Positions 1 to 58,777 are shown, counted from the stretch's first letter. The stretch is DNA of 58,777 nt from Promethearchaeota archaeon (GCA_016839915.1 JAEOTH010000074.1:1-58777), one strand, 5' to 3'. The notes: generated by a model not told the origin, from the letters alone. Translations and numbers: made by a program.

Positions 1-352
<352 letters not shown>

Positions 353-440
353 AATTTATTTGAAGTTTTTTCCAAGGACTTAAACTATAATTTGGAATTG
401 ATATTTCGTTATTCTTAGGAGTTCTTAATTAAACTTTCTT

Positions 441-460
441 CAGTTATATACTTTAAATAT
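441..460 (-). promoter_or_regulatory. Candidate TATA box of the 16S rRNA gene
   Basis: On the minus strand the sequence reads TTATATATTTAAAGTATATA, a strong archaeal TATA-like stretch about 100 bases upstream of the mature 16S 5' end. That leaves room for a precursor leader of about 65-75 nucleotides, which would pair with sequence beyond the window during 16S processing. This is positional inference; no start site is known. Confidence 0.45.
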
Positions 461-479
461 ATAACCACATCTTTTTTAC

Positions 480-549
480 CGCATCTTTGATTTAACTCTT
501 CATTTATCGGAAGTTTACCGAAATCTAAGCTTACACCGGTAAAGATGCG
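480..549. repeat. Inverted repeat upstream of the rRNA promoter
   Basis: CGCATCTTT (480-488) is repeated as its exact reverse complement AAAGATGCG (541-549), with a small TCGG/CCGA stem (about 508-521) inside. It lies between the 16S TATA box and the divergent Roadblock operon. It could be a regulator site or a hairpin in a transcript. The rest of 352-698 holds no gene that I can recognise. Confidence 0.45.
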
Positions 550-698
550 ATTTGCTAATATACTATAAAGGTGGAATATGTTTTAAATTTTTTTATTTAT
601 CAACGAAAACTTAAAGATTCCTTAATAAATTTTCGTAGTTTAAAAATCTCTATTAAAATTAGAAGTTATCAATTCAATAAGAGAATATATGGTTTAAA

Positions 699-1700
699 AT
701 GCATCTAAAAGATAAAATTGGAATCCATTTAGATCAAATAAAACAACTTAAAGGTGTAGAAAATGCTGTACTAACTCAGCGAGATGGCAATCCAATACAA
801 TCTACGGGAGTTTGGTTTTCTAAAGATGAAATATTTAATGTGAGTTCGGCAACTAGTGCGATATTTAACGTAGGAATACATTTACACCCAAAGGATTTAA
901 AGTATATCCTAATAGAAGGGAAAAAAGCTAAAATTTTAATTGCTCCATTGAATAGCCCATTACACAGCTCATTAAATAAGATATTAGAAACACAGGGTAT
1001 CCTAGATACAAATCATGAATTTTTCATAGCAATTACAGCTCAACCTAACATAAACTTAGGTGGGATCTTCTTACAAACTAATGAATGCCTGAAAAAAATA
1101 AAAACCACTTTGATAACATCGGGAGAGTCCTTTAAACCACCATTAATTCAGTTTAATAATCAAAAAATTCAAAGTATCATTGAAGGATTTAATGTTAAAG
1201 AAACAGAAGATTTTGATTTAAGGTTGTCATCATTTTCCTTAAGTTTTTCAGAAAGTATATCTCTAGAATTAAGAAAAGTGTTAAATAATATTTCTGTTAC
1301 AATTCCAGATTTAAAATATGCTTTTATCACTATTGAAGGAGGGTTTATTGCTTCAAAAATCTTAAAAAAAGTCGACCCTGATAATGAAAAAATAGATAAA
1401 ATCTCAGCTATGAGTTATTCACTATTCCAAACTGCTAATAGATGTGCTTGGTTATTAAAGAAAATGCAAGCTGAGAGAATTCTCCTGGATTGCCAAAATT
1501 CATTTCAATTCATAGATGGTTTAGGAAAAGCAATATTCAGCACAGAAATTGGTAAACTTAGGCAAAAACTAGGTTTGATACGATTGATACTTCCTCAATT
1601 TTCTAAAAAGATTGATATGCTTATTAAAAGAGCATCAGAAATTCAGGATCATCAAACGTTTGACATCAAGAGAATGCTAGGAGAATTAGTAATAAAATAA
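699..1700 (+). CDS. Tandem Roadblock/LC7 domain protein
   Basis: This 333-residue protein looks like two Roadblock/LC7 domains in tandem. Residues about 10-125 show the typical opening 'GVENAVLTQRDGNPI' followed by a beta-rich 'LKYILIEGKKAKILIAPL' stretch. Residues about 205-325 repeat the fold ('YAFITIEGGFIASKI', then 'AERILLDC', then a final helix). Roadblock proteins bind small Ras-like GTPases; bacterial MglB acts as activator of MglA. The gene is first in a tight operon: 12 nt to the next ORF, which overlaps the region of an MglA-like GTPase. That context supports a GTPase regulator role in the cytosol or at the membrane surface. ATG start; no signal peptide. The double-domain call is from pattern reading and the second domain is the less certain half. 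Confidence 0.8.
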   Translation: MHLKDKIGIHLDQIKQLKGVENAVLTQRDGNPIQSTGVWFSKDEIFNVSSATSAIFNVGIHLHPKDLKYILIEGKKAKILIAPLNSPLHSSLNKILETQGILDTNHEFFIAITAQPNINLGGIFLQTNECLKKIKTTLITSGESFKPPLIQFNNQKIQSIIEGFNVKETEDFDLRLSSFSLSFSESISLELRKVLNNISVTIPDLKYAFITIEGGFIASKILKKVDPDNEKIDKISAMSYSLFQTANRCAWLLKKMQAERILLDCQNSFQFIDGLGKAIFSTEIGKLRQKLGLIRLILPQFSKKIDMLIKRASEIQDHQTFDIKRMLGELVIK

Positions 1701-1712
1701 AAAGGTGGGAGC

Positions 1713-2609
1713 ATGAATTTTTTTGAATTTCTAGATCAATTAAAACGTAATAATAATTCAATAATTTTGTATTGTTTATTAGATAGAATCCCAATAATAG
1801 TTTTAGGGGAAGATTCAGATAAAGTAGATGATTTTTTGATTGAACTTTCGGAGCTAGTTCATTTTCGAAAAGAATATGTATTTTATACTGATTTTGTTTC
1901 AAGAGAAGATTATGAAAATCTTATTTCAAATGAAAATATAGATTATAATTATCAACGTGCTCATATAAGATGCCCTTGTAGTGTTTCATCTAAAGCTATA
2001 AGTCAATTTGATAATCTCCATTCATGGCTAATTGGATTAAAGAAACCAAATAAGAAAGAAGAATTAATTTATATTAAAAGCTTAATAAAGAAAACTACTG
2101 ATTCCTTACTTTATATTAATCTCAATTCTAATGCGATTTCAATAGAGGTTGAGGGTTTGAATTTAAAATTAATTAACTTAATACTTGAACAAAATATTTT
2201 TAAGAAAATTTCCCAAGATACTGAAAAATCAATAGCTAAAATGAAGAGAGTATTATCAGATAAAATAACAATTAATCAACTGGACAAGGATTTGTTAAAA
2301 ACGCTTTTAGACTTTGAAGTAGAAAAAAATGAATTAAAAAAAAATATATTCAAAAGAGAAATTCAAAATTTTTTTTCTGGTTCAAAAAGAGCATATTTTA
2401 TTTTATCTAGATTGAATTTATTAAACAATATTGGAATTCAAACCCGTGTTAGTAGTAAAACATTATTAGAAACAATCGATTATGAAGAAGCTCCAATAGA
2501 TAGAATTTGTACATTTATTAAAAAAGAATGGGGAGATGATTATTCAGATTTAATCGAAGATGGAAAAAAAGCTATTATGGGTGATAAAATAGTCTCACTT
2601 TGGGGTTAG
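1713..2609 (+). CDS. Unknown protein between Roadblock and GTPase genes
   Basis: A 298-residue soluble protein that I do not recognise. It starts at an ATG preceded by a good ribosome-binding site (AAAGGTGGGAGC). The N-terminal 110 residues look alpha/beta; 110-298 are mostly helical and lysine-rich. One cysteine pair stands out ('RCPCSV', about residue 89-92). There is no signal peptide or membrane segment. It sits between the tandem Roadblock gene (12 nt away) and the MglA-like GTPase, whose ATG lies 8 nt after its TAG stop. A role as third component of the GTPase module, such as an adaptor or effector, is inference from position alone. Confidence 0.7.
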   Translation: MNFFEFLDQLKRNNNSIILYCLLDRIPIIVLGEDSDKVDDFLIELSELVHFRKEYVFYTDFVSREDYENLISNENIDYNYQRAHIRCPCSVSSKAISQFDNLHSWLIGLKKPNKKEELIYIKSLIKKTTDSLLYINLNSNAISIEVEGLNLKLINLILEQNIFKKISQDTEKSIAKMKRVLSDKITINQLDKDLLKTLLDFEVEKNELKKNIFKREIQNFFSGSKRAYFILSRLNLLNNIGIQTRVSSKTLLETIDYEEAPIDRICTFIKKEWGDDYSDLIEDGKKAIMGDKIVSLWG

Positions 2610-2617
2610 AAATTATT

Positions 2618-3205
2618 ATGATATTCAATTATGATGATAAAATTTTGCAAGTTAAAATAGTATATTACGGCCCTGCTATGTCAGGGAAAACTACATCAAT
2701 TAAATCACTTTTCTCTTATTTTAATAAAGAACATTCAGTTAAATCAATTGATAGTACAGTTGGTCGCACCTTATTTTTTGATTTCGGAGTATTAAAATTT
2801 AAAGGTGTCGATTGGAGTTTAAAATTCTTAATTTATTCAGCAACAGGCCAAGACTTTTATGCTAGTACCCGTCCCGCAACATTAAATGGTGTGGATGGGT
2901 TGATTTTTGTAGTAGATTCTCAATCTAAATATTTAGATCATAATATTAGATCATGGAACGAATTAAAAACATTGTTTGGATCTGAATTCTATAATATACC
3001 GATCGTAATATCTTTAAACAAATACGATTTATTAGATTTATATAATCCAGAAAGTAATGGATTTCTTTCATTTATTGAGTCTGATAGGTTTAGACACATT
3101 TCTTTCAAAAAAACTATTGCAACTAAGGGAAAAGGAGTATTAGATTCTTTTAGTGGATTGGTAAAATTTATCTTTCCACAACTAAAGATTCATCTTAATA
3201 ATTAA
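2618..3205 (+). CDS. MglA-like small GTPase
   Basis: Small Ras-superfamily GTPase of the MglA type, 195 residues from the chosen ATG at 2618. Visible motifs are the P-loop GPAMSGKTT, the switch stretch 'DSTVGRTLFFDFG', a G3 region SATGQDFY and G4 NKYD. The aspartate normally at the start of G3 is absent, as in bacterial MglA (TVPGQ). 'GVDGLIFVVDSQ' is also typical of MglA. An in-frame upstream start at 2600 would overlap the previous gene by 10 nt, but 2618 gives the natural N-terminus just before strand 1. It is the last gene of the Roadblock operon, so the neighbouring tandem-Roadblock protein is its likely regulator. Confidence 0.88.
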   Translation: MIFNYDDKILQVKIVYYGPAMSGKTTSIKSLFSYFNKEHSVKSIDSTVGRTLFFDFGVLKFKGVDWSLKFLIYSATGQDFYASTRPATLNGVDGLIFVVDSQSKYLDHNIRSWNELKTLFGSEFYNIPIVISLNKYDLLDLYNPESNGFLSFIESDRFRHISFKKTIATKGKGVLDSFSGLVKFIFPQLKIHLNN

Positions 3206-3219
3206 TTTCTATTTTTATT

Positions 3220-3405
3220 TTATTTCTCAACCTTTTGGTACATATTCTTTGAAATTCTTTTAATATAACCTTGTGTGTAGAATTGTTTAAGTAAATTTCT
3301 TACTTTTCGTACTTCTAAAGCGTCAATACCTAAAACGTTCATTAGTTGAAAAATTGAAAATTGTTTTGGTAAATTGTTCTTTATATTATTATATAAACCC
3401 GTTTT
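3220..3405 (-). pseudogene. Remnant of a winged-helix protein
   Basis: An open frame between an upstream in-frame TGA (3406-3408) and a TAA (3220-3222) encodes a 61-residue winged-helix-like segment. It includes 'FSIFQLMNVLGIDALEVRK' and 'LLKQFYTQGYIKRI'. The only standard start inside it is the ATG at 3342, which would yield 40 residues and lose half the domain. The helix-turn-helix plus wing pattern and amphipathic spacing look like real coding sequence, so I read it as the C-terminal remnant of a decayed gene. A short expressed protein is also possible. The rest of the 3206-3691 gap (about 3430-3690) shows nothing I can interpret. Confidence 0.5.
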
Positions 3406-3691
3406 TCATTCACATTTTATTTTGTTTTAATTTACTGAGACTAAATGAAGAAAGATTTTTATATTTTATCTTAATTATTCGAAATTTATTAGGTGGAGTT
3501 TAGGTTTTTATAATCCTCAAAGTAACTATAACTTATCATTCCTACTTATCGTAGATCATCCTTGTCTAGTCTTTTTCATTGAATATTTACAACCCTCTTT
3601 AACTCCTTGGATACTTTTTGTTTGTTATAATTGTTAAATATGTTTAATAGATAATTGTGTATAATTCTAAAGTAAAACAATAATATAAAAA

Positions 3692-4378
3692 CTAAAAATC
3701 ACGAAATTCTTTAAAATTATCACCAATTGGAGCTTCTCCATCACCGTAAATTTGGTATAATCCTGTTCTTCTTTGACATTCAAAGAAACTCCGATAAATA
3801 TTTCTCCTTTGCTCATATAAAGCACAAGTTTTGTAAATTATAGGATTCCAAATGTAAAGTTCATGATCCGGTTCATACCAAAGTTTTTCATCTTTTAATA
3901 CTTGTTTAAAGTCTTCTTCTCCAATAACCTCAGATAGATCTTGTTTATTAAGCATCACGATTAAAGGAATTTCTTTAATCAATTTTCCTCTCGTAACATT
4001 TTTAAGTTCTTTTAATGACTCAATATTATCTTCAAAGAAGTGAGTTTGAGAATCAACAGTAAAAATAACTCCATCTGTCCCCTTGAATATCTTTTTTCTT
4101 AAAGGGGAAAACCTTCTCTGCCCCGCAACGGTATACACATGATAAAAAACTTTGCCCCGACTTTTTTGTTTTGTTGATTGAAAGATTCCTCGGTCAAAAT
4201 ATAATGTTGATCCAGAAGCCATTGAGATTTTTGTTAAATTTCCAGTAGGTTCAATATCTATTTCATTTTCTTTAGTAAACCTATAAAGTGTATCTACAAT
4301 TGTTGTTTTTCCTGATCCTGCCATTCCCCAATATAAGATTTTAATATATACCTTGTGATCTGCTGTAAACCGTACCAT
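3692..4378 (-). CDS. Arf/MglA-like small GTPase
   Basis: Second small GTPase of the window, 228 residues. Motifs are the P-loop WGMAGSGKTT (residues about 18-27), G3 TVAGQ, 'GTDGVIFTVDSQ', G4 NKQD and a G5-like TCA near residue 187. Like the 2618 gene it has the MglA-type G3 lacking the usual aspartate. The C-terminal 35 residues extend past the G domain ('YEQRRNIYRSFFECQRRTG') and may be a partner-binding tail. It is transcribed alone leftward, opposite to the first GTPase operon, with a perfect 10-bp inverted repeat (4433-4468) upstream of its probable promoter. Confidence 0.88.
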   Translation of the reverse strand: MVRFTADHKVYIKILYWGMAGSGKTTIVDTLYRFTKENEIDIEPTGNLTKISMASGSTLYFDRGIFQSTKQKSRGKVFYHVYTVAGQRRFSPLRKKIFKGTDGVIFTVDSQTHFFEDNIESLKELKNVTRGKLIKEIPLIVMLNKQDLSEVIGEEDFKQVLKDEKLWYEPDHELYIWNPIIYKTCALYEQRRNIYRSFFECQRRTGLYQIYGDGEAPIGDNFKEFRDF

Positions 4379-4432
4379 TAAGAATCTTCCCTTAATTATT
4401 AAATTTTGTAGTAAAAAAATCGTTCCTTTGGA

Positions 4433-4468
4433 AATATTTCGTGAATAGTTTATGATTGACGAAATATT
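4433..4468. promoter_or_regulatory. Perfect inverted repeat upstream of the GTPase gene
   Basis: AATATTTCGT (4433-4442) and ACGAAATATT (4459-4468) are exact reverse complements separated by 16 bases. The site lies about 55-90 bases upstream of the GTPase start codon at 4378, just upstream of an AT-rich TATA-like stretch. That is a plausible position for an activator or repressor site. No binding factor can be named. Confidence 0.4.
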
Positions 4469-4603
4469 CTATTAATTTTTATTAAAATATATTAATAGGT
4501 ATTATTATAATTTAGTATTTATAATTCCTTTGTGATATTTTAACTTTTTGTTAAAACTAGTCCTTTTAGGAAAAATCTCTAGATTCTTAAATCATATAAT
4601 TTT

Positions 4604-4843
4604 TCATTCAAAGTCGAGATATGTTTTTCCTAATCTAATATTATAATTACACCATAAAATCAATTGGCTATATCTTTCTCCAATATAATCTTCTCTAATA
4701 ATTAAATTAATAATATCAGAGTACATTATTTCTCTTTTGCTTTTTATTCTATTTTTAAGTGTTTTTATAATATCAATTAATATATCGCAGTTACTAGAAG
4801 TGATTTTTTTAATTTTTTCTAGACTATTAGATGTTTGATTCAT
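4604..4843 (-). CDS. Small hypothetical helical protein
   Basis: A 79-residue ORF with ATG start that I do not recognise. It is charged and mostly helical ('LIDIIKTLKNRIKSKREI') with a C-terminal WCNYN patch, and has no membrane segment. Its start codon overlaps the stop of a 22-codon upstream ORF in an ATGA arrangement, which supports translation of both. Codon use is like the neighbours. It could be non-coding, since it is short and AT-rich. Confidence 0.45.
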   Translation of the reverse strand: MNQTSNSLEKIKKITSSNCDILIDIIKTLKNRIKSKREIMYSDIINLIIREDYIGERYSQLILWCNYNIRLGKTYLDFE

Positions 4844-4908
4844 CGCAATTCAAGTTTTTTAAGTACAATATTAAGCTTTTTAAATTCAATCCATAGATTA
4901 ATATACAT
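4840..4908 (-). CDS. Possible 22-residue peptide overlapping the next ORF
   Basis: ATG at 4908 opens a 22-codon frame encoding a basic amphipathic peptide ('IEFKKLNIVLKKLELR') whose TGA overlaps the ATG at 4843 (ATGA). The same frame stays open upstream to a TAG near 4965. A very strong anti-16S-complementary run, GGAGGAGGT (4949-4957, minus strand), lies about 40 bases upstream, with no standard start codon at the right distance. The real start, if any, is therefore unclear. The remainder of 4910-5083 shows no other gene. Confidence 0.25.
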   Translation of the reverse strand: MYINLWIEFKKLNIVLKKLELR

Positions 4909-5083
4909 TTGATTTGAATCTTTTAAATTCCGATTTTTTTTACTTTTTACCTCCTCCCCCCTTCTCTAAATATTATTATTTTATCTCATAGTAAAACCAT
5001 TACTGCTCTTAGTATGCTTATTCTACAAAACTAATTTAACATAAGTCAAAAATCTTTAATTTAAAGTCTAAACGAAAAAGTGA

Positions 5084-6103
5084 TTGAAAATCAACTTTAT
5101 TGAAAGTAATAGAGAAGATACCGAAAAATGTCCTGAATGTAGAGGAAAAATAATTTTAAATAGCTTTGAAAAAATATGTAAAGACTGTGGATTAGTTATT
5201 AATAACTTTTTCAAAGAATCTGCGTTCGTATTCAATGATTTAAAAAATAAAAATACTTTAAGTAAACAGTACGTAGCTTTAGGAGAAAGAACAGATTTTA
5301 TAGGAGGTTTAGGTTCATTTATAGACTATGAAAAATCTAAATATTTAAAAGATAAAAATGGAAAGCTCTTACCCCCAGGTGAGCAAAAACTATTTAGGAG
5401 ATTAAAAAAAAATTATGCTCAATTCTTACGTATTAAAAATCATGAAACAGAATATCGAGTTTTTAATATTTTAAACAAAATTTCTTTGTATCTCAACTTA
5501 AATAAGAACATTCGAAATAATGCTGCTTATTACTACAAGAAGATAATTAAAACTGAAGAAAAAGTAATTAATAATATTTCACTTATAGCATTTTGTATAT
5601 TTTTTGCAGTTAGAAAGGAATTTCATAATGCTCCCATAACGATTACTGAAATCTCAAATGCTTTTCAAAACTTTGGACACCGAGTAAACCCTAGATTAAT
5701 TTTAAGGGATGGTATTAGATATAAATGTCATCTAAACGATGAATCAACTCCTCATAAAAGCGAAGATTATCTTGTTAGATTAATAGATGATGTAATAAGA
5801 CATAAATATCTAAAGGAGAGGTTGATTAAGAAAGGAATATTATGGTCTGAAAGTGAATTTCAAAATAGGCTAATAAGAAAATGCCGTGAAATCTTAAAAG
5901 ATTTACCTTTGCGACAAAGGGGTGGCAGAAACCCTTTTATTTTAACTGGGGCGATAATATATCTTGCAGATAAATTATTAGCGAAAGATTATGGCCAAAA
6001 AACAATTTTAACGCAGAAAATCATCTCTGAAGCCACAAAAATTGCAGAATATTCTATTAGAGATCATTATGTAAATCTTCTAAAGCCATTTTTTATTAAA
6101 TAA
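5084..6103 (+). CDS. tfb: Divergent transcription factor B (TFIIB-like)
   Basis: A 339-residue TFB family protein. The N-terminal zinc ribbon is visible as CPEC (residues about 17-20) and CKDC (about 33-36). Two cyclin-like repeats follow (about 120-215 and 235-330), including 'NISLIAFCIFFAVRKEF' and 'LTGAIIYLADKLL', where canonical TFB has its 'AACLYFACR' and 'AGALYLVC' stretches. TFB recruits RNA polymerase to TBP-bound promoters. It is much less canonical than the TFB at 28544-29431, and the B-finger/linker region (about 45-110) is poorly conserved, so it may serve a subset of promoters. The start is a TTG, chosen because no in-frame ATG precedes the zinc ribbon. Confidence 0.82.
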   Translation: MKINFIESNREDTEKCPECRGKIILNSFEKICKDCGLVINNFFKESAFVFNDLKNKNTLSKQYVALGERTDFIGGLGSFIDYEKSKYLKDKNGKLLPPGEQKLFRRLKKNYAQFLRIKNHETEYRVFNILNKISLYLNLNKNIRNNAAYYYKKIIKTEEKVINNISLIAFCIFFAVRKEFHNAPITITEISNAFQNFGHRVNPRLILRDGIRYKCHLNDESTPHKSEDYLVRLIDDVIRHKYLKERLIKKGILWSESEFQNRLIRKCREILKDLPLRQRGGRNPFILTGAIIYLADKLLAKDYGQKTILTQKIISEATKIAEYSIRDHYVNLLKPFFIK

Positions 6104-6243
6104 GGGTCTAAAATTGGATGAAATTTGGATATGATTGATGAATTTAACTTACTCAGAAAGGACTTTGATCATATTAAATTTTTTAAATTATATAAATTTA
6201 ATATTATTAGCGTGATAGGTTATTAGTATTATACACTTCTTCT

Positions 6244-6355
6244 GCTTCTGTAGTGTAGTCTGGTCAAGCTATTATAGTTTTTAAAAAACTATTTTTAGGA
6301 TTAAGCATACGAGGCTCTCACCCTCGGAACCCGGGTTCAAATCCCGGCAGAAGCA
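6244..6355 (+). tRNA. tRNA-Glu (CTC) with an intron in the D-arm
   Basis: The acceptor stem GCTTCTG/CAGAAGC, the anticodon stem-loop CGAGG-CTCTCAC-CCTCG (anticodon CTC) and the T-arm CCGGGTTCAAATCCCGG are intact. About 37 extra nucleotides interrupt the D-arm, between GGTC and ATAC. The insert contains a hairpin (ATAGTTTTT/AAAAACTAT, 6274-6292). Because AAGC flanks it at both ends (6266-6269 and 6303-6306), the exact ends could lie anywhere from 6266-6302 to 6270-6306. Removal restores a normal D-arm. CCA is not encoded. A TATA-like stretch lies near 6187-6200. Confidence 0.9.
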
Positions 6356-6444
6356 TCAATTTGGTGATGTCATAATTTCATATGATTTTAAGGTCATATA
6401 ATTTAAAAATTAGTGCAGTCTTCAAAAAAATTATTTTTGTACCT

Positions 6445-6816
6445 TTATCTCTTAGATTGGATTGTATTAAGGATTTCAAAACAATTGATTAGAATGTTTG
6501 TATATGTTTCAATGAGTTGTAAATGGTTCTCATTTTTCAATTTATTAGTGATTATTTCAATTTTTTCTAATAAAACTTCTTCTAATGAATTTATCAACTC
6601 GTTTTGTTTGTCATAGTGATATCCCTTTTCTTGTTCTTTAATATTGGGTTCGCTTTTAATGACATTATCTTGATGAGGTCTACTTTTAACAACTTTAACA
6701 TCTCTATTACATGTTGGGCAAAATGTTTTTCCATCTCTATTTCGGAAAATTGGGTTACTACAAACTGGACAAGCCATATTTAGCATTGTATTTCCAGATC
6801 TGAGAAGATCGGCCAT
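6445..6816 (-). CDS. ZNRD2 (Sjogren/scleroderma autoantigen p27)-type zinc-ribbon protein
   Basis: The start 'MADLLRSGNTML' followed by CPVC (residues about 16-19) and CPTC (about 33-36) matches the archaeal UPF0148 family, related to eukaryotic ZNRD2/p27. Length is 123 residues: an N-terminal zinc ribbon, a charged linker (about 40-70) and a C-terminal coiled helix ('LINSLEEVLLEKIEIITNKL'). The molecular role in archaea is not established. It lies just downstream of, and in the same direction as, the eS17 gene (77 nt gap), suggesting co-transcription with a ribosomal protein gene. Confidence 0.85.
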   Translation of the reverse strand: MADLLRSGNTMLNMACPVCSNPIFRNRDGKTFCPTCNRDVKVVKSRPHQDNVIKSEPNIKEQEKGYHYDKQNELINSLEEVLLEKIEIITNKLKNENHLQLIETYTNILINCFEILNTIQSKR

Positions 6817-6893
6817 TTTTTTGATATTATCGTTGATTTTTATCCCTTTTTCTTATATCTATATCATAGAAAGAAAAAAAAATTAGAGCCAAT

Positions 6894-7088
6894 TTATTCT
6901 CTTTCCCTAATCTTTAATAAAGTTACAATATATCCTGAGATTCTATTTCTTAAATGTTTTGAATCGATTTCAAGATATTTATCCAATAATTTTTTATTAA
7001 CTTCAAAATCGGTTGTAAACACATTTGGATATTTATTTATTAATTCCTTCGAAACATTTTTAATTAAAACAGTTCTTACTTTACCCAT
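6894..7088 (-). CDS. rps17e: 30S ribosomal protein eS17
   Basis: A 64-residue protein with the eS17 pattern: 'MGKVRT' start, 'VSKELINKYPNVFTTDFEVNKK' and 'LRNRISGYIVTLLK'. The length is the usual one for archaeal eS17. It belongs to the small ribosomal subunit and is shared only between archaea and eukaryotes. ATG start; first gene of a short leftward unit with the ZNRD2-like gene. Confidence 0.93.
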   Translation of the reverse strand: MGKVRTVLIKNVSKELINKYPNVFTTDFEVNKKLLDKYLEIDSKHLRNRISGYIVTLLKIRERE

Positions 7089-7195
7089 TTTAGTTACTTT
7101 TATTATACTTTTCTTAATTAGAAATAAAATATTTGGTAAAATAAATTTTTTTGGAATTATTTAGGTTTTTATAGGTTAAACTAGAAAATTATGGT

Positions 7196-8419
7196 GTGAA
7201 AAAAAAATACTTCTTTATACTTCCGATATTAATCTTGATGGAACTTTTAAGTTTAATCAATCTTGCGAATGCGTTTAATTGTAATTTGATTGTATTAAAT
7301 GCAGATCAAACTGAATATTATTTTAATGAAGATATAAAAATAAATGCATCTTGGGAGTTATATTATAACACTCTTAATGAAATTGCTTATACTCAAATTC
7401 ATATTACAGATAAATTTGATCAGATTATTTGGAATTCTTCAAAATACAATCAAGTTGGAGCTTATGAAAAGAATTGGATTGTAAACACCCATGAACTTAA
7501 TTTAGATTCTAATAATTGTTCCTATGTTCTCTATATAAATTTTTTTGTTTTTTATTTTCAAATTGATACTACAAATACAATGTGTACTTATTTAGAAACT
7601 TTGGAAATTGAAATCATTAAGAGAAATATTTCCTGTGAGCTAACGGGATTTAAAGATAGAATTATTTTAGGGGAAAATTTGTCATTTATTGCAAAATTTT
7701 ATGATAATACCGTGGAAGATAATCAAAATTTAATTAACTTCACTGTACATTTTAATATTAAATATGATGATTTGATTCTATTCCAGAGTAATTATACAAC
7801 AAATTCGTCAGGAGCTATTTGTATAAATCTATTATCTCTCTCTAATTTAAAATTGGGAATGAATCTTTTAATCTTTTCAATAAAAAATAATATGGTCTAT
7901 AATGATACAAAATTTGTGTATGAAATACTAACAGAAAAAAATGATTTAATCATAGATATTATCACTTTTAATAATAATTTAAAAGATAATGAAGATTTAG
8001 AAATGAAATTATATTGTTATTATTACATTAACCACTCTGTAAAGCCGCTAGTAGATTATATCTTATTAATAAAAATTTTTAACAACATGACGTTAACATT
8101 TGTCAACGAATATAAAACAGACGAATATGGGTTTTTAACAGTTTTAATTTCTCAAGATTCATTTAAATATAATCAAACAGATCAAGATTTTAATCTTAGT
8201 ATATTTTTTAATGGAACCGCTTTTTTAGATAACAGAACGATAATTTTAAGTTTTAATTTAAATAACGAGATATATTCCAAAGTGCAAAATACTCTTCAAA
8301 TAAGGCTCTTATCTTTTACAACCATTCTAATTATTTCACTTATACTAATATCATATGTAATAATTAATAAAAAAAGTAAAAGTGAAAAACTACTTACAGA
8401 ATTGATCATTAGATATTAA
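7196..8419 (+). CDS. Secreted, membrane-anchored surface protein
   Basis: A 407-residue protein with a signal peptide (residues 1-27, basic start then a long hydrophobic run ending in 'ANA') and a single C-terminal membrane helix ('FTTILIISLILISYVIINKK', about 372-392) followed by a short basic tail. The extracellular part is beta-rich and asparagine-rich, with many N-x-S/T sites and a few cysteines. It resembles repeated Ig-like or CARDB-like modules ('FNEDIKINASWEL', 'LGENLSFIAKFYDN', 'NLKDNEDLEMKLYCYY'). The start is GTG at 7196. No specific ligand or enzyme function can be assigned. Confidence 0.75.
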   Translation: MKKKYFFILPILILMELLSLINLANAFNCNLIVLNADQTEYYFNEDIKINASWELYYNTLNEIAYTQIHITDKFDQIIWNSSKYNQVGAYEKNWIVNTHELNLDSNNCSYVLYINFFVFYFQIDTTNTMCTYLETLEIEIIKRNISCELTGFKDRIILGENLSFIAKFYDNTVEDNQNLINFTVHFNIKYDDLILFQSNYTTNSSGAICINLLSLSNLKLGMNLLIFSIKNNMVYNDTKFVYEILTEKNDLIIDIITFNNNLKDNEDLEMKLYCYYYINHSVKPLVDYILLIKIFNNMTLTFVNEYKTDEYGFLTVLISQDSFKYNQTDQDFNLSIFFNGTAFLDNRTIILSFNLNNEIYSKVQNTLQIRLLSFTTILIISLILISYVIINKKSKSEKLLTELIIRY

Positions 8420-8430
8420 ATTTTAAATCT

Positions 8431-8456
8431 ACATTAATGGAAAATGCTATTAATGT
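8431..8456. terminator. Hairpin after the surface-protein gene
   Basis: ACATTAAT (8431-8438) and ATTAATGT (8449-8456) form an 8-bp stem with a 10-base loop, 12 bases after the stop codon at 8419. The following TATTATTTGTG is T-rich, so a terminator is plausible. It could equally be a site upstream of the cdc6 gene; nothing else of note is seen in 8420-8654. Confidence 0.35.
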
Positions 8457-8654
8457 ATTATTTGTGTAAAACCAATAAAACTCCTAGACTATTTATTAAA
8501 TTTTTATAGCTAATTCAGATCTCTACAGATTCTATTTTTAAGAAGAATTGGACGTATTCACTATTAAAACAATTACTAATTGTCGATAAAAAATTAATAC
8601 TCTGTACTTTATTATAAACGAATGTTTTCTTAAATCATCATAAAATCTCATTAA

Positions 8655-9869
8655 ATGAATTGCATAGGTATGGAATTCTTTGAAGAATTATTAAAAAGAC
8701 CATCAATGTTCAAGGATGAAAGTAAACTTGATATAAATTTTATTCCAGAGGAATTACCTCATAGAGAAAAAGAGCTTTCATTATTATCTCAGCTTTTCCT
8801 GGGATTAATTACTAATCCAAATACAATATCAAGAAAGGTATTAATAACCGGAAAAACAGGAATTGGGAAAACTGTTACTGTAAAGTGTTTTGGAAAATTG
8901 CTTGAAAATGCTTCAAAAAAGCGAAATATAAATATAATGTACGCTCATGTTAATTGCAGAAAGGAAAGGACCAGTTATAAAGTCTTAATCAAGATAATTC
9001 AAATATTAGACAGAAATTTTCCTAAAAGAGGCTATTCATTACAGGATTTGTTAGATGTCTTAATTGAATTTCTTCATCGAAATGATATGCATATATTAAT
9101 TGTACTAGATGAATTAAGTTATTTAATAAATAAACATGAAGATTTAATTTATTCTTTAACTAGAATTAATGATGACGCCATAAAATGTGATCAAAGGTTA
9201 TCAATTATAGGAATTGTGAGAGATCTTTCTTGTTTAAACAATTTAGATGTTAGTACAATGAGTACACTCCAAACTAATATAATAGATTTTAAAAAATATT
9301 CTAGGGAACAAATTTTTGATATTCTAAAATATCGCGCAGATATTAGCCTTAAGAAAAATGTTTTATCTGATAAAATGATTGAAATGATATCTGAAATCAC
9401 TTTTAATTCTAGTGATGTTAGGTGCGGATTAAATATAATCTGGAAATCATGTAAAATCGCTGAAAGTAAGAATTTAAAATATATAAATTCTGAATGTATT
9501 AGATTAGGTAACCAAGATTTACTTCCTTATTCAACAATAGATGTCTTAGAATGTATGAATTCACAAAAATTGTCATTCTTACTTGCCATTATTAAAGCGC
9601 TAAATAATTACGATAAAGTTAAAATTTCTTTTAATGAAGCATTAAAGATGTATTATATAATATGTGAGAATGTTGAAATGAAACCAAGATCTAATTCTCA
9701 ACTTTGGAATTACCTCCAAGAATTTAAGAGAGAAAACCTTATAGCTACTAAAACCGTTAGTGAAAGAATAAAGGGTAGACATACAATAATTGAAATCCCT
9801 GATTTAAGTTTACCTCATTTAAAAAGGAATACAATAGAAATGTTAAACGCCAAAGGATTTAAAATATGA
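8655..9869 (+). CDS. cdc6: Orc1/Cdc6 replication initiator
   Basis: AAA+ initiator of 404 residues. Motifs are the 'LPHREKEL' opening (about 32-39), Walker A ITGKTGIGKT (about 63-72), Walker B 'ILIVLDELSYL' (about 149-159), sensor-like 'IIGIVRDLS' and the C-terminal winged-helix region (about 300-400). Orc1/Cdc6 proteins bind origin repeats and load MCM. The upstream 235 bases are AT-rich but show no clear origin repeat. The gene is followed by a winged-helix gene overlapping by 4 nt (ATGA) and then a prepilin peptidase frame. A second in-frame ATG at 8670 is an alternative start. Confidence 0.88.
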   Translation: MNCIGMEFFEELLKRPSMFKDESKLDINFIPEELPHREKELSLLSQLFLGLITNPNTISRKVLITGKTGIGKTVTVKCFGKLLENASKKRNINIMYAHVNCRKERTSYKVLIKIIQILDRNFPKRGYSLQDLLDVLIEFLHRNDMHILIVLDELSYLINKHEDLIYSLTRINDDAIKCDQRLSIIGIVRDLSCLNNLDVSTMSTLQTNIIDFKKYSREQIFDILKYRADISLKKNVLSDKMIEMISEITFNSSDVRCGLNIIWKSCKIAESKNLKYINSECIRLGNQDLLPYSTIDVLECMNSQKLSFLLAIIKALNNYDKVKISFNEALKMYYIICENVEMKPRSNSQLWNYLQEFKRENLIATKTVSERIKGRHTIIEIPDLSLPHLKRNTIEMLNAKGFKI

Positions 9870-10159
9870 TTGTCAATGGAATAGAGAAAAAAAATTTAAT
9901 TGAAGATTTATTAGGATCACGAGCTAGAGTTAAAATACTGAAGACTTTAGCTAGATATGAAGAATTGACTATTTCATTAATAATAAAAAAAACTAGATTG
10001 AACTATATGTGTGCTCTGAAACACCTAAATTTCCTTAAGATGGTTAATTTAATCCAAGAAAAAAAATTTGGGAGAATAAAAATCTTTAGATATAAATCAG
10101 AAAATCTAAAAGCAAGAAGTCTTAAAAAATTTATAGAAATTTGGGAAGGAGATTTTTGA
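9866..10159 (+). CDS. Winged-helix transcription regulator (ArsR-like)
   Basis: A 97-residue single-domain winged-helix protein. The pattern is 'ARVKILKTLARYEELTISLIIKKTRLNY' (first two helices), a recognition helix with 'ALKHLNFLKMVNLIQE' and a basic wing 'KKFGRIKIFRY'. Its ATG overlaps the cdc6 stop (ATGA), implying translational coupling with the replication initiator. A DNA-binding role is expected; the target is unknown. No metal-binding cysteines of metal-sensing ArsR proteins are seen. Confidence 0.78.
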   Translation: MIVNGIEKKNLIEDLLGSRARVKILKTLARYEELTISLIIKKTRLNYMCALKHLNFLKMVNLIQEKKFGRIKIFRYKSENLKARSLKKFIEIWEGDF

Positions 10160-10163
10160 AAAT

Positions 10164-10819
10164 ATGAAATTTATTATTCTTGTTTTAACAAGTTTTTATT
10201 TCTGTATTCTGTTCCCAACATTATTTTTTTTTGATTTAAAATATCGTAAAGTTCCAAATAAGTTTTTTAAACTAGGTTTTGGTATGGGTTTTATTCTGAA
10301 TATATTTGAGTGTTTATTTTATTTCAATAATATTATAATATTTATTTTTGGAAGATTTTTTTTTTCTTAATTGTTTTTCTTCATTCATTCATACTATTTA
10401 ATTTAAAAATAATAGGCGGAAGCGATGGAAAACTTATTATCTTAATATATTTAACTCATCCTCTAAACGTAATGAAATTCAATTATGTAACTTCATTCTT
10501 TTTATTATTTTCAATATTTTTCACTTTGATATTCATCCTAAATTTTATAGTAAATTCTTTCATTAAAAACCGAAATTCATTCATTACGTTCTTTGATTTA
10601 AATTTAAAATTCTCAGTATTCAAGAGATTTTATATTAAGAGTTTTTATAAATTTCTGAATTATTCAAATTTAAGTGAATACAAAGCAGAGAAGATGCGCC
10701 TTAAGTCTAGTCTATTGATATATAATGATAAAAAAAAGAAGTTGCAAGTGCTAATTCAATATCGGCCTCCTCTCATTATATTAATTATTTTTACCTATAT
10801 TCTTACTTTTTTTTACTAA
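10164..10819 (+). CDS. Prepilin peptidase (A24 family), split by a frameshift in a poly-T run
   Basis: Two adjacent frames make one type IV prepilin peptidase of about 218 residues. Frame one (10164-10370) holds the first catalytic-aspartate region 'FFDLKYRKVPN', the usual 'D.(K/R)...(I/V)PN' motif. Frame two encodes 'IIGGSDGKLIILIYL', matching the second motif GxxDxK, and its open reading begins well before the ATG at 10472. The frames meet at a run of ten T residues (10356-10365); one additional T would join them. Several membrane helices lie in both halves. The enzyme would process pilins such as the Flp-like one at 26218-26418. A sequencing error, slippage or a genuine mutation are all possible. 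Confidence 0.8.
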
Positions 10820-10916
10820 AAAACTAATTTAATTAATGATAATCGAATTAATTTTAAATTTAATAATTTTTATTAAATTAGTGAATTTTAATAATTTTTA
10901 AATGTGAAAATTAAAT

Positions 10917-11312
10917 ATGGAGATTGAAAAAACTAGAGAAACATCCTGGAAAATTCAACTAAAAAATAAAAATGATAATATTGAAATTACTTCTGTGGAG
11001 ATTAGTGGTGAAGTGCGAATAATTAAACTAGCGCTCTTAAATAATGATACTATTGTGAGAGTGGAAATGAATAAAGAAGAGTTTTTTAATTTCCTATCAT
11101 TAATATCAGCTTTTAAAGATGTTGTTATTGGTGAGGAATCTCTTATAATTGAGGAGGATCTGGATTTAATGGAGGATAAACAGCAAATAATTCAAAAAGA
11201 GATTCCAGATATGGATGAAGATTTATTTCCATTACAAACTGACTCTAGCAATAAAAATTTTGAGAATAATGATAAAGAAGAATTAAATCCAGAAGAATGG
11301 GATCCTTGGTAA
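10917..11312 (+). CDS. Hypothetical acidic protein
   Basis: A 131-residue soluble protein that I do not recognise. Residues 1-80 look like a small beta-rich domain ('WKIQLKNKNDNIEITSVEISG', then 'RVEMNKEEFFNFLSLISAF'). Residues 80-131 are a strongly acidic, probably disordered tail ending 'EEWDPW'. It starts at an ATG after an A-rich leader and converges on the V4R-domain gene 8 nt away. Acidic tails of this sort often mediate protein-protein contacts, but no partner is evident. Confidence 0.6.
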   Translation: MEIEKTRETSWKIQLKNKNDNIEITSVEISGEVRIIKLALLNNDTIVRVEMNKEEFFNFLSLISAFKDVVIGEESLIIEEDLDLMEDKQQIIQKEIPDMDEDLFPLQTDSSNKNFENNDKEELNPEEWDPW

Positions 11313-11320
11313 AAGAATGC

Positions 11321-11809
11321 TCATTTAATTCGTTCTATTTTGTATTCACAGAAATCTAAATTTGTATCTTCTAGGCAACATTGATTTTCAGAAACATTGA
11401 CTCTATAGAGAGCAAATTCTCCAATACCAGTTAACAAACCTGTTATAAAATAACAGAAATATTTTGATTTGTTTTCTAATTCTGAAGAAATATTATGAAA
11501 AAGATTTAAAATAATTAAATCCTCAGAGATTTGTTTTGGTACAAAACGCCCCCATCCATGATTGCTTAATATATTACAGCACTGGGTCACTAAATCATCT
11601 AATGTTTTTGGATTTAAATTTTCATCCCAATTATGTATCAAAGTCCAACCCGCCTTTTTACCGAGCCAAACTAGTAATGATTTCACTCCTTCTCCATAAA
11701 TAGATGATAAAATATCGATTATTTGAGGAGGAAAAAATACAAATCGATCGTTAAAGAGATAATATTTACCTTTACTATATTTGAGTCCTTTTAATTTTAA
11801 ATTTCTCAT
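11321..11809 (-). CDS. V4R (4-vinyl reductase) domain protein
   Basis: A 162-residue protein whose order of motifs fits a stand-alone V4R domain. These are 'YGEGVKSLLVWLGKKAGW' (about 39-56), a glycine-rich 'LSNHGWGRF' (about 82-90), 'YFCYFITGLLTGIGEF' and the typical ending 'ENQCCLEDTNLDFCEYKI' with paired cysteines. V4R domains are small-molecule binding modules related to haem-NO/Bet v1-type sensors and are often fused to regulators; here it is alone. The N-terminal 'NDRFVFFPPQII' is also typical of the family. Single gene, ATG start. Confidence 0.7.
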   Translation of the reverse strand: MRNLKLKGLKYSKGKYYLFNDRFVFFPPQIIDILSSIYGEGVKSLLVWLGKKAGWTLIHNWDENLNPKTLDDLVTQCCNILSNHGWGRFVPKQISEDLIILNLFHNISSELENKSKYFCYFITGLLTGIGEFALYRVNVSENQCCLEDTNLDFCEYKIERIK

Positions 11810-11942
11810 AATTATTATCAGCTTTTTTTCTTATATAATATTTTCTAACTTTAAAAACCTAATTCTATTAATTTTGCTATAAAATCACTAGGAATTAGAA
11901 TGCGAGCCCTTTAAATAATTTATAATGCAAACAGTTTAAGAA

Positions 11943-12242
11943 ATGTTAGAATTTAACATTCTATTAATTGAAGTTTTATTAATTTTAAGTGTCTTCATTA
12001 TTATCTTTATATATTCTGCAATTTCTGCTGAAATGCTTACATCATTAATTTCTCTTTTGATTTTCCTAATTTTAATAATTCCTTTTTATATATTATTAGA
12101 AAGATTAGAGATTTTAGTATATACAAATAATTTAGAGAACGTAACTTTTTTCAAATTTATTTTTTTTTATTCTACACTCATTATAATTTTCATTGGGTCA
12201 TTTATCGTCATAGAATCTATTTATCTTTTCGGAATTTCTTAA
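11943..12242 (+). CDS. Small membrane protein with three predicted helices
   Basis: A 99-residue, very hydrophobic protein with three probable membrane helices (about 4-25, 30-55 and 70-95). I do not recognise a family. It sits between the prepilin peptidase and the leftward pilus genes and converges on the TadC-like gene 14 nt away. A link with the pilus is possible from position only. Hydrophobic AT-rich ORFs can be spurious, but the ATG start and the clear helix pattern favour a real gene. Confidence 0.5.
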   Translation: MLEFNILLIEVLLILSVFIIIFIYSAISAEMLTSLISLLIFLILIIPFYILLERLEILVYTNNLENVTFFKFIFFYSTLIIIFIGSFIVIESIYLFGIS

Positions 12243-12256
12243 TATAGAAAATATTT

Positions 12257-13783
12257 TTATAGAAAATTTAAGGTATTAATTAAAGAAGATATAAATACCA
12301 AAATGAAAATAAGGTTAGAAAGTAAAATTACAAGAAATTTTTTTTTATATTTAATTATTTTTAAGAAATAATTCGAAGTAATTGAAATACTCGAAGAAAA
12401 TACTAAAAATATCAAAAATAAATAATAGATACTTATCTGATTATTAAAATCAATTAATAAAAGAGGAGTAATAGGATCAATATTTCTTGTTACTAAAATA
12501 AAAAAAGGAAACATACCTGAAATTGCCCCGATTAATATTGGTAAAAGAAAAATAAAGAAAAATATTTTAAACTTTTCTCCTTTAATAATAACTTCAAGTT
12601 TTTTTTCAAGTTTTTGATGTTTATGAAGTATCCTTAAAATATCGAGAATTTTTTGATTGGTATGATAAGGATTTTCAGTTACAAATCTCTCAATAACATC
12701 TAATATTATAGAGTATCTTATTGATGTTAATTCTAACTTAAAAAATTGTATTATATCATGGAATGAGTATTTAAAAGTTAATAATCGAGATAATTGGTTT
12801 TTTAAAGTTTTTTCTATGACTGCAAAAAGATTTTTATTTTGAGAATATGACTCAAGAAATGCTTTTTCAGGAGATAAATTATTTTTTAAATTTAGGGCAA
12901 ACCCCTTTAAAAATAATAAAAATTCATTAAATTTCTTCTTTTCTAAACCTGTATAATCATTTAAAACACCAATCATATACGAGTTTCTTCTTATAAATTT
13001 ACGACATAAATAGTTTAACATATATAAAAAAAATGGTATTAGAAAAATTAGAATGATTATGTTTACTAATTGAAATAATATCAAAAAGCATAGCCCTATT
13101 GGAAAAAAAAAGCCTATAAAAAAGATAATACTTATTTTTGATTGAATTTCTCTTAAATATATTTTGAAGTTATTTTCTATTGTGGTTTCAGCAAGCTTAT
13201 CGATATCATTCCTTTCATCAAAATTATTAATCAATAATGTTTTTAAATATAGATTAAAATCCCTTGATGGGGTAACAATTTTCTTTAATTCATTTTCAGG
13301 CATTTCCCCCTCATGAACTTTTATAAATATTTTTTTAAAATTTTCTGAAATTGGAAGATTATATTCCTTAATTAGGTTTATAAAACTTAAATAATGATCA
13401 GCATTAGATTTTAATGTTTTTTTGATTAATGAAAAATCTACCTTAACAAGATAAACCATAGCATTTATTTCTGCTTCTTTTTTATTAATATCATGATAAA
13501 GAATTAAATTAAATTTATATGAGAGCATTAAAGAGAATATAAATGAATATAATAATATTATAAGAAGATTTAACTTCACAAATGCTATTGATAATAAGAC
13601 TAAAATACTAAAAGAGGTTGCAAAAATAAAAAAGCTTGCTTTATTAACGTCTTCTTTATCAATTTCATATAACATTCTGTAAAGTTGGCTGTATCGTTCA
13701 TTCAACGCCTTAAATTTTAATTGAGGTAAAAAATAATTATGGAATTTTTTACAAAATTTAATGTAGTTTTTTTTATTTCTCAT
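12257..13783 (-). CDS. Pilus assembly platform protein (TadC/FlaJ/GspF-like)
   Basis: A 508-residue polytopic protein with membrane helices at about 48-92 (pair), 215-258 (pair), 398-428, 438-460 and 480-505. Helical cytoplasmic stretches of T2SSF type lie between ('FNEFLLFLKGFALNLKNNLSPEKAF' and 'IILDVIERFVTENPYHTNQKI'). This is the topology of type II secretion/type IV pilus inner platform proteins, with two T2SSF-like cytoplasmic regions as in archaeal FlaJ. It is the last gene of the ATPase-pseudopilin-platform unit (13 nt gap). Sequence motifs of the family are weak, so the call leans on topology and neighbours. Confidence 0.72.
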   Translation of the reverse strand: MRNKKNYIKFCKKFHNYFLPQLKFKALNERYSQLYRMLYEIDKEDVNKASFFIFATSFSILVLLSIAFVKLNLLIILLYSFIFSLMLSYKFNLILYHDINKKEAEINAMVYLVKVDFSLIKKTLKSNADHYLSFINLIKEYNLPISENFKKIFIKVHEGEMPENELKKIVTPSRDFNLYLKTLLINNFDERNDIDKLAETTIENNFKIYLREIQSKISIIFFIGFFFPIGLCFLILFQLVNIIILIFLIPFFLYMLNYLCRKFIRRNSYMIGVLNDYTGLEKKKFNEFLLFLKGFALNLKNNLSPEKAFLESYSQNKNLFAVIEKTLKNQLSRLLTFKYSFHDIIQFFKLELTSIRYSIILDVIERFVTENPYHTNQKILDILRILHKHQKLEKKLEVIIKGEKFKIFFFIFLLPILIGAISGMFPFFILVTRNIDPITPLLLIDFNNQISIYYLFLIFLVFSSSISITSNYFLKIIKYKKKFLVILLSNLIFILVFISSLINTLNFL

Positions 13784-13796
13784 GCAAATAAGTGTT

Positions 13797-14219
13797 TTAA
13801 TTAATTTTACTAATATTGACTTTAATTAAAGATAAATAACAGGATATGCTTAAAAGAAATGCTCCTGGTGGAATTTGATGATAATAAGAATTTATAAAAA
13901 ATTCGTTATATTCTTCAATTTTTACACAAAGTTGTTCTTCGATAAAAAATTCATACTTAGCAATGTTAGCATAAAAAGTTGTATTTATCTCTGAGGGATA
14001 ATTGATTATTTTGAGATATACTTCATCTTGATTTTGGATAACATATTGAATACCCTGATCAATTTCATTAATAAATGACATATAAGTTTCTAAATCATTC
14101 CTCCCATTTTGATTAAAATCTGCTATTTTACCTAAGAAGGGGATGATAATTGAAGCAAAAATTGTAAGTGTAAAAATCCCGAATCCCAGTAATAAGGATT
14201 TCTCAATTAAATTGGTCAT
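13797..14219 (-). CDS. Pseudopilin-like membrane-anchored protein
   Basis: A 140-residue protein with one N-terminal membrane helix (about 8-30, 'LLLGFGIFTLTIFASIIIPFL') and a C-terminal extracytoplasmic beta-rich domain with two cysteines. It lies between the secretion ATPase (16 nt) and the TadC-like platform gene (13 nt). The short cytoplasmic N-terminus and single helix resemble minor pilins/pseudopilins or archaellum FlaF/G-like stator parts. No clear prepilin peptidase cleavage site (glycine before the helix) is seen, so processing is uncertain. Confidence 0.6.
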   Translation of the reverse strand: MTNLIEKSLLLGFGIFTLTIFASIIIPFLGKIADFNQNGRNDLETYMSFINEIDQGIQYVIQNQDEVYLKIINYPSEINTTFYANIAKYEFFIEEQLCVKIEEYNEFFINSYYHQIPPGAFLLSISCYLSLIKVNISKIN

Positions 14220-14235
14220 GTCATTGATTCTAAAT

Positions 14236-16413
14236 TTAAAAATTTAAACTTCGATTCTTTTTCCATCTATTCCAAAATAGTTTTAATGATTCAATAGAGT
14301 CTAAAGAATAATATGAGATTCTATGAAAAAATTCAATTAATTCAGAATTTTTTATTTTATTTGTTCTAAAGAGAAAGTCGAAAATTTCCTGGTAAATCTC
14401 AATTATTAATTCGAAATTTGCTTTAGGTAAGTCTTCATATTTTTTTATATCCGAAAGAACATTTGTATCATATAGGGATTTTATTAAGAGCCAATTATTA
14501 GATTGGGGGTTGTATTCAAAGATAGAATTGAATAACCTGTTTTTTGAATTAGGAGATTGAGAAATTTCATATACTCCTACTATCTTTCTCTCATTATTTC
14601 TTTTTTTCATCAGAATAATTAAATCTAAATCATTAAGACATGACCTATTAATTTTGAAATGATAAAGAAAACGATTTAAAAGAGAGCCAACATTTTTGGA
14701 ATGAATTGTTTGAAATCCTCTTAATCCAGCAGCTAGACATTGGAACATAGCTTCTGCTTCCTCTTTTGTGAGAATCTCACCTAAGTATATAATATCAGGT
14801 GTTCTGTGTAAAAGAGTTTTAATCTGATTACTTTTTGAATATTTTTCTATATTCGATTCCTCCAATGAATCTACCCTATACTTTAACTGATGTTTGCCAA
14901 ATTCAAATTGGTTTAATGATTCTATAATATTTTCAACATAAATCTTTCTAAAGTCTTTTGATGTTAATAAATCTAATGAATTAATCAAGGTTGTTTTACC
15001 TGTGTCAGTTTCACCCGTAACTGTAATATTTTTTCTGTGAAGAATATTGAAATATAAAAATGCTGCTATTAATGAATCAATTGTTTTGTTTTTCAGTAAA
15101 TCTTGTATAGTTAATATATTTTTATTTAATTTTCTTATATCTAGAGCAAAATTATTTATCTGGATAGGTTCAACATCAATAGAAAACCTACAATAAAAAT
15201 ATTTATTCTTTATTACAAATTTAATTATTGGATTCCTAAAATCAAGTCTTTTACCACTGTATAATCTAATTAATGCTTTAACACGTTCAATTTCTTTTGA
15301 GTTAAAGCTTATTTTCGTTCGACACCGCCCATGCTTTTGATGATTTATATAGATTTCATCTTTAGGAGAGTCTAAAAATATCTCTTCTATGGAATCATCA
15401 CTCAATAATGGAAATAGTTTTTCTAAATTCAGTTTTTTTATTGAAGTTAAAAAACCAATCTTCTCTCTGAGTGAATTTGAAAGATCATATTTTGAACTCA
15501 ATAATTTTAAAGCTTCTATTTTATAGAATTCTATTAATTTTTCTAAAGAAACTAGCTTATCAAGTTCCGTAATTTCAATATCATGATAAATGTCTTTTAT
15601 AATCTTTTCAAAGTAATCCTCTTGTGGATTTCCCTTGAAAAAATATTCTACTCTGTAAATCTTCTCATTTTCATGAGGTTTTTCGGAAAGAAAAACCTTA
15701 AAAATATCGTTGTATCCAGTATAATAAGTATCTATCATTTTTTGAGGGGTCATGTCGATTTCGTGGACATTGTGAGTGCCATTTAATAAAACTGAATGCC
15801 TTAAGAAAAAATATTCATAGAAATTACTATAATTTTTAAAAGTTTCGCTATCTAGATTATAAATTTTAAGTTTTTGAATGATTTTTAAACTAGTTAAGAC
15901 TTTAAGAATATTTTTTAATGAGATTTCAATTGAATCACAGCAATCTTTGCAAATTGGATCATTGGTAAGTATTTTTTCTACATTTGATAATGTTTTTACA
16001 CAATTATTATAGATCAAAATTGGGTTATAATACTCGAAATCTTTAAAATTAAAGAAGGAAGAGATATTGGGAAAAATCTTACAGCTAAATTCCTTATAAT
16101 TACATATTTGGTTTTTGGTTTTTTTGATTTTACTATAAATTCTTTTTATCGTTTTTAAAGTCTTGAAATAATCTAACAGTAGGTTAAATTGATTTGCAGT
16201 AATTAAGATTTCGTTCCATAATATTGATATGTAATCAAATTTCCGATCTCTATTCTTAAAGAGAGTATCTAAAAAACAGTAGATGCATTTTTTAGATTTA
16301 AAGAAATATTCTTCTTTTTGGGGGCATTTATGACAATCTAAGATTAAAATACTTTCTTTTTTTCCATCCAAATTTTCTTTTTCTTTGAAATATGTTAGAT
16401 CTTTTGTAGACAT
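14236..16413 (-). CDS. Type II/IV secretion (pilus) ATPase, TadA/GspE family, with cysteine-rich N-terminus
   Basis: Hexameric secretion-ATPase family, about 725 residues. In the C-terminal half are Walker A 'TGETDTGKTTL', the Asp box 'IYVENIIESL', Walker B-like 'DIIYLGEILTKEEAEA' and the His-box 'RGFQTIHSKN'. The N-terminal third carries many paired cysteines ('CHKC', 'CIYC', 'CKDCC'), unusual for this family and suggestive of a metal-binding domain. ATG 16413 is chosen because a TATA-like TTATTTAAATTTT lies about 29 bases upstream. An in-frame ATG at 16467 would add 18 residues. The protein drives pilus assembly with the TadC-like platform and Flp-type pilin. Confidence 0.85.
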   Translation of the reverse strand: MSTKDLTYFKEKENLDGKKESILILDCHKCPQKEEYFFKSKKCIYCFLDTLFKNRDRKFDYISILWNEILITANQFNLLLDYFKTLKTIKRIYSKIKKTKNQICNYKEFSCKIFPNISSFFNFKDFEYYNPILIYNNCVKTLSNVEKILTNDPICKDCCDSIEISLKNILKVLTSLKIIQKLKIYNLDSETFKNYSNFYEYFFLRHSVLLNGTHNVHEIDMTPQKMIDTYYTGYNDIFKVFLSEKPHENEKIYRVEYFFKGNPQEDYFEKIIKDIYHDIEITELDKLVSLEKLIEFYKIEALKLLSSKYDLSNSLREKIGFLTSIKKLNLEKLFPLLSDDSIEEIFLDSPKDEIYINHQKHGRCRTKISFNSKEIERVKALIRLYSGKRLDFRNPIIKFVIKNKYFYCRFSIDVEPIQINNFALDIRKLNKNILTIQDLLKNKTIDSLIAAFLYFNILHRKNITVTGETDTGKTTLINSLDLLTSKDFRKIYVENIIESLNQFEFGKHQLKYRVDSLEESNIEKYSKSNQIKTLLHRTPDIIYLGEILTKEEAEAMFQCLAAGLRGFQTIHSKNVGSLLNRFLYHFKINRSCLNDLDLIILMKKRNNERKIVGVYEISQSPNSKNRLFNSIFEYNPQSNNWLLIKSLYDTNVLSDIKKYEDLPKANFELIIEIYQEIFDFLFRTNKIKNSELIEFFHRISYYSLDSIESLKLFWNRWKKNRSLNF

Positions 16414-16533
16414 TAAAACTAGTTTTATAAAGAAAAATTTAAATAACCCCCTTTTATCCGTAAACAAGTATTTATAAATGAAAAAACTTATTTATTTTGA
16501 AAAATTCAATTTCAAAAGTAAATGTGATAAATC

Positions 16534-17553
16534 ATGGGTCATCGTAAAAAACACGCCCCAAGACATGGATCATTGGCATTTCTACCTAGAAAGAGAGCAG
16601 TACAAGTAAAAGGTCGAGTAAGACATTGGTTAGACGGTATAGATGATATTAAATTTCTTGGTTTTGCAGGCTTTAAAGCAGGTATGACTCACATTACATA
16701 TATCGAGGATCAGAAAAATAGTCCATATTATGGAAAAGAATTAATGAAACCTGTTACTGTTATTGAAGTTCCACCATTAATTCTAATAGGTATTAGAGTT
16801 TATAATGAAGATGAGTATGGTAAGTATATAATTGGAGAGTTATATACACATGAATTTAATAATTATTTATCTCGGAAAATAAATCTTCCTAATATAGAGA
16901 AGAGTGAAATTAAAGAGACAAAAAAAGAAATTTTAAAAACGATAAATCAATCAAGTGAAGTTAGAGGAATTTTTCACACTCAGCCCTATAAAACGTCTTT
17001 GCCTAGGAAAAAACCTGACATTATTGAAATAAAAATTAATTCGATAAAGCAACCTAAAGATGAATTTAATTCCGCATTTAAAAACTTGGGTAAAGAAATT
17101 AAAGCTAGAGATGTTTTAAATGAAGGAGAATTAATTGATGTGATTGCAGTAACTAAAGGAAAAGGATTTCAAGGTCCTGTCAAAAGATTTGGAGTAAAGA
17201 TACTTACTCGTAAAAATAATAAAGCTAGGAGAGCTGTTGCTTGTATTGGCCCCTGGCATCCTGCTAGAGTGCTATATACTGTTCCACGTGCAGGTCAATT
17301 AGGTTATCATCAAAGGACAGAATATCATAAGAGAATAATGTTAATAGGTGAAAATGAAGAAGAAATTAACCCAAAAGGAGGATTTATTAAATATGGCAAA
17401 ATTCGAGGAGATTATATACTAGTTCTGGGATCTATTCCAGGGCCTAAGAAAAGACTAATAAGAATAAGAAAAACAATAAGACCTTTAAGATCTTTTGATG
17501 TGAATACTCCAGAAATTACATTTATAAGTCGAGAAAGCCAACAAAGAAAATAA
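16534..17553 (+). CDS. rpl3: 50S ribosomal protein uL3
   Basis: A 339-residue archaeal/eukaryotic-type uL3. Signature stretches are 'HAPRHGSLAFLPRKRA' at the N-terminus, 'FLGFAGFKAGMTH', 'GKGFQGPVKRFGVK' and 'WHPARVLYTVPRAGQLGYHQ'. uL3 contacts the peptidyl transferase centre and initiates 50S assembly. It heads the L3-L4-L23 set, which in most archaea continues into L2-S19-L22-S3; here the set ends after uL23. It is divergent from the pilus ATPase gene, with about 120 bases shared for both promoters. Confidence 0.96.
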   Translation: MGHRKKHAPRHGSLAFLPRKRAVQVKGRVRHWLDGIDDIKFLGFAGFKAGMTHITYIEDQKNSPYYGKELMKPVTVIEVPPLILIGIRVYNEDEYGKYIIGELYTHEFNNYLSRKINLPNIEKSEIKETKKEILKTINQSSEVRGIFHTQPYKTSLPRKKPDIIEIKINSIKQPKDEFNSAFKNLGKEIKARDVLNEGELIDVIAVTKGKGFQGPVKRFGVKILTRKNNKARRAVACIGPWHPARVLYTVPRAGQLGYHQRTEYHKRIMLIGENEEEINPKGGFIKYGKIRGDYILVLGSIPGPKKRLIRIRKTIRPLRSFDVNTPEITFISRESQQRK

Positions 17554-17574
17554 TTTTAATATACTGGTGATATA

Positions 17575-18363
17575 ATGGAAAAAATCAATGTGTATAATTT
17601 AGATGGAAAGAAGAAAGGATTAATTGATAAGCCTAAAATATTTGATGTAAAAGCTAGATTTGATCTCATTCAGCTGGCAAATTCAATATCCCAAAGTAAA
17701 AATAAACAAATTCAGGGCAGAGACAAAAGAGCAGGACTAAGAAATACTGCTAAAGGTTGGGGAACAGGTCATGGGGTCTCAAGAGCACCTAGAATTAAAG
17801 GGAGTGGTTTTGCCACTGCTAGACATGTGGGAAGAGTTCCTTATGCTAAAGGAGGCCGACGAACACACCCAATAAAGACAGAAAAAAAGATTAAGAAAAA
17901 AATTAATAAACAAATTAATAAATTATCAATAATTTCTGCAATATCTGCATCTGGAGATGAATCTTGGGTGAAGAAAGGAGGTTTTATTGTTAAGAACATC
18001 CCAGATATCCCTCTAGTAGTTGATGATAAAATTCAAACAATAAAGAAAACAACAAATATCTATTCAACTTTGTGCAAATTGGGATTACAAGAGGATTTGA
18101 TAAATATAAAGCAACGTACTAAGATAAGAGCAGGGAAAGGGAAATCAAGAAGCCGTAAATATAAAAAAAAAAAAGGAATTCTGCTTGTTATAAAAGATGA
18201 TTTTGGTATTATTAAAGCCTCAAGAAATATTCCAGGAACAGATGTCGTTAAAGTTGAAAACCTGTCAATAAATACTTTAGCACCAGGTGGATCATCGGGT
18301 AGATTAATACTTTGGACGGAATCTGCTATAAATGACTTACACAATTATGAGGTGGGAATATAG
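17575..18363 (+). CDS. rpl4: 50S ribosomal protein uL4
   Basis: A 262-residue uL4 with the conserved internal loop 'GWGTGHGVSRAPRIKGSG', then 'RHVGRVPYAKGGRRTHP', which lines the ribosomal exit tunnel. It follows uL3 after 21 nt, with GGTGATATA as a ribosome-binding stretch, and its TAG stop is directly abutted by the GTG start of uL23, suggesting coupled translation. Length is normal for archaea. Confidence 0.96.
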   Translation: MEKINVYNLDGKKKGLIDKPKIFDVKARFDLIQLANSISQSKNKQIQGRDKRAGLRNTAKGWGTGHGVSRAPRIKGSGFATARHVGRVPYAKGGRRTHPIKTEKKIKKKINKQINKLSIISAISASGDESWVKKGGFIVKNIPDIPLVVDDKIQTIKKTTNIYSTLCKLGLQEDLINIKQRTKIRAGKGKSRSRKYKKKKGILLVIKDDFGIIKASRNIPGTDVVKVENLSINTLAPGGSSGRLILWTESAINDLHNYEVGI

Positions 18364-18627
18364 GTGGAGATTTTTTATAAAATTATTAAAAAACCTTTAA
18401 TTACCGAAAAGACTTTTGATTTAATTGAAAAAGAGAATAAACTAGTGTTTTTAGTAAATAGAAAAGCTAACAAAAATCAAATTAAGAAAGCCATTGAAAA
18501 ATTACATAATGTAAAAGTGATAAAAGTTAATACAATGATTACACCTAAGGGGGAAAAAAAAGCGTTTGTTAAGCTTCATCCTGAATATTCAGCTCAAGAT
18601 ATTGCTATTGATTTAGGAATTTTTTAA
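18364..18627 (+). CDS. rpl23: 50S ribosomal protein uL23
   Basis: An 87-residue protein with the uL23 hallmark '[21 protein letters not shown]', then '[17 protein letters not shown]', '[15 protein letters not shown]' and the C-terminal 'AIDLGIF'. uL23 sits at the tunnel exit and docks nascent-chain factors such as SRP. GTG start immediately after the uL4 stop. The 3' end overlaps the convergent orphan gene by 15 bases, so the usual next gene (uL2) is not here. Confidence 0.94.
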
Positions 18628-19740
18628 CTTTTTCTTAAAATCTTTATAATTGAATTTATGAATTTCTTGAGGATTAATGACATTTATATTTTTGACTAAT
18701 TTAATTGTCTCCATTTCAAGTAATTCTTTATATCCTAAATCATTTAATATTAAAATATAAACAAAATATTTGGAATAATATTTTTCAACAATTTTATGAA
18801 TGTATTCACATTTTAGGTTTTGTAATATCAAAAGCACATTATCTTGCTCAATAAAAAGTAAGTTTTTACTTAATCTCACATATTCAATGTGATTAATTGA
18901 TAAATTTTTTTCAAACAATTGATTTATTTCTAGTAAACTTGGAGAAATGTGGGAACTATTTGAATTAAACAGTTCGTAAAAATCATTTAAGAAAAAAAAG
19001 ATATCATTAATTCCTAATCTCCAGAAAAAATGAAATAGCATCTTGATTTTGGTATTCTGCCTTTTTATTAAATTGCAACGAAAAAAATTGTTAACTCTGT
19101 TCTCGAGGTCCGGAGATTTATTAACATTATCTGATTGCCAAACAAAATAAGATGAAATTTTAATCATTTCGCTATTATCAATTTTAAAATTAAAAATTAA
19201 TAGGATTTTCTTTCTAAAATTAGTAGCTAGATTTAAAAAACTTGATATAAATGTGTGTGTGTTTTCAATTAAATCTAAATCTATCGTATAAAAATTTAAA
19301 ACTGTGGAGCTTTTCTCTGATGTAACTATAATGGATTCAGAATTTTTATTAATGGAAGTATTAGAATTAATTTTTTGGTAAAAAGTTGCTAAAAATGCTT
19401 TTTCTAGCGCTTTTTCCTTTAAAAATTTAGTTATTTCATCTGTTTCGAGTAGACTTTGTTGAACAACATTAAAAGCCTTAATTATCCTTTCTTTCTTAGA
19501 TTCTTCAAAATTTACGAGTAAAATTTTTTTGTGTTTATCATTAGGTTCTATCTGAATAGAGTAATATTGAATTACTCTCTTTCTTAACAAGTCATTTATT
19601 ATGGATTCTATAGAGTTATAATCTAAATATTCTAAAATTGCGAAAGCAATTAATTTACTATTTTCTCTTATACTCTTATAATAGATTAGATGATTTTCAA
19701 TAAGATATGAAAAAAGTTTGTACTTACTTTTTTTAACCAT
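18613..19740 (-). CDS. Orphan protein convergent with uL23
   Basis: A protein of about 375 residues that I do not recognise. It looks alpha/beta, lysine/isoleucine-rich and soluble, with no signal or membrane segment. The N-terminal 60 residues look like a helix-turn-helix style bundle ('[21 protein letters not shown]', '[20 protein letters not shown]'). The C-terminal third has Rossmann-like strand-helix alternation. The start ATG 19740 is preferred over 19779 because a TATA-like TTTATATAAATTTT sits about 23 bases upstream of it. It overlaps the uL23 3' end by 15 bases and occupies the spot where uL2 is normally found in archaea. Confidence 0.65.
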
Positions 19741-19914
19741 TTCATTAATATTTTTGACAAAATTTATATAAACATACATTTTTTCTGAATCATCAAGAAT
19801 CTCTAAAATTCATGATAATCATAAGGATCAAATCTAAATTAATAAATCATCTAATTCTTAAAATAAGACTTAAAACCAAGTCAATACTATAATTAATTAA
19901 ATTAGTATCGAATT

Positions 19915-21144
19915 TTGGTAATTGATCTGCTAAAATCTATAAAAGATTTTTTGTTTAGTCTAAACCCTGACATCGTAGTTCAAGCACCATCACATATAAA
20001 TTTAATAAATCCTTTAGATGCTGTGGAAGGAGATTTTTAGATGCCATCTGTAGCTATTAATGGAATAAATAATCCACTATCAGCATTTTTTTATATTAAA
20101 AAAATTGAAGGTAGGAATCGATTAAAAATATATGATGTGAAAAGACTTGCAAATAATTATGTTGTTTGTTTAAAACATGAGGAAACACTATCAAAAAGTA
20201 AGAAAGAAATTCGGATTAAACTCAATGGACAAAATAAGTTAATTTATGCTAGTATTTATCGATTTTTTAAAGTAAGCTCTTATTTTGAGAAAATTTTATT
20301 GAAGTCAAATATTGAGATTGGATTAATTTCAACAATTCCTAAACAAAGTGGATTAGGTGGAAGTGCTGCTATTATAATTGCAGTTCTCTTTGGATTTGCG
20401 AAATATTTTGATTTGTATAATAATATTAATAGGTTGAGAGAAAATGAATTCCCAATAAATAAAGACATTATAGCTGAAATGGCAACTAAAGTTGAGGATG
20501 AAGATTTAAAAATCACTGCAGGTTATGGAGATAGATATGTAATAAGTAGAGGAGGTCTAAGTTTTTGTTCATATTATGGTAGACTCCAGCATAAAGAAAT
20601 ATCACAAGAACCTTTAGCTATCTATGATAGAATCGACAACATCTATGAATTAAATAATGTCCCAATAATCATTTGTTATTCAGGAGTACATCACCAAAGT
20701 GGAAATGTTCATAGAAAATTAAGGAGAATTTATTTAGAAAAAAATCCAATTTTTTTAAATAGTTATAAAAAACTAGCAAAAATTGCCTGGAAATCTAGAT
20801 TTGCCATAATGCGACGTGATTGGAGTGCTCTAGGAAAATATTTTAGAGAAAACACAAAAATTATGAATTATGTGATGAAAAAAGCTGGGTTTAAACATGG
20901 AATTGGACTAGCAAATAATATCTTAATCAGGATAATAGAAGTCCATCTAGATGTCTATGCCGCAAAATTAACTGGTGCTGGTGGTGGCGGTTCTGTATTT
21001 GCATTAGTCAATCCCAATAAGATTCAAACAATTTTAAAATACTGGGAGGACAAATTAAATGAAATTATAAAAAGTGAAGATGTTTTTACTTCATATTTTC
21101 CTTCTTATCCGGTAGAAATAATAAAAAAATTAAAGTCTGCCTAA
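19915..21144 (+). CDS. GHMP-family sugar kinase with an in-frame TAG codon
   Basis: The GHMP kinase fold is clear: motif 2 'IPKQSGLGGSAA', 'GYGDRYVISRGGLSF' (as in HddA/L-fucokinase-type kinases, 'G.QDQY...GG') and motif 3 'KLTGAGGGGSVFAL'. The expected motif 1 region is missing if translation starts at the ATG at 20041. It is found in the same frame just upstream ('VVQAPSHINLINPLDAVEGD'), interrupted only by TAG at 20038-20040, directly before ATG. A TTG at 19915 could open the full frame, about 409 residues. The substrate is unknown; sugar-1-kinase or heptose-7-phosphate kinase activities are typical of close relatives. The codons for VEGDF also make a GGAGA ribosome-binding site 8 nt before the ATG, so reinitiation is possible. 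Confidence 0.8.
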
Positions 21145-21206
21145 TTTTTTTGCATTAAAATTGATAAGAATGGAGTGAAAAAGTTATAATTCATTAGGAA
21201 TTATAT

Positions 21207-21407
21207 ATGCAAAATCAATGGAGATTTAATTTGAGCAAATTTGAAAGATATCAGAAAAAGGCTGAAACTTATATATATCCACATAAGCATTGTAAGAAGT
21301 GCAACGAAATGATTTCAGAAGCTTTTTCGTATTGTTCTGATTGCTATACTGCCTTAAAAGAAAAGAAAAAAAGGAAATTGTTTAGAAGGAAAAAGAAAGA
21401 ATCATAA
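21207..21407 (+). CDS. Small zinc-ribbon protein (DUF2116-like)
   Basis: A 66-residue basic protein with 'YPHKHCKKCNEMI' (residues about 25-37) and 'YCSDCYTAL' (about 47-55), a four-cysteine zinc ribbon in the style of archaeal DUF2116. A lysine/arginine-rich tail follows ('EKKKRKLFRRKKK'). A tail of this kind suggests nucleic-acid or ribosome association. It lies 62 nt after the GHMP kinase in the same direction and converges on the LysRS gene. Confidence 0.7.
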   Translation: MQNQWRFNLSKFERYQKKAETYIYPHKHCKKCNEMISEAFSYCSDCYTALKEKKKRKLFRRKKKES

Positions 21408-21431
21408 TTAAAAACTCCTATAATATTGAAA

Positions 21432-23246
21432 TTAGATATTTAATCTTCCTAATAACCAACTTTTATCTAATAATGATAAAAATGGGCCTAAACGGGGACC
21501 ACTTTTTTTACCTAAAATAATTTGATAGATAACTTCAAATAATTTTTTGGGAGGGAGACCTAAATTATCTTTTGCTATAAAAAAAATCCTATTTTGAATA
21601 GAATCAGGATCTAATTGTTCAGTTTTTTCTAGATATTCTCTTAACAGATATATCCCTTTTTTTTGATTATCATCCATTTTCGATATTATTTTTTCATCCA
21701 GCTTATCAGGAATTGTAAAAATCTCTAATTTTCTCATTACTTCCTTTTTAAACTTAGGGTCTTTTTCAGTTTCCAACATTTTTTTGACTTCTTCAATCCA
21801 ATTATAAGTTTGGGAGAGAAGTCTCTCGAATTCTTGTATAGTTATTATATTTAAGATATTGTGGGTTTTTATATAGGATTTTGCTTTTTCATAGAGTTTA
21901 TCTAAACTTAATATATTCTGAATTTGGGTTAGAAAAATTAAAAGTTTTAAAGGTATAGTAAGCGATTTTTTGTCAGGAACATCGGTTATTTGAGTCAAGG
22001 GAAATAAATATTTAAAAAACCTTTTCTCTTCAGGGTCTTCAGAAATTTCCAAATCATAAAATATACTTTCCATCTTTTCATAATAATCATAATATTGAGG
22101 TAGTTCTTCGATCCTGAATGTAATATGTTTTGTCGGAGTGGTTCTTAAAATTATAGTCCTATAAATTCTAGGATCTGCGATATCGAGATATCTCTTCGGT
22201 GTAAAGATAACCCCTTTAGAAGTTCCCATGTCTTGATCCCCTAATCGCAACCATTCATAAGGAACTTTAACAGGTCCTTCATAACCATATAATGCTTGAC
22301 ATAGTTCAATGCCTGTATCGTAAGCACCCCCTTTAACACTATGATCTTTACCTGCTGGTTCACATGTAGTTGTAAATAAAGCCCATTTAGCAGGCCAATC
22401 TACACGCCAATTTAATTTCAATCTTCCGCTCCAAATAGAAAGTTTTCCAGTATTTCCACATGCTTCACAAACATATGAGACTTTTCTTTCATTTCGGTAA
22501 TATTTTTTTACTCTATTTGGATTAATAGATCCATCTTTGTTACGATGTTGAATTTTATCACATTTTTCACATATTGCCATTACGGGCATCCAAGTTTTCT
22601 GCATTTCTATAAAATCTTCTTTATCTCCTTCCTTCAGTGTGGGGAGGATATATTTTCCTAGGATTTCTTTGATTAATTTTGTATTTTCTAGCGCTATTTT
22701 AATTTTTTCTTGCATCTCTTTTGTTTTATATAATTCGTGGGACCAGATTACTTCTAAGCTGATACCGAAATCAGGGAAAACATCAACTAATTCATTTCCA
22801 AAATGATGAGCATAACTCTCACATTTACAACCTTCAATGGGGCATGGAATCATAGCAAAAGGTTTCCCAATGTGTTCATTTTGAAATTTTTCGGGTATAT
22901 ATGGAGGAAATCTTTTAGCAGCATCTAAACTGTCGAAGAATAATAGATTCTTAACTTTTTTTCTATGTTTTTCAAATATTCTTCTTAAAGCATCACAAAT
23001 TATTATTTCTCGTAATATTCCTAAATGAATATGGCCTGATGGAGTCTTGCCTGTTGAAAGTGTTATTTCTTCAGGTTTACGGGAGGAGATTTTTTCAACA
23101 ATTTCTTCCAACCAATGGACTGGAAAATCTTCTTTCAATTCTTCTTCACTATATATGTCTTGCTTTAATGAGGTAATATTTTGTATTACAAAAATTTTTC
23201 TATTATGTATAATTGTCTTTTTACGATGGTAATGTATATTATTCAT
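21432..23246 (-). CDS. lysS: Class I lysyl-tRNA synthetase
   Basis: Class I LysRS, found in most archaea in place of the class II enzyme. It charges tRNA-Lys. Motifs are the HIGH-type 'TGKTPSGHIHLG' (about 65-76), a zinc-binding 'CEKCDK...CEACGN' region (about 222-265) and the KMSKS-type 'DQDMGTSKG' (about 338-346). The helical C-terminal domain follows. The ATG at 23246 gives about 40 residues more than usual before 'HWLEEIVEKI'. A TTG at 23138 would give a family-typical N-terminus. The divergent ABCE1 gene starts only 29 bases away, which also makes the longer start crowded. Confidence 0.93.
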   Translation of the reverse strand: MNNIHYHRKKTIIHNRKIFVIQNITSLKQDIYSEEELKEDFPVHWLEEIVEKISSRKPEEITLSTGKTPSGHIHLGILREIIICDALRRIFEKHRKKVKNLLFFDSLDAAKRFPPYIPEKFQNEHIGKPFAMIPCPIEGCKCESYAHHFGNELVDVFPDFGISLEVIWSHELYKTKEMQEKIKIALENTKLIKEILGKYILPTLKEGDKEDFIEMQKTWMPVMAICEKCDKIQHRNKDGSINPNRVKKYYRNERKVSYVCEACGNTGKLSIWSGRLKLNWRVDWPAKWALFTTTCEPAGKDHSVKGGAYDTGIELCQALYGYEGPVKVPYEWLRLGDQDMGTSKGVIFTPKRYLDIADPRIYRTIILRTTPTKHITFRIEELPQYYDYYEKMESIFYDLEISEDPEEKRFFKYLFPLTQITDVPDKKSLTIPLKLLIFLTQIQNILSLDKLYEKAKSYIKTHNILNIITIQEFERLLSQTYNWIEEVKKMLETEKDPKFKKEVMRKLEIFTIPDKLDEKIISKMDDNQKKGIYLLREYLEKTEQLDPDSIQNRIFFIAKDNLGLPPKKLFEVIYQIILGKKSGPRLGPFLSLLDKSWLLGRLNI

Positions 23247-23275
23247 TTTTACTTTTAAGTGATAGGAGTAAAATC

Positions 23276-25087
23276 ATGAGGATTGCCGTTTTAAATAAAG
23301 ATTTTTGCAAACCTGATAAATGTAGCCCTTTTGGAGAGAAGCCTTGCATAAAATACTGCCCTAGAGTGAGGACAGGAGATAAAACAATAGTCTTAAGCCC
23401 TGATGAGAAATATGTAGTAATAACAGAAAGTTTATGTTCAGGAGAAGGAATATGTATTAAAAAATGTCCTTTTAAGGCAATTAGCATTGTAAACTTACCA
23501 GATCCTTTGCAAGATCAAATCTCATATAGATACGGTAAAGATCAATTCTCACTATTTCGAATGGCTATCCCCAAAAAAGGAAGTGTACTTGGAATAATCG
23601 GGCAAAATGGAATTGGGAAAAGTACATTATTAAAATTACTTTCTAATGAATTAAAAATAAACTTTGGTCGGTTTGATGAAGAAATTCCTGATTGGAGAGA
23701 GATAATTGAGCATTATAAAGGATCTGAACTACATCAGTATTTCATTGAGCTTAATGAAAGCAAAGCTAAAATTGTACATAAACCTCAGAACATTACTGTG
23801 ATTCCTAAATTTGTTTCAGGAAAAGTTATCGATCTTTTAAATAAAAACGATATTGGAAATCAGCTGGATCAGATCTCTGAGAAACTTAATCTTACAGAAA
23901 TTTTAGATAGGGAAATCTCTGTTTTATCTGGTGGAGAATTGCAGAGAGTTGCTATAGCGGCAGCTTATCTTAAAGATGGGGATATATATTTATTTGATGA
24001 GCCAAGTTCTTACTTAGATGTAAGTGAAAGAATAAATATGGCAAAATTAATCCGAACACTATCAAAAAATAATAAGACTATAATAGTTGTTGAACATGAT
24101 TTAGCAATTTTAGATTATTTGAGTGACTACGTTTCTATTTTATATGGACAACCAGGAGTTTATGGAATTGTGTCTCATCCTCAAGGTGTTAGAGTTGGTA
24201 TTAATATTTATTTAAATGGGTATATAAAGGATGAGAATGTAAGATTTAGGGAAGAACCAATTATTTTCCATGAACGGCCACCACAAGAATCATTATTTGA
24301 TTCCGGCGATGTAATTTTTTCTTATGATGATATTGATATTACTTTAGGTAATTTTCATTTAGTTGCTTCTGGTAGTGAAATTCATGCAGGAGAGATAATA
24401 GGAGTTTTAGGACCAAATGGAATAGGGAAAACTACATTTATAAACTCTGTCTCAAACTTAGTAAATAGTGGAATTAATGAAGATAAAGAAGAAAATTATG
24501 AAAAGTTAAAAGTTGTAATAAAACCTCAATATATTAAAATTGATGAAGAAGGCTTAGTATCTGACCTCATTACAAATATTAAATTAGCTCCTCATCTCAG
24601 TCAATCTTATAAAAAAAGGTTAATAAATAATTTAAATTTAGAAAATATAGCGGAGAGAAAGCTTTCTGAATTAAGTGGTGGTGAGTTACAGCGAATATCT
24701 ATTGCGAAATGCCTTTCTACTGATGCTGATATTTATTTATTAGACGAACCGTCAGCTTTTTTAGACGTTGAAATGAGATTACAGATTGCGCAACTTCTTA
24801 GAAAATCTATAGAAGAATTGAAAAAATCTGGATTTGTTGTAGAACATGATATCATAACTCAAGACTTTATTGCTGATTCAATATTGGTTTTTGAAGGTGT
24901 TCCTGGTCTAAATGGTAAAGCTTTACCACCTCAAAATTTAAGAGATGGTTTTAATACGTTCTTAAAAATGATGGGAATAACATTTAGGAGAGATTCCACT
25001 ACAAAAAGACCACGTGTTAATAAAGCAGGAAGTAACAAGGATAAATACCAGAAAAAAATAAATGAATATTATTATATTCCTAAATAG
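23276..25087 (+). CDS. ABCE1 ribosome recycling ATPase (Rli1)
   Basis: A 603-residue ABCE1: an N-terminal Fe-S domain with two four-cysteine sets ('CKPDKCSPFGEKPCIKYCP' and 'CSGEGICIKKCP'), then two ABC ATPase domains. These have Walker A GQNGIGKST (about 113) and GPNGIGKTT (about 379), signatures LSGGELQRV and LSGGELQRI, and 'LFDEPSSYLD'/'LLDEPSAFLD'. It splits 70S ribosomes after termination. The start ATG 23276 has a ribosome-binding site ATAGGAG 8 nt upstream and the usual 'MRIAVLNKD' N-terminus. An upstream ATG at 23213 overlaps LysRS and is not used here. Confidence 0.97.
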   Translation: MRIAVLNKDFCKPDKCSPFGEKPCIKYCPRVRTGDKTIVLSPDEKYVVITESLCSGEGICIKKCPFKAISIVNLPDPLQDQISYRYGKDQFSLFRMAIPKKGSVLGIIGQNGIGKSTLLKLLSNELKINFGRFDEEIPDWREIIEHYKGSELHQYFIELNESKAKIVHKPQNITVIPKFVSGKVIDLLNKNDIGNQLDQISEKLNLTEILDREISVLSGGELQRVAIAAAYLKDGDIYLFDEPSSYLDVSERINMAKLIRTLSKNNKTIIVVEHDLAILDYLSDYVSILYGQPGVYGIVSHPQGVRVGINIYLNGYIKDENVRFREEPIIFHERPPQESLFDSGDVIFSYDDIDITLGNFHLVASGSEIHAGEIIGVLGPNGIGKTTFINSVSNLVNSGINEDKEENYEKLKVVIKPQYIKIDEEGLVSDLITNIKLAPHLSQSYKKRLINNLNLENIAERKLSELSGGELQRISIAKCLSTDADIYLLDEPSAFLDVEMRLQIAQLLRKSIEELKKSGFVVEHDIITQDFIADSILVFEGVPGLNGKALPPQNLRDGFNTFLKMMGITFRRDSTTKRPRVNKAGSNKDKYQKKINEYYYIPK

Positions 25088-25132
25088 GATTTTAAAATCA
25101 TTACCTCTTAATTTTTATTTTTATACTCCTTA

Positions 25133-25298
25133 ATTTCCACTGGAATAGTTATGATAACGAAAACCAAGAGTTTTAAATTATTTTTGTTTTAATAAGATTA
25201 TTTAAATATGTTGTAAGAATAATTAACTGGGCCTTATTCTAAAATTTATATATATTTTTTTTAGTTTTGTATTCTAAAATTCTTTTTCCAGTGGAAAT
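25133..25298. other. Pair of inverted TTCCAGTGGAAAT dyads in a convergent intergenic region (origin-box-like)
   Basis: ATTTCCACTGGAA (25133-25145) and TTCCAGTGGAAAT (25286-25298) are exact reverse complements of each other. Each is itself a near-palindrome (TTCCAnTGGAA type). Between them are about 140 bases of AT-rich sequence, including ATTTATATATATT near 25245-25257. Both flanking genes (ABCE1 and a winged-helix gene) end toward this region, so promoter operators are not expected. The core TCCAnnGGAAA resembles the dyad of archaeal origin recognition boxes, though the G-rich flank of full boxes is absent. No other feature is seen in 25088-25373. Confidence 0.4.
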
Positions 25299-25373
25299 AT
25301 AAGAGAGTATATTGTTTTTAATAAATATTTAATAAAAATTATAAAATAAAAATTTAAAGAGAAAAAAAAGTTT

Positions 25374-25628
25374 TTATTCTTTCAATTTCCAGAGAATTAG
25401 AGGACGTCCTCTTTTTCCATTAGATCGCGAATATTTTTCAATTAATTTTCTTTTTTGAAGTTTTACTAAATTATCATATATTGTTGTTCTTGGAATTTTG
25501 AGTTCTCTTACTAATTCTCTCCTAGTTGAGGGCCCTTCATCTTTTAAAGCTTTAATTAAGTTAACCTGTATTGGTGAATAAAATTCTTTTAGTTCAGGAT
25601 AACTATTTATTGATATTTTATTTACCAT
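25374..25628 (-). CDS. Winged-helix regulator (MarR/TrmB-like)
   Basis: An 84-residue DNA-binding protein: 'FYSPIQVNLIKALKDEGPSTRRELVRELKIPRTTIYDNLVKL' is a clear helix-turn-helix, followed by a wing with 'SRSNGKRGRPLILW'. The start ATG 25628 has GGAGGA 7 nt upstream; the in-frame GTG at 25643 overlaps that site and is less likely. No sensor domain is attached. It is probably a local transcription regulator with unknown target. Confidence 0.8.
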   Translation of the reverse strand: MVNKISINSYPELKEFYSPIQVNLIKALKDEGPSTRRELVRELKIPRTTIYDNLVKLQKRKLIEKYSRSNGKRGRPLILWKLKE

Positions 25629-25818
25629 ATTGTATTCCTCCACTTTTTTAGTAGATTAAATCACGACAATTTTACGACGATTTAATTTTTTAAGAGAATA
25701 AATTTATTCTTATGATCTAATAAATTCTAGTTAATATATAAATGATGCTTATTTATGTATTATTATCATCAATCAGCATAAAATTTTTAAGTGATTATTT
25801 ATCATCTAATATTGAAGT

Positions 25819-26187
25819 ATGACTGAAACTACGAGAACAACTGTTACGCTAAATAAGAGTTATATGAAATTAATTGAAGAATTAGTAGACGTATTTGGGC
25901 CCACTAAAGCACAAGTAATAACTAATATTGTAGAATACTTTTTTAATGATAGCAAGAATGATCCACTCCTTGAGAAATTGCGAGCGAGAAAAAGAAAAGA
26001 AATTATTCCCGATAAAGAAGATCTTGAAAATAGAATTAGACGTTATTTGAATAAGGCAGACAAAATACCTTTTAATGTATTTGTTAATCATCTAAAACTA
26101 GATGCTGAATATCTAATTAACCATCTCGATGAAATGGGAGATCAATATAATTTTAAAATCATTGAAAATAAAATAATTAAAACATAG
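25819..26187 (+). CDS. Ribbon-helix-helix (CopG-like) DNA-binding protein
   Basis: A 122-residue protein. The N-terminal 45 residues match the ribbon-helix-helix pattern ('TTVTLNKSYMKLIEELVDVF', then 'TKAQVITNIVEYFF'). The basic linker (about 55-70) leads to a C-terminal small helical domain ('VFVNHLKLDAEYLINHLDEM') resembling a second HTH. The upstream 130 bases contain several AT-rich direct/inverted TTATCAT-type motifs that could serve as its own operator. No toxin partner is adjacent; the next gene is a convergent pilin. Confidence 0.75.
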   Translation: MTETTRTTVTLNKSYMKLIEELVDVFGPTKAQVITNIVEYFFNDSKNDPLLEKLRARKRKEIIPDKEDLENRIRRYLNKADKIPFNVFVNHLKLDAEYLINHLDEMGDQYNFKIIENKIIKT

Positions 26188-26217
26188 CTAAATCTACACT
26201 CTATTAATTAACGATTA

Positions 26218-26418
26218 TCATCCAAATAGATTAAAAAAATCATTTGATAGTCCTACTGTCCAATCTAGTAATGAGGTTACAACACCGATAACAATAAAGA
26301 GTATAAATAAAGCAAACCCAATTAATAATGCATATTCAACAAGATTTCCCCCATATTCATCAGAGAAGAATTCTTTTGTTTTTGATCGAAATTTTTTAAA
26401 AAATCTTTTTAGACTCAT
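26218..26418 (-). CDS. Flp/Tad-type pilin precursor
   Basis: A 66-residue precursor: a basic leader (about 1-24, 'LKRFFKKFRSKTKEFF') ends in GG, followed by 'NLVEYALLIGFALFILFIVI'. This is the class III (Flp) pilin arrangement with a glutamate at position +4 to +5 after the predicted cleavage and a long hydrophobic helix. It would be cut by the A24 peptidase encoded at 10164-10819 and assembled by the ATPase/TadC-like proteins at 12257-16413. It is monocistronic and very small, as is typical for Flp. Confidence 0.85.
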   Translation of the reverse strand: MSLKRFFKKFRSKTKEFFSDEYGGNLVEYALLIGFALFILFIVIGVVTSLLDWTVGLSNDFFNLFG

Positions 26419-26478
26419 TTCTAATTTAATTCTACAAATATTAATTTAAAGAAAACTAATTTTAGAGCGAATTTTAGT

Positions 26479-26892
26479 TCAAGATCTTAAAATTTTAAAA
26501 ACATCATCTAGTTGGTTATCTGATGCTTGAGATCTTGGTATTTCAATTCGGAATATCTTATCATTATAATTTCTAGGAATGATATGAACGTGAAAATGTT
26601 TTATAACCTGACCAGCAGCTGTAAAATTATTTTGAAGTATATTATATCCATCAATTTTTAAATTTTGATGTATTCTTACTGCTAATTTTTTGACTATTTT
26701 ATATAATTCAGTGAGTTCCTTATCTGGAATATCCTCCAAATTTGAATAATGATTTTTAGGAATAATGATTGAGTGTCCATTCGAAAGGGGAGAAGAATCT
26801 AAGAAACCTAGAGTAGACTCATTTTCAAATAATATTCTTGAAAAAATTTCTCTATCTGCTATTTTACAAAAAATACATTCTTTTTTATTCAT
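26479..26892 (-). CDS. HIT family nucleotide hydrolase
   Basis: A 137-residue histidine-triad protein: 'CIFCKIADREI' at the N-terminus, 'FLDSSPLSNGHSIIIPKNHY' and the catalytic triad motif HFHVHIIP (about residues 101-108). HIT proteins hydrolyse AMP-linked or dinucleoside substrates. ATG 26892 is chosen because the upstream in-frame TTG (26919) would lie at or before the likely transcription start downstream of the ATATATAAAT box. Cytosolic, single gene. Confidence 0.9.
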   Translation of the reverse strand: MNKKECIFCKIADREIFSRILFENESTLGFLDSSPLSNGHSIIIPKNHYSNLEDIPDKELTELYKIVKKLAVRIHQNLKIDGYNILQNNFTAAGQVIKHFHVHIIPRNYNDKIFRIEIPRSQASDNQLDDVFKILRS

Positions 26893-27023
26893 ACTTTTTT
26901 TAACCACTCTCAATTTCAAGATAATTTCAATTTAATTTATATATTTTAATCCTAAATTAAAAAATCTTTACTCAGCATCATCATTAATAATATGCGGATT
27001 TTTCATATTTGCACATGAATTGA

Positions 27024-27848
27024 GTGATTATGACGTTCTTTCAAGAATTAAGAGAACTTTTAACATATAAATTATCACCAAAAGCATTTAGACTTGATTC
27101 TGAAATTTATGGTTTATATTTTGATAAAATTAAAGACAATACGATAATAAAGAAAGTAATGTTAACAATAGATTTAAGCCTAGAGGCAATATTTTTTGCC
27201 TTAAAACACAAAATAAGTTTAATAATTTCTCATCATAGCTTGGTCAATAAGCCAATCAAAAAGTTTACTCAAACTATAATAGATAAACTCTCTTTACTAT
27301 CTAAATATCCTATATCTATTTTTGTGTTAAATTCTTCATTTATATCAGCAGAAGGAGGGGTTTCAGAGACCTTAGTAAATGCTCTTTATTTAAAATTGGA
27401 AAATACATTTGAAATTAAGAATAATAGAGGAATTAAAATCCCAATAGGCAGGATATGTTCACCAATATACTATCCAAACGAAAAAAATCCATTCAAGTTA
27501 GAAGATTTAATTACAAGAATAAAAAAGAATTTGAATTTAAAATCAGTATTATATGTGGGCAATCTAGGAAATCCGATAAAAAAAATATGTATTATTGGAG
27601 GAGATATAATAAGCTCAAATCTCTTTAAAAAAGTGGTAAATATTGGATGTGATTGTTATGTTTCAGGAAATATTAATTATTTTGAAGCTACACTCGCCAG
27701 AGATATCGGTATAAATCTTATAGAAATATCACATTATAAGAACGAAATATTAGCTATAAAAAAATTATGTAATATTCTAAGTTTAGAGTTTCCTCAAGTT
27801 GAATTTGTTTTATTTGAGTCTAAAGATCCTTTTAAGACTTATATCTAA
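27024..27848 (+). CDS. NIF3-family metal-binding protein
   Basis: A 274-residue member of the NIF3/YbgI family. Metal-binding signatures are 'IISHHSLVNKPI' (about 70-81) and the C-terminal 'GINLIEISHYKNE' (about 230-242), after 'CDCYVSGNINYFEATLARD'. These proteins form toroidal hexamers with a dinuclear metal site; the cellular role is not settled (GTP cyclohydrolase-like or pterin/coenzyme binding proposed). Start GTG 27024 or ATG 27030; the difference is two residues. Confidence 0.85.
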   Translation: MIMTFFQELRELLTYKLSPKAFRLDSEIYGLYFDKIKDNTIIKKVMLTIDLSLEAIFFALKHKISLIISHHSLVNKPIKKFTQTIIDKLSLLSKYPISIFVLNSSFISAEGGVSETLVNALYLKLENTFEIKNNRGIKIPIGRICSPIYYPNEKNPFKLEDLITRIKKNLNLKSVLYVGNLGNPIKKICIIGGDIISSNLFKKVVNIGCDCYVSGNINYFEATLARDIGINLIEISHYKNEILAIKKLCNILSLEFPQVEFVLFESKDPFKTYI

Positions 27849-27940
27849 ATAGGTTAAATAAAAGTTTAAATTTCTTAAGATATAAATTGAATTTAGACAA
27901 CAATAACTTCAATTAATTAAAAAAAAAATCTGAAGAAATT

Positions 27941-28522
27941 ATGCCTATTATAGAATATAATGGAAAAAAACCTGTTATTAGTCCAAAAAGTTATGTATCC
28001 CCCATGGCAACACTTATAGGTGATGTACGAGTCAATGACAGTGTAATAATATGGCCAGGATCAATAATTCGTGGTGAAAATTCACCGATTAATATTGGAG
28101 AATATACTACTGTTTTTGATGGTGTTATGATGTTCACCCGTTCTCAAAAAAGTTCAATCAATATTGGTAGATATTGCATTATTGAATCGGGAGTCACACT
28201 TTTGGGATGTTTTTTAGAAGATTATGTCCAGATAAAGGAAGGTACTTTAATTTATGAGGAAGCATCTATTGGTGAAGGAGCGATCCTCCTAAATAAAAGC
28301 CAAGTCCCACCAGGGTTAACAATTCCTGCTAGAGCAGTAATGAAGGGAATTCCTGTGGGGCCTGTGAGAGAACAAACACGAAATGATATGCTTAAACAAA
28401 AAGAAAAAGCTGAAAATTATTCACAATTATTCATCAAAATCAAAGAGCAATTACCAAATGCTCAAAGTTACTTATTAACTTTACCAGATTTTATAAAAAT
28501 AATATTAAAAAAAGAAGATTAA
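27941..28522 (+). CDS. Gamma-carbonic-anhydrase-fold protein lacking zinc histidines
   Basis: A left-handed beta-helix protein of 193 residues related to gamma carbonic anhydrases/YrdA: 'PKSYVSPMATLIGDVRV', 'VIIWPGSIIRGENSPINIG' and a C-terminal helix. The three zinc-ligand histidines of the family are all replaced: the strand usually ending 'VVVH' reads 'GVMMF', and the 'GHxxxLHG' stretch reads 'ESGVTLLG'. The usual RGD is RGE. Catalysis as a carbonic anhydrase is therefore unlikely; a scaffolding or binding role is inferred. It follows the NIF3 gene at 92 nt and may share its transcript. Confidence 0.82.
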   Translation: MPIIEYNGKKPVISPKSYVSPMATLIGDVRVNDSVIIWPGSIIRGENSPINIGEYTTVFDGVMMFTRSQKSSINIGRYCIIESGVTLLGCFLEDYVQIKEGTLIYEEASIGEGAILLNKSQVPPGLTIPARAVMKGIPVGPVREQTRNDMLKQKEKAENYSQLFIKIKEQLPNAQSYLLTLPDFIKIILKKED

Positions 28523-28543
28523 AAAAAAGAATTTAAATATTAA

Positions 28544-29431
28544 TTAAACCATAATATTTAACATTTTTACGAGTTCCTTATACCTTGAGCGAAGTGTTAC
28601 TTCAGTGACTCCTACTAAATTTGCGATATCTTTTTGTGATATTCTTTTATCTTTCTTTTTACAAACTAAATATAAGGCTCCTGCACAAAGACCTTTTGGA
28701 TCCTTACCACTTGTAGAAAATTTAGAAGTGAATCTTTGTAAAATTTTAATTGTCGCGTTTTCAGCATCTGCATCTAATTCAAGTTCCGCTATAAATCTTG
28801 GAATAAGAGAAATTGGATCTGTAGAAGGAGCTTTCAAGTTTAGTTCTCTAATCAGAGTTCTATAACATCTTCTCACATTTTTTGCACTTATTGACGTTTG
28901 TTCTAAAATTTCTTGTAAAGTTCGTGGGATTTTTCTTTCTCTGCAAGCAAAATATAAACATGCCGCAACCATCCCGTTAATAGACCTCCCTCGGAGTAAC
29001 TTTTTTTTGAATGCTTCAATATATAATCGTATTGCTGCCTTTTTAACATGATTTGGTAAGTTCAGATTACTTCCAATCCTTTTTAATTCAGTTGTTGCTA
29101 TCAACATATTCCTTTTATCCCAAGTCATACGAGAATTCCATTTCGCCGCTCTTTTCAGATCAGGGCTTTTAATATTAGTTTTGTCTATAATTGTACTTAA
29201 TCCCATATCTGGTAATAAAATTGAAATTGGAGATCCTGTCCTTTCTCTACTTTCTTTTTCTTGTTTAGTAAAAGCCCTTTTTCCACTATGAGATATATCA
29301 ACAATTCGCTCACTTATAACTAAACCACACTGTCCACATACAGTTTCACCCTTTTCATGAAGTAAAATAATCTTGCCCTCACATTCAGGGCATAAATTTG
29401 ACAAATTACTTAAATCTGCTTCAACTTCCAT
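28544..29431 (-). CDS. tfb: Transcription factor B, canonical
   Basis: A 295-residue TFB: zinc ribbon CPEC...CGQC (residues about 14-37), B-reader/linker with 'SRERTGSPISILLPDMGLSTII', then two cyclin repeats ('AACLYFACRERKIPRTLQEI' and 'GALYLVCKKKDKRISQKDIA'). All expected elements are present, including the RTG-SP-linker that reaches the polymerase active centre. This is probably the housekeeping TFB, compared with the divergent copy at 5084-6103. ATG start; single gene. Confidence 0.97.
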   Translation of the reverse strand: MEVEADLSNLSNLCPECEGKIILLHEKGETVCGQCGLVISERIVDISHSGKRAFTKQEKESRERTGSPISILLPDMGLSTIIDKTNIKSPDLKRAAKWNSRMTWDKRNMLIATTELKRIGSNLNLPNHVKKAAIRLYIEAFKKKLLRGRSINGMVAACLYFACRERKIPRTLQEILEQTSISAKNVRRCYRTLIRELNLKAPSTDPISLIPRFIAELELDADAENATIKILQRFTSKFSTSGKDPKGLCAGALYLVCKKKDKRISQKDIANLVGVTEVTLRSRYKELVKMLNIMV

Positions 29432-29624
29432 AATACCAACCTTTTTTAATTTTTAAAAATAACTAAATTCCAAATTGCTGATTAATGAATTTTTCCAAGT
29501 AAATTTTAACCCGTGTATCGAATAAAATATTGCGTTGAGATTGAAAAAATTACTATGACTGAAACTCTAATATATTCTTTGATGCAAATAATATAAATAT
29601 AAATATATTATATAAATGTTTCGC

Positions 29625-29646
29625 TCAGAATCTGGGTGTATTCTGA
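29625..29646. terminator. Small hairpin downstream of the membrane-protein gene
   Basis: TCAGAAT (29625-29631) and ATTCTGA (29640-29646) form a 7-bp stem with an 8-base loop, about 30 bases past the stop of the leftward gene ending at 29677. The sequence beyond it is AT-rich but has no clean T-run. It may be a terminator or a site in the TFB promoter region. Nothing else is seen in 29432-29676. Confidence 0.3.
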
Positions 29647-29676
29647 AAACGTAATACAAATTTTTGTTTTATATCC

Positions 29677-30309
29677 TTATAAAAAAAATGGTAGAAATGT
29701 GTTGAAACCAAATAAAATTCCTTCCATAACTCCAGATATTAACCATATGAATGTTTTTCTTGGATTACTAATTAAACGATTATTATTAATGAGATACCAT
29801 AAACTTACCAATACTTGTAATAACGCCAATAAAGAAGCGAAAGAGAAACAATAATATATAGTTTTTTCATGAGGGAATTGAGAAGCATGAATGTCTGTTA
29901 TTCCATTTAGATAATATGGATCAATCCCACTCAATACAATAAAATTATAGATTAATCTATCAGGTAAAGGATCTAAAATCCAAATTAAAAAATAGGTTAC
30001 ATAATTAAATAAAATTCCCAAACCTAAAACAATGTAGGAGCATCCTAAAATTAGTCTTGGTTTTATGAAATGATCTTCTTGTTTTTCTTTACTTATTAGC
30101 CGGGATTGTCGATACACACCTCTTAATCTTAATAATGTAAAAATTCCAATAGATAAAATAATAACAACAAAAATATATTTCAGATATTTGCATAGAATTA
30201 AGAAGAGATTATTAAAAATGATACACCAATTTTCCAATCCTGCTATTATGTCATCAAACACATCATTTATAAAAAAAATGTTCTTAATGATTTGGCCATA
30301 TAAAACCAT
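29677..30309 (-). CDS. Membrane protein of unknown function
   Basis: A 210-residue protein with about four membrane helices (about 28-62, 88-112, 150-170 and 185-205). A basic cytoplasmic loop with 'LRLRGVYRQSRLISKEKQED' precedes the second helix. I do not recognise a family. Aromatic-rich extracytoplasmic loop around residues 113-145. ATG start; lies about 57 nt from the leftward neighbour upstream and could be co-transcribed with it. Confidence 0.6.
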   Translation of the reverse strand: MVLYGQIIKNIFFINDVFDDIIAGLENWCIIFNNLFLILCKYLKYIFVVIILSIGIFTLLRLRGVYRQSRLISKEKQEDHFIKPRLILGCSYIVLGLGILFNYVTYFLIWILDPLPDRLIYNFIVLSGIDPYYLNGITDIHASQFPHEKTIYYCFSFASLLALLQVLVSLWYLINNNRLISNPRKTFIWLISGVMEGILFGFNTFLPFFL

Positions 30310-30365
30310 GACATAATAATATTTATCACGATATATTTAAACTCTACAAAATCCTTTACCCTAGA

Positions 30366-30797
30366 TTATGTAATTTTTTCACACTCTTGATTAATTACTT
30401 TCATTGTTGTGTTAAAATCTTGCCACCAATCCTGTCCTTGCTGCGAAACTAACATAGGATCAATTTTTCGCGAATCTAAACATCTAATTTCTTCTTTTTG
30501 AACTTTTATTTTACTCTTCCAAATTTGAGAAATTATATTTTGTAGGTTGATTTTCACTTTTTTCACTAGCTCTTCATATGGAACTGAAACATCTTCTGTC
30601 TTTTGAAGTCTTTGAAGTTGGTCAAATTTTACTTTTTCCTTTGCCCGATTTAAATCACTACAACTAATTTTAATAGAAAAAGGTTCTTCTTTTCCAAACC
30701 TGCAATATTTTTGAATCTCGCATAAAGAACAATAACTTTCAAAGCTTATTGTATAATCTTCGAGACCAACTATGGAGTAATTTAAATTTTTAGGCAT
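30366..30797 (-). CDS. Hypothetical cysteine-containing protein
   Basis: A 143-residue soluble protein that I do not recognise. Near the N-terminus 'YCSLCEIQKYC' (about 22-32) and a later 'ISCSDL' could bind a metal ion or Fe-S cluster. The middle is a lysine-rich coiled helix ('RAKEKVKFDQLQRLQK') and the C-terminus contains 'QGQDWWQDFNTTM'. ATG start. The rightmost gene of a leftward pair with the membrane protein at 29677. Confidence 0.6.
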   Translation of the reverse strand: MPKNLNYSIVGLEDYTISFESYCSLCEIQKYCRFGKEEPFSIKISCSDLNRAKEKVKFDQLQRLQKTEDVSVPYEELVKKVKINLQNIISQIWKSKIKVQKEEIRCLDSRKIDPMLVSQQGQDWWQDFNTTMKVINQECEKIT

Positions 30798-31006
30798 TTT
30801 TCTACATATATTAATTAATTATAAAATACATCCTTTAGTCTATTATATTTTAGGTCAAAAAATTTTTTAAATACCATTTAATTCCTAACAATTTTAATTT
30901 AATTTATAATAGAAAATTCAAAAAAACAGAGATCAAGGAATTAGAGGAGTAAATTCAAAAAAAAATTTGAAATATTCTTTATTTGATTAATGGCTTTTTA
31001 ATATAT

Positions 31007-31123
31007 TTATGGTCCTCCACCACTACCTTTATGATCACCTAACACAAAACCGATCAAAGGCAAAAAGGAAGCAAGGCCGATTAATACAAATAAAAGAATT
31101 CTATATACTTTAAATAATTTCAA
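31007..31123 (-). CDS. 38-residue small membrane peptide
   Basis: A TTG-started frame encoding a peptide with basic start, one hydrophobic helix ('ILLFVLIGLASFLPLIGFVL', residues 9-28) and a glycine-rich tail 'GDHKGSGGGP'. An AAGGT lies about 10 nt before the TTG. The clean helix-plus-tail pattern looks like a real small protein. It diverges from the large orphan gene starting at 31364, with 240 bases between. The remainder of 30798-31363 has no other recognisable gene; a TTTCCACTTGAAA sequence at 31227-31239 resembles the 25133/25286 dyads. Confidence 0.45.
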   Translation of the reverse strand: MKLFKVYRILLFVLIGLASFLPLIGFVLGDHKGSGGGP

Positions 31124-31363
31124 GTTAATAACCTTTTTATTAAATGAACTGAATTGATGTCACTTCTTCTATATTCTTCTATTTAAACAGAAAGAATTTT
31201 CATATTTAGGATAAAAATTAATTAATTTCCACTTGAAATAGATCAAAAATTTTAATAAAATCATTCTAAAGAACGAGTTATTTTAAGAGAAAGTAGTATC
31301 AATGAAAAAGTTTAAAAACTAAATTGCTCCATATTAGATTCAAGATAAAAATTATATATCACA

Positions 31364-34300
31364 TTGATCAATTTGATTAACTCGCCTAATTTAGATAGGC
31401 TAAAAAAATTATCTAATATGGATGATCCCATTGAGATAAATCAAATTTTCATTTATTTATTAAAAGAGTTACAAGCTTACCTAAAATTAGATGTAATCAA
31501 CAAAAAAGTAAAAATACATGTTGTTGATTATATAAATGAGAATAGAGATTCAGATTTTATAGTATATAATTACGGAGTGAATAGATCTATAATAAATGAT
31601 ATATATCATATTAGACTATTTAAAAATTATAAAAATCTCTTCCCTTTTCTATTACTTCAAAGTGCTTATCTAACTTTTATTCCTAATAGTTTAAAAGAAA
31701 CCATTTTCATTGATTTTGTTATTAATAAATTTGTTGAAATTGATTTGTTTGAATATAGCCTAGTTACAGAATGGGCATTGAATATAAAGAAAAAATATGT
31801 GAAGTATAATTTTGTGTCTGATAAATTCCGTTTTGACAAATTCCTTGAATTACAGGAAACAAAATCTATTGAAAGTCCAAAACAATTTTTCTTTGAATAT
31901 ATCCGGCGAAATTCAAACCTTAATTTTGATGATAATCCACATTTTCACTTAGATAAAATATATGAAGATTATTTGTTTAAATCTTCAAAAAATCTACAAA
32001 GTGATGAGATTACAGAGACATTAAGAATTTTAACAAAAATTTTCTACAGAATTAAAAACTGTGATACTTTGGAAGGATTCTGTAATTATTTTAATACTTT
32101 TAAAAAACAGGAAATCATCCAAACGGATTTAAGTTTACGGAAATTTAGAAAAAACATTCGTTGGATAAATAAATATAGTCATATTACCCCAACATATTAC
32201 TTTGATTGGAAATCAATTAATATAGCAATTATTACTTGCTATATGAAATTCAATCCACTTCTAGAGAAATCCAAAATTGATAAGATCATAAACCAAATGC
32301 CATTTCTAATTATGCCAAAACTTTCGATAACTAATTTTGCAGTAGAATTATCGGCATATTTTGTTATTCCAAGGGCTTATATCAAAGATCTGATATATAT
32401 GTTAGAAAAAATGGAGCGATATGGATATATAATCAAAAAATATTGTTCTTTAGCAAAAAAGTATGTTTTCTCGTTGAATCTAAATTATTTTAGAGAATCG
32501 TATAAAAAGGGGCAAATAATAAATCCTAATAATAACAATTACTCAAAAGATTTTGAACTCGAATTTATACAAAAATATAGCAAAAACTTTAATAAGGCAA
32601 ATCTAACACTTCTGGATTTTTTAATTTTAGATAGGATAAGATTTTTTTCTTATGTTGGAATAAACTTTTCGAGAAGAAGGGAAATTTCCAACATAATAAA
32701 ATCTGATTATTCTAATTTTATTATGAATGAAAATAGTACAATTGAGGAATTGGAGAATAATTTGAAGAATTTGATTGATTCTCCTAATCTCCGAAAAGAG
32801 TTCCTAAATTTATTAGAAAGATCTCAAATCTTTGGATTTTTCTATCTTAAAAATGAGTTGGAAAAATGGGTAAAATATTTCCATAGATTTGAAAAAGAAT
32901 CTAAAGATATTGACAGAATAAGTAGTTTTATTCAATTTAAAGAATTTTATGAGAAAGAGAATTTACTGCAAATAATCGATGAAAGTGGGATATCTGACAA
33001 TATAGATTCAAATTCTTATGCTTTCAAAAATCTCTTTCTGAATTATTTAAATTCTGGTGATAAATATACTAAAGAAGTTGAAAAACTCCAAACTTTTTCC
33101 GAATTTTTAAAGTTATGTTCTAATTTAAGAATATTTAGTATTAAATCAATTAAGAAATTAATTAACAATCCAAATCTATTGGTTATAATTACTGAAACAA
33201 AAAAATCTCGTTTAAAAAGTATAAAAAAGAATAATAAAACTTATGATATATCAAATAAGATAATTAATCTCAAGATAGATGATTTTATAAATAAAGATCC
33301 TAAGATAATTAGGCCTTATTTAATTGATAGCATCTGGACAAATACAATTGCAAACTATTTTCCTCAAATAATACTAAAAAATACACCTAAAGTAAGAGCT
33401 ACAATAAGGAAAATAAAGGATTATTTTCCTAAAAGTTATTTTTATGAAACAACAGATCTATTTAGCAGTCAAGAATTTATCTTTTTACAACTTTTTGTTC
33501 CATATTTGAATAATAACGAAAAAATTACATTTATTTCAATATTATCCTCGATTTTCAAAGAAAATATTATTTCTTTTAGACGATATTCTTGGGATGGTTT
33601 TTTACGTACTTTTTCAAGAAAAGACTTCTATGATTTTAATCAGAAAGAGTTTTTCTACACTAGAGATCTTTTTATCCAATACTTTCTTTACATTAAAGGA
33701 ATTTTGGGTGAAGAAGTAATACAATTTAAAGAAAAACCTATTAGCACAGTTAGATCTTGGTCGATAAAGGAAAATATGGCAAATCTTATAAAGAAAATCA
33801 ACAAAAGAATTAGATCTGAATCTATCAGTTTTAATACTAAAGATATTCAAAAATTATTACATTTTCACTTAAATCTTGAAAAATATTTTATAAATAAAGA
33901 AGAATTTGAAATATCGAAAAAAGAAAATTTCTTTAATCAATATATAAAATCAATAAAATTCTTTCCTGCTTTTCAAAATTTTGGATTAGAGCAAAATATT
34001 TTATATCTTACTCCTTTTGATTTACAAGATATAGATTTCAAATTACTCTTTACAAATACTTTTCAAAAAATAAAGAGTATAGCATCAGTTGATAATTCTA
34101 CTTCCTTGTTTATTAAATATTTATTTCCTTACAATAAACCCAACACATCATACCTTAATTGGTTGAGAAGTAAAAATAAAATTAGAGAATATTGCCTGCT
34201 TGGCATTAAATCTATATCTCAAATTTTCCATTTCAATCATAATTTAAGTTCAAATGGATGGTATCTAGATCCTAATAATTTTAATACTTATATCCAAAAC

Positions 34301-34996
34301 ATTCTTTTCAATCCAAATTATAAAGTTCCAACCTCAGAAAGAAAGTATTTTAATACGAGTGATTTAATAATTTCAGATTATTATAAACCTGATTCTTCCT
34401 ATTTTAAAGCTTTATTGCATTTATACAATTGGCATTCCATTGATATTAAGAAAAATATTAATATGATTAACCAAACTATCTTCGATGAGATTCAAGTTTT
34501 AATTAAGAACAAATTAATCTTTCCTTTTATTACTCCAAAAAATTTAGGTTTGAATGAAATTATTAATATTATTCTGTTGAATCTAAAAAAAGATACAATA
34601 GATGTAGTTAAAAGGATTTTTCAATTTTTTAATCTCAGTTTTGTTTACGAAATTGAAGGAGAGTATTATATTCATGGATTTCGTGAAAAGAAAAAGGTAT
34701 ATAATGGATTAATGATCAAACTTTATCTTCCAGATTGTGAACTTGCTGAATTTTTAAGGATTTTTGAATATATATTTCAATATTTAAAAGTTGAAAAATA
34801 TTTGATATTGACTGATTTGGTAAATAATGAATCTCTTATTAAATCAGTCTATGGAAATAAAATTTTTCTTAAAAAATATAATCCCTTAAAGAATTTAATA
34901 TGGAACACAAAAAATGAAATGTGGATGAACCATAAATTGTTTAGTAAAACTTTTGAATTTTTGTATCCTGAACTTATTTTCAAAGAAAAAGTATAA
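31364..34996 (+). CDS. Giant orphan protein, paralogue A
   Basis: A 1210-residue protein with no motif that I recognise and no signal peptide or membrane helix. It is clearly homologous along its whole length to the protein at 44243-47863. Shared stretches include 'GLMIKLYLPDC' near the C-terminus, 'YNPLKNLIWN', 'FSRKDFYD', 'YIRRN' and 'SLRKF'. It is rich in Lys/Ile/Phe/Asn and predicted mostly helical, with beta-rich patches near the C-terminus ('FVYEIEGEYYIHGF'). The start is TTG at 31364, giving an N-terminus similar in length to the paralogue's. It is single-copy in its transcription unit and may be an Asgard-specific family. Confidence 0.78.
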   Translation: MINLINSPNLDRLKKLSNMDDPIEINQIFIYLLKELQAYLKLDVINKKVKIHVVDYINENRDSDFIVYNYGVNRSIINDIYHIRLFKNYKNLFPFLLLQSAYLTFIPNSLKETIFIDFVINKFVEIDLFEYSLVTEWALNIKKKYVKYNFVSDKFRFDKFLELQETKSIESPKQFFFEYIRRNSNLNFDDNPHFHLDKIYEDYLFKSSKNLQSDEITETLRILTKIFYRIKNCDTLEGFCNYFNTFKKQEIIQTDLSLRKFRKNIRWINKYSHITPTYYFDWKSINIAIITCYMKFNPLLEKSKIDKIINQMPFLIMPKLSITNFAVELSAYFVIPRAYIKDLIYMLEKMERYGYIIKKYCSLAKKYVFSLNLNYFRESYKKGQIINPNNNNYSKDFELEFIQKYSKNFNKANLTLLDFLILDRIRFFSYVGINFSRRREISNIIKSDYSNFIMNENSTIEELENNLKNLIDSPNLRKEFLNLLERSQIFGFFYLKNELEKWVKYFHRFEKESKDIDRISSFIQFKEFYEKENLLQIIDESGISDNIDSNSYAFKNLFLNYLNSGDKYTKEVEKLQTFSEFLKLCSNLRIFSIKSIKKLINNPNLLVIITETKKSRLKSIKKNNKTYDISNKIINLKIDDFINKDPKIIRPYLIDSIWTNTIANYFPQIILKNTPKVRATIRKIKDYFPKSYFYETTDLFSSQEFIFLQLFVPYLNNNEKITFISILSSIFKENIISFRRYSWDGFLRTFSRKDFYDFNQKEFFYTRDLFIQYFLYIKGILGEEVIQFKEKPISTVRSWSIKENMANLIKKINKRIRSESISFNTKDIQKLLHFHLNLEKYFINKEEFEISKKENFFNQYIKSIKFFPAFQNFGLEQNILYLTPFDLQDIDFKLLFTNTFQKIKSIASVDNSTSLFIKYLFPYNKPNTSYLNWLRSKNKIREYCLLGIKSISQIFHFNHNLSSNGWYLDPNNFNTYIQNILFNPNYKVPTSERKYFNTSDLIISDYYKPDSSYFKALLHLYNWHSIDIKKNINMINQTIFDEIQVLIKNKLIFPFITPKNLGLNEIINIILLNLKKDTIDVVKRIFQFFNLSFVYEIEGEYYIHGFREKKKVYNGLMIKLYLPDCELAEFLRIFEYIFQYLKVEKYLILTDLVNNESLIKSVYGNKIFLKKYNPLKNLIWNTKNEMWMNHKLFSKTFEFLYPELIFKEKV

Positions 34997-35122
34997 AATG
35001 ACCGAATTTTAGAACCCTATATATTTTTCATATTACCTTATTTTATTTACTTTTTTGATCCCATCAATTTGATTTTTCTATAGTGTTTATAGGTATGCTA
35101 AGATAAATTAATTTTACGAAAG

Positions 35123-35177
35123 ATTTATAAAGGCAAAATTATATTAAAGATTTTTAGTTTATTTATAAAGACAAAAT
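35123..35177. repeat. Short direct repeat upstream of the nuclease gene
   Basis: ATTTATAAAGGCAAAAT (35123-35139) recurs as ATTTATAAAGACAAAAT (35161-35177) with one mismatch and 38-base spacing. It lies in the 400-base gap between the giant orphan gene and the nuclease gene. Each copy contains a TATA-like TTTATAAAG, so it may mark tandem promoters or a regulator site. No gene is seen in 34997-35395. Confidence 0.35.
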
Positions 35178-35395
35178 CGCTTGAATAAAAAATATATAAA
35201 TTTATAAACTTTAATGATTATTTATCTAAAGAGGAAAGAAAAAGATTAATATCATGGATTTTAAAGTGAAAATTGCTACCAAAAAATGAATAAAATAATG
35301 ACTCTATTACAAAAAATAGATTATAATTTCATTATTTGATAAAATTTTTTGTTTAAAATCGAGTAACAGAAGAATTATAAGATGTATGGGATTAT

Positions 35396-36844
35396 ATGAA
35401 AAAAGATAATAATAAAAGGAATCATATTAATGGTGAGAATTATTGTGGTTTAAATAACTTCAAAGGTCGCCATTTTAATTATTACGAATCGAATAATTCG
35501 ATTTTTTTTCGAATTAGCACCCCAAATTTGGGTTTAAAACCTATTTGTTCAAATCTCAGTGAAATAGAAAAACAAAAAATTAGAAATTATGTAATAGATT
35601 TATTGGGAAATGACCCAGTAAATTGTTATAAAGACATTATTTATGATGAGAGCTTTGGATCATTACGAGCAATTTCATATCGGTTAGGAATTTCAAGACC
35701 AACTCTTAGGGCTTATATTTCATCTTGGTTGGAAATATTATATGGAAAAAAAGCAGTTGAAAGAATTATTAAATTATTTTGGCCTGAAAATTCAGCTAAA
35801 CAAAGGGAAAAAATAAGATTTTATGAAATAATTGAAAAACATATTAGACTATATCCTGAAAGAACCTCTTTAATCCCAACTAGGAATAACCTATTAGACG
35901 GTGAATTGCGAGGATTACTAAGTAAAAATACATTTAAACCATGGGTTATAGATTATCTTACTCAGATTAAATGTAATAGTCTTGATGAATCACATGCGAT
36001 TTATGATATAATATGGGGAAAGAATTGTGCTAAAAGAAAAAAAATTGAATATGAAGATATTAAAGACTTCGTTCATCAACGAAATCATGGAAAAGCACGC
36101 GTTTTAACTCTGAAATTCGCTTTTGAATTAATGACCGAATATCCAACTGATAGATATGTGAAAATCTCATGCGGAGAAGGGCACAAGTTTCCAATTCAAG
36201 TGAAAAAATTGATATATGATTATAACTGGTGTCCATATTGTAATGAATATTTTTGTGAAAGATTGATGAGGAATTATTTAGAACAGTTATTCAATACGAA
36301 ATTTGAAGCTCAAATGAGACTAGAAAAAGCTTGTGGAATTGATAGAGAAGAAATTATTGTTCAAACTATAAATTTTAATGGAATTCAATATAGAATTCGT
36401 GTTTTCGTTGGTCAATTAAGATACGATCATTTTTCTCCCAATGTTTGCATTGTAGGAAATAATAGAGTCAAATATAAATATGCTGTAGCTGGAGAATATG
36501 ATGGTTTTCATCATGATGAAGAAAATCTAGGAAAAAACCCTTTCTGTGATAATCTAGAGGATTTTGCCACAATAAATGCGAGAGATTCTGTTAAAAATAA
36601 AGTTTCATATGAAAAAAAAGTAATTTTAATTCGATTAAAAGAAAAGGATGGTTTCGATCGAAAAAAATTGTCATCAAACCAAAAAGAAGTAATACAGGAA
36701 ATTATTCGGCAATTCAATAAGCAAGTTAGAGATTTATTTAGTTTCCATGATGTACGATTAAAATATGATCCATACATTAAATTTAATCCTTTAGGAGAAG
36801 ATGGACCATATAGAACCAAAGGATCTTTGGATGACTTCCTATAA
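35396..36844 (+). CDS. HTH + zinc ribbon + PD-(D/E)XK (Vsr-like) nuclease
   Basis: A 482-residue protein with three recognisable parts. Residues about 88-112 form a helix-turn-helix ('LRAISYRLGISRPTLRAYI'). Residues about 258-285 give a treble-clef/zinc-ribbon ('CGEGHKFPIQVKKL' followed by 'WCPYCNEYFCERLMRNYLE'). Residues about 340-430 carry nuclease-like motifs 'AGEYDGFHHDEENLG', then 'NARDSVKNKV' and 'KKVILIRLKE'. The order C-G-H, CxxC, E-x-D-G, D..K is that of Vsr-like endonucleases seen in many viral and archaeal proteins. Substrate unknown; it may cleave DNA in repair or defence. It has no methylase neighbour, so it is not a classical restriction pair. Confidence 0.72.
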   Translation: MKKDNNKRNHINGENYCGLNNFKGRHFNYYESNNSIFFRISTPNLGLKPICSNLSEIEKQKIRNYVIDLLGNDPVNCYKDIIYDESFGSLRAISYRLGISRPTLRAYISSWLEILYGKKAVERIIKLFWPENSAKQREKIRFYEIIEKHIRLYPERTSLIPTRNNLLDGELRGLLSKNTFKPWVIDYLTQIKCNSLDESHAIYDIIWGKNCAKRKKIEYEDIKDFVHQRNHGKARVLTLKFAFELMTEYPTDRYVKISCGEGHKFPIQVKKLIYDYNWCPYCNEYFCERLMRNYLEQLFNTKFEAQMRLEKACGIDREEIIVQTINFNGIQYRIRVFVGQLRYDHFSPNVCIVGNNRVKYKYAVAGEYDGFHHDEENLGKNPFCDNLEDFATINARDSVKNKVSYEKKVILIRLKEKDGFDRKKLSSNQKEVIQEIIRQFNKQVRDLFSFHDVRLKYDPYIKFNPLGEDGPYRTKGSLDDFL

Positions 36845-36965
36845 ATATAAATGGGGTTTTTATATTTCAAATTGTCAAAAAATTTTTTAGTTATATTTTA
36901 TTTAAATTATTCAATCAAACCGTACTATGATAAAAAATTTTAAAATTTAATACTAATCTTTAAAT

Positions 36966-37082
36966 GGGAAAGCAGCTTGGGAGAGAGGATTCTTTTATTC
37001 GAAGCATCTCTTCAATGGCTTAGCCTGGTATAGCGCACGGCTGATAACCGTGAGGTCGGGGGTTCGAAGCCCCCCTTTCCCA
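36966..37082 (+). tRNA. tRNA-Ile (GAT) with an intron in the D-stem
   Basis: Acceptor GGGAAAG/CTTTCCC, anticodon arm CACGG-CTGATAA-CCGTG (anticodon GAT) and T-arm GGGGGTTCGAAGCCCCC are complete. The 5' part of the D-arm is split: GCTT occurs at 36975-36978 and again at 37018-37021, followed by AGCCTGGTATAGC. About 43 extra nucleotides lie between, with ambiguous ends owing to the GCTT repeat. Within them AGAGA/TCTCT and TTGG/TCAA can pair, extending across the exon AAGC/GCTT, as expected for an archaeal splicing helix. CCA is not encoded. Confidence 0.88.
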
Positions 37083-37147
37083 CTTATTAGATAAACATAC
37101 TCCAATTATTATATTTTACCTTTTACCCTCATAAACATATATAATTT

Positions 37148-38038
37148 TTATTTCAAATATGCTTCATTTGCTTTAATATATCTTTTACAAAACCAACCAA
37201 TAAAGATCATATCATCTTCTTTTATATTTGCATTTTCTAAAGCATTATAATAGCTCTGTCTAATTTTATATTCAATATCAAACATAGGATATTTATTCTT
37301 AAATAGGATGCAATTCATAAGAATTCTGCACATTCTCCCATTTCCATCTCCAAAAGGATGAATTGAAACAAATCTATAATGCATCATACATGCTAGAAAA
37401 ACAGGATGTAATATTTTTTTATTTTCATCATACCATTTTAGGAGATCATCCAAAAGGTATTCTACTCCACCCATTGGAGGAACATATTTACTTCTACTTA
37501 TTTGAACTGGATATTGTCTTATAATTCCTGCAATTTCTGGTTTTGTTAGTTCAAAAATTTTTTCATGCCAATCTAAAATTAATTCCCAATCAATCTCATC
37601 TTTACTGCTAATCATTTCTTCATAGACATTCATATGGGATTTTGCCTCAATTATATCGTGTGTGGGTTTTTTGATTGGAACATTTGGTTCATCAACAACT
37701 AAAGCAACTTCATGTAAGGTTAAGGTTGATCCTTCAATTCTATTTGTATTATGAGTAAATCTAACTCCAAAAGTCCTTAAATCTTTTACTTGTATTGGTT
37801 TTGGCAATGCATTAAATCTTTCTCGATATTTTTTAGTCATTTGTTCTATCATAGGCATCCAGCGTTTCTGGAATATTTCATAACAAAACTCTTCTTTAAT
37901 GCGAGCTAACTTTTCGTATTCCGGAAGTTCCTTCCCGATTGCCTTTGATATATTATTCACTTTTGCATTCTCTCGATAAGAATAAGAAAGATAATGATAT
38001 TCTTTTCCTCTTATTTTTTTTTTTATCATATTTACCAT
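37148..38038 (-). CDS. Fic-domain protein (AMPylase) with inhibitory motif
   Basis: A 296-residue Fic protein. The active-site loop HPFGDGNGR is at about residues 231-239. The upstream inhibitory helix '(S/T)xxxE(G/N)' is seen as 'TNRIEGS' at about 97-103, so it belongs to the class carrying the inhibitory element in the same chain. Fic enzymes transfer AMP (or other nucleotide) to Ser/Thr/Tyr of a target. The N-terminal about 60 residues may contain a dimer or HTH segment. Four copies of a TGTAGAGATAA-type site in and upstream of its promoter (38048-38152) suggest autoregulation or a cognate repressor. No antitoxin gene is adjacent. Confidence 0.92.
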   Translation of the reverse strand: MVNMIKKKIRGKEYHYLSYSYRENAKVNNISKAIGKELPEYEKLARIKEEFCYEIFQKRWMPMIEQMTKKYRERFNALPKPIQVKDLRTFGVRFTHNTNRIEGSTLTLHEVALVVDEPNVPIKKPTHDIIEAKSHMNVYEEMISSKDEIDWELILDWHEKIFELTKPEIAGIIRQYPVQISRSKYVPPMGGVEYLLDDLLKWYDENKKILHPVFLACMMHYRFVSIHPFGDGNGRMCRILMNCILFKNKYPMFDIEYKIRQSYYNALENANIKEDDMIFIGWFCKRYIKANEAYLK

Positions 38039-38047
38039 AATTAAAAA

Positions 38048-38152
38048 TTATCTCTACAAATATATAAATCTATGGCTCTAAGTGAACTTTGTAGAGATAA
38101 TTATCTCTACATCTCAATGAAATTATATTTTTTTATTAAAATGTAGAGAAAT
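38048..38152. promoter_or_regulatory. Operator with repeated TGTAGAGATAA half-sites
   Basis: TTATCTCTACA (38048-38058), TGTAGAGATAA (38090-38100) directly joined to its inverse TTATCTCTACA (38101-38111), and TGTAGAGAAAT (38142-38152). The central pair is a perfect 22-bp palindrome. The leftmost half-site lies between a TATA-like TTTATATATT (minus strand, 38059-38068) and the Fic ATG, at the expected transcription start. The rightmost lies toward the divergent AK6 gene. A dimeric repressor binding all sites would control fic and perhaps the divergent unit. Confidence 0.7.
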
Positions 38153-38242
38153 ATTAATAATCGAGATATCTCAGTTGATTACCTTAAATTCAATTATGTT
38201 CATTCACTTTTTTAATTATCATTCTCTATTATATATTTAGAA

Positions 38243-38836
38243 ATGAAAAATATCATTATCTCCGGAACACCTGGTTGCGGGAAAACGTCGGTAGCAAAAG
38301 AAATCTCTAATTTAATTAAGACTAAAATAATTTCCTTGAATGAATTAGCAATTTCGGATGAATTTTCATTTGAATATGATAAAGAAAGAAAAACTTATAT
38401 TGTAGATTTTGAAATATTTCTACCTTATATCATAAATAGGATTGAAGATATTAAACAAGAGAGTCTACCATACTTGATAGTAGAAAGCCATTTCTCAGAT
38501 ATTATTCCAGAAAAATTTATTGATTATGTATTTATTTTAAGATGTGATCCGGATGAATTATTCAAAAGATTAGAAAAAAAAAATTATGATAAAAAAAAAA
38601 TTACTGAAAACATTCAAGCAGAAATTCTAGGCAATTGTGTCAATTATTTTATTCAGAAGCAGATAAAAGCACCCATTTTTGAAATCAACACGACAAATAC
38701 TAATATTGAAACTGTAGCACGAACAATCGTTAAAATTGTAGTTGAAAATAATAACGGAGAAAATTATAAGATTGGAAAAGTTGATTGGCTTGAAAAGTTA
38801 TTTGAAGAGAATCGTTTAAAAGAATTTTTTGGTTAA
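38243..38836 (+). CDS. AK6/Fap7-type adenylate kinase/ATPase
   Basis: A 197-residue P-loop kinase: Walker A ISGTPGCGKTS (residues 6-16), a lid/NMP region with 'RCDPDELFKRLEKKNYDKKKITENIQAEI' and 'EINTTNTNIET' near the C-terminus. This is the archaeal relative of Fap7/AK6 (hCINAP), which acts in late 40S maturation in eukaryotes and in archaeal ribosome biogenesis. It heads a tight rightward operon with tgtA (27 nt), DUF371 (5 nt) and trm5 (4 nt), a set of RNA-maturation genes. An ATG start close to a TATA-like TATATATTT fits a leaderless start. Confidence 0.9.
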   Translation: MKNIIISGTPGCGKTSVAKEISNLIKTKIISLNELAISDEFSFEYDKERKTYIVDFEIFLPYIINRIEDIKQESLPYLIVESHFSDIIPEKFIDYVFILRCDPDELFKRLEKKNYDKKKITENIQAEILGNCVNYFIQKQIKAPIFEINTTNTNIETVARTIVKIVVENNNGENYKIGKVDWLEKLFEENRLKEFFG

Positions 38837-38863
38837 GAAATATAAATTCTTAAAGGAAATCAA

Positions 38864-40510
38864 ATGAAGTATGAAATTCTAGACATTGACGCTCTAGGCA
38901 GAATAGGAAAACTAGAAGTTAATAATAAGCAGATGATTACCCCTAATCTTTTTCCTGTAGTCCATCCTTTTAAAAATGTAATTCCTCCTTCGGTTTTAAA
39001 AAGTTTTGGTGCTCAAGCGATTTTTACGAATGCTTACATTCTTTTTCAAAATGAGACTATAAAAGAAAGCCTTTTAAAGAAAAAGATTCACAAATTTCTT
39101 GATTTTGATGGCCTTATTGCCACGGATAGTGGAGCATTTCAGCAATATATGTATAACAAATCTAATGTGAAGATTGAAGCTAAAGAGATCGAATTGTTCC
39201 AAGAAACTATTGAATCAGATTTTCCCGTGATCCTTGATCTTCCAGTACAACCAGGTGATACATATGAAATAGCAAAAACTAAGGTTGATGCCACTATCAA
39301 TCGGGCAAAAGATAATGCTAAAAGGCGATCCAATGAAAATTGTGCATGGTTTGGCCCAATTCATGGAGGTAAATACCAAGATCTTTTAATAAAATGTATT
39401 AATGAGATGGATAAACTAGATTTTGGTGTCTATGCGATAGGAGGACTTGTAAAATCTTTTCTTGATTACAGGTTTGATGTCGCTATTCAAACTTTATTGA
39501 ATGTGAAAAAAAACATAAACCCAAATAAACCATTACATATGTTTGGGTTAGGCTTACCTCAGTTTTTTTCTTTAGCTGTCGCATTTGGTTGCGATTTAAT
39601 GGATTCTGCAGCATATATCTTATATGCTAAAGAAAATCGGTATTTCACATTGTCTACAGGTACAAAAAATCTTGAGGATTTAATAGAATTTCCATGCCAC
39701 TGCCCAATTTGTACAGAATTTAGCCCAAGTGAATTGAAGAAATATGAAGATAATTTGCGAATTAAACTCTTAGCAAAACATAACTTATATATTTCATTTT
39801 CAGAATTAAAAACGATTAGGCAAGCAATAAGAGAGGGAAATTTATGGGAACTAGTTGATCAACGTATAAGAGCACACCCCACTTTAGTTAAAGCGGCTCG
39901 TATCTTAAAGAAGGAATATAGTACGTTTGAGGTTTATGAAAAAATTTATAAGAAACATGGACGAATGTTTGTTTCCTCTGAAAATATCTATAGACCATTG
40001 ATAAATAGATATGAAAAAAGAATTAAAATAAACTATCGGGTTCCAAAAGATGTAAAATTTTTAATTATTTTGCCTGAATTAGAGGCTAGAGGAGAAAATT
40101 CTCCAACAATTCAAACCTGGCTTGAAGAAATAAAGGATAATAAAATCATCCCTCGTAAAAACATACATATTGTGTTTAATTCTTCCTATTTTGGAATAAT
40201 TCCACTTGAATTAATAAATACCTATCCAATGGGGCAATTTGAATCTATCACAGCTACAGAAGAAAATCATCAACTTTATGTGAATTCAATAGAGAAATCA
40301 AGTAATTTCATTAATCAAAACTATAAAGAGTACAAAAAATGTGGAGTGTTAATTCCTGATAAATATTTAAATCAGTTTAATGAAGTTGTAGAATTTAATG
40401 ATGTCAATCCTATTCATGGATTAAAACCTATTTTGAGATCTAAATTTCAATTAAATTTCTCTGTTTTTACAAATTTGAATGAATTGTTAGAATTTTTTAG
40501 AGATGATTAA
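38864..40510 (+). CDS. tgtA: Archaeosine tRNA-guanine transglycosylase (TgtA)
   Basis: A 548-residue enzyme that exchanges guanine 15 in the tRNA D-loop for preQ0 as first step to archaeosine. Catalytic 'ATDSGAFQQY' with its aspartate (about 87), the second aspartate region 'VILDLPVQPGD', 'FGLGLPQFFSLAVAFGCDLMDSAAY' (about 227-250, listed in pieces) and zinc ligands 'CHCPIC' (about 275-280) are present. The C-terminal domain (about 395-548) matches the archaeosine-TGT C-terminal region, but I see no clear PUA domain, which may be encoded elsewhere. Second gene of the AK6-TgtA-DUF371-Trm5 operon. Confidence 0.94.
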   Translation: MKYEILDIDALGRIGKLEVNNKQMITPNLFPVVHPFKNVIPPSVLKSFGAQAIFTNAYILFQNETIKESLLKKKIHKFLDFDGLIATDSGAFQQYMYNKSNVKIEAKEIELFQETIESDFPVILDLPVQPGDTYEIAKTKVDATINRAKDNAKRRSNENCAWFGPIHGGKYQDLLIKCINEMDKLDFGVYAIGGLVKSFLDYRFDVAIQTLLNVKKNINPNKPLHMFGLGLPQFFSLAVAFGCDLMDSAAYILYAKENRYFTLSTGTKNLEDLIEFPCHCPICTEFSPSELKKYEDNLRIKLLAKHNLYISFSELKTIRQAIREGNLWELVDQRIRAHPTLVKAARILKKEYSTFEVYEKIYKKHGRMFVSSENIYRPLINRYEKRIKINYRVPKDVKFLIILPELEARGENSPTIQTWLEEIKDNKIIPRKNIHIVFNSSYFGIIPLELINTYPMGQFESITATEENHQLYVNSIEKSSNFINQNYKEYKKCGVLIPDKYLNQFNEVVEFNDVNPIHGLKPILRSKFQLNFSVFTNLNELLEFFRDD

Positions 40511-40515
40511 AGGAT

Positions 40516-40935
40516 ATGGTGATATTAGAAACTGTTTCTGCTTATGGACACGAAAATATTCTATGCACACATCGTACCACTATAGAAATCACCAAAGTGA
40601 AAACCTTAACAAAAAACGGGAATTGTGTTATTGGAATTAATGCTTCAAAAAGCTGCTATGATTTAAATTATGATTTAAAAAAAAAAATTCAAGATGGCAG
40701 TAACATAAAAGTAACTTTAATGTTGGGAAATCTTCAAGATTCCTTTTTTGGTTTTGGGAGTAAAAAATTAAGATTATTAAATAGAAATGATATGGTTTTT
40801 CGTAAAAGTAATTTTGTCTGTAACAGAACAGTCCTGATAAATTGCACTAAATCATCAAATGATATAAAACGTGAACTAATTGAGAAACTAAAAGATCCAG
40901 GAAAAAAATTATCAATAATATTTGAAATAAATTAG
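40516..40935 (+). CDS. DUF371-like protein
   Basis: A 139-residue protein with the archaeal DUF371 pattern: 'GHENILCTHRTTIEITKVKTLT', split here as 'GHENILCTHRTTIE' then 'LTKNGNCVIGINASK', and 'LGNLQDSFFGFGS'. The biochemical role is unknown. The ATG at 40516 is 5 nt after the tgtA stop and its own stop is 4 nt from trm5, so it is co-expressed with tRNA modification enzymes. An RNA-related role is a plausible inference. Confidence 0.8.
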   Translation: MVILETVSAYGHENILCTHRTTIEITKVKTLTKNGNCVIGINASKSCYDLNYDLKKKIQDGSNIKVTLMLGNLQDSFFGFGSKKLRLLNRNDMVFRKSNFVCNRTVLINCTKSSNDIKRELIEKLKDPGKKLSIIFEIN

Positions 40936-40939
40936 AGAA

Positions 40940-42103
40940 ATGAGAATCGATAACAAGTCTGAAATACAATATTTTAAATTGAAAATGGAGGATGGGCAGG
41001 CTTTCATTAATTTTTTAAAAAAAAAATTCAAAAACACCCAAATTATTAACCAAAAATACAAACTTTTGCATGAAAATGAATATATATTATTTCCATTTGT
41101 TAAAAACCAAGTTCTCATCGATAAAGTAGTGGCTTTAGTAGATAAAGAATTCAATTTTGAATTAATATCCAAAGAAGGAATAATCAATGAAAATTATAAA
41201 TATAGAACACTTCAAGAAGCTTTAAAGGGTAAACTTCCAGAAAAATATTTTGATATGATTCCAAAGGCTTATGATATTGTTGGAAGTATAGCAATTATTG
41301 AATTTGATAAGTTTAATTATATAAATAATAAATTAATCAATGAATATAAGCAGAAAATCGCTAAAGCGGTATCAGACGTAAATAAAAATATTAAAACTGT
41401 TTATGAGAAAAAGAGCCAAATAAAAGGAAAATACCGCTTACGAGATTTAGCGGTTTTATTTGGTGATGATAAATCAAAGACTATTCATAAAGAAAATGAT
41501 TGTTTTTTTAAGCTTGACGTTAAAAATACATACTTCTCTCCAAGATTAGTTTTTGAAAGACGGAGAATCGCTTCAAGTGAAATTAAGGAGAATGAGTTAA
41601 TTATTGATATGTTTGCTGGAGTTGGAACATTCTCTATTCAAATTGCGAAAAATAATAATGTTAAAATTTATGCCTTTGATATTAACCCTAATGCTTATGA
41701 ATATCTGAAAAAAAACGTGGAACTGAATACCTCCTTAAAAGGAGAAATATCTCCAAACAACATGGATGTTAAAGATCTTCTTAAACCTAAAAATCAATTA
41801 GGTCATCTTCTAAAAAACAAAGCAGATAGAATAATCATGAATTTACCTGAAGACTCAATCAAATTTATTGATGTAGCTTGCTCCTTAATGAAAGAATCTG
41901 AAGGAACTTTACATTTTTACCAATTCTCAGAAAAACCAAACCCTATAGAAAAGACTTTAGAGAACCTTGAAAAAGAACTAAGTTCTTTTAATTGGGAGAT
42001 CAAGTCTATGATTAATTCTAAAATAGTAAAGCATTATTCACCAAAAGCAGAATTAGTAGTTATAGATTCAAAAATAAAAGCTTTAAAAAAAGAGCGGACC
42101 TAG
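40940..42103 (+). CDS. trm5: tRNA (guanine-37-N1) methyltransferase (Trm5)
   Basis: A 387-residue class I methyltransferase of the TRM5/TYW2 type. An N-terminal region (about 1-90) leads to the D2 domain with 'LPEKYFDMIPKAYDIVGSIAII' pieces, and SAM-binding motif I 'DMFAGVGTFSIQ' (about 230-241), 'YAFDINPNAYEYL' and the catalytic NLPE (about 289-292). Trm5 forms m1G37, needed for frame maintenance. Last gene of the AK6-tgtA-DUF371 operon. Its last three codons (42095-42103) lie inside the convergent tRNA-Arg gene's acceptor stem, an overlap that must tolerate both constraints. Confidence 0.9.
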   Translation: MRIDNKSEIQYFKLKMEDGQAFINFLKKKFKNTQIINQKYKLLHENEYILFPFVKNQVLIDKVVALVDKEFNFELISKEGIINENYKYRTLQEALKGKLPEKYFDMIPKAYDIVGSIAIIEFDKFNYINNKLINEYKQKIAKAVSDVNKNIKTVYEKKSQIKGKYRLRDLAVLFGDDKSKTIHKENDCFFKLDVKNTYFSPRLVFERRRIASSEIKENELIIDMFAGVGTFSIQIAKNNNVKIYAFDINPNAYEYLKKNVELNTSLKGEISPNNMDVKDLLKPKNQLGHLLKNKADRIIMNLPEDSIKFIDVACSLMKESEGTLHFYQFSEKPNPIEKTLENLEKELSSFNWEIKSMINSKIVKHYSPKAELVVIDSKIKALKKERT

Positions 42104-42169
42104 CAGGATTCGAACCTGCGACTTTTGGATTAGAAGTCCAACGCCCTATCCAGGCTAGGCTATAGGTCC
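42095..42169 (-). tRNA. tRNA-Arg (TCT)
   Basis: On the minus strand: acceptor GGACCTA/TAGGTCC, D-arm GCCTAGCCTGGATAGGGC, anticodon arm TTGGA-CTTCTAA-TCCAA (anticodon TCT) and T-arm GCAGGTTCGAATCCTGC. It has no intron, unlike the two other tRNAs in the window, and CCA is not encoded. It converges on trm5, whose stop codon TAG lies within its 3' acceptor strand. Confidence 0.96.
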
Positions 42170-42283
42170 ATTTTTTTCTGTTTTTAATATCTTATAGTTA
42201 TAAAAATATCTTATATGATGTTTAAATTTTATGACCTTGAAAAATATGTAGGAATTTAAATAGAGAATTATAGAATCTTTTTC

Positions 42284-42409
42284 ATGTATTTTCATAATTT
42301 ACTTTACTTAGAATGCCCTTTTTGTAAATTTTATATAGAGGTTGATTCAAACTTTACTTTTTGTCATATTTGTGGTGGAAATCTATGCTTTGCCGAAAAA
42401 ACAAGGTGA
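42284..42409 (+). CDS. 41-residue zinc-ribbon protein
   Basis: An ATG-started 41-residue ORF with 'LECPFCKFYIEVDSNFTFCHICGG', given here in parts: CPFC (residues about 11-14) and CHIC (about 27-30), spaced as in zinc ribbons. A TATA-like AATTTAAATAG lies about 30 bases upstream. The paired CxxC pattern is unlikely by chance in such an AT-rich region, so I think it is real. Function unknown. No other gene is seen in 42170-42600. Confidence 0.6.
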   Translation: MYFHNLLYLECPFCKFYIEVDSNFTFCHICGGNLCFAEKTR

Positions 42410-42600
42410 ATTTCTGAAGAATAGACAAAAAACAGTTTAATACATAATTACAAATTGTACCAGATCAACCAATTACTGAGTTCAGATTTTTCTTGAAATG
42501 TATTCTATTTACTTTAAAGTAAATAATGTGTCAAATAATTGTACTTTATAAATTCAGAAAAACAAAGATTGTCAGTGTTAATGATTCGAGAGATGCATGA

Positions 42601-43848
42601 ATGAAACAATTAAAATATAAAACTAAATTGGAAGACAAAAATATTATTAAATCTTCTGAGATTAAAGAGTTCTCCGAAAAACAAAAATTCAATTATATCG
42701 GCTTTTTTGTTGTATATTTTACTTTAAGTTCTATAACTTCTTATCTTACAGTTTATCTACCTGTTTATTTACTAAGCATTTTAAACGTAAATAGAAGTGA
42801 ACTTGCCTTTATACAAGTTTTTTCTTTTTCAGTGTTATTTATTGCTCCTGTATTGGGTATTATCTTCGATAAATATACTCGTTATAAAAAAATCATTATA
42901 AATTTATCTATTTTTATATTTCTATTTAGCTCTTTAGCCACGTTACTTTCTGGTTCGATTTTGCGCATCTTTGGATTATTTCTAGCAATAAATCTCCTCA
43001 GTCATGAAATAATCAAGGTAGGTATGAGTAGAATTCTTATTGAGTCTTCTACAAATGAGATAATTAAAGATAGAAACTTGATTGTGATCAATATTTCTTC
43101 AAATATCGGAGGATTTATCCCTTCAATTATCTTTTTACTTGCAATTATAGATGTTTTTAATTCATATTTATGGAATAATTTTTTTTTACTAGGGGGTTTT
43201 TTGTTGATGCCCATGGTAATTGCGATTTTTTGCTTCGATAACAAAGATGTTATTCAAGAAAAAATTGAAATACAAGAACTTCGGGAAAATAATAATAATT
43301 TCCCCTATTATCAGATTCTTTTTTTAACTCTTTCATTTATAATGATATGGAGCGATAAACTATATTTATATCCATTTACCTCCTGGATTTTATCTAAATT
43401 TGGGCAAATTGGATTAAAAGTCTTATCCTCTAGTTATGGAATTTTCCTTATACTAAACACTTTAGGATATATTGTAGGACAAAAAATATCAAAGAAATTC
43501 CAAAGAAGGAACATAATTCTCATTATGAACTGCTTATTCATTGGTTTAATAATTCTCATGGCATTTTCTAATTTATTCTTTCTAATAGTAGTATATGCGC
43601 TAAACTGGTTTGTATCTGGAATAATGCTTTTAAATTATACGTCCTTAATAATTTCCATTTCCAAAAATGTGAAATATCAAACAGTCTCATACCAGATGCT
43701 TAGGTTTGCTGTAGCAATAGCTAGTGTGTTATTCATACCCTTGGGGACTTTTTTATCTTCTTTCATCTCTACAGAATTTTTAATTATAATAGCTGGGCTA
43801 TTTTCGGTTTTATCTCTTATACCACTAATTTTTACTAAAGAAATTTAA
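42601..43848 (+). CDS. Major facilitator superfamily transporter
   Basis: A 415-residue membrane protein with 12 predicted helices in two six-helix halves joined by a charged central loop (about 210-235). The typical loop 2-3 motif appears as 'GIIFDKYTRYKK' (about 90-101), close to the MFS 'GxxxDrxGrr'. N-terminal 30 residues are cytosolic and basic. Substrate unknown. ATG start; the transcript would run into the hairpin/poly-T region at 43881-43913 only on the opposite strand. Confidence 0.82.
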   Translation: MKQLKYKTKLEDKNIIKSSEIKEFSEKQKFNYIGFFVVYFTLSSITSYLTVYLPVYLLSILNVNRSELAFIQVFSFSVLFIAPVLGIIFDKYTRYKKIIINLSIFIFLFSSLATLLSGSILRIFGLFLAINLLSHEIIKVGMSRILIESSTNEIIKDRNLIVINISSNIGGFIPSIIFLLAIIDVFNSYLWNNFFLLGGFLLMPMVIAIFCFDNKDVIQEKIEIQELRENNNNFPYYQILFLTLSFIMIWSDKLYLYPFTSWILSKFGQIGLKVLSSSYGIFLILNTLGYIVGQKISKKFQRRNIILIMNCLFIGLIILMAFSNLFFLIVVYALNWFVSGIMLLNYTSLIISISKNVKYQTVSYQMLRFAVAIASVLFIPLGTFLSSFISTEFLIIIAGLFSVLSLIPLIFTKEI

Positions 43849-43882
43849 ATAAGTTTCAATTATGGTTGAGTTCTTTTTGAAT

Positions 43883-43913
43883 AAAAAAAAAAAAATAGAT
43901 TCCGCAGAGCGGA
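43883..43913 (-). terminator. Intrinsic-type terminator: hairpin followed by T13
   Basis: On the minus strand TCCGC-TCT-GCGGA (43901-43913) is a 5-bp GC-rich stem, followed by ATCTA and a run of 13 T (43883-43895). It begins right after the TAA of the 11-codon ORF at 43914-43949 and fits termination of a short leftward transcript. On the plus strand the order is wrong for a terminator of the MFS gene. Confidence 0.7.
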
Positions 43914-43949
43914 TTATTTTGTTGGTGGTTCACCAAAACTGCCTGGCAT
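43914..43949 (-). CDS. 11-residue peptide gene (MPGSFGEPPTK)
   Basis: ATG 43949 has a strong ribosome-binding site GGAGG (43958-43962) 8 nt upstream, followed by 11 codons, TAA, and immediately the terminator hairpin at 43901-43913. A TTG at 43964 could extend it to 16 residues. A TTTAAATAAAC box near 44041-44053 (minus strand) could be its promoter, giving a transcript of about 150 nt. It may encode a micropeptide or be a small RNA. It diverges from the giant orphan B gene starting at 44243. No other gene is visible in 43849-44242. Confidence 0.45.
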   Translation of the reverse strand: MPGSFGEPPTK

Positions 43950-44242
43950 CTGATTTTCCTCCAAAATTTAATTATTCCTATAAGAGTAATCCGTTTCTAT
44001 ATTTTCAATACGTGTCAAGCTATCAATAATATTTAATCAATTGTTTATTTAAACACCTCAAAAAATAAAATAAAATTAGTAGAGTTTTTATAATTAAATT
44101 ATGGAAAAAATCAAGTAATATTTCTTGAAAAGAAATTACCTTTATGGAATATTTTAATCGAATAAATTCTATCAAAAAATATAATATTTAGATAATTTAA
44201 TATTTAAATCAATAAGTGACTAGGTAAATAATAATACTTTAA

Positions 44243-47200
44243 ATGACAAAATTAAATATTGAGTTTCTCATAAGCACTTCAATAGATCACATAATTTTAA
44301 ATATTGATACTGTTTTTGAACATCTTCTCCAAGAAATCAGATCTTACCTTAATTTAGATTTCATTTATTCACAGATCAAAATCAATTTTTGTGAGGATGT
44401 TATTAAATATAATACTAAAAAAGAAGATATCTTTAATATTGGTGTAAGAAAGACTCAAAAGAATAATTTTCTAATAATTTATTTTTCTAGTTATTATAAA
44501 AAATTCGCAAGAATAATCTTGTTACGTGAAGCGTATAAAATCTTTATTCCATCTGAATTACAAGAGAAGGAAATTATTAATATTTTTATTAATCAAAAAA
44601 TAGAAATAGATCTTGAAAATTCAGAATATATTGAAGATTGGAAAGAATTTAAGAGAAAAAGACTCATAAATTATGATTTTATGGAAGCTGAATTTGATCG
44701 ATTAGAACATTTTCTCAAACAGGAAAGTAAAGAAATTCAACTAAGCCCTTTTCAGTTTTTCTTCTCTTACATAAGAAGAAATATTGATTTGATTGAAGGC
44801 AATGAGAAACAGTTCTTCACTTTAGAAAAGAAGGGCTTTTATGACAAAATATTTAAAGATTATACGCTTAAATACACAGATTATCCTGACGAAATGCTAG
44901 AAACAATAAGAATTATCAAAGAAATTTTTTATAACGTGAAAAGTTATTACTCTTTATTAGATTACCAACATTATTTTCAAAAATTTAAAGAATCTGGGGC
45001 TATTAAAACTTATTTAAGTCTTAGGAAATTTACAGAAAATATGCAATGGATTAAAAATAATACTAATATTGCCCCTACCTATCAAATTAATTGGTATACA
45101 CTAGGTCTTGTATCGATATTATGTTTTATGAAATTTCACCCCTTAATTGAGGTTGCAAAAATCTTCGATATAATTAAAAAAATACCCTTTTTTACAATTC
45201 CGGCTTTTTCAAAATTTAATTTTGGAATAGAAGTTACTGGTTATTTTATACTTCCTGAAATATATAAAAATGATCTTAATAGTTTTCTTGAGAAATTGGA
45301 AACAGAAGGATATCTTATTGAAAAGAAATTATTTATTATTGAAAGTTCAGCTTATACCACTAATTTAAACCGTGTGACAAGTAAAAATATTATTCTCAAT
45401 CCTAATAGAAAAGGATATAAAAAGCAATATGAAAATTACTTTAGCATGGATTACAAGATTGGGAGTTTCGATTCACATCTCTCTCTTCTTGATTGGTTTT
45501 TAATTGATAGAATTCGTTATTTTTCAATAACAGGATTGGGATTTGAAAGAAAATCTGAAACCCTATACAAGTTAAAATCAGATCTTCTCAATGAAATTGA
45601 GAGTCAACGTAAATTAATTAATGAAATTAAAGAAAATATAAATCAAGTAAATAAAAAACCTGAACTTAAAAATCGGATTTTAAATTTTATAAATAAAAAT
45701 CAATCTTATGGTTTTTTCCATATTAAACAAAAGGTTACTGATTACACAAATATCTTGGATTTAATAGATAATATAATAGATAGATATCCCTCAATTAATT
45801 CTTACTTTCTATTTCAAGATTTTGTTAGGAAGCAGGGGATTTCAAAAAATATTGGCGATAATATTTTACTAAACAATTTTAAAAAGAATGTATTACGAGA
45901 TTTATTCTCCTTATCTATTCGTTCTAAAAAGAACTTAGAAGATTTTAAAGAAGATTATCGCGTTTTCTCCAATATATTCAAATCTTTTTATGATCTCAAG
46001 ATATTTGATTTAAAAGCAATTAAATCAATTATCAAAGATAACTCCCTAATACAAAAAATATATCATTCCAAACAAGAAAAGTTACAAACATCATATGAAA
46101 GTTACAAAATCTATAAAATAACACATAAACTAATTGAAAAGAGATTAGAAGATTTTTTAAATAACCAACCTCCTGTTATCCAACCACACTTATTAAATTC
46201 AATTATGATAATTTCACATATCATTAAATTTTATCCTTTGTTAATATTAAAGGATACTTTACAAACACGAGAAAGCATTGAAAAAATAAAGTGGCTGTTT
46301 CCTAGAGTTATAATTGTAGAATTGTCGGAATATAAAACCCTGGAAAAACACATATACATAAGACTCCAAATGCCTAATCTAAAGTTAAAAAAAAAACGGT
46401 TATTATTCTCAATTTTCTATAATCTCTTCAAAAAGAATTTAATAATTTGTAAATCTTATCTTTACAGTGGTTTTTTAGAGGCTTTTTCAAGGAAAGATTT
46501 CTATGATTTAGAACGAGAGGATTTTTTTTATACAAAAGACTTATTTAAGCAATTCTACCTTTATGTACAAAAAAAAATAAATAAAGAAGTGGAACCGATT
46601 TCTGATTTGTCAAGTACTCCTTTAGGAAATCTATGGGCAAATCAAAAATTCATTTTTTCGCTTATTAATAAGGTTGATAATCGTATTTATATAGAACATT
46701 TTGACCTTAATTTTAGCAATCTCAGTAAATTATTGGAATATAACAAAAATCTAGATAGAATCTTATTTGACTTAAATAGATTTAAGATTTCAAAAAATGA
46801 AAATTTTTTTAAAAATTATATCAAAGCGATAAATTTTATCCCATCGTTTCAATCTTTTGGATTTGGGCAATATTTTGTATATTTTTACCCTAAAGATTTA
46901 AATCAAATAGATTTTAAACATTTCTTGCACAATTCATTCCAAAAAATAAAATATTTGGCAACTATAGATAAATCCAATTCTTTTTTGATTAATTTCTTAT
47001 GGCCATACAGAAATCCAAATATTTCATTATTAAATTGGTTAACTAAATCTAAAAAAGCCATCCAAGAATATTGTTTATACTTCATTAAGAGGGTTCTTCA
47101 AATTTTCCATTTTAATTATAATCTTAGTACTAATGAATGGGATTTAGATTCAAATCGGTTTAAAATTTATTTTCAAAATGTTCTATTTAATCCAGATTAT

Positions 47201-47863
47201 AAAGTTAGAGTTCCTGAACTAAAAGAATTCAATATAGGGGATCTAAACATTTCAGACAATTTACTCCCAAATTCATCCGAATTTCAAGCCTTAACCAGAT
47301 TATATAGTTGGAAATCAATTGATATTAAATCGTATTTAGGAACACGAAACTATACAGTTATTAATCAAATAATTGAATTATTAGAAAAAAAATTGATATT
47401 TCCAGTAATCTCCTTAAAAAATCTCGATTTAAAGGAAAAGATTTATATTATTTTACCAAATGTGAAAAAAGAACATAATAATGTAATCATTAATATCTTT
47501 AGTTTTTTTAATATCGGTTTTATCTATGAAATTGAAGGAGAATACTACATTCAAGGATTTCCTGAAGAGATTAGATTTGAAAATGGATTAATGATTAAAC
47601 TTTATCTTCCTGATTGCCAACTAGATGAACTTGAAGTTTTATTTGATCTAATATTTGAATATCTAAAAATCGAGCATTATATTATATTGAATGATCTGGT
47701 TGATGGAAAAGATTTCCTTAAATCGATTTACGGGAATTTAGATTTTTTGAAATCATATAATCCATTAAAAAATTTAATTTGGAATAGTACAGATAAAAAA
47801 TGGAAGAATTATAAACTGTTTACTAATAAGTTTGAAAAAATTTATCCTCCTTTAGGAGGATAA
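44243..47863 (+). CDS. Giant orphan protein, paralogue B
   Basis: A 1206-residue soluble protein homologous to the one at 31364-34996 from end to end. Conserved stretches are 'GLMIKLYLPDC', 'SYNPLKNLIWN', 'FSRKDFYDL', 'FSYIRRN', 'YLSLRKF' and 'YEIEGEYYIQGF'. No catalytic motif, membrane helix or signal is visible. Charged helical segments dominate, with a coiled stretch around residues 445-475. ATG start. A perfect 9-bp hairpin (47842-47863) includes its final codons and stop. The two copies, about 10 kb apart and well diverged, suggest an old duplication and maintained function. Confidence 0.78.
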   Translation: MTKLNIEFLISTSIDHIILNIDTVFEHLLQEIRSYLNLDFIYSQIKINFCEDVIKYNTKKEDIFNIGVRKTQKNNFLIIYFSSYYKKFARIILLREAYKIFIPSELQEKEIINIFINQKIEIDLENSEYIEDWKEFKRKRLINYDFMEAEFDRLEHFLKQESKEIQLSPFQFFFSYIRRNIDLIEGNEKQFFTLEKKGFYDKIFKDYTLKYTDYPDEMLETIRIIKEIFYNVKSYYSLLDYQHYFQKFKESGAIKTYLSLRKFTENMQWIKNNTNIAPTYQINWYTLGLVSILCFMKFHPLIEVAKIFDIIKKIPFFTIPAFSKFNFGIEVTGYFILPEIYKNDLNSFLEKLETEGYLIEKKLFIIESSAYTTNLNRVTSKNIILNPNRKGYKKQYENYFSMDYKIGSFDSHLSLLDWFLIDRIRYFSITGLGFERKSETLYKLKSDLLNEIESQRKLINEIKENINQVNKKPELKNRILNFINKNQSYGFFHIKQKVTDYTNILDLIDNIIDRYPSINSYFLFQDFVRKQGISKNIGDNILLNNFKKNVLRDLFSLSIRSKKNLEDFKEDYRVFSNIFKSFYDLKIFDLKAIKSIIKDNSLIQKIYHSKQEKLQTSYESYKIYKITHKLIEKRLEDFLNNQPPVIQPHLLNSIMIISHIIKFYPLLILKDTLQTRESIEKIKWLFPRVIIVELSEYKTLEKHIYIRLQMPNLKLKKKRLLFSIFYNLFKKNLIICKSYLYSGFLEAFSRKDFYDLEREDFFYTKDLFKQFYLYVQKKINKEVEPISDLSSTPLGNLWANQKFIFSLINKVDNRIYIEHFDLNFSNLSKLLEYNKNLDRILFDLNRFKISKNENFFKNYIKAINFIPSFQSFGFGQYFVYFYPKDLNQIDFKHFLHNSFQKIKYLATIDKSNSFLINFLWPYRNPNISLLNWLTKSKKAIQEYCLYFIKRVLQIFHFNYNLSTNEWDLDSNRFKIYFQNVLFNPDYKVRVPELKEFNIGDLNISDNLLPNSSEFQALTRLYSWKSIDIKSYLGTRNYTVINQIIELLEKKLIFPVISLKNLDLKEKIYIILPNVKKEHNNVIINIFSFFNIGFIYEIEGEYYIQGFPEEIRFENGLMIKLYLPDCQLDELEVLFDLIFEYLKIEHYIILNDLVDGKDFLKSIYGNLDFLKSYNPLKNLIWNSTDKKWKNYKLFTNKFEKIYPPLGG
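47842..47863. terminator. Perfect hairpin overlapping the stop codon of orphan B
   Basis: TTATCCTCC (47842-47850) and GGAGGATAA (47855-47863) form a 9-bp stem with a TTTA loop; the stop codon TAA is the last part of the stem. There is no T-run after it, so a terminator function is uncertain; it could protect or process the mRNA 3' end. The arms encode the C-terminal 'YPPLGG'. Confidence 0.4.
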
Positions 47864-47937
47864 AGGATTCTTAAATTTATCAATATATAAAAAACCCATG
47901 ATTTTATATCTAATTTTAGATAAAAGTAGGAAAAAAA

Positions 47938-48768
47938 TTAATATTTAGATTCTCGGTAAAAGCCCAGAAATATAACAAGGAAAATAATTAAGTCTATTGA
48001 TTCAGCAAAAATCAAGAAAACATCAGATTCCCCTATAATAAACTGGGCTAAAGGACGGATGATTTGAGAAATTAAATATGCTCCAAAGCCAAATGTTAAG
48101 ATTAAAGTATTTACCTGAGAAAGACGTTTGTTCTTGTAGGCAAATCGAAAGAGCCAGAAAATTGTAATTAATGAAGGAATGATTATTATAGGATAATAAA
48201 TGGTTAAAGATCTAACACTCGGTGCTAATAAGCCGGCAATAAATTCAATGAATAAAATACCAAAAATTAAACGATAACTTATCTTATCACGCGATTCTTC
48301 ATTAGTAAGTTTGTTAAATTTTGGACGTAATGAAAATGAAAATAGAATCATTTCAGAACTAAGATAGATCATTGGTAGAAAATCTAAAATCATAATAAAA
48401 TATCGTGTCTTGAGAACGGACAATACTAGAGTCTCATTCAATTCAAAATAAATGAAATCAGCAAATAAATCTAAAGTTTTTCCAAATACGAGAAATAAGA
48501 AAAAAATACCGAATAAAAATGGCAAATCTGAAAAATATTGTTTTTCTTGCTTAAACCATTTGTAAAAGGTATATATTACCATCCCAGATAGAATAATGAT
48601 CCTACTTGATATTATTAATACAACACCTAAAGCGCCTTCATGAGTTAAGTATGATTGAATTATAACGTTCCAATTGAAATAATACAACATAAATACAGAA
48701 ATAGCACCAATTAAAACAGATAAGGTAATTATTGTAAGATAGAATTTCTTTTTATTTGTAGGTCTCAT
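47938..48768 (-). CDS. Seven-helix membrane protein of unknown function
   Basis: A 276-residue protein with about seven or eight membrane helices (about 10-28, 42-65, 78-100, 120-145, 165-185, 195-212, 222-245, 252-270). Short loops; a few charged residues inside helices. I do not recognise a family; the topology resembles archaeal 7TM sensor-like proteins, but no retinal lysine or histidine-kinase part is seen. ATG start; convergent with giant orphan B. Confidence 0.6.
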   Translation of the reverse strand: MRPTNKKKFYLTIITLSVLIGAISVFMLYYFNWNVIIQSYLTHEGALGVVLIISSRIIILSGMVIYTFYKWFKQEKQYFSDLPFLFGIFFLFLVFGKTLDLFADFIYFELNETLVLSVLKTRYFIMILDFLPMIYLSSEMILFSFSLRPKFNKLTNEESRDKISYRLIFGILFIEFIAGLLAPSVRSLTIYYPIIIIPSLITIFWLFRFAYKNKRLSQVNTLILTFGFGAYLISQIIRPLAQFIIGESDVFLIFAESIDLIIFLVIFLGFYRESKY

Positions 48769-49016
48769 AAAAATTTTTTAAAAACTACCTTTTTAAAATC
48801 AACCAAAAAATCTTCTTCTTAATAATTAGAGCTCTTTTAATCATATGAACGTTAAAGTTTAGATTTGATTTGTGTCGCTTAAATTAAGCTATGATTTCTT
48901 TAAAAATTAATAATTTGTTAATATATTCTTTTTAATAAGTGAAATTCTTTAATTAAATCTAGGATTTATAATAATTATATCATTTAGATTTGGTAATTTA
49001 AAAGAGAGTATTAATC

Positions 49017-49745
49017 TTGAGTAAACTCGAGTATAAGAAATTTATTCATCAAAATATACCTTATTCATTTAATTGGAATAAAACTCATCATAAAGAAAAA
49101 TACTCTCAAATAGTAAGTAATAGAGATGAGTTAAATAGGCTCAAAGAACATTTTAACAAGGTTTGTAAAGGTTTAATTCCCAATAATCTTTTTAATTCAA
49201 GAGAATTTCCAAGAGTATCCCAGTTTAAAATCAAAGGTATCAAATCTGCTTTTATCAGAAGTTTTAGCAAAAATTTAATTAGATCTGGTAAAATTCGATA
49301 CTTTGATTCAAATTCAAAATTACCTCTATATGCTCAAAAAGTTTTTGAAAATTTTCGAATAAATAATTTCGGAAGCATTCCGGGTCATGAACCCATTTTA
49401 AAAAACATACTAATTAAGGATAAAGATGCTGTTGCGATAGAAGTCCCGATTTGGAATGAAAAAGGAAACAGAATAATAACAGGTCATATTGACTTGATTC
49501 AAATAGAAAATGATATTGTTAAAGTGATTGACTATAAACCCGAAGGTAATTTTATACTTTCTCTCCCACAAGTTGCTATGTACGGGCTTTTAATTAAATC
49601 GAACTTAAATATTAGGAAATTAAGATGTGTTTCTTTTAATAAACAGGGTGCTTGGGAATATGATCCGATTATATTAAAAGAAGATATAAAGGAATATTTA
49701 ATCTCTCAACATCTCAATGACCGACCCTGGGAGATATATATTTAA
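49017..49745 (+). CDS. RecB/Cas4-like PD-(D/E)XK nuclease
   Basis: A 242-residue protein. The nuclease core is in the second half: 'NRIITGHIDLIQIEND' (about 150-165), 'VKVIDYKPEGN' (about 170-180) and 'LPQVAMYGLLI' (about 183-193). The order G-H-x-D, D-Y-K and Q-x-x-x-Y is that of RecB-family nucleases. A histidine-containing N-terminal half is basic. No CRISPR array or cas gene is in the window and no cysteine cluster of Cas4 is seen, so repair or defence roles remain open. Start TTG at 49017. Confidence 0.72.
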   Translation: MSKLEYKKFIHQNIPYSFNWNKTHHKEKYSQIVSNRDELNRLKEHFNKVCKGLIPNNLFNSREFPRVSQFKIKGIKSAFIRSFSKNLIRSGKIRYFDSNSKLPLYAQKVFENFRINNFGSIPGHEPILKNILIKDKDAVAIEVPIWNEKGNRIITGHIDLIQIENDIVKVIDYKPEGNFILSLPQVAMYGLLIKSNLNIRKLRCVSFNKQGAWEYDPIILKEDIKEYLISQHLNDRPWEIYI

Positions 49746-49750
49746 ATTTA

Positions 49751-50032
49751 TTAATTAATAGCTTTTTTACCCTTGGGTTTAGAAGTTTCAGATTTCTCTT
49801 CTATTTTTAAATATTTCTTCAAAAGGAAATAACAAAGGAGTAAAGAAACAAATTCAACAATAATACTAACAAACGAAATTATTGTCCCGTTATATTCCAA
49901 ATATCTTAAAAACAGTGCGCACACTAAACCACTGGATGCGAGAATGACAAGAAAAAATGCAGTAACTATTTGGAAAAAGGAATCTTTTAAATACACAATT
50001 TCTTTTTTAATCCATGAGAATACTGAAGCCAT
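49751..50032 (-). CDS. Small membrane protein with two helices
   Basis: A 93-residue protein with two membrane helices (about 20-44 and 52-70) and a basic, lysine-rich cytosolic tail ('KPKGKKAIN'). Family not recognised. Its end is 5 nt from the convergent nuclease gene. ATG start. It could be co-regulated with the leftward large orphan genes upstream, but 120 bases separate them. Confidence 0.55.
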   Translation of the reverse strand: MASVFSWIKKEIVYLKDSFFQIVTAFFLVILASSGLVCALFLRYLEYNGTIISFVSIIVEFVSLLLCYFLLKKYLKIEEKSETSKPKGKKAIN

Positions 50033-50152
50033 AAGACTATAACTTTTCTATCTAATTTAATAAATTAAGGAAAGCATGGTTTTAATATCTTTTTTATTTT
50101 AAAAAGATGTATTAAGATAATAAATTTGATATAAAAATCATATTGAAAAAAT

Positions 50153-52540
50153 TTACTTCTTGCTTTTAAATTTGGTATATAATGCTTTATCTAATAATTT
50201 ACCAATTTTTACAGCAACTTGATTCCCAATTTCATAACGTTCTCCATCAAGTAAATTCTTCTTTTCTTCTGGAGTAGGAGATACTTTAAGTCTTTTCATT
50301 AATGTTTTTTCAGCAATATCATTAACTATAACTTTAATTTGACTATTTTCAGGCAATTTAATCTCTGTAGTAAAATTCCTGATTTTTTCTATAGCAAAAT
50401 TAAAAAATTCGGATACTAATTCAATTGGATCTCCTTTTAATTCACTATGAAGTTTAATATTATCAGTTGCAATTTTAGTATCTTTTTCCTGCCAGTATAA
50501 CTGATTGGGATTAATCCCTGGGCTATTAATTCTCATCAGAGAACTCGTAACCCTACGCTCAATCCAATTCAAAGTACTCAATTCTTGGACTTCACGAATT
50601 TTTTTAGCTTTTTCCACTTTTTGCTTCTCTTTAGATTCTATTATTTGTTCTACTTTAGACTTACGACTTTCTTCAAATTTTTCAATTCTCTTAATTATAT
50701 CATATCCAATACAATACGAAATCGGAGATATTATGTCCGATTTAAGCTTTAATCCTATATCTCCATATATTGGGCTTATATTATTCTTTAATTCAGAAAA
50801 GGCTTCTTTTAAAGATATCTCAATTAATCTTGCTAGTATAAATCCATTAACTAAAAAAGGTTGATTATTTGCATTAAATACAATAACTAATTCCTCCTGT
50901 CTTTCATTTAATCTTTTGATAATCAATTCTTCAAGTTTAATTTTTACCCATGCTTCTGATTCTGTTGTCCCATCCATTTTCTTTAATGCTAGTAAAATTA
51001 ATGATCTATCATTAGAAACCTTATAATATAACTCTATTATTCTACTAAGTTGTCTTAAAATCTTAGACAAAATATAGAAGAAAATGTCTTTTGCTATTTT
51101 ATTCAATATCTCTTCAAATTCTAGAATAAATATTATATGAGAATAATTTTTTAATTTTAAATCATCCAAAAAGACTTTATCTATAGCTTGTTTTTTCCTA
51201 ATATACTGTCTTAAGTTATTGATATTTATTCCTGCTTTTTTTTCTAATATTTGCAGCAAACCTTCATTTTTATTCCCATCTTGGCTTAAAATATCTATTA
51301 AATCAAATTCTGAGATATCATCCGATCTATCTAAAAAATCTTTGATTTGTTGGAAATTGATTTCAGAAATCGCCTTATTTGCTAAATATATTAAGTTTTG
51401 TTTACTATCATTTAAAGATACAAAATCTAGCTTTTTTATATTGTATCTAACCATATTCTTTTTTACTTTGGCTGTAAGATCTTCGTCTACATTTAAGAGA
51501 TGCAGAATATTATATACACCATATTTTTGTAAGGTATATACTACATCATCAAAAGTACATTCATTTATGCTTTGTAAAAAGTAGATAAAATCATTTGGAT
51601 TTTCTTTTAGTTTTTTAATTAGAGCAAATTTTAAAAAGTTAACAATTTTGTTTTCAAACTGATCATAGTCAATTTTTTCTCTAAGAGCATTTTCAATTTT
51701 ATATATAAGATCTTTTTTAAGATTATTCGCTTCTAGAAATACCTTCAAACCTGGTATTGAAATAGGAAATCTATTAAAGTTATAGTCTATTACCTTTCTT
51801 TTTATCATTCTTACGGGCATCGCTTCAATTTGCAATTCTTTATATGATTTAAATTCAAAATCACTTCGGATTTTATTTATTAGGCGATTTAAAGTCGCTA
51901 ATTCTATGAATTTATCTTCTTTTTCTTCCAATTCTAGTTTTTTCTCTAAATCAACAGATATATCCTTAAATGCTGCAGATTCTTCTAAGATTTCCTTTTT
52001 GATCTCATTATTTAGACCAATTAAATCACCTATTAAGTCATAAAAGTAAAATGGTGGATAATTTAATATGATTTCTTGCAGTTCTTGTTCAATCTGGCCC
52101 TCAAGATTTTTTAACAATTGCTCCTTTTGAATATCTTGAATTTCTTCCTTTCTTTCTTCGATCAAGAAAGAAATAAATCTATTTTCTAAATCAATTATCT
52201 TGTTGAGAAGGTTTACTTCTAAGTTTAAAGAATTACCTAATATTGAATTTAGCTCATCAATAATGACTTTTTTTTCTGTGAGCTCTAAATTTTTAGTTGA
52301 ATCGAAAGTAAATTTATCTTTATCTTTAAGCTTTTGAACACGGATTCCTAGACTGTGGTAAATATGAATAGTAGCAGTAGCTATAAGTAAATCACTAAAA
52401 CTTGTTTTCTGACTAACAAGTTCAAAGATTTTATTTTTATCTGCTTCTCTTTTAAAATGGTTAATTATCAAATCGACAGTTTGAAAAAATCTAAAAGTAC
52501 TTTCTACTGCTGTTGTTTTCCTTTTAACACCACTAATCAT
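50153..52540 (-). CDS. Large helical orphan protein (downstream gene of a pair)
   Basis: A protein of about 795 residues, predominantly helical and coiled, with no recognised motif, signal or membrane segment. Acidic/lysine-rich stretches ('QKEQLLKNLEGQIEQELQEI' at about 140-160, 'KSKVEQIIESKEKQKVEKA' at about 630-650) suggest coiled coils. ATG 52540 overlaps the upstream gene's stop (ATGA), a classic coupling arrangement; an in-frame ATG at 52555 would overlap more. The pair diverges from a Roadblock gene, so a link to GTPase or vesicle-like functions is a guess based on context. Confidence 0.7.
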   Translation of the reverse strand: MISGVKRKTTAVESTFRFFQTVDLIINHFKREADKNKIFELVSQKTSFSDLLIATATIHIYHSLGIRVQKLKDKDKFTFDSTKNLELTEKKVIIDELNSILGNSLNLEVNLLNKIIDLENRFISFLIEERKEEIQDIQKEQLLKNLEGQIEQELQEIILNYPPFYFYDLIGDLIGLNNEIKKEILEESAAFKDISVDLEKKLELEEKEDKFIELATLNRLINKIRSDFEFKSYKELQIEAMPVRMIKRKVIDYNFNRFPISIPGLKVFLEANNLKKDLIYKIENALREKIDYDQFENKIVNFLKFALIKKLKENPNDFIYFLQSINECTFDDVVYTLQKYGVYNILHLLNVDEDLTAKVKKNMVRYNIKKLDFVSLNDSKQNLIYLANKAISEINFQQIKDFLDRSDDISEFDLIDILSQDGNKNEGLLQILEKKAGININNLRQYIRKKQAIDKVFLDDLKLKNYSHIIFILEFEEILNKIAKDIFFYILSKILRQLSRIIELYYKVSNDRSLILLALKKMDGTTESEAWVKIKLEELIIKRLNERQEELVIVFNANNQPFLVNGFILARLIEISLKEAFSELKNNISPIYGDIGLKLKSDIISPISYCIGYDIIKRIEKFEESRKSKVEQIIESKEKQKVEKAKKIREVQELSTLNWIERRVTSSLMRINSPGINPNQLYWQEKDTKIATDNIKLHSELKGDPIELVSEFFNFAIEKIRNFTTEIKLPENSQIKVIVNDIAEKTLMKRLKVSPTPEEKKNLLDGERYEIGNQVAVKIGKLLDKALYTKFKSKK

Positions 52541-54843
52541 AATTCTCTCACCCATTCTCTATGAACTTCCTTAAAATTATCTGATAATTCAAATCGAGCA
52601 TTATTATGCCAGAATTTGAAATCAATTACATGAAAAAGATCACCGTTAAATATCTCTTTTTCCTCATTTGTTAAAATATGTTTTAATATTACCGTTGATG
52701 GTCTGGGTACTAATTTTGAAAAATATTTTAATTCTGTATTTTTTACATAATCATAAAATGTCTCATCCTGATCCAGAACAAAATAATTAGAAGGATTTGT
52801 ATTTTCTAGTTGAGGATTTAAATTATTTAGCTCATTCTTAATATTATTTCTGACATACTTAGGAAATTCTGTATTGATATCAATACTAAGTTCATAGTTT
52901 TTATAAAATTCAAATAATAAGCTTTTTTCTTCTGGATTGGATAATTTTGCAATATATGCATCTAAAAATGGCAAAAAATTCTTGATTTTTTGCTCATTTG
53001 ATTCTCTCGCTTCAAAATATTCTATAAAATCATTATACACTTCTTCCAATGTCCATGCCCGCTGTTCTTCTGGCTTCAGATACTTCTTAGAATAATCTCT
53101 TATCCAATCTAGAACATAATACTTCCACTCTAGATTTATTCCACCTATCCTTTTTTCTAAAAATCTATAAAATCTATTTGAGAAGCTAACAGGGTCACTA
53201 ATTTCTTTATCAGGTTCTTCTTTAATATAACGATTTATTGTAGAATGCCTTAAAACATAGCTTATAAGATAATGTAATTCTGTTGAAAATTTCTTGAATT
53301 TATTAATGTGATTTTTAATCATTTCAGCGTTGATATCTATCTGGATCTCCGCAAAAGAAATTAAATCATCAATTTTTAATTCTATTTCATTAAAAAACGT
53401 ATCGATATTCTTATCAACTAAGTAATTAAACTCTTTAATTAATTCTTTTTCATTAAATTTAAGGTTTTTTGTTAATACAAGTGGATGTGTTGCGATTTTG
53501 TTAAAAAGAAATGTTTCAAATTTAGAGATTAACTTATACCCTAAACTTTTTGCTGGCTTTTGTTCTAAGTTAAATTTTTCGTACGATTTTTTAATTAATT
53601 TTATTATTAAAATTTTTAATCGACGATATGAAAGATATTTTGGTAATGACAATCTAACCAGATTAAGTCCTTTCTTTACAATTTCTGAGAAATAATTAAA
53701 AACCGAGCTTAATTCTATTATTCGTAAACTCCTTTTTTGAATTAATGCCTGATTGATAAACTTTTTCGCTATTTTCCATATAAGATCGAAATTTTCATTT
53801 TCTAATTTCCCCTTATTTAATATAAAATATTCAAATTTCTCTAATAATTCATCTAGATCCCCCATTTCCCCTGTACTAAGAAAATTTTTAGAATATTCAA
53901 AAAACTTATTTACATACCCCTGTAGTTCAATAATATATTTATCTACGGTAGAGATTAACCATTCTGCTGATTGAGGATCACTATATTCTTTTAATTTTTT
54001 TATGATAGAATTAATCATAAAAATGATTATTTCATCTTGTGATTCATCGATAGTACCTGTATTCGCTAAATTAATGAGATTTGATCCTAAATTTAAAGTC
54101 TTCTCAACAATAAAATTAACACTCGGTTCAGATATTGAAAACTTCAGATGTTCAATTGCTTTTTGCCCATTGAATGAGTTTTTAATCTTTTGAAATTTAG
54201 AATTCAATAGTTTTATTTCCATAGGTTTCTTATACCATAAAATGTCAACATTAGAAATAACCTTAGCATAGGTATCCAACATCTCTTTTTCTGTTGGTAA
54301 TGTTTTACTTATACCAATTAATTTCTTATTCCATTTATCTTCAACTAGTTCACCATAAAGTTTTTTATTGAATCTTAATGCAAATTTGTTATAAATTTGT
54401 TGTTTAGTTTCTTTATTTAATTCAGGGCGCTCAGTAAATTCTTCTACTTCAAAAAATAGTTTGCTTATATTGTTCAATGATTCTCTGGATTTGTGTATAT
54501 CTAAAATTCCTGTCTCAGGTTTCAAAGCAAGCAACAAACTTTCACACTCCTTAAATTTTCCTGGTATGAAGATCATGGATTGGGGGTAAATATTAACCCT
54601 GGCACTTTTTTCATCAACATTAAATAAATCAAATTCAATGCTAAACACCTCGGCTCCCGTGTAATCCCGCAGAATAGCATTATACATTGATAAATATTTA
54701 ATGACTTCTTGTGAAAGTTCATTCACTTTATTCCTTGTAAGCCTCCCTGGTCCAATTACGTCTCCAACAATAACATCATTTGGAGAAGAATAACCAAATA
54801 TCAGAGAATATTGATAACTAATAAATTCTCGCGTCGTTATCAT
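52537..54843 (-). CDS. Large helical orphan protein (upstream gene of a pair)
   Basis: A 768-residue soluble protein that I do not recognise. The first 150 residues look alpha/beta ('VFSIEFDLFNVDEKSARVNIYP'); the rest is a long helical array with repeated 30-40 residue helices. The C-terminal 80 residues are again mixed ('VPRPSTVILKHILTNEEKEIF'). Its TGA overlaps the next gene's ATG by 4 nt, implying a fixed two-component complex. About 320 bases separate it from a divergent Roadblock gene; those bases contain TATA-like sequences for both but no gene. Confidence 0.7.
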   Translation of the reverse strand: MITTREFISYQYSLIFGYSSPNDVIVGDVIGPGRLTRNKVNELSQEVIKYLSMYNAILRDYTGAEVFSIEFDLFNVDEKSARVNIYPQSMIFIPGKFKECESLLLALKPETGILDIHKSRESLNNISKLFFEVEEFTERPELNKETKQQIYNKFALRFNKKLYGELVEDKWNKKLIGISKTLPTEKEMLDTYAKVISNVDILWYKKPMEIKLLNSKFQKIKNSFNGQKAIEHLKFSISEPSVNFIVEKTLNLGSNLINLANTGTIDESQDEIIIFMINSIIKKLKEYSDPQSAEWLISTVDKYIIELQGYVNKFFEYSKNFLSTGEMGDLDELLEKFEYFILNKGKLENENFDLIWKIAKKFINQALIQKRSLRIIELSSVFNYFSEIVKKGLNLVRLSLPKYLSYRRLKILIIKLIKKSYEKFNLEQKPAKSLGYKLISKFETFLFNKIATHPLVLTKNLKFNEKELIKEFNYLVDKNIDTFFNEIELKIDDLISFAEIQIDINAEMIKNHINKFKKFSTELHYLISYVLRHSTINRYIKEEPDKEISDPVSFSNRFYRFLEKRIGGINLEWKYYVLDWIRDYSKKYLKPEEQRAWTLEEVYNDFIEYFEARESNEQKIKNFLPFLDAYIAKLSNPEEKSLLFEFYKNYELSIDINTEFPKYVRNNIKNELNNLNPQLENTNPSNYFVLDQDETFYDYVKNTELKYFSKLVPRPSTVILKHILTNEEKEIFNGDLFHVIDFKFWHNNARFELSDNFKEVHREWVREL

Positions 54844-55163
54844 AATCTAGTCTCATTAACAAATTGTATTTCTCGAATCTATAAAAATAAAGTATAAAAT
54901 ACTTTTATTAAGTAAAAAATCAATAGGTATTTTTAAGTTTATTATGTATTAAAATTTACTTTTGAATACTAAATAAAGTATACGTTTAAAAATATTATAG
55001 TAGAAATGAGATAATAGTGCTACTAGAAAATAAATACATTGAATCTGACTAAATTCAAGGTCAAAATAAACTGCAAGTTTTAAAAATAAAAATATAATAA
55101 GATAAAAATTATTATATTTATAATAATATATATTAAATCTTAAAGTACTAAAGGTGTAGTCTT

Positions 55164-55568
55164 ATTCAATTTGGATCTGATTTAGGAATAAATCAAGAAG
55201 ATATCGAAAAAATTAGTCCTCAAATTACTTTCATAACTTCAAATGCCGATATTGAAGCTATAGCTCTTGTCTCTCAAGAAGGTTATCAAATTGCATTTAG
55301 CGCATTACCACAATATCATGTTGATGGAGATCAATTCTGTGGGCTCTCGAGTGCCCTATTAATGACAGGAAGATCAACAATTCAAACCTTATTTCAGGAA
55401 GATTTAAGCGAAATTATCGTTCGAGCTCAGGATGGTTATATCGTTATAACAAATGCAGGAAGATTAGTAATTGTTTGTGCAGGAACAATAATTGATACCT
55501 TAATGAAGACAGTGAAAGTTATGAGAATAGCAGCTAAAAATCTCTATAAAATTTTTGAAGATCGTTAG
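55164..55568 (+). CDS. Roadblock/LC7 protein with apparent ATT start
   Basis: The Roadblock fold is clear: 'EAIALVSQEGYQIAFSALPQ', 'FCGLSSALLMTGRSTI', 'EIIVRAQDGYIVITNAGRLV' and the closing helix 'VKVMRIAAKNLYKIF'. The in-frame ATG (55362) would remove half the domain. Upstream the frame stays open to TAA at 55149 with no ATG, GTG or TTG. ATT at 55164 gives 134 residues, the normal domain size, and lies 25-35 bases after a TATA-like TATAATAATATATATT, consistent with a leaderless transcript. It likely regulates small GTPases and diverges from the two large orphan genes. Confidence 0.78.
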   Translation: MQFGSDLGINQEDIEKISPQITFITSNADIEAIALVSQEGYQIAFSALPQYHVDGDQFCGLSSALLMTGRSTIQTLFQEDLSEIIVRAQDGYIVITNAGRLVIVCAGTIIDTLMKTVKVMRIAAKNLYKIFEDR

Positions 55569-55700
55569 CTACAATCTTAATTAATCTTAAATATTAAAAC
55601 ATATTACCATCAAAATCAATAGACTTTTAAATAAGATCGCATATTTAAAACAAAATACTTTGATTAATACTTTTCTTTATTCATGTCAACTCTAAGAAAT

Positions 55701-55736
55701 ATAGCTTGGCAGTGGCTATATTGGCAATAAAGCCAA
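55701..55736 (+). promoter_or_regulatory. Alternative hairpins upstream of trpB2
   Basis: ATAGC/GCTAT (55701-55705, 55715-55719) and TTGGC/GCCAA (55721-55725, 55732-55736) form adjacent hairpins. A second TTGGC at 55706-55710 could pair with the same GCCAA, so mutually exclusive structures are possible. This sits in the 313-base gap between the Roadblock gene and trpB2 and could be a terminator or leader structure. No leader peptide with tryptophan codons is seen. Confidence 0.3.
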
Positions 55737-55849
55737 TTGCATTGGATATTTCTTAATCATGTTTTTTCATTTTAATATTTTCCCTTAAAATATTAATTTC
55801 TCTTTCTAAATGCGCATTAATTATATTGACATCCAATTAGTTAATGATA

Positions 55850-55865
55850 CACATCTTCAGATGTG
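55850..55865. promoter_or_regulatory. Palindrome next to trpB2
   Basis: CACATCT-TC-AGATGTG, 7-bp arms around two central bases, ends 16 bases before the first trpB2 ATG (55882). The position is that of a repressor site overlapping the transcription start. Regulation by a tryptophan-responsive regulator is conceivable but unproven. Confidence 0.4.
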
Positions 55866-55881
55866 GAAAAAATGAATACAA

Positions 55882-57297
55882 ATGGTAATTAAAATGGTAG
55901 ATTACTATAATGGAAGAATCTTATTACAACCAAATGAGGTTCCAAAAGAATGGGTAAATATTTTGCCAAGTTTACCCTCTCCTATGACGCCCTTAATCAA
56001 TCCGATGGATGGGAGACCAGCACCTCCAGAAATGGCATTTGCTATATTCCCTAAAGAGTGTGTAATGCAAGAAGTCTCTCAAGATCCCACAATCCCCATT
56101 CCTAATGAATTAAGGGAAATCTTTGCAAATACATATCGTCCTACCCCTCTTCATCGTGCTTTACGATTAGAAAAAGATTTAGGAATGCAAGGAGACAGAA
56201 TTAAAATTTTTTTTAAAAATGAATCATGTTCTCCTACAGGTTCTCATAAACCTAATACTGCTATTACTCAGGCATTTTATGCAAGAAAAGAGGGCCTAGA
56301 TGAACTGGTCACTGAAACAGGCGCAGGACAGTGGGGTTCTGCCTTAGCATATGGGTGTAATCTCTTTGGACTTAAATGTACTGTATACATGGTAAGAGCA
56401 AGCTACTTCCAAAAACCGGGTAGGAAAATTTTAATGAGATCTTTCAATGCTGAAGTTTACCCTAGCCCTTCTAATTTAACAGAATCTGGAATGAATTTCT
56501 TAAAACAAGATCAAGAACATCCAGGTAGTTTAGGAATCGCGATATCTGAAGCTCTAGAGCATAGTATGAGAAGTGATAAAATAAAATATTCTCTTGGAAG
56601 CGTAGTTAATTTTGTCCTTCTACACCAGACTATTATCGGACAGGAAGTGAAAATCCAACTAGCGAAAATCGGTATTGAAAAGCCAGATATATTAATAGGT
56701 TGTATGGGAGGCGGGTCAAATTTCGCAGGTTTGATGATTCCATTTGCAAAAGATAAAATTGAGGGCCAAAATCAAAATATGAAGATAATTGGTGTGGAAC
56801 CTCGAGCATGTCCAAGTGTAAGTAAAGGAGAGTATAGATGGGATTTTGGAGATTCTTCGATGAAAGGACCAATAATAAAAATGCATACTTTAGGACACAC
56901 GTTCGTCCCTAGCCCAATACATGCAGGAGGATTAAGATATCATGGAATGGCGCCTATTATTTCAATATTAAGTAACAACCGAATTATTGAAACTAAAATG
57001 CACCATCAAACTGAGGTAATTAACGCCGGTCTCCAATTTGCGAAGGCAGAAGGAATACTTCCTGCTCCAGAAAGTGCTCATGCTATAAATGAAACGATTG
57101 ATCAAGCATTAAAAGCCAAAGAAAACAATGAGAAAAAAGTAATTTTATTTAATCTTAGTGGTCATGGTTTTTTTGATTTGTTAGCGTATGAAAAATATAT
57201 GAATGGGGAATTAAGGGAGTATGAATTACCAACAGAACAAATTCAAAAAGCTTTACAGTCAAAAGAAATGCCAAAAATAGATGAATCTCAATTTTAA
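55882..57297 (+). CDS. trpB2: Tryptophan synthase beta-like protein (TrpB2)
   Basis: A 471-residue PLP enzyme of the TrpB2 branch: 'RPTPLHRALRLEK' (about 92-104), PLP-lysine motif 'SPTGSHKPNTA' (about 116-126), 'TETGAGQWGSALA', phosphate loop 'GCMGGGSNFAG' (about 274-284) and 'LSGHGFFDL' (about 431-439). TrpB2 converts indole and serine to tryptophan, usually without a TrpA partner contact surface of the TrpB1 kind; no trpA or other trp gene is adjacent. ATG 55882 or the in-frame ATG at 55894. Confidence 0.95.
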   Translation: MVIKMVDYYNGRILLQPNEVPKEWVNILPSLPSPMTPLINPMDGRPAPPEMAFAIFPKECVMQEVSQDPTIPIPNELREIFANTYRPTPLHRALRLEKDLGMQGDRIKIFFKNESCSPTGSHKPNTAITQAFYARKEGLDELVTETGAGQWGSALAYGCNLFGLKCTVYMVRASYFQKPGRKILMRSFNAEVYPSPSNLTESGMNFLKQDQEHPGSLGIAISEALEHSMRSDKIKYSLGSVVNFVLLHQTIIGQEVKIQLAKIGIEKPDILIGCMGGGSNFAGLMIPFAKDKIEGQNQNMKIIGVEPRACPSVSKGEYRWDFGDSSMKGPIIKMHTLGHTFVPSPIHAGGLRYHGMAPIISILSNNRIIETKMHHQTEVINAGLQFAKAEGILPAPESAHAINETIDQALKAKENNEKKVILFNLSGHGFFDLLAYEKYMNGELREYELPTEQIQKALQSKEMPKIDESQF

Positions 57298-57388
57298 ATG
57301 AAATTTCTTATATTTTTTTTTAAATTTTAAGTTCAAGAAAATCTTAAAATAAAAGGATCTTTTAAATATTAAAATTTCATGAATTTGA

Positions 57389-58378
57389 TTGTTCTTGAAT
57401 GTTCTTTCAATAATAATTATATGCTATTTTTACGTGTTTGGGCTATTTATTCTTTATATTACCTATTTAGCGAGAAAAAGAGGAGAACAAGGAGCTTTTT
57501 TTAACAATTTGATTCATGCAATAGTCTTTATTGTCGCGATTACTATAAATATAATCCTAACAAATATATTTAACAGCCCTAATAGAGAATTTATTGAGTT
57601 TCCTTTCAATATAATAATGACTGGATTTGTCCTAATTTTTCTACCAATATTTTATCTTTTCATTTCCCGAGAGAAACATAGAGTAAAGAAAAGAAAAATA
57701 AGATACATTCATATTGAACTTCCATCAATCACTCAATTTCCACTTAAATATGATATTTATAGGAAATTAACCCATTTTGTTGTGTTAGGAGTAATTTTCT
57801 TTTATTTTACTTCAGGATTTTTAAATCAAAATTTAGTCGTTTTTTTAGTTGGGATTTCATTGATTGGTTTACTAACAGCTGATATAGTAAGAATATTAAA
57901 ACCTGAGATTTATCCTTTGAAACCTGTTAATCAATTATTACGTGAAAAAGAATTACATATGAGGTTAGGACCTCACATTTCAATGAGTATTGGGTGTTTT
58001 TCTGTAATATTATTATTTGGCAAAATTCAACCAATTGGACCAGTAATCATCTGTACTTCAATGGTAATGTCCATTTTTGGAGATGTAACTGCTAATTTGA
58101 TTGGGAGAACATTAGGTCGTAGAAAAATTAGAAAAACAAATAAAACTTATGAAGGATTAATTGCTGGTATGGGTGCTGCCCTTTTTTCAGGAGTTATAGT
58201 ATTATATATATTAAGAAATTATTACAATTTCAATATTTATACGATATTAATAATTCCTATTATTGGAATGATGACCATTGGATTATTAGATTATTTGGAC
58301 CTAGAAATTGATGATAATTTAACTTTTAATTTTTGTGTTTCAACAATTTTATTTTTTATTTCAATTTCATTATTATAA
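57389..58378 (+). CDS. Dolichol/polyprenol kinase-like membrane protein
   Basis: A 329-residue membrane protein with about nine helices. Family marks of the dolichol kinase/DGK1/phytol kinase (CTP-dependent) group are 'YDIYRKLTHFVVLGV' (about 128-142), 'FGDVTANLIGRTLGRRKI' (about 229-246) and 'NKTYEGLIAGMGAAL' (about 251-265). It would phosphorylate an isoprenoid alcohol or lipid in the membrane, feeding glycosylation or lipid synthesis. The start is TTG at 57389; another in-frame TTG is at 57395. It lies 91 nt after trpB2. Confidence 0.82.
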   Translation: MFLNVLSIIIICYFYVFGLFILYITYLARKRGEQGAFFNNLIHAIVFIVAITINIILTNIFNSPNREFIEFPFNIIMTGFVLIFLPIFYLFISREKHRVKKRKIRYIHIELPSITQFPLKYDIYRKLTHFVVLGVIFFYFTSGFLNQNLVVFLVGISLIGLLTADIVRILKPEIYPLKPVNQLLREKELHMRLGPHISMSIGCFSVILLFGKIQPIGPVIICTSMVMSIFGDVTANLIGRTLGRRKIRKTNKTYEGLIAGMGAALFSGVIVLYILRNYYNFNIYTILIIPIIGMMTIGLLDYLDLEIDDNLTFNFCVSTILFFISISLL

Positions 58379-58418
58379 AGTAATTATCATAAATTTTTTC
58401 AATTAAGATATTTTTTTA

Positions 58419-58777
58419 ATGAAAATGTTAGAAGAAAAATTAAAAATTGATAAGATATCTAAGGGAACCGTTATTGATCATATTGATGCGGGGTATGCTG
58501 TCACCATTCTTAATCTTACAGGTATCGATGAATCAAAAAATTTAATGACAATAGGAGTTAATGTTTCTTCAAAAAAATACCAAACGAAAGATATCATTAA
58601 AATTGAGAACGTTTTTCTAAATGAGACTCAAATGCAGCAGATATCTATCTTATCTCCAAATGCCACTATTTCCTTGATTGAAAACTATAAAGTAATTGAG
58701 AAGAAAAAGGTAGAACTCCCAAAAACAATTAAAAAATTAATTTTATGCGTCAATCAGACTTGTATTTCCAATTCAGA
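58419..58777 (+). CDS. pyrI: Aspartate carbamoyltransferase regulatory chain (PyrI), partial
   Basis: The first 119 codons of PyrI, cut by the window edge. Visible are 'KIDKISKGTVIDHIDAG' (nucleotide-binding allosteric domain), 'SKKYQTKDIIKIEN', 'LSPNATISLIENYKVI' and the start of the zinc domain 'CVNQTCISN' with its first cysteines. PyrI binds CTP/ATP and controls the catalytic chain PyrB in pyrimidine synthesis. PyrB, normally just upstream, is not here; the upstream gene is the dolichol-kinase-like one, 40 nt away. ATG 58419 or 58425. Confidence 0.93.
   Translation, partial: MKMLEEKLKIDKISKGTVIDHIDAGYAVTILNLTGIDESKNLMTIGVNVSSKKYQTKDIIKIENVFLNETQMQQISILSPNATISLIENYKVIEKKKVELPKTIKKLILCVNQTCISNS

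Follow-up and report, generated by a model that had tools for sequence, protein, structure and literature searches.

Judged from sequence, a stretch of Lokiarchaeota DNA carries members of two linked, unannotated gene families without a described family in the libraries searched: FAM, a family of proteins of about 1,200 residues, and PEP, a gene encoding a short peptide that is frequently located next to a FAM gene. The window examined here, i.e. the whole stretch of 58,777 nucleotides, is one entire contig of the host's 3.65-Mb assembly. Our data demonstrate the FAM family, the PEP genes and the selection acting on them, the linkage and shared movement of the two genes, and the predicted Lrp-like fold of the C-terminal part of FAM. 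We regard the pair as new as a system; the fold from which FAM is built is already known. The frequent adjacency of PEP and FAM hints at peptide signaling between these archaea, without proving it.

Coordinates of features in the window, and of the parts of the FAM copy 2 protein (residue numbers)
Feature	Position	Strand	Remarks
PEP + FAM cassette	30936..34984	.	about 4.1 kb; at other loci in relatives, both flanks different
PEP	31007..31123	-	38 codons, TTG start, product LKLFKVYRILLFVLIGLASFLPLIGFVLGDHKGSGGGP; not among the listed genes
Divergent intergenic region, PEP/FAM copy 1	31124..31363	.	240 bp, kept in relatives with both genes
FAM copy 1 (P0001)	31364..34996	+	1210 aa, TTG start
482-aa protein	35396..36844	+	no known family; downstream of FAM copy 1
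Fic gene	37148-38038		PF02661, E 3e-18
MFS transporter	42601..43848	+	415 aa; PF07690, E 9e-13; about 395 bp upstream of FAM copy 2
FAM copy 2 (P0002)	44243..47863	+	1206 aa, ATG start
Probable membrane protein (cluster c16)	47938..48768	-	276 aa; relatives recur near FAM, MFS and PEP
PD-(D/E)XK nuclease-like match	49017-49745		PF12705, E 2.7e-4, a little short of the cut-off
P0002 N-domain	1-190 (approximate)
P0002 module 1	238-403 (approximate)		drawn from secondary structure alone
P0002 long helical part	415-617 (approximate)
P0002 module 2	590-738 (approximate)		drawn from secondary structure alone
P0002 module 3	804-955 (approximate)		from secondary structure and Foldseek
P0002 module 4	1012-1154 (approximate)		from secondary structure and Foldseek
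P0002 C-terminal tail	1155-1206 (approximate)

The FAM family and its predicted fold

The products of the two FAM genes, P0001 and P0002, align end to end with about 41% identity (E 3e-254), and both contain the strings GLMIKLYLPDC and YNPLKNLIWN. The sequence-only reading of this DNA, which had reported two full-length paralogues of 1210 and 1206 residues at these positions with both strings kept, was accurate in this respect. A search of the host's assembly found these two copies only. Neither protein has a match beyond chance in Pfam, NCBIfam, PHROG, PADLOC or PDB sequences; the best PADLOC match, to BrxC (E 0.0044), covers 70 residues of copy 2 only, and copy 1 has none. No transposase match was found in FAM by family searches and no TPR family match by the Pfam search, and NCBIfam returned only weak LysM matches in two of 33 members (best E 0.0045).

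In order to determine how widely FAM is distributed, we searched whole genomes with a protein query first and then with a 36-row profile. Of the 65 genomes in the Lokiarchaeota family to which the host belongs, 58 had FAM matches; 18 additional genomes from the class had none. When 228 genomes of the phylum were searched with a profile of the C-terminal third, a single weak match lay beyond the family (G066, E 1.5e-4). In G076, which belongs to a second family, the neighborhood led us to a fragment of a strongly diverged relative (hmmsearch E 2e-18, search of one sequence). The named relatives are all Lokiarchaeota/Lokiarchaeia MAGs, and none was found among viral contigs and plasmids. Nearly all full-length members have about 1170-1225 residues, which agrees with the earlier suggestion of an undescribed family of maintained size, present almost wholly in one Lokiarchaeota family and unmatched in the libraries.

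Copy number varies between genomes, a point that the sequence-only reading had proposed to check: genome searches show zero to three full copies, and several genomes carry broken remnants or copies with internal stops, including N-terminal fragments and many 3'-terminal fragments. In the FAM tree the P0001 clade is far from P0002 and each copy is closest to copies in other genomes; therefore the duplication predates the species. The 3' ends recombine, as seen in L091 and L103, which are near-identical over the last 160 residues and different before them.

AlphaFold modeling of copy 2 (residues 8-1206, with 33 relatives as input) gave a pLDDT of 83 and a pTM of 0.84; the last 430 residues alone gave a pTM of 0.88. 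In the model, helices followed by a beta-alpha-beta-beta-alpha-beta pattern are predicted to repeat about four times, with an N-terminal alpha/beta domain preceding these modules and a long helical part lying among them. Two NirDL entries are the top PDB matches of the full model in Foldseek (E 4e-4 and 6e-4, probability 1.00), followed by several Lrp/AsnC regulators at E of about 1, and the C-terminal 430 residues match NirDL at E 5e-7 and 3e-6 (probability 1.00). TM-scores between FAM and NirDL are low (0.33-0.44) because the units pack differently; thus the match is one of unit order and fold, not of packing. The combination of a winged helix with the beta-alpha-beta-beta-alpha-beta (RAM) fold is predicted for the C-terminal half only, and by eye the last unit contains an AsnC-like helix-turn-helix stretch, with YEIEGEYYI at the position of VTGEYD in AsnC. 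No common family matched FAM confidently across the greater part of its length, the finding that the earlier reading had said would refute it; in fold, the C-terminal third matches Lrp/AsnC proteins with confidence.

This likeness was not recovered by sequence methods. Pfam matches of both proteins and of 33 C-terminal halves include no AsnC family (HTH_AsnC or AsnC_trans_reg), and hhalign of FAM against Lokiarchaeal AsnC-type proteins reached a probability of 4% at best. Comparison of the four putative modules by hhalign likewise detected no internal repeat, so it is the structure that carries the claim of repetition. The FAM model had no match below E 0.01 in the viral fold library.

NirDL consists of two AsnC-type units fused to each other (PMC4835899), and FAM resembles Lrp/AsnC proteins and NirDL/AhbAB in its winged-helix and ferredoxin-like units, two of which stand in tandem in the C-terminal part as they do in NirDL. 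FAM differs in that its single chain unites about four units with an N-terminal domain and a long helical segment, that it has no detectable sequence relationship to those proteins and that it lacks a conserved catalytic histidine. One could propose from the NirDL matches, which are at the top in both Foldseek searches, and from weaker matches to the haem-binding alpha+beta barrels HemQ and OxdB, that FAM acts on tetrapyrroles (siroheme/haem) as an enzyme or carries them. However, siroheme decarboxylases employ, and need, a histidine on strand beta-2 (PMC4835899), there is no histidine column at 90% conservation in 33 FAM sequences, and no haem-pathway genes were seen beside FAM; we regard this proposal as highly improbable. 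At the same threshold the 33 sequences have no catalytic-type cysteine or serine column either, and the conserved columns are chiefly aromatic, proline, glycine, asparagine, lysine and acidic. We read FAM as a binding or regulatory protein more than an enzyme.

The peptide gene PEP and its association with FAM

The two FAM genes had been described as stand-alone, which is not the case: copy 1 has the divergent 38-codon PEP upstream and copy 2 has the MFS gene upstream. The PEP product consists of a charged N-terminus, a hydrophobic core and a short glycine-rich tail ending in GGGP. By inspection the leader is signal-like, and the product is probably a secreted peptide. The ORF, with its TTG start and 37-38 codons, is kept in six relatives of copy 1 and duplicated in two; an alignment of six relatives also underlies the conservation of the intergenic region. 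PEP ORFs are preceded by a Shine-Dalgarno-like GGAAGTGA and a TATA-like TTTAAATA.

A genome-wide search with a 26-row peptide profile, in which the PEP of the window scored E 1.1e-11, returned 62 convincing genes from about 30 genomes of the host's family and from G076. The family accounts for 58 of these; outside it PEP is clear in G076 alone (four copies), with a weak match in G068. The precursors have 36-40 residues. Tails are alike among the copies of one genome and different between genera, as would be expected of specific signals. We took a further profile match in the window (35453-35533, E 0.28) to be due to chance, as it lies on the opposite strand inside the ORF of the 482-aa protein and has no tail.

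Evidence that the peptide is made comes from genomes with several unlinked copies. Three such genes in G022 encode identical 38-aa products in spite of a pS of 0.60 (pN/pS 0.03), and across G022, G035 and G076, with three unlinked copies and identical or nearly identical products each, pS is 0.58-0.62 and pN/pS 0.03-0.07. DNA similarity between unlinked copies does not extend more than a few bases beyond the ORF. The identity of the G022 products despite synonymous divergence implies that the peptide is made and that its exact sequence matters, and on this comparison of coding sequences PEP is a real gene. Constraint is much weaker in the copy-1 clade (pN/pS 0.59), which is compatible with either diversification or relaxation.

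Within the host's family, 22 of the 58 PEP genes are no further than 1.5 kb from a FAM gene, in 13 genomes including that of the window, where chance predicts about 0.25% for each; the count is inflated by the choice of the first PEP seeds at FAM loci, but the effect is still far larger. A seed profile of the first eleven peptides, compared with FAM-bearing loci totalling 1.03 Mb and translated in all six frames, detected seven new PEP loci below E 0.3, and all seven are within 2.3 kb of FAM, a distance that covers 32% of bases (0.32^7, about 3e-4). These seven are either upstream of FAM and divergent or downstream and co-directional, and the tails (FPGHAGGP, FPGGEGGP, FPGSQGGP, YFPGGGTP, IPGCGEAAP and similar) have proline as their last residue in most cases. 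Some FAM loci have two or three tandem PEP genes and others none, and in G076 the diverged FAM C-terminus is 3 kb from one PEP gene. The association is far from universal: 39 of the 62 PEP genes are away from any FAM, among varied housekeeping-type genes with no common neighbor, and about half of the genomes that carry FAM have no detectable PEP, among them the genomes whose only FAM is copy-2-like. No peptide gene is recognizable at FAM copy 2.

PEP and FAM also move together. Around the relatives of copy 1, DNA conservation starts about 430-510 bp upstream of FAM and stops at its 3' end, and the flanks differ; the cassette coordinates given in the table derive from the alignment of the window with locus L033. 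The PEP + FAM blocks of L032 (genome G010) and L033 (genome G013) occupy unrelated places. Over 4140 bp they share 92.6% identity, against 80-86% for most of the backbone that can be aligned between these genomes; the cassette has therefore moved recently, either by transfer or by transposition. In L033 the cassette adjoins an apparently complete leucyl-tRNA synthetase gene, with a broken 3' part of the same gene on its other side. In the block we found neither convincing terminal inverted repeats nor a transposase.

A reverse-transcribed or guide-RNA element was considered in view of the 5' conservation and the abundance of 3'-terminal FAM fragments. We rejected it, since the 5' conservation is that of the peptide gene and N-terminal fragments exist as well.

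Shared movement is what a toxin-immunity or bacteriocin-like system would predict, in which the hydrophobic peptide attacks the membranes of competitors, FAM protects the producer with or without an MFS pump, and the cassette moves as a selfish addiction unit. The small hydrophobic precursor, the patchy spread and the many broken FAM copies fit such a system. However, an immunity protein of 1200 residues would be extraordinary, the conserved tails are rich in glycine and proline and not amphipathic, and lone PEP genes are common, which contradicts addiction logic unless FAM works in trans. On balance we find this explanation rather unlikely.

Neighboring genes

Relatives of the MFS transporter recur near FAM: of 71, 30 have a FAM gene no more than 1.5 kb away. 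These cases come from 28 genomes and from several gene neighborhoods, with both orientations represented. FAM loci tend towards either PEP or MFS, and both are found within about 4 kb in G022 and G035 only. The 276-aa protein, whose membrane location is inferred from the sequences of its relatives, is more weakly associated, with relatives near FAM, MFS and PEP genes. The 482-aa protein shares its position downstream of FAM with one relative only (L032) and is probably outside the PEP-FAM system. Next to the pair we found neither a conserved peptide importer nor a conserved protease.

With regard to the surroundings, the sequence-only reading was right about a Fic gene; its Vsr-like nuclease matches no Vsr family, the nearest match being PD-(D/E)XK. 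The stretch is not simply accessory, as had been thought, given that tRNA-modification genes (TGT, DUF371 and TRM5/TYW2 by Pfam) lie between the copies. The suggested defensive role lacks support, as neither a PADLOC match nor virus or plasmid relatives nor consistent defense neighbors were found, and the suggested structural role gained none either. The adjacent PEP and the recurrent MFS, both overlooked in that reading, are the best functional clues.

The MFS association, in 28 genomes as against 13 with adjacent PEP and in varied neighborhoods and both orientations, could mean that FAM uses its ferredoxin-like units to sense a small molecule and regulates the neighboring MFS efflux pump or metabolism, the peptide being a separate small secreted protein that happens to share the divergent promoter in some lineages. 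The Lrp-like fold agrees with this, as ordinary Lrp/AsnC proteins sense small molecules likewise. Such regulation would leave unexplained why PEP and FAM form a single mobile unit, why PEP occurs on either side of FAM and why the two co-occur in G076, and we consider it unlikely.

With its small precursor, large neighboring protein and MFS exporter, the arrangement also resembles RiPP clusters of the YcaO, radical SAM and ThiF types. FAM would then modify the peptide or bind its leader via the winged helices, and MFS, found beside FAM in 28 genomes, would export the modified natural product. Short precursors with conserved leaders are in line with this, and candidate modification genes do occur: the sole YcaO gene of G016 directly adjoins FAM, a radical SAM gene with a B12-binding domain lies between two PEP genes in L048, and a ThiF-GNAT fusion adjoins FAM in L066. 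However, PEP-FAM differs from those clusters in that no modification enzyme is consistently linked: each gene is confined to one or a few genomes and none travels consistently with the pair, YcaO is missing from five of six genomes checked, and with 35-61 radical SAM genes per genome proximity to a few loci is about what chance would give. Moreover, the PEP tails have no consistent cysteine, serine or threonine and FAM has no conserved catalytic-type residues. Maturation of this kind is not likely, in our estimate.

A possible peptide signaling system

We propose signaling on the basis of the maintained peptide sequence, the regulator-like FAM, the species-specific tails and the tandem or absent precursors, which are as in Firmicute pheromones. 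It is quite possible, and this is the reading to which we tentatively incline, that FAM is an intracellular receptor or regulator of the secreted peptide encoded next to it, comparable to Rgg-SHP and Rap-Phr and unrelated to both. FAM would be a large soluble protein made mostly of repeats of the Lrp/AsnC winged-helix and ferredoxin-like unit. We infer secretion, cleavage, uptake, peptide binding and DNA regulation in the following form: the precursor would be exported and cut after its hydrophobic leader, leaving about 8-10 residues; the cleaved peptide would re-enter the cell and bind FAM, and FAM in turn would act as a switch on the divergent promoter and on other targets. Where FAM has no peptide gene beside it, as with copy 2, it may sense a peptide made elsewhere or another ligand. 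The MFS transporter could either carry the peptide or itself be under regulation as an output.

Firmicute pheromone systems are described in general as secreted peptides with cytosolic receptors (PMC13361665, PMC9765709). PEP-FAM resembles the RRNPPA systems of Firmicutes (Rgg-SHP, Rap-Phr, PlcR-PapR, AimR-AimP) in its short precursor with a charged start and hydrophobic leader, in the position of PEP, divergent to or just downstream of a cytosolic-looking protein, and in a tail of about 8-10 residues that varies between species. There, too, several precursor genes or none may be present and the same precursor may come from more than one locus; FAM loci with two or three tandem PEP genes, as opposed to none, parallel the RRNPPA "chatterers" and "eavesdroppers" (PMC9765709). 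The differences are that FAM has C-terminal alpha/beta modules instead of TPR repeats, is about three to four times larger, belongs to an archaeal host and has no Opp or PptAB homolog seen beside it.

Several observations count against signaling. The leader is invariant among the G022 copies, whereas the leader of a pheromone could vary, and constraint on PEP is weak in the clade of copy 1 itself. Unlinked PEP genes and PEP-less FAM genomes are also numerous (39/62 and about half, respectively). Finally, there is the lack of a sequence match between FAM and Lrp/AsnC, the low TM-scores to NirDL and the absence of a neighboring importer or protease.

With more reserve, we suggest that these genes may constitute a Lokiarchaeal pherotype system, with a peptide of about ten residues, a giant receptor of four Lrp-like units and a signal-receptor cassette spreading between genomes. 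The literature that we searched contains no peptide signaling with cytosolic receptors in Asgard archaea, an absence that is not proof; if the signaling reading is true, PEP-FAM is, to our knowledge, the first peptide-pheromone system found in Asgard archaea. The named peptides can be readily synthesized for testing. Whatever the function, two families are now defined: that of a 1200-residue protein, which 58 of 65 genomes carry, and that of a peptide gene overlooked by normal gene calling. Lokiarchaea belong to the archaea closest to eukaryotes, and PEP-FAM, if the reading is true, would be the first testable cell-to-cell language among them.

Genes beside the large-protein family

The two large ORFs near the end of the window matched no family in Pfam, NCBIfam, PHROG or PADLOC. 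Relatives of both occur jointly near a gene of the ~1200-residue family (FAM) at the related locus L046, and the 800-residue ORF also recurs near FAM at L061. The YcaO cyclodehydratase at L049 is the only one in its genome, G016. A DNA N6/N4-methyltransferase gene (PF01555) lies 35-51 bp downstream of FAM at L065-L067, in three genomes of one genus.

Coordinates of ORFs and loci associated with FAM
Feature	Location	Strand	Remark
ORF, 800 aa	window 50153-52555	-	overlaps 768-aa ORF
ORF, 768 aa	window 52537-54843	-	overlaps 800-aa ORF
tRNA-modification block	window 38243-42103		kinase-like, TGT, DUF371, TRM5/TYW2
YcaO cyclodehydratase	L049 5380-7149		directly adjoins FAM; MFS transporter gene nearby
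Leucyl-tRNA synthetase locus	L033 5072-13812		FAM or peptide genes
Leucyl-tRNA synthetase locus	L222 3894-7014		FAM or peptide genes
Leucyl-tRNA synthetase locus	L034 7461-8000		FAM or peptide genes
FAM relative	L035 8780-12436		in-frame stop codons
FAM relative	L059 7622-11212		in-frame stop codons

Recurrent sites and a possibly exchanged block

FAM or the short peptide genes are repeatedly sited at the leucyl-tRNA synthetase locus, and at L033 a broken fragment from the 3' part of that synthetase gene flanks the cassette of both. Three genomes (G022, G035 and G076, the last from outside the host's family) each encode identical or almost identical peptides at three unlinked loci (L195-L198, L203-L205), where the neighbors are unrelated: AIR synthase-like, HEAT-repeat protein, GH38 mannosidase and dehydrogenase genes.

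In several genomes the tRNA-modification block is flipped relative to its surroundings, usually adjoining FAM genes. Between G010 and G013 this block is only 66% identical whereas adjacent DNA is 80-86% identical, which suggests exchange of the block.

Recombination and decay of FAM genes

The FAM proteins of L091 and L103 are near-identical over their last 160 residues and diverged over the remainder; we attribute these 3' ends to gene conversion or recombination. Besides the two stop-bearing relatives, many short FAM remnants are found at other places, and therefore FAM genes are also being lost.
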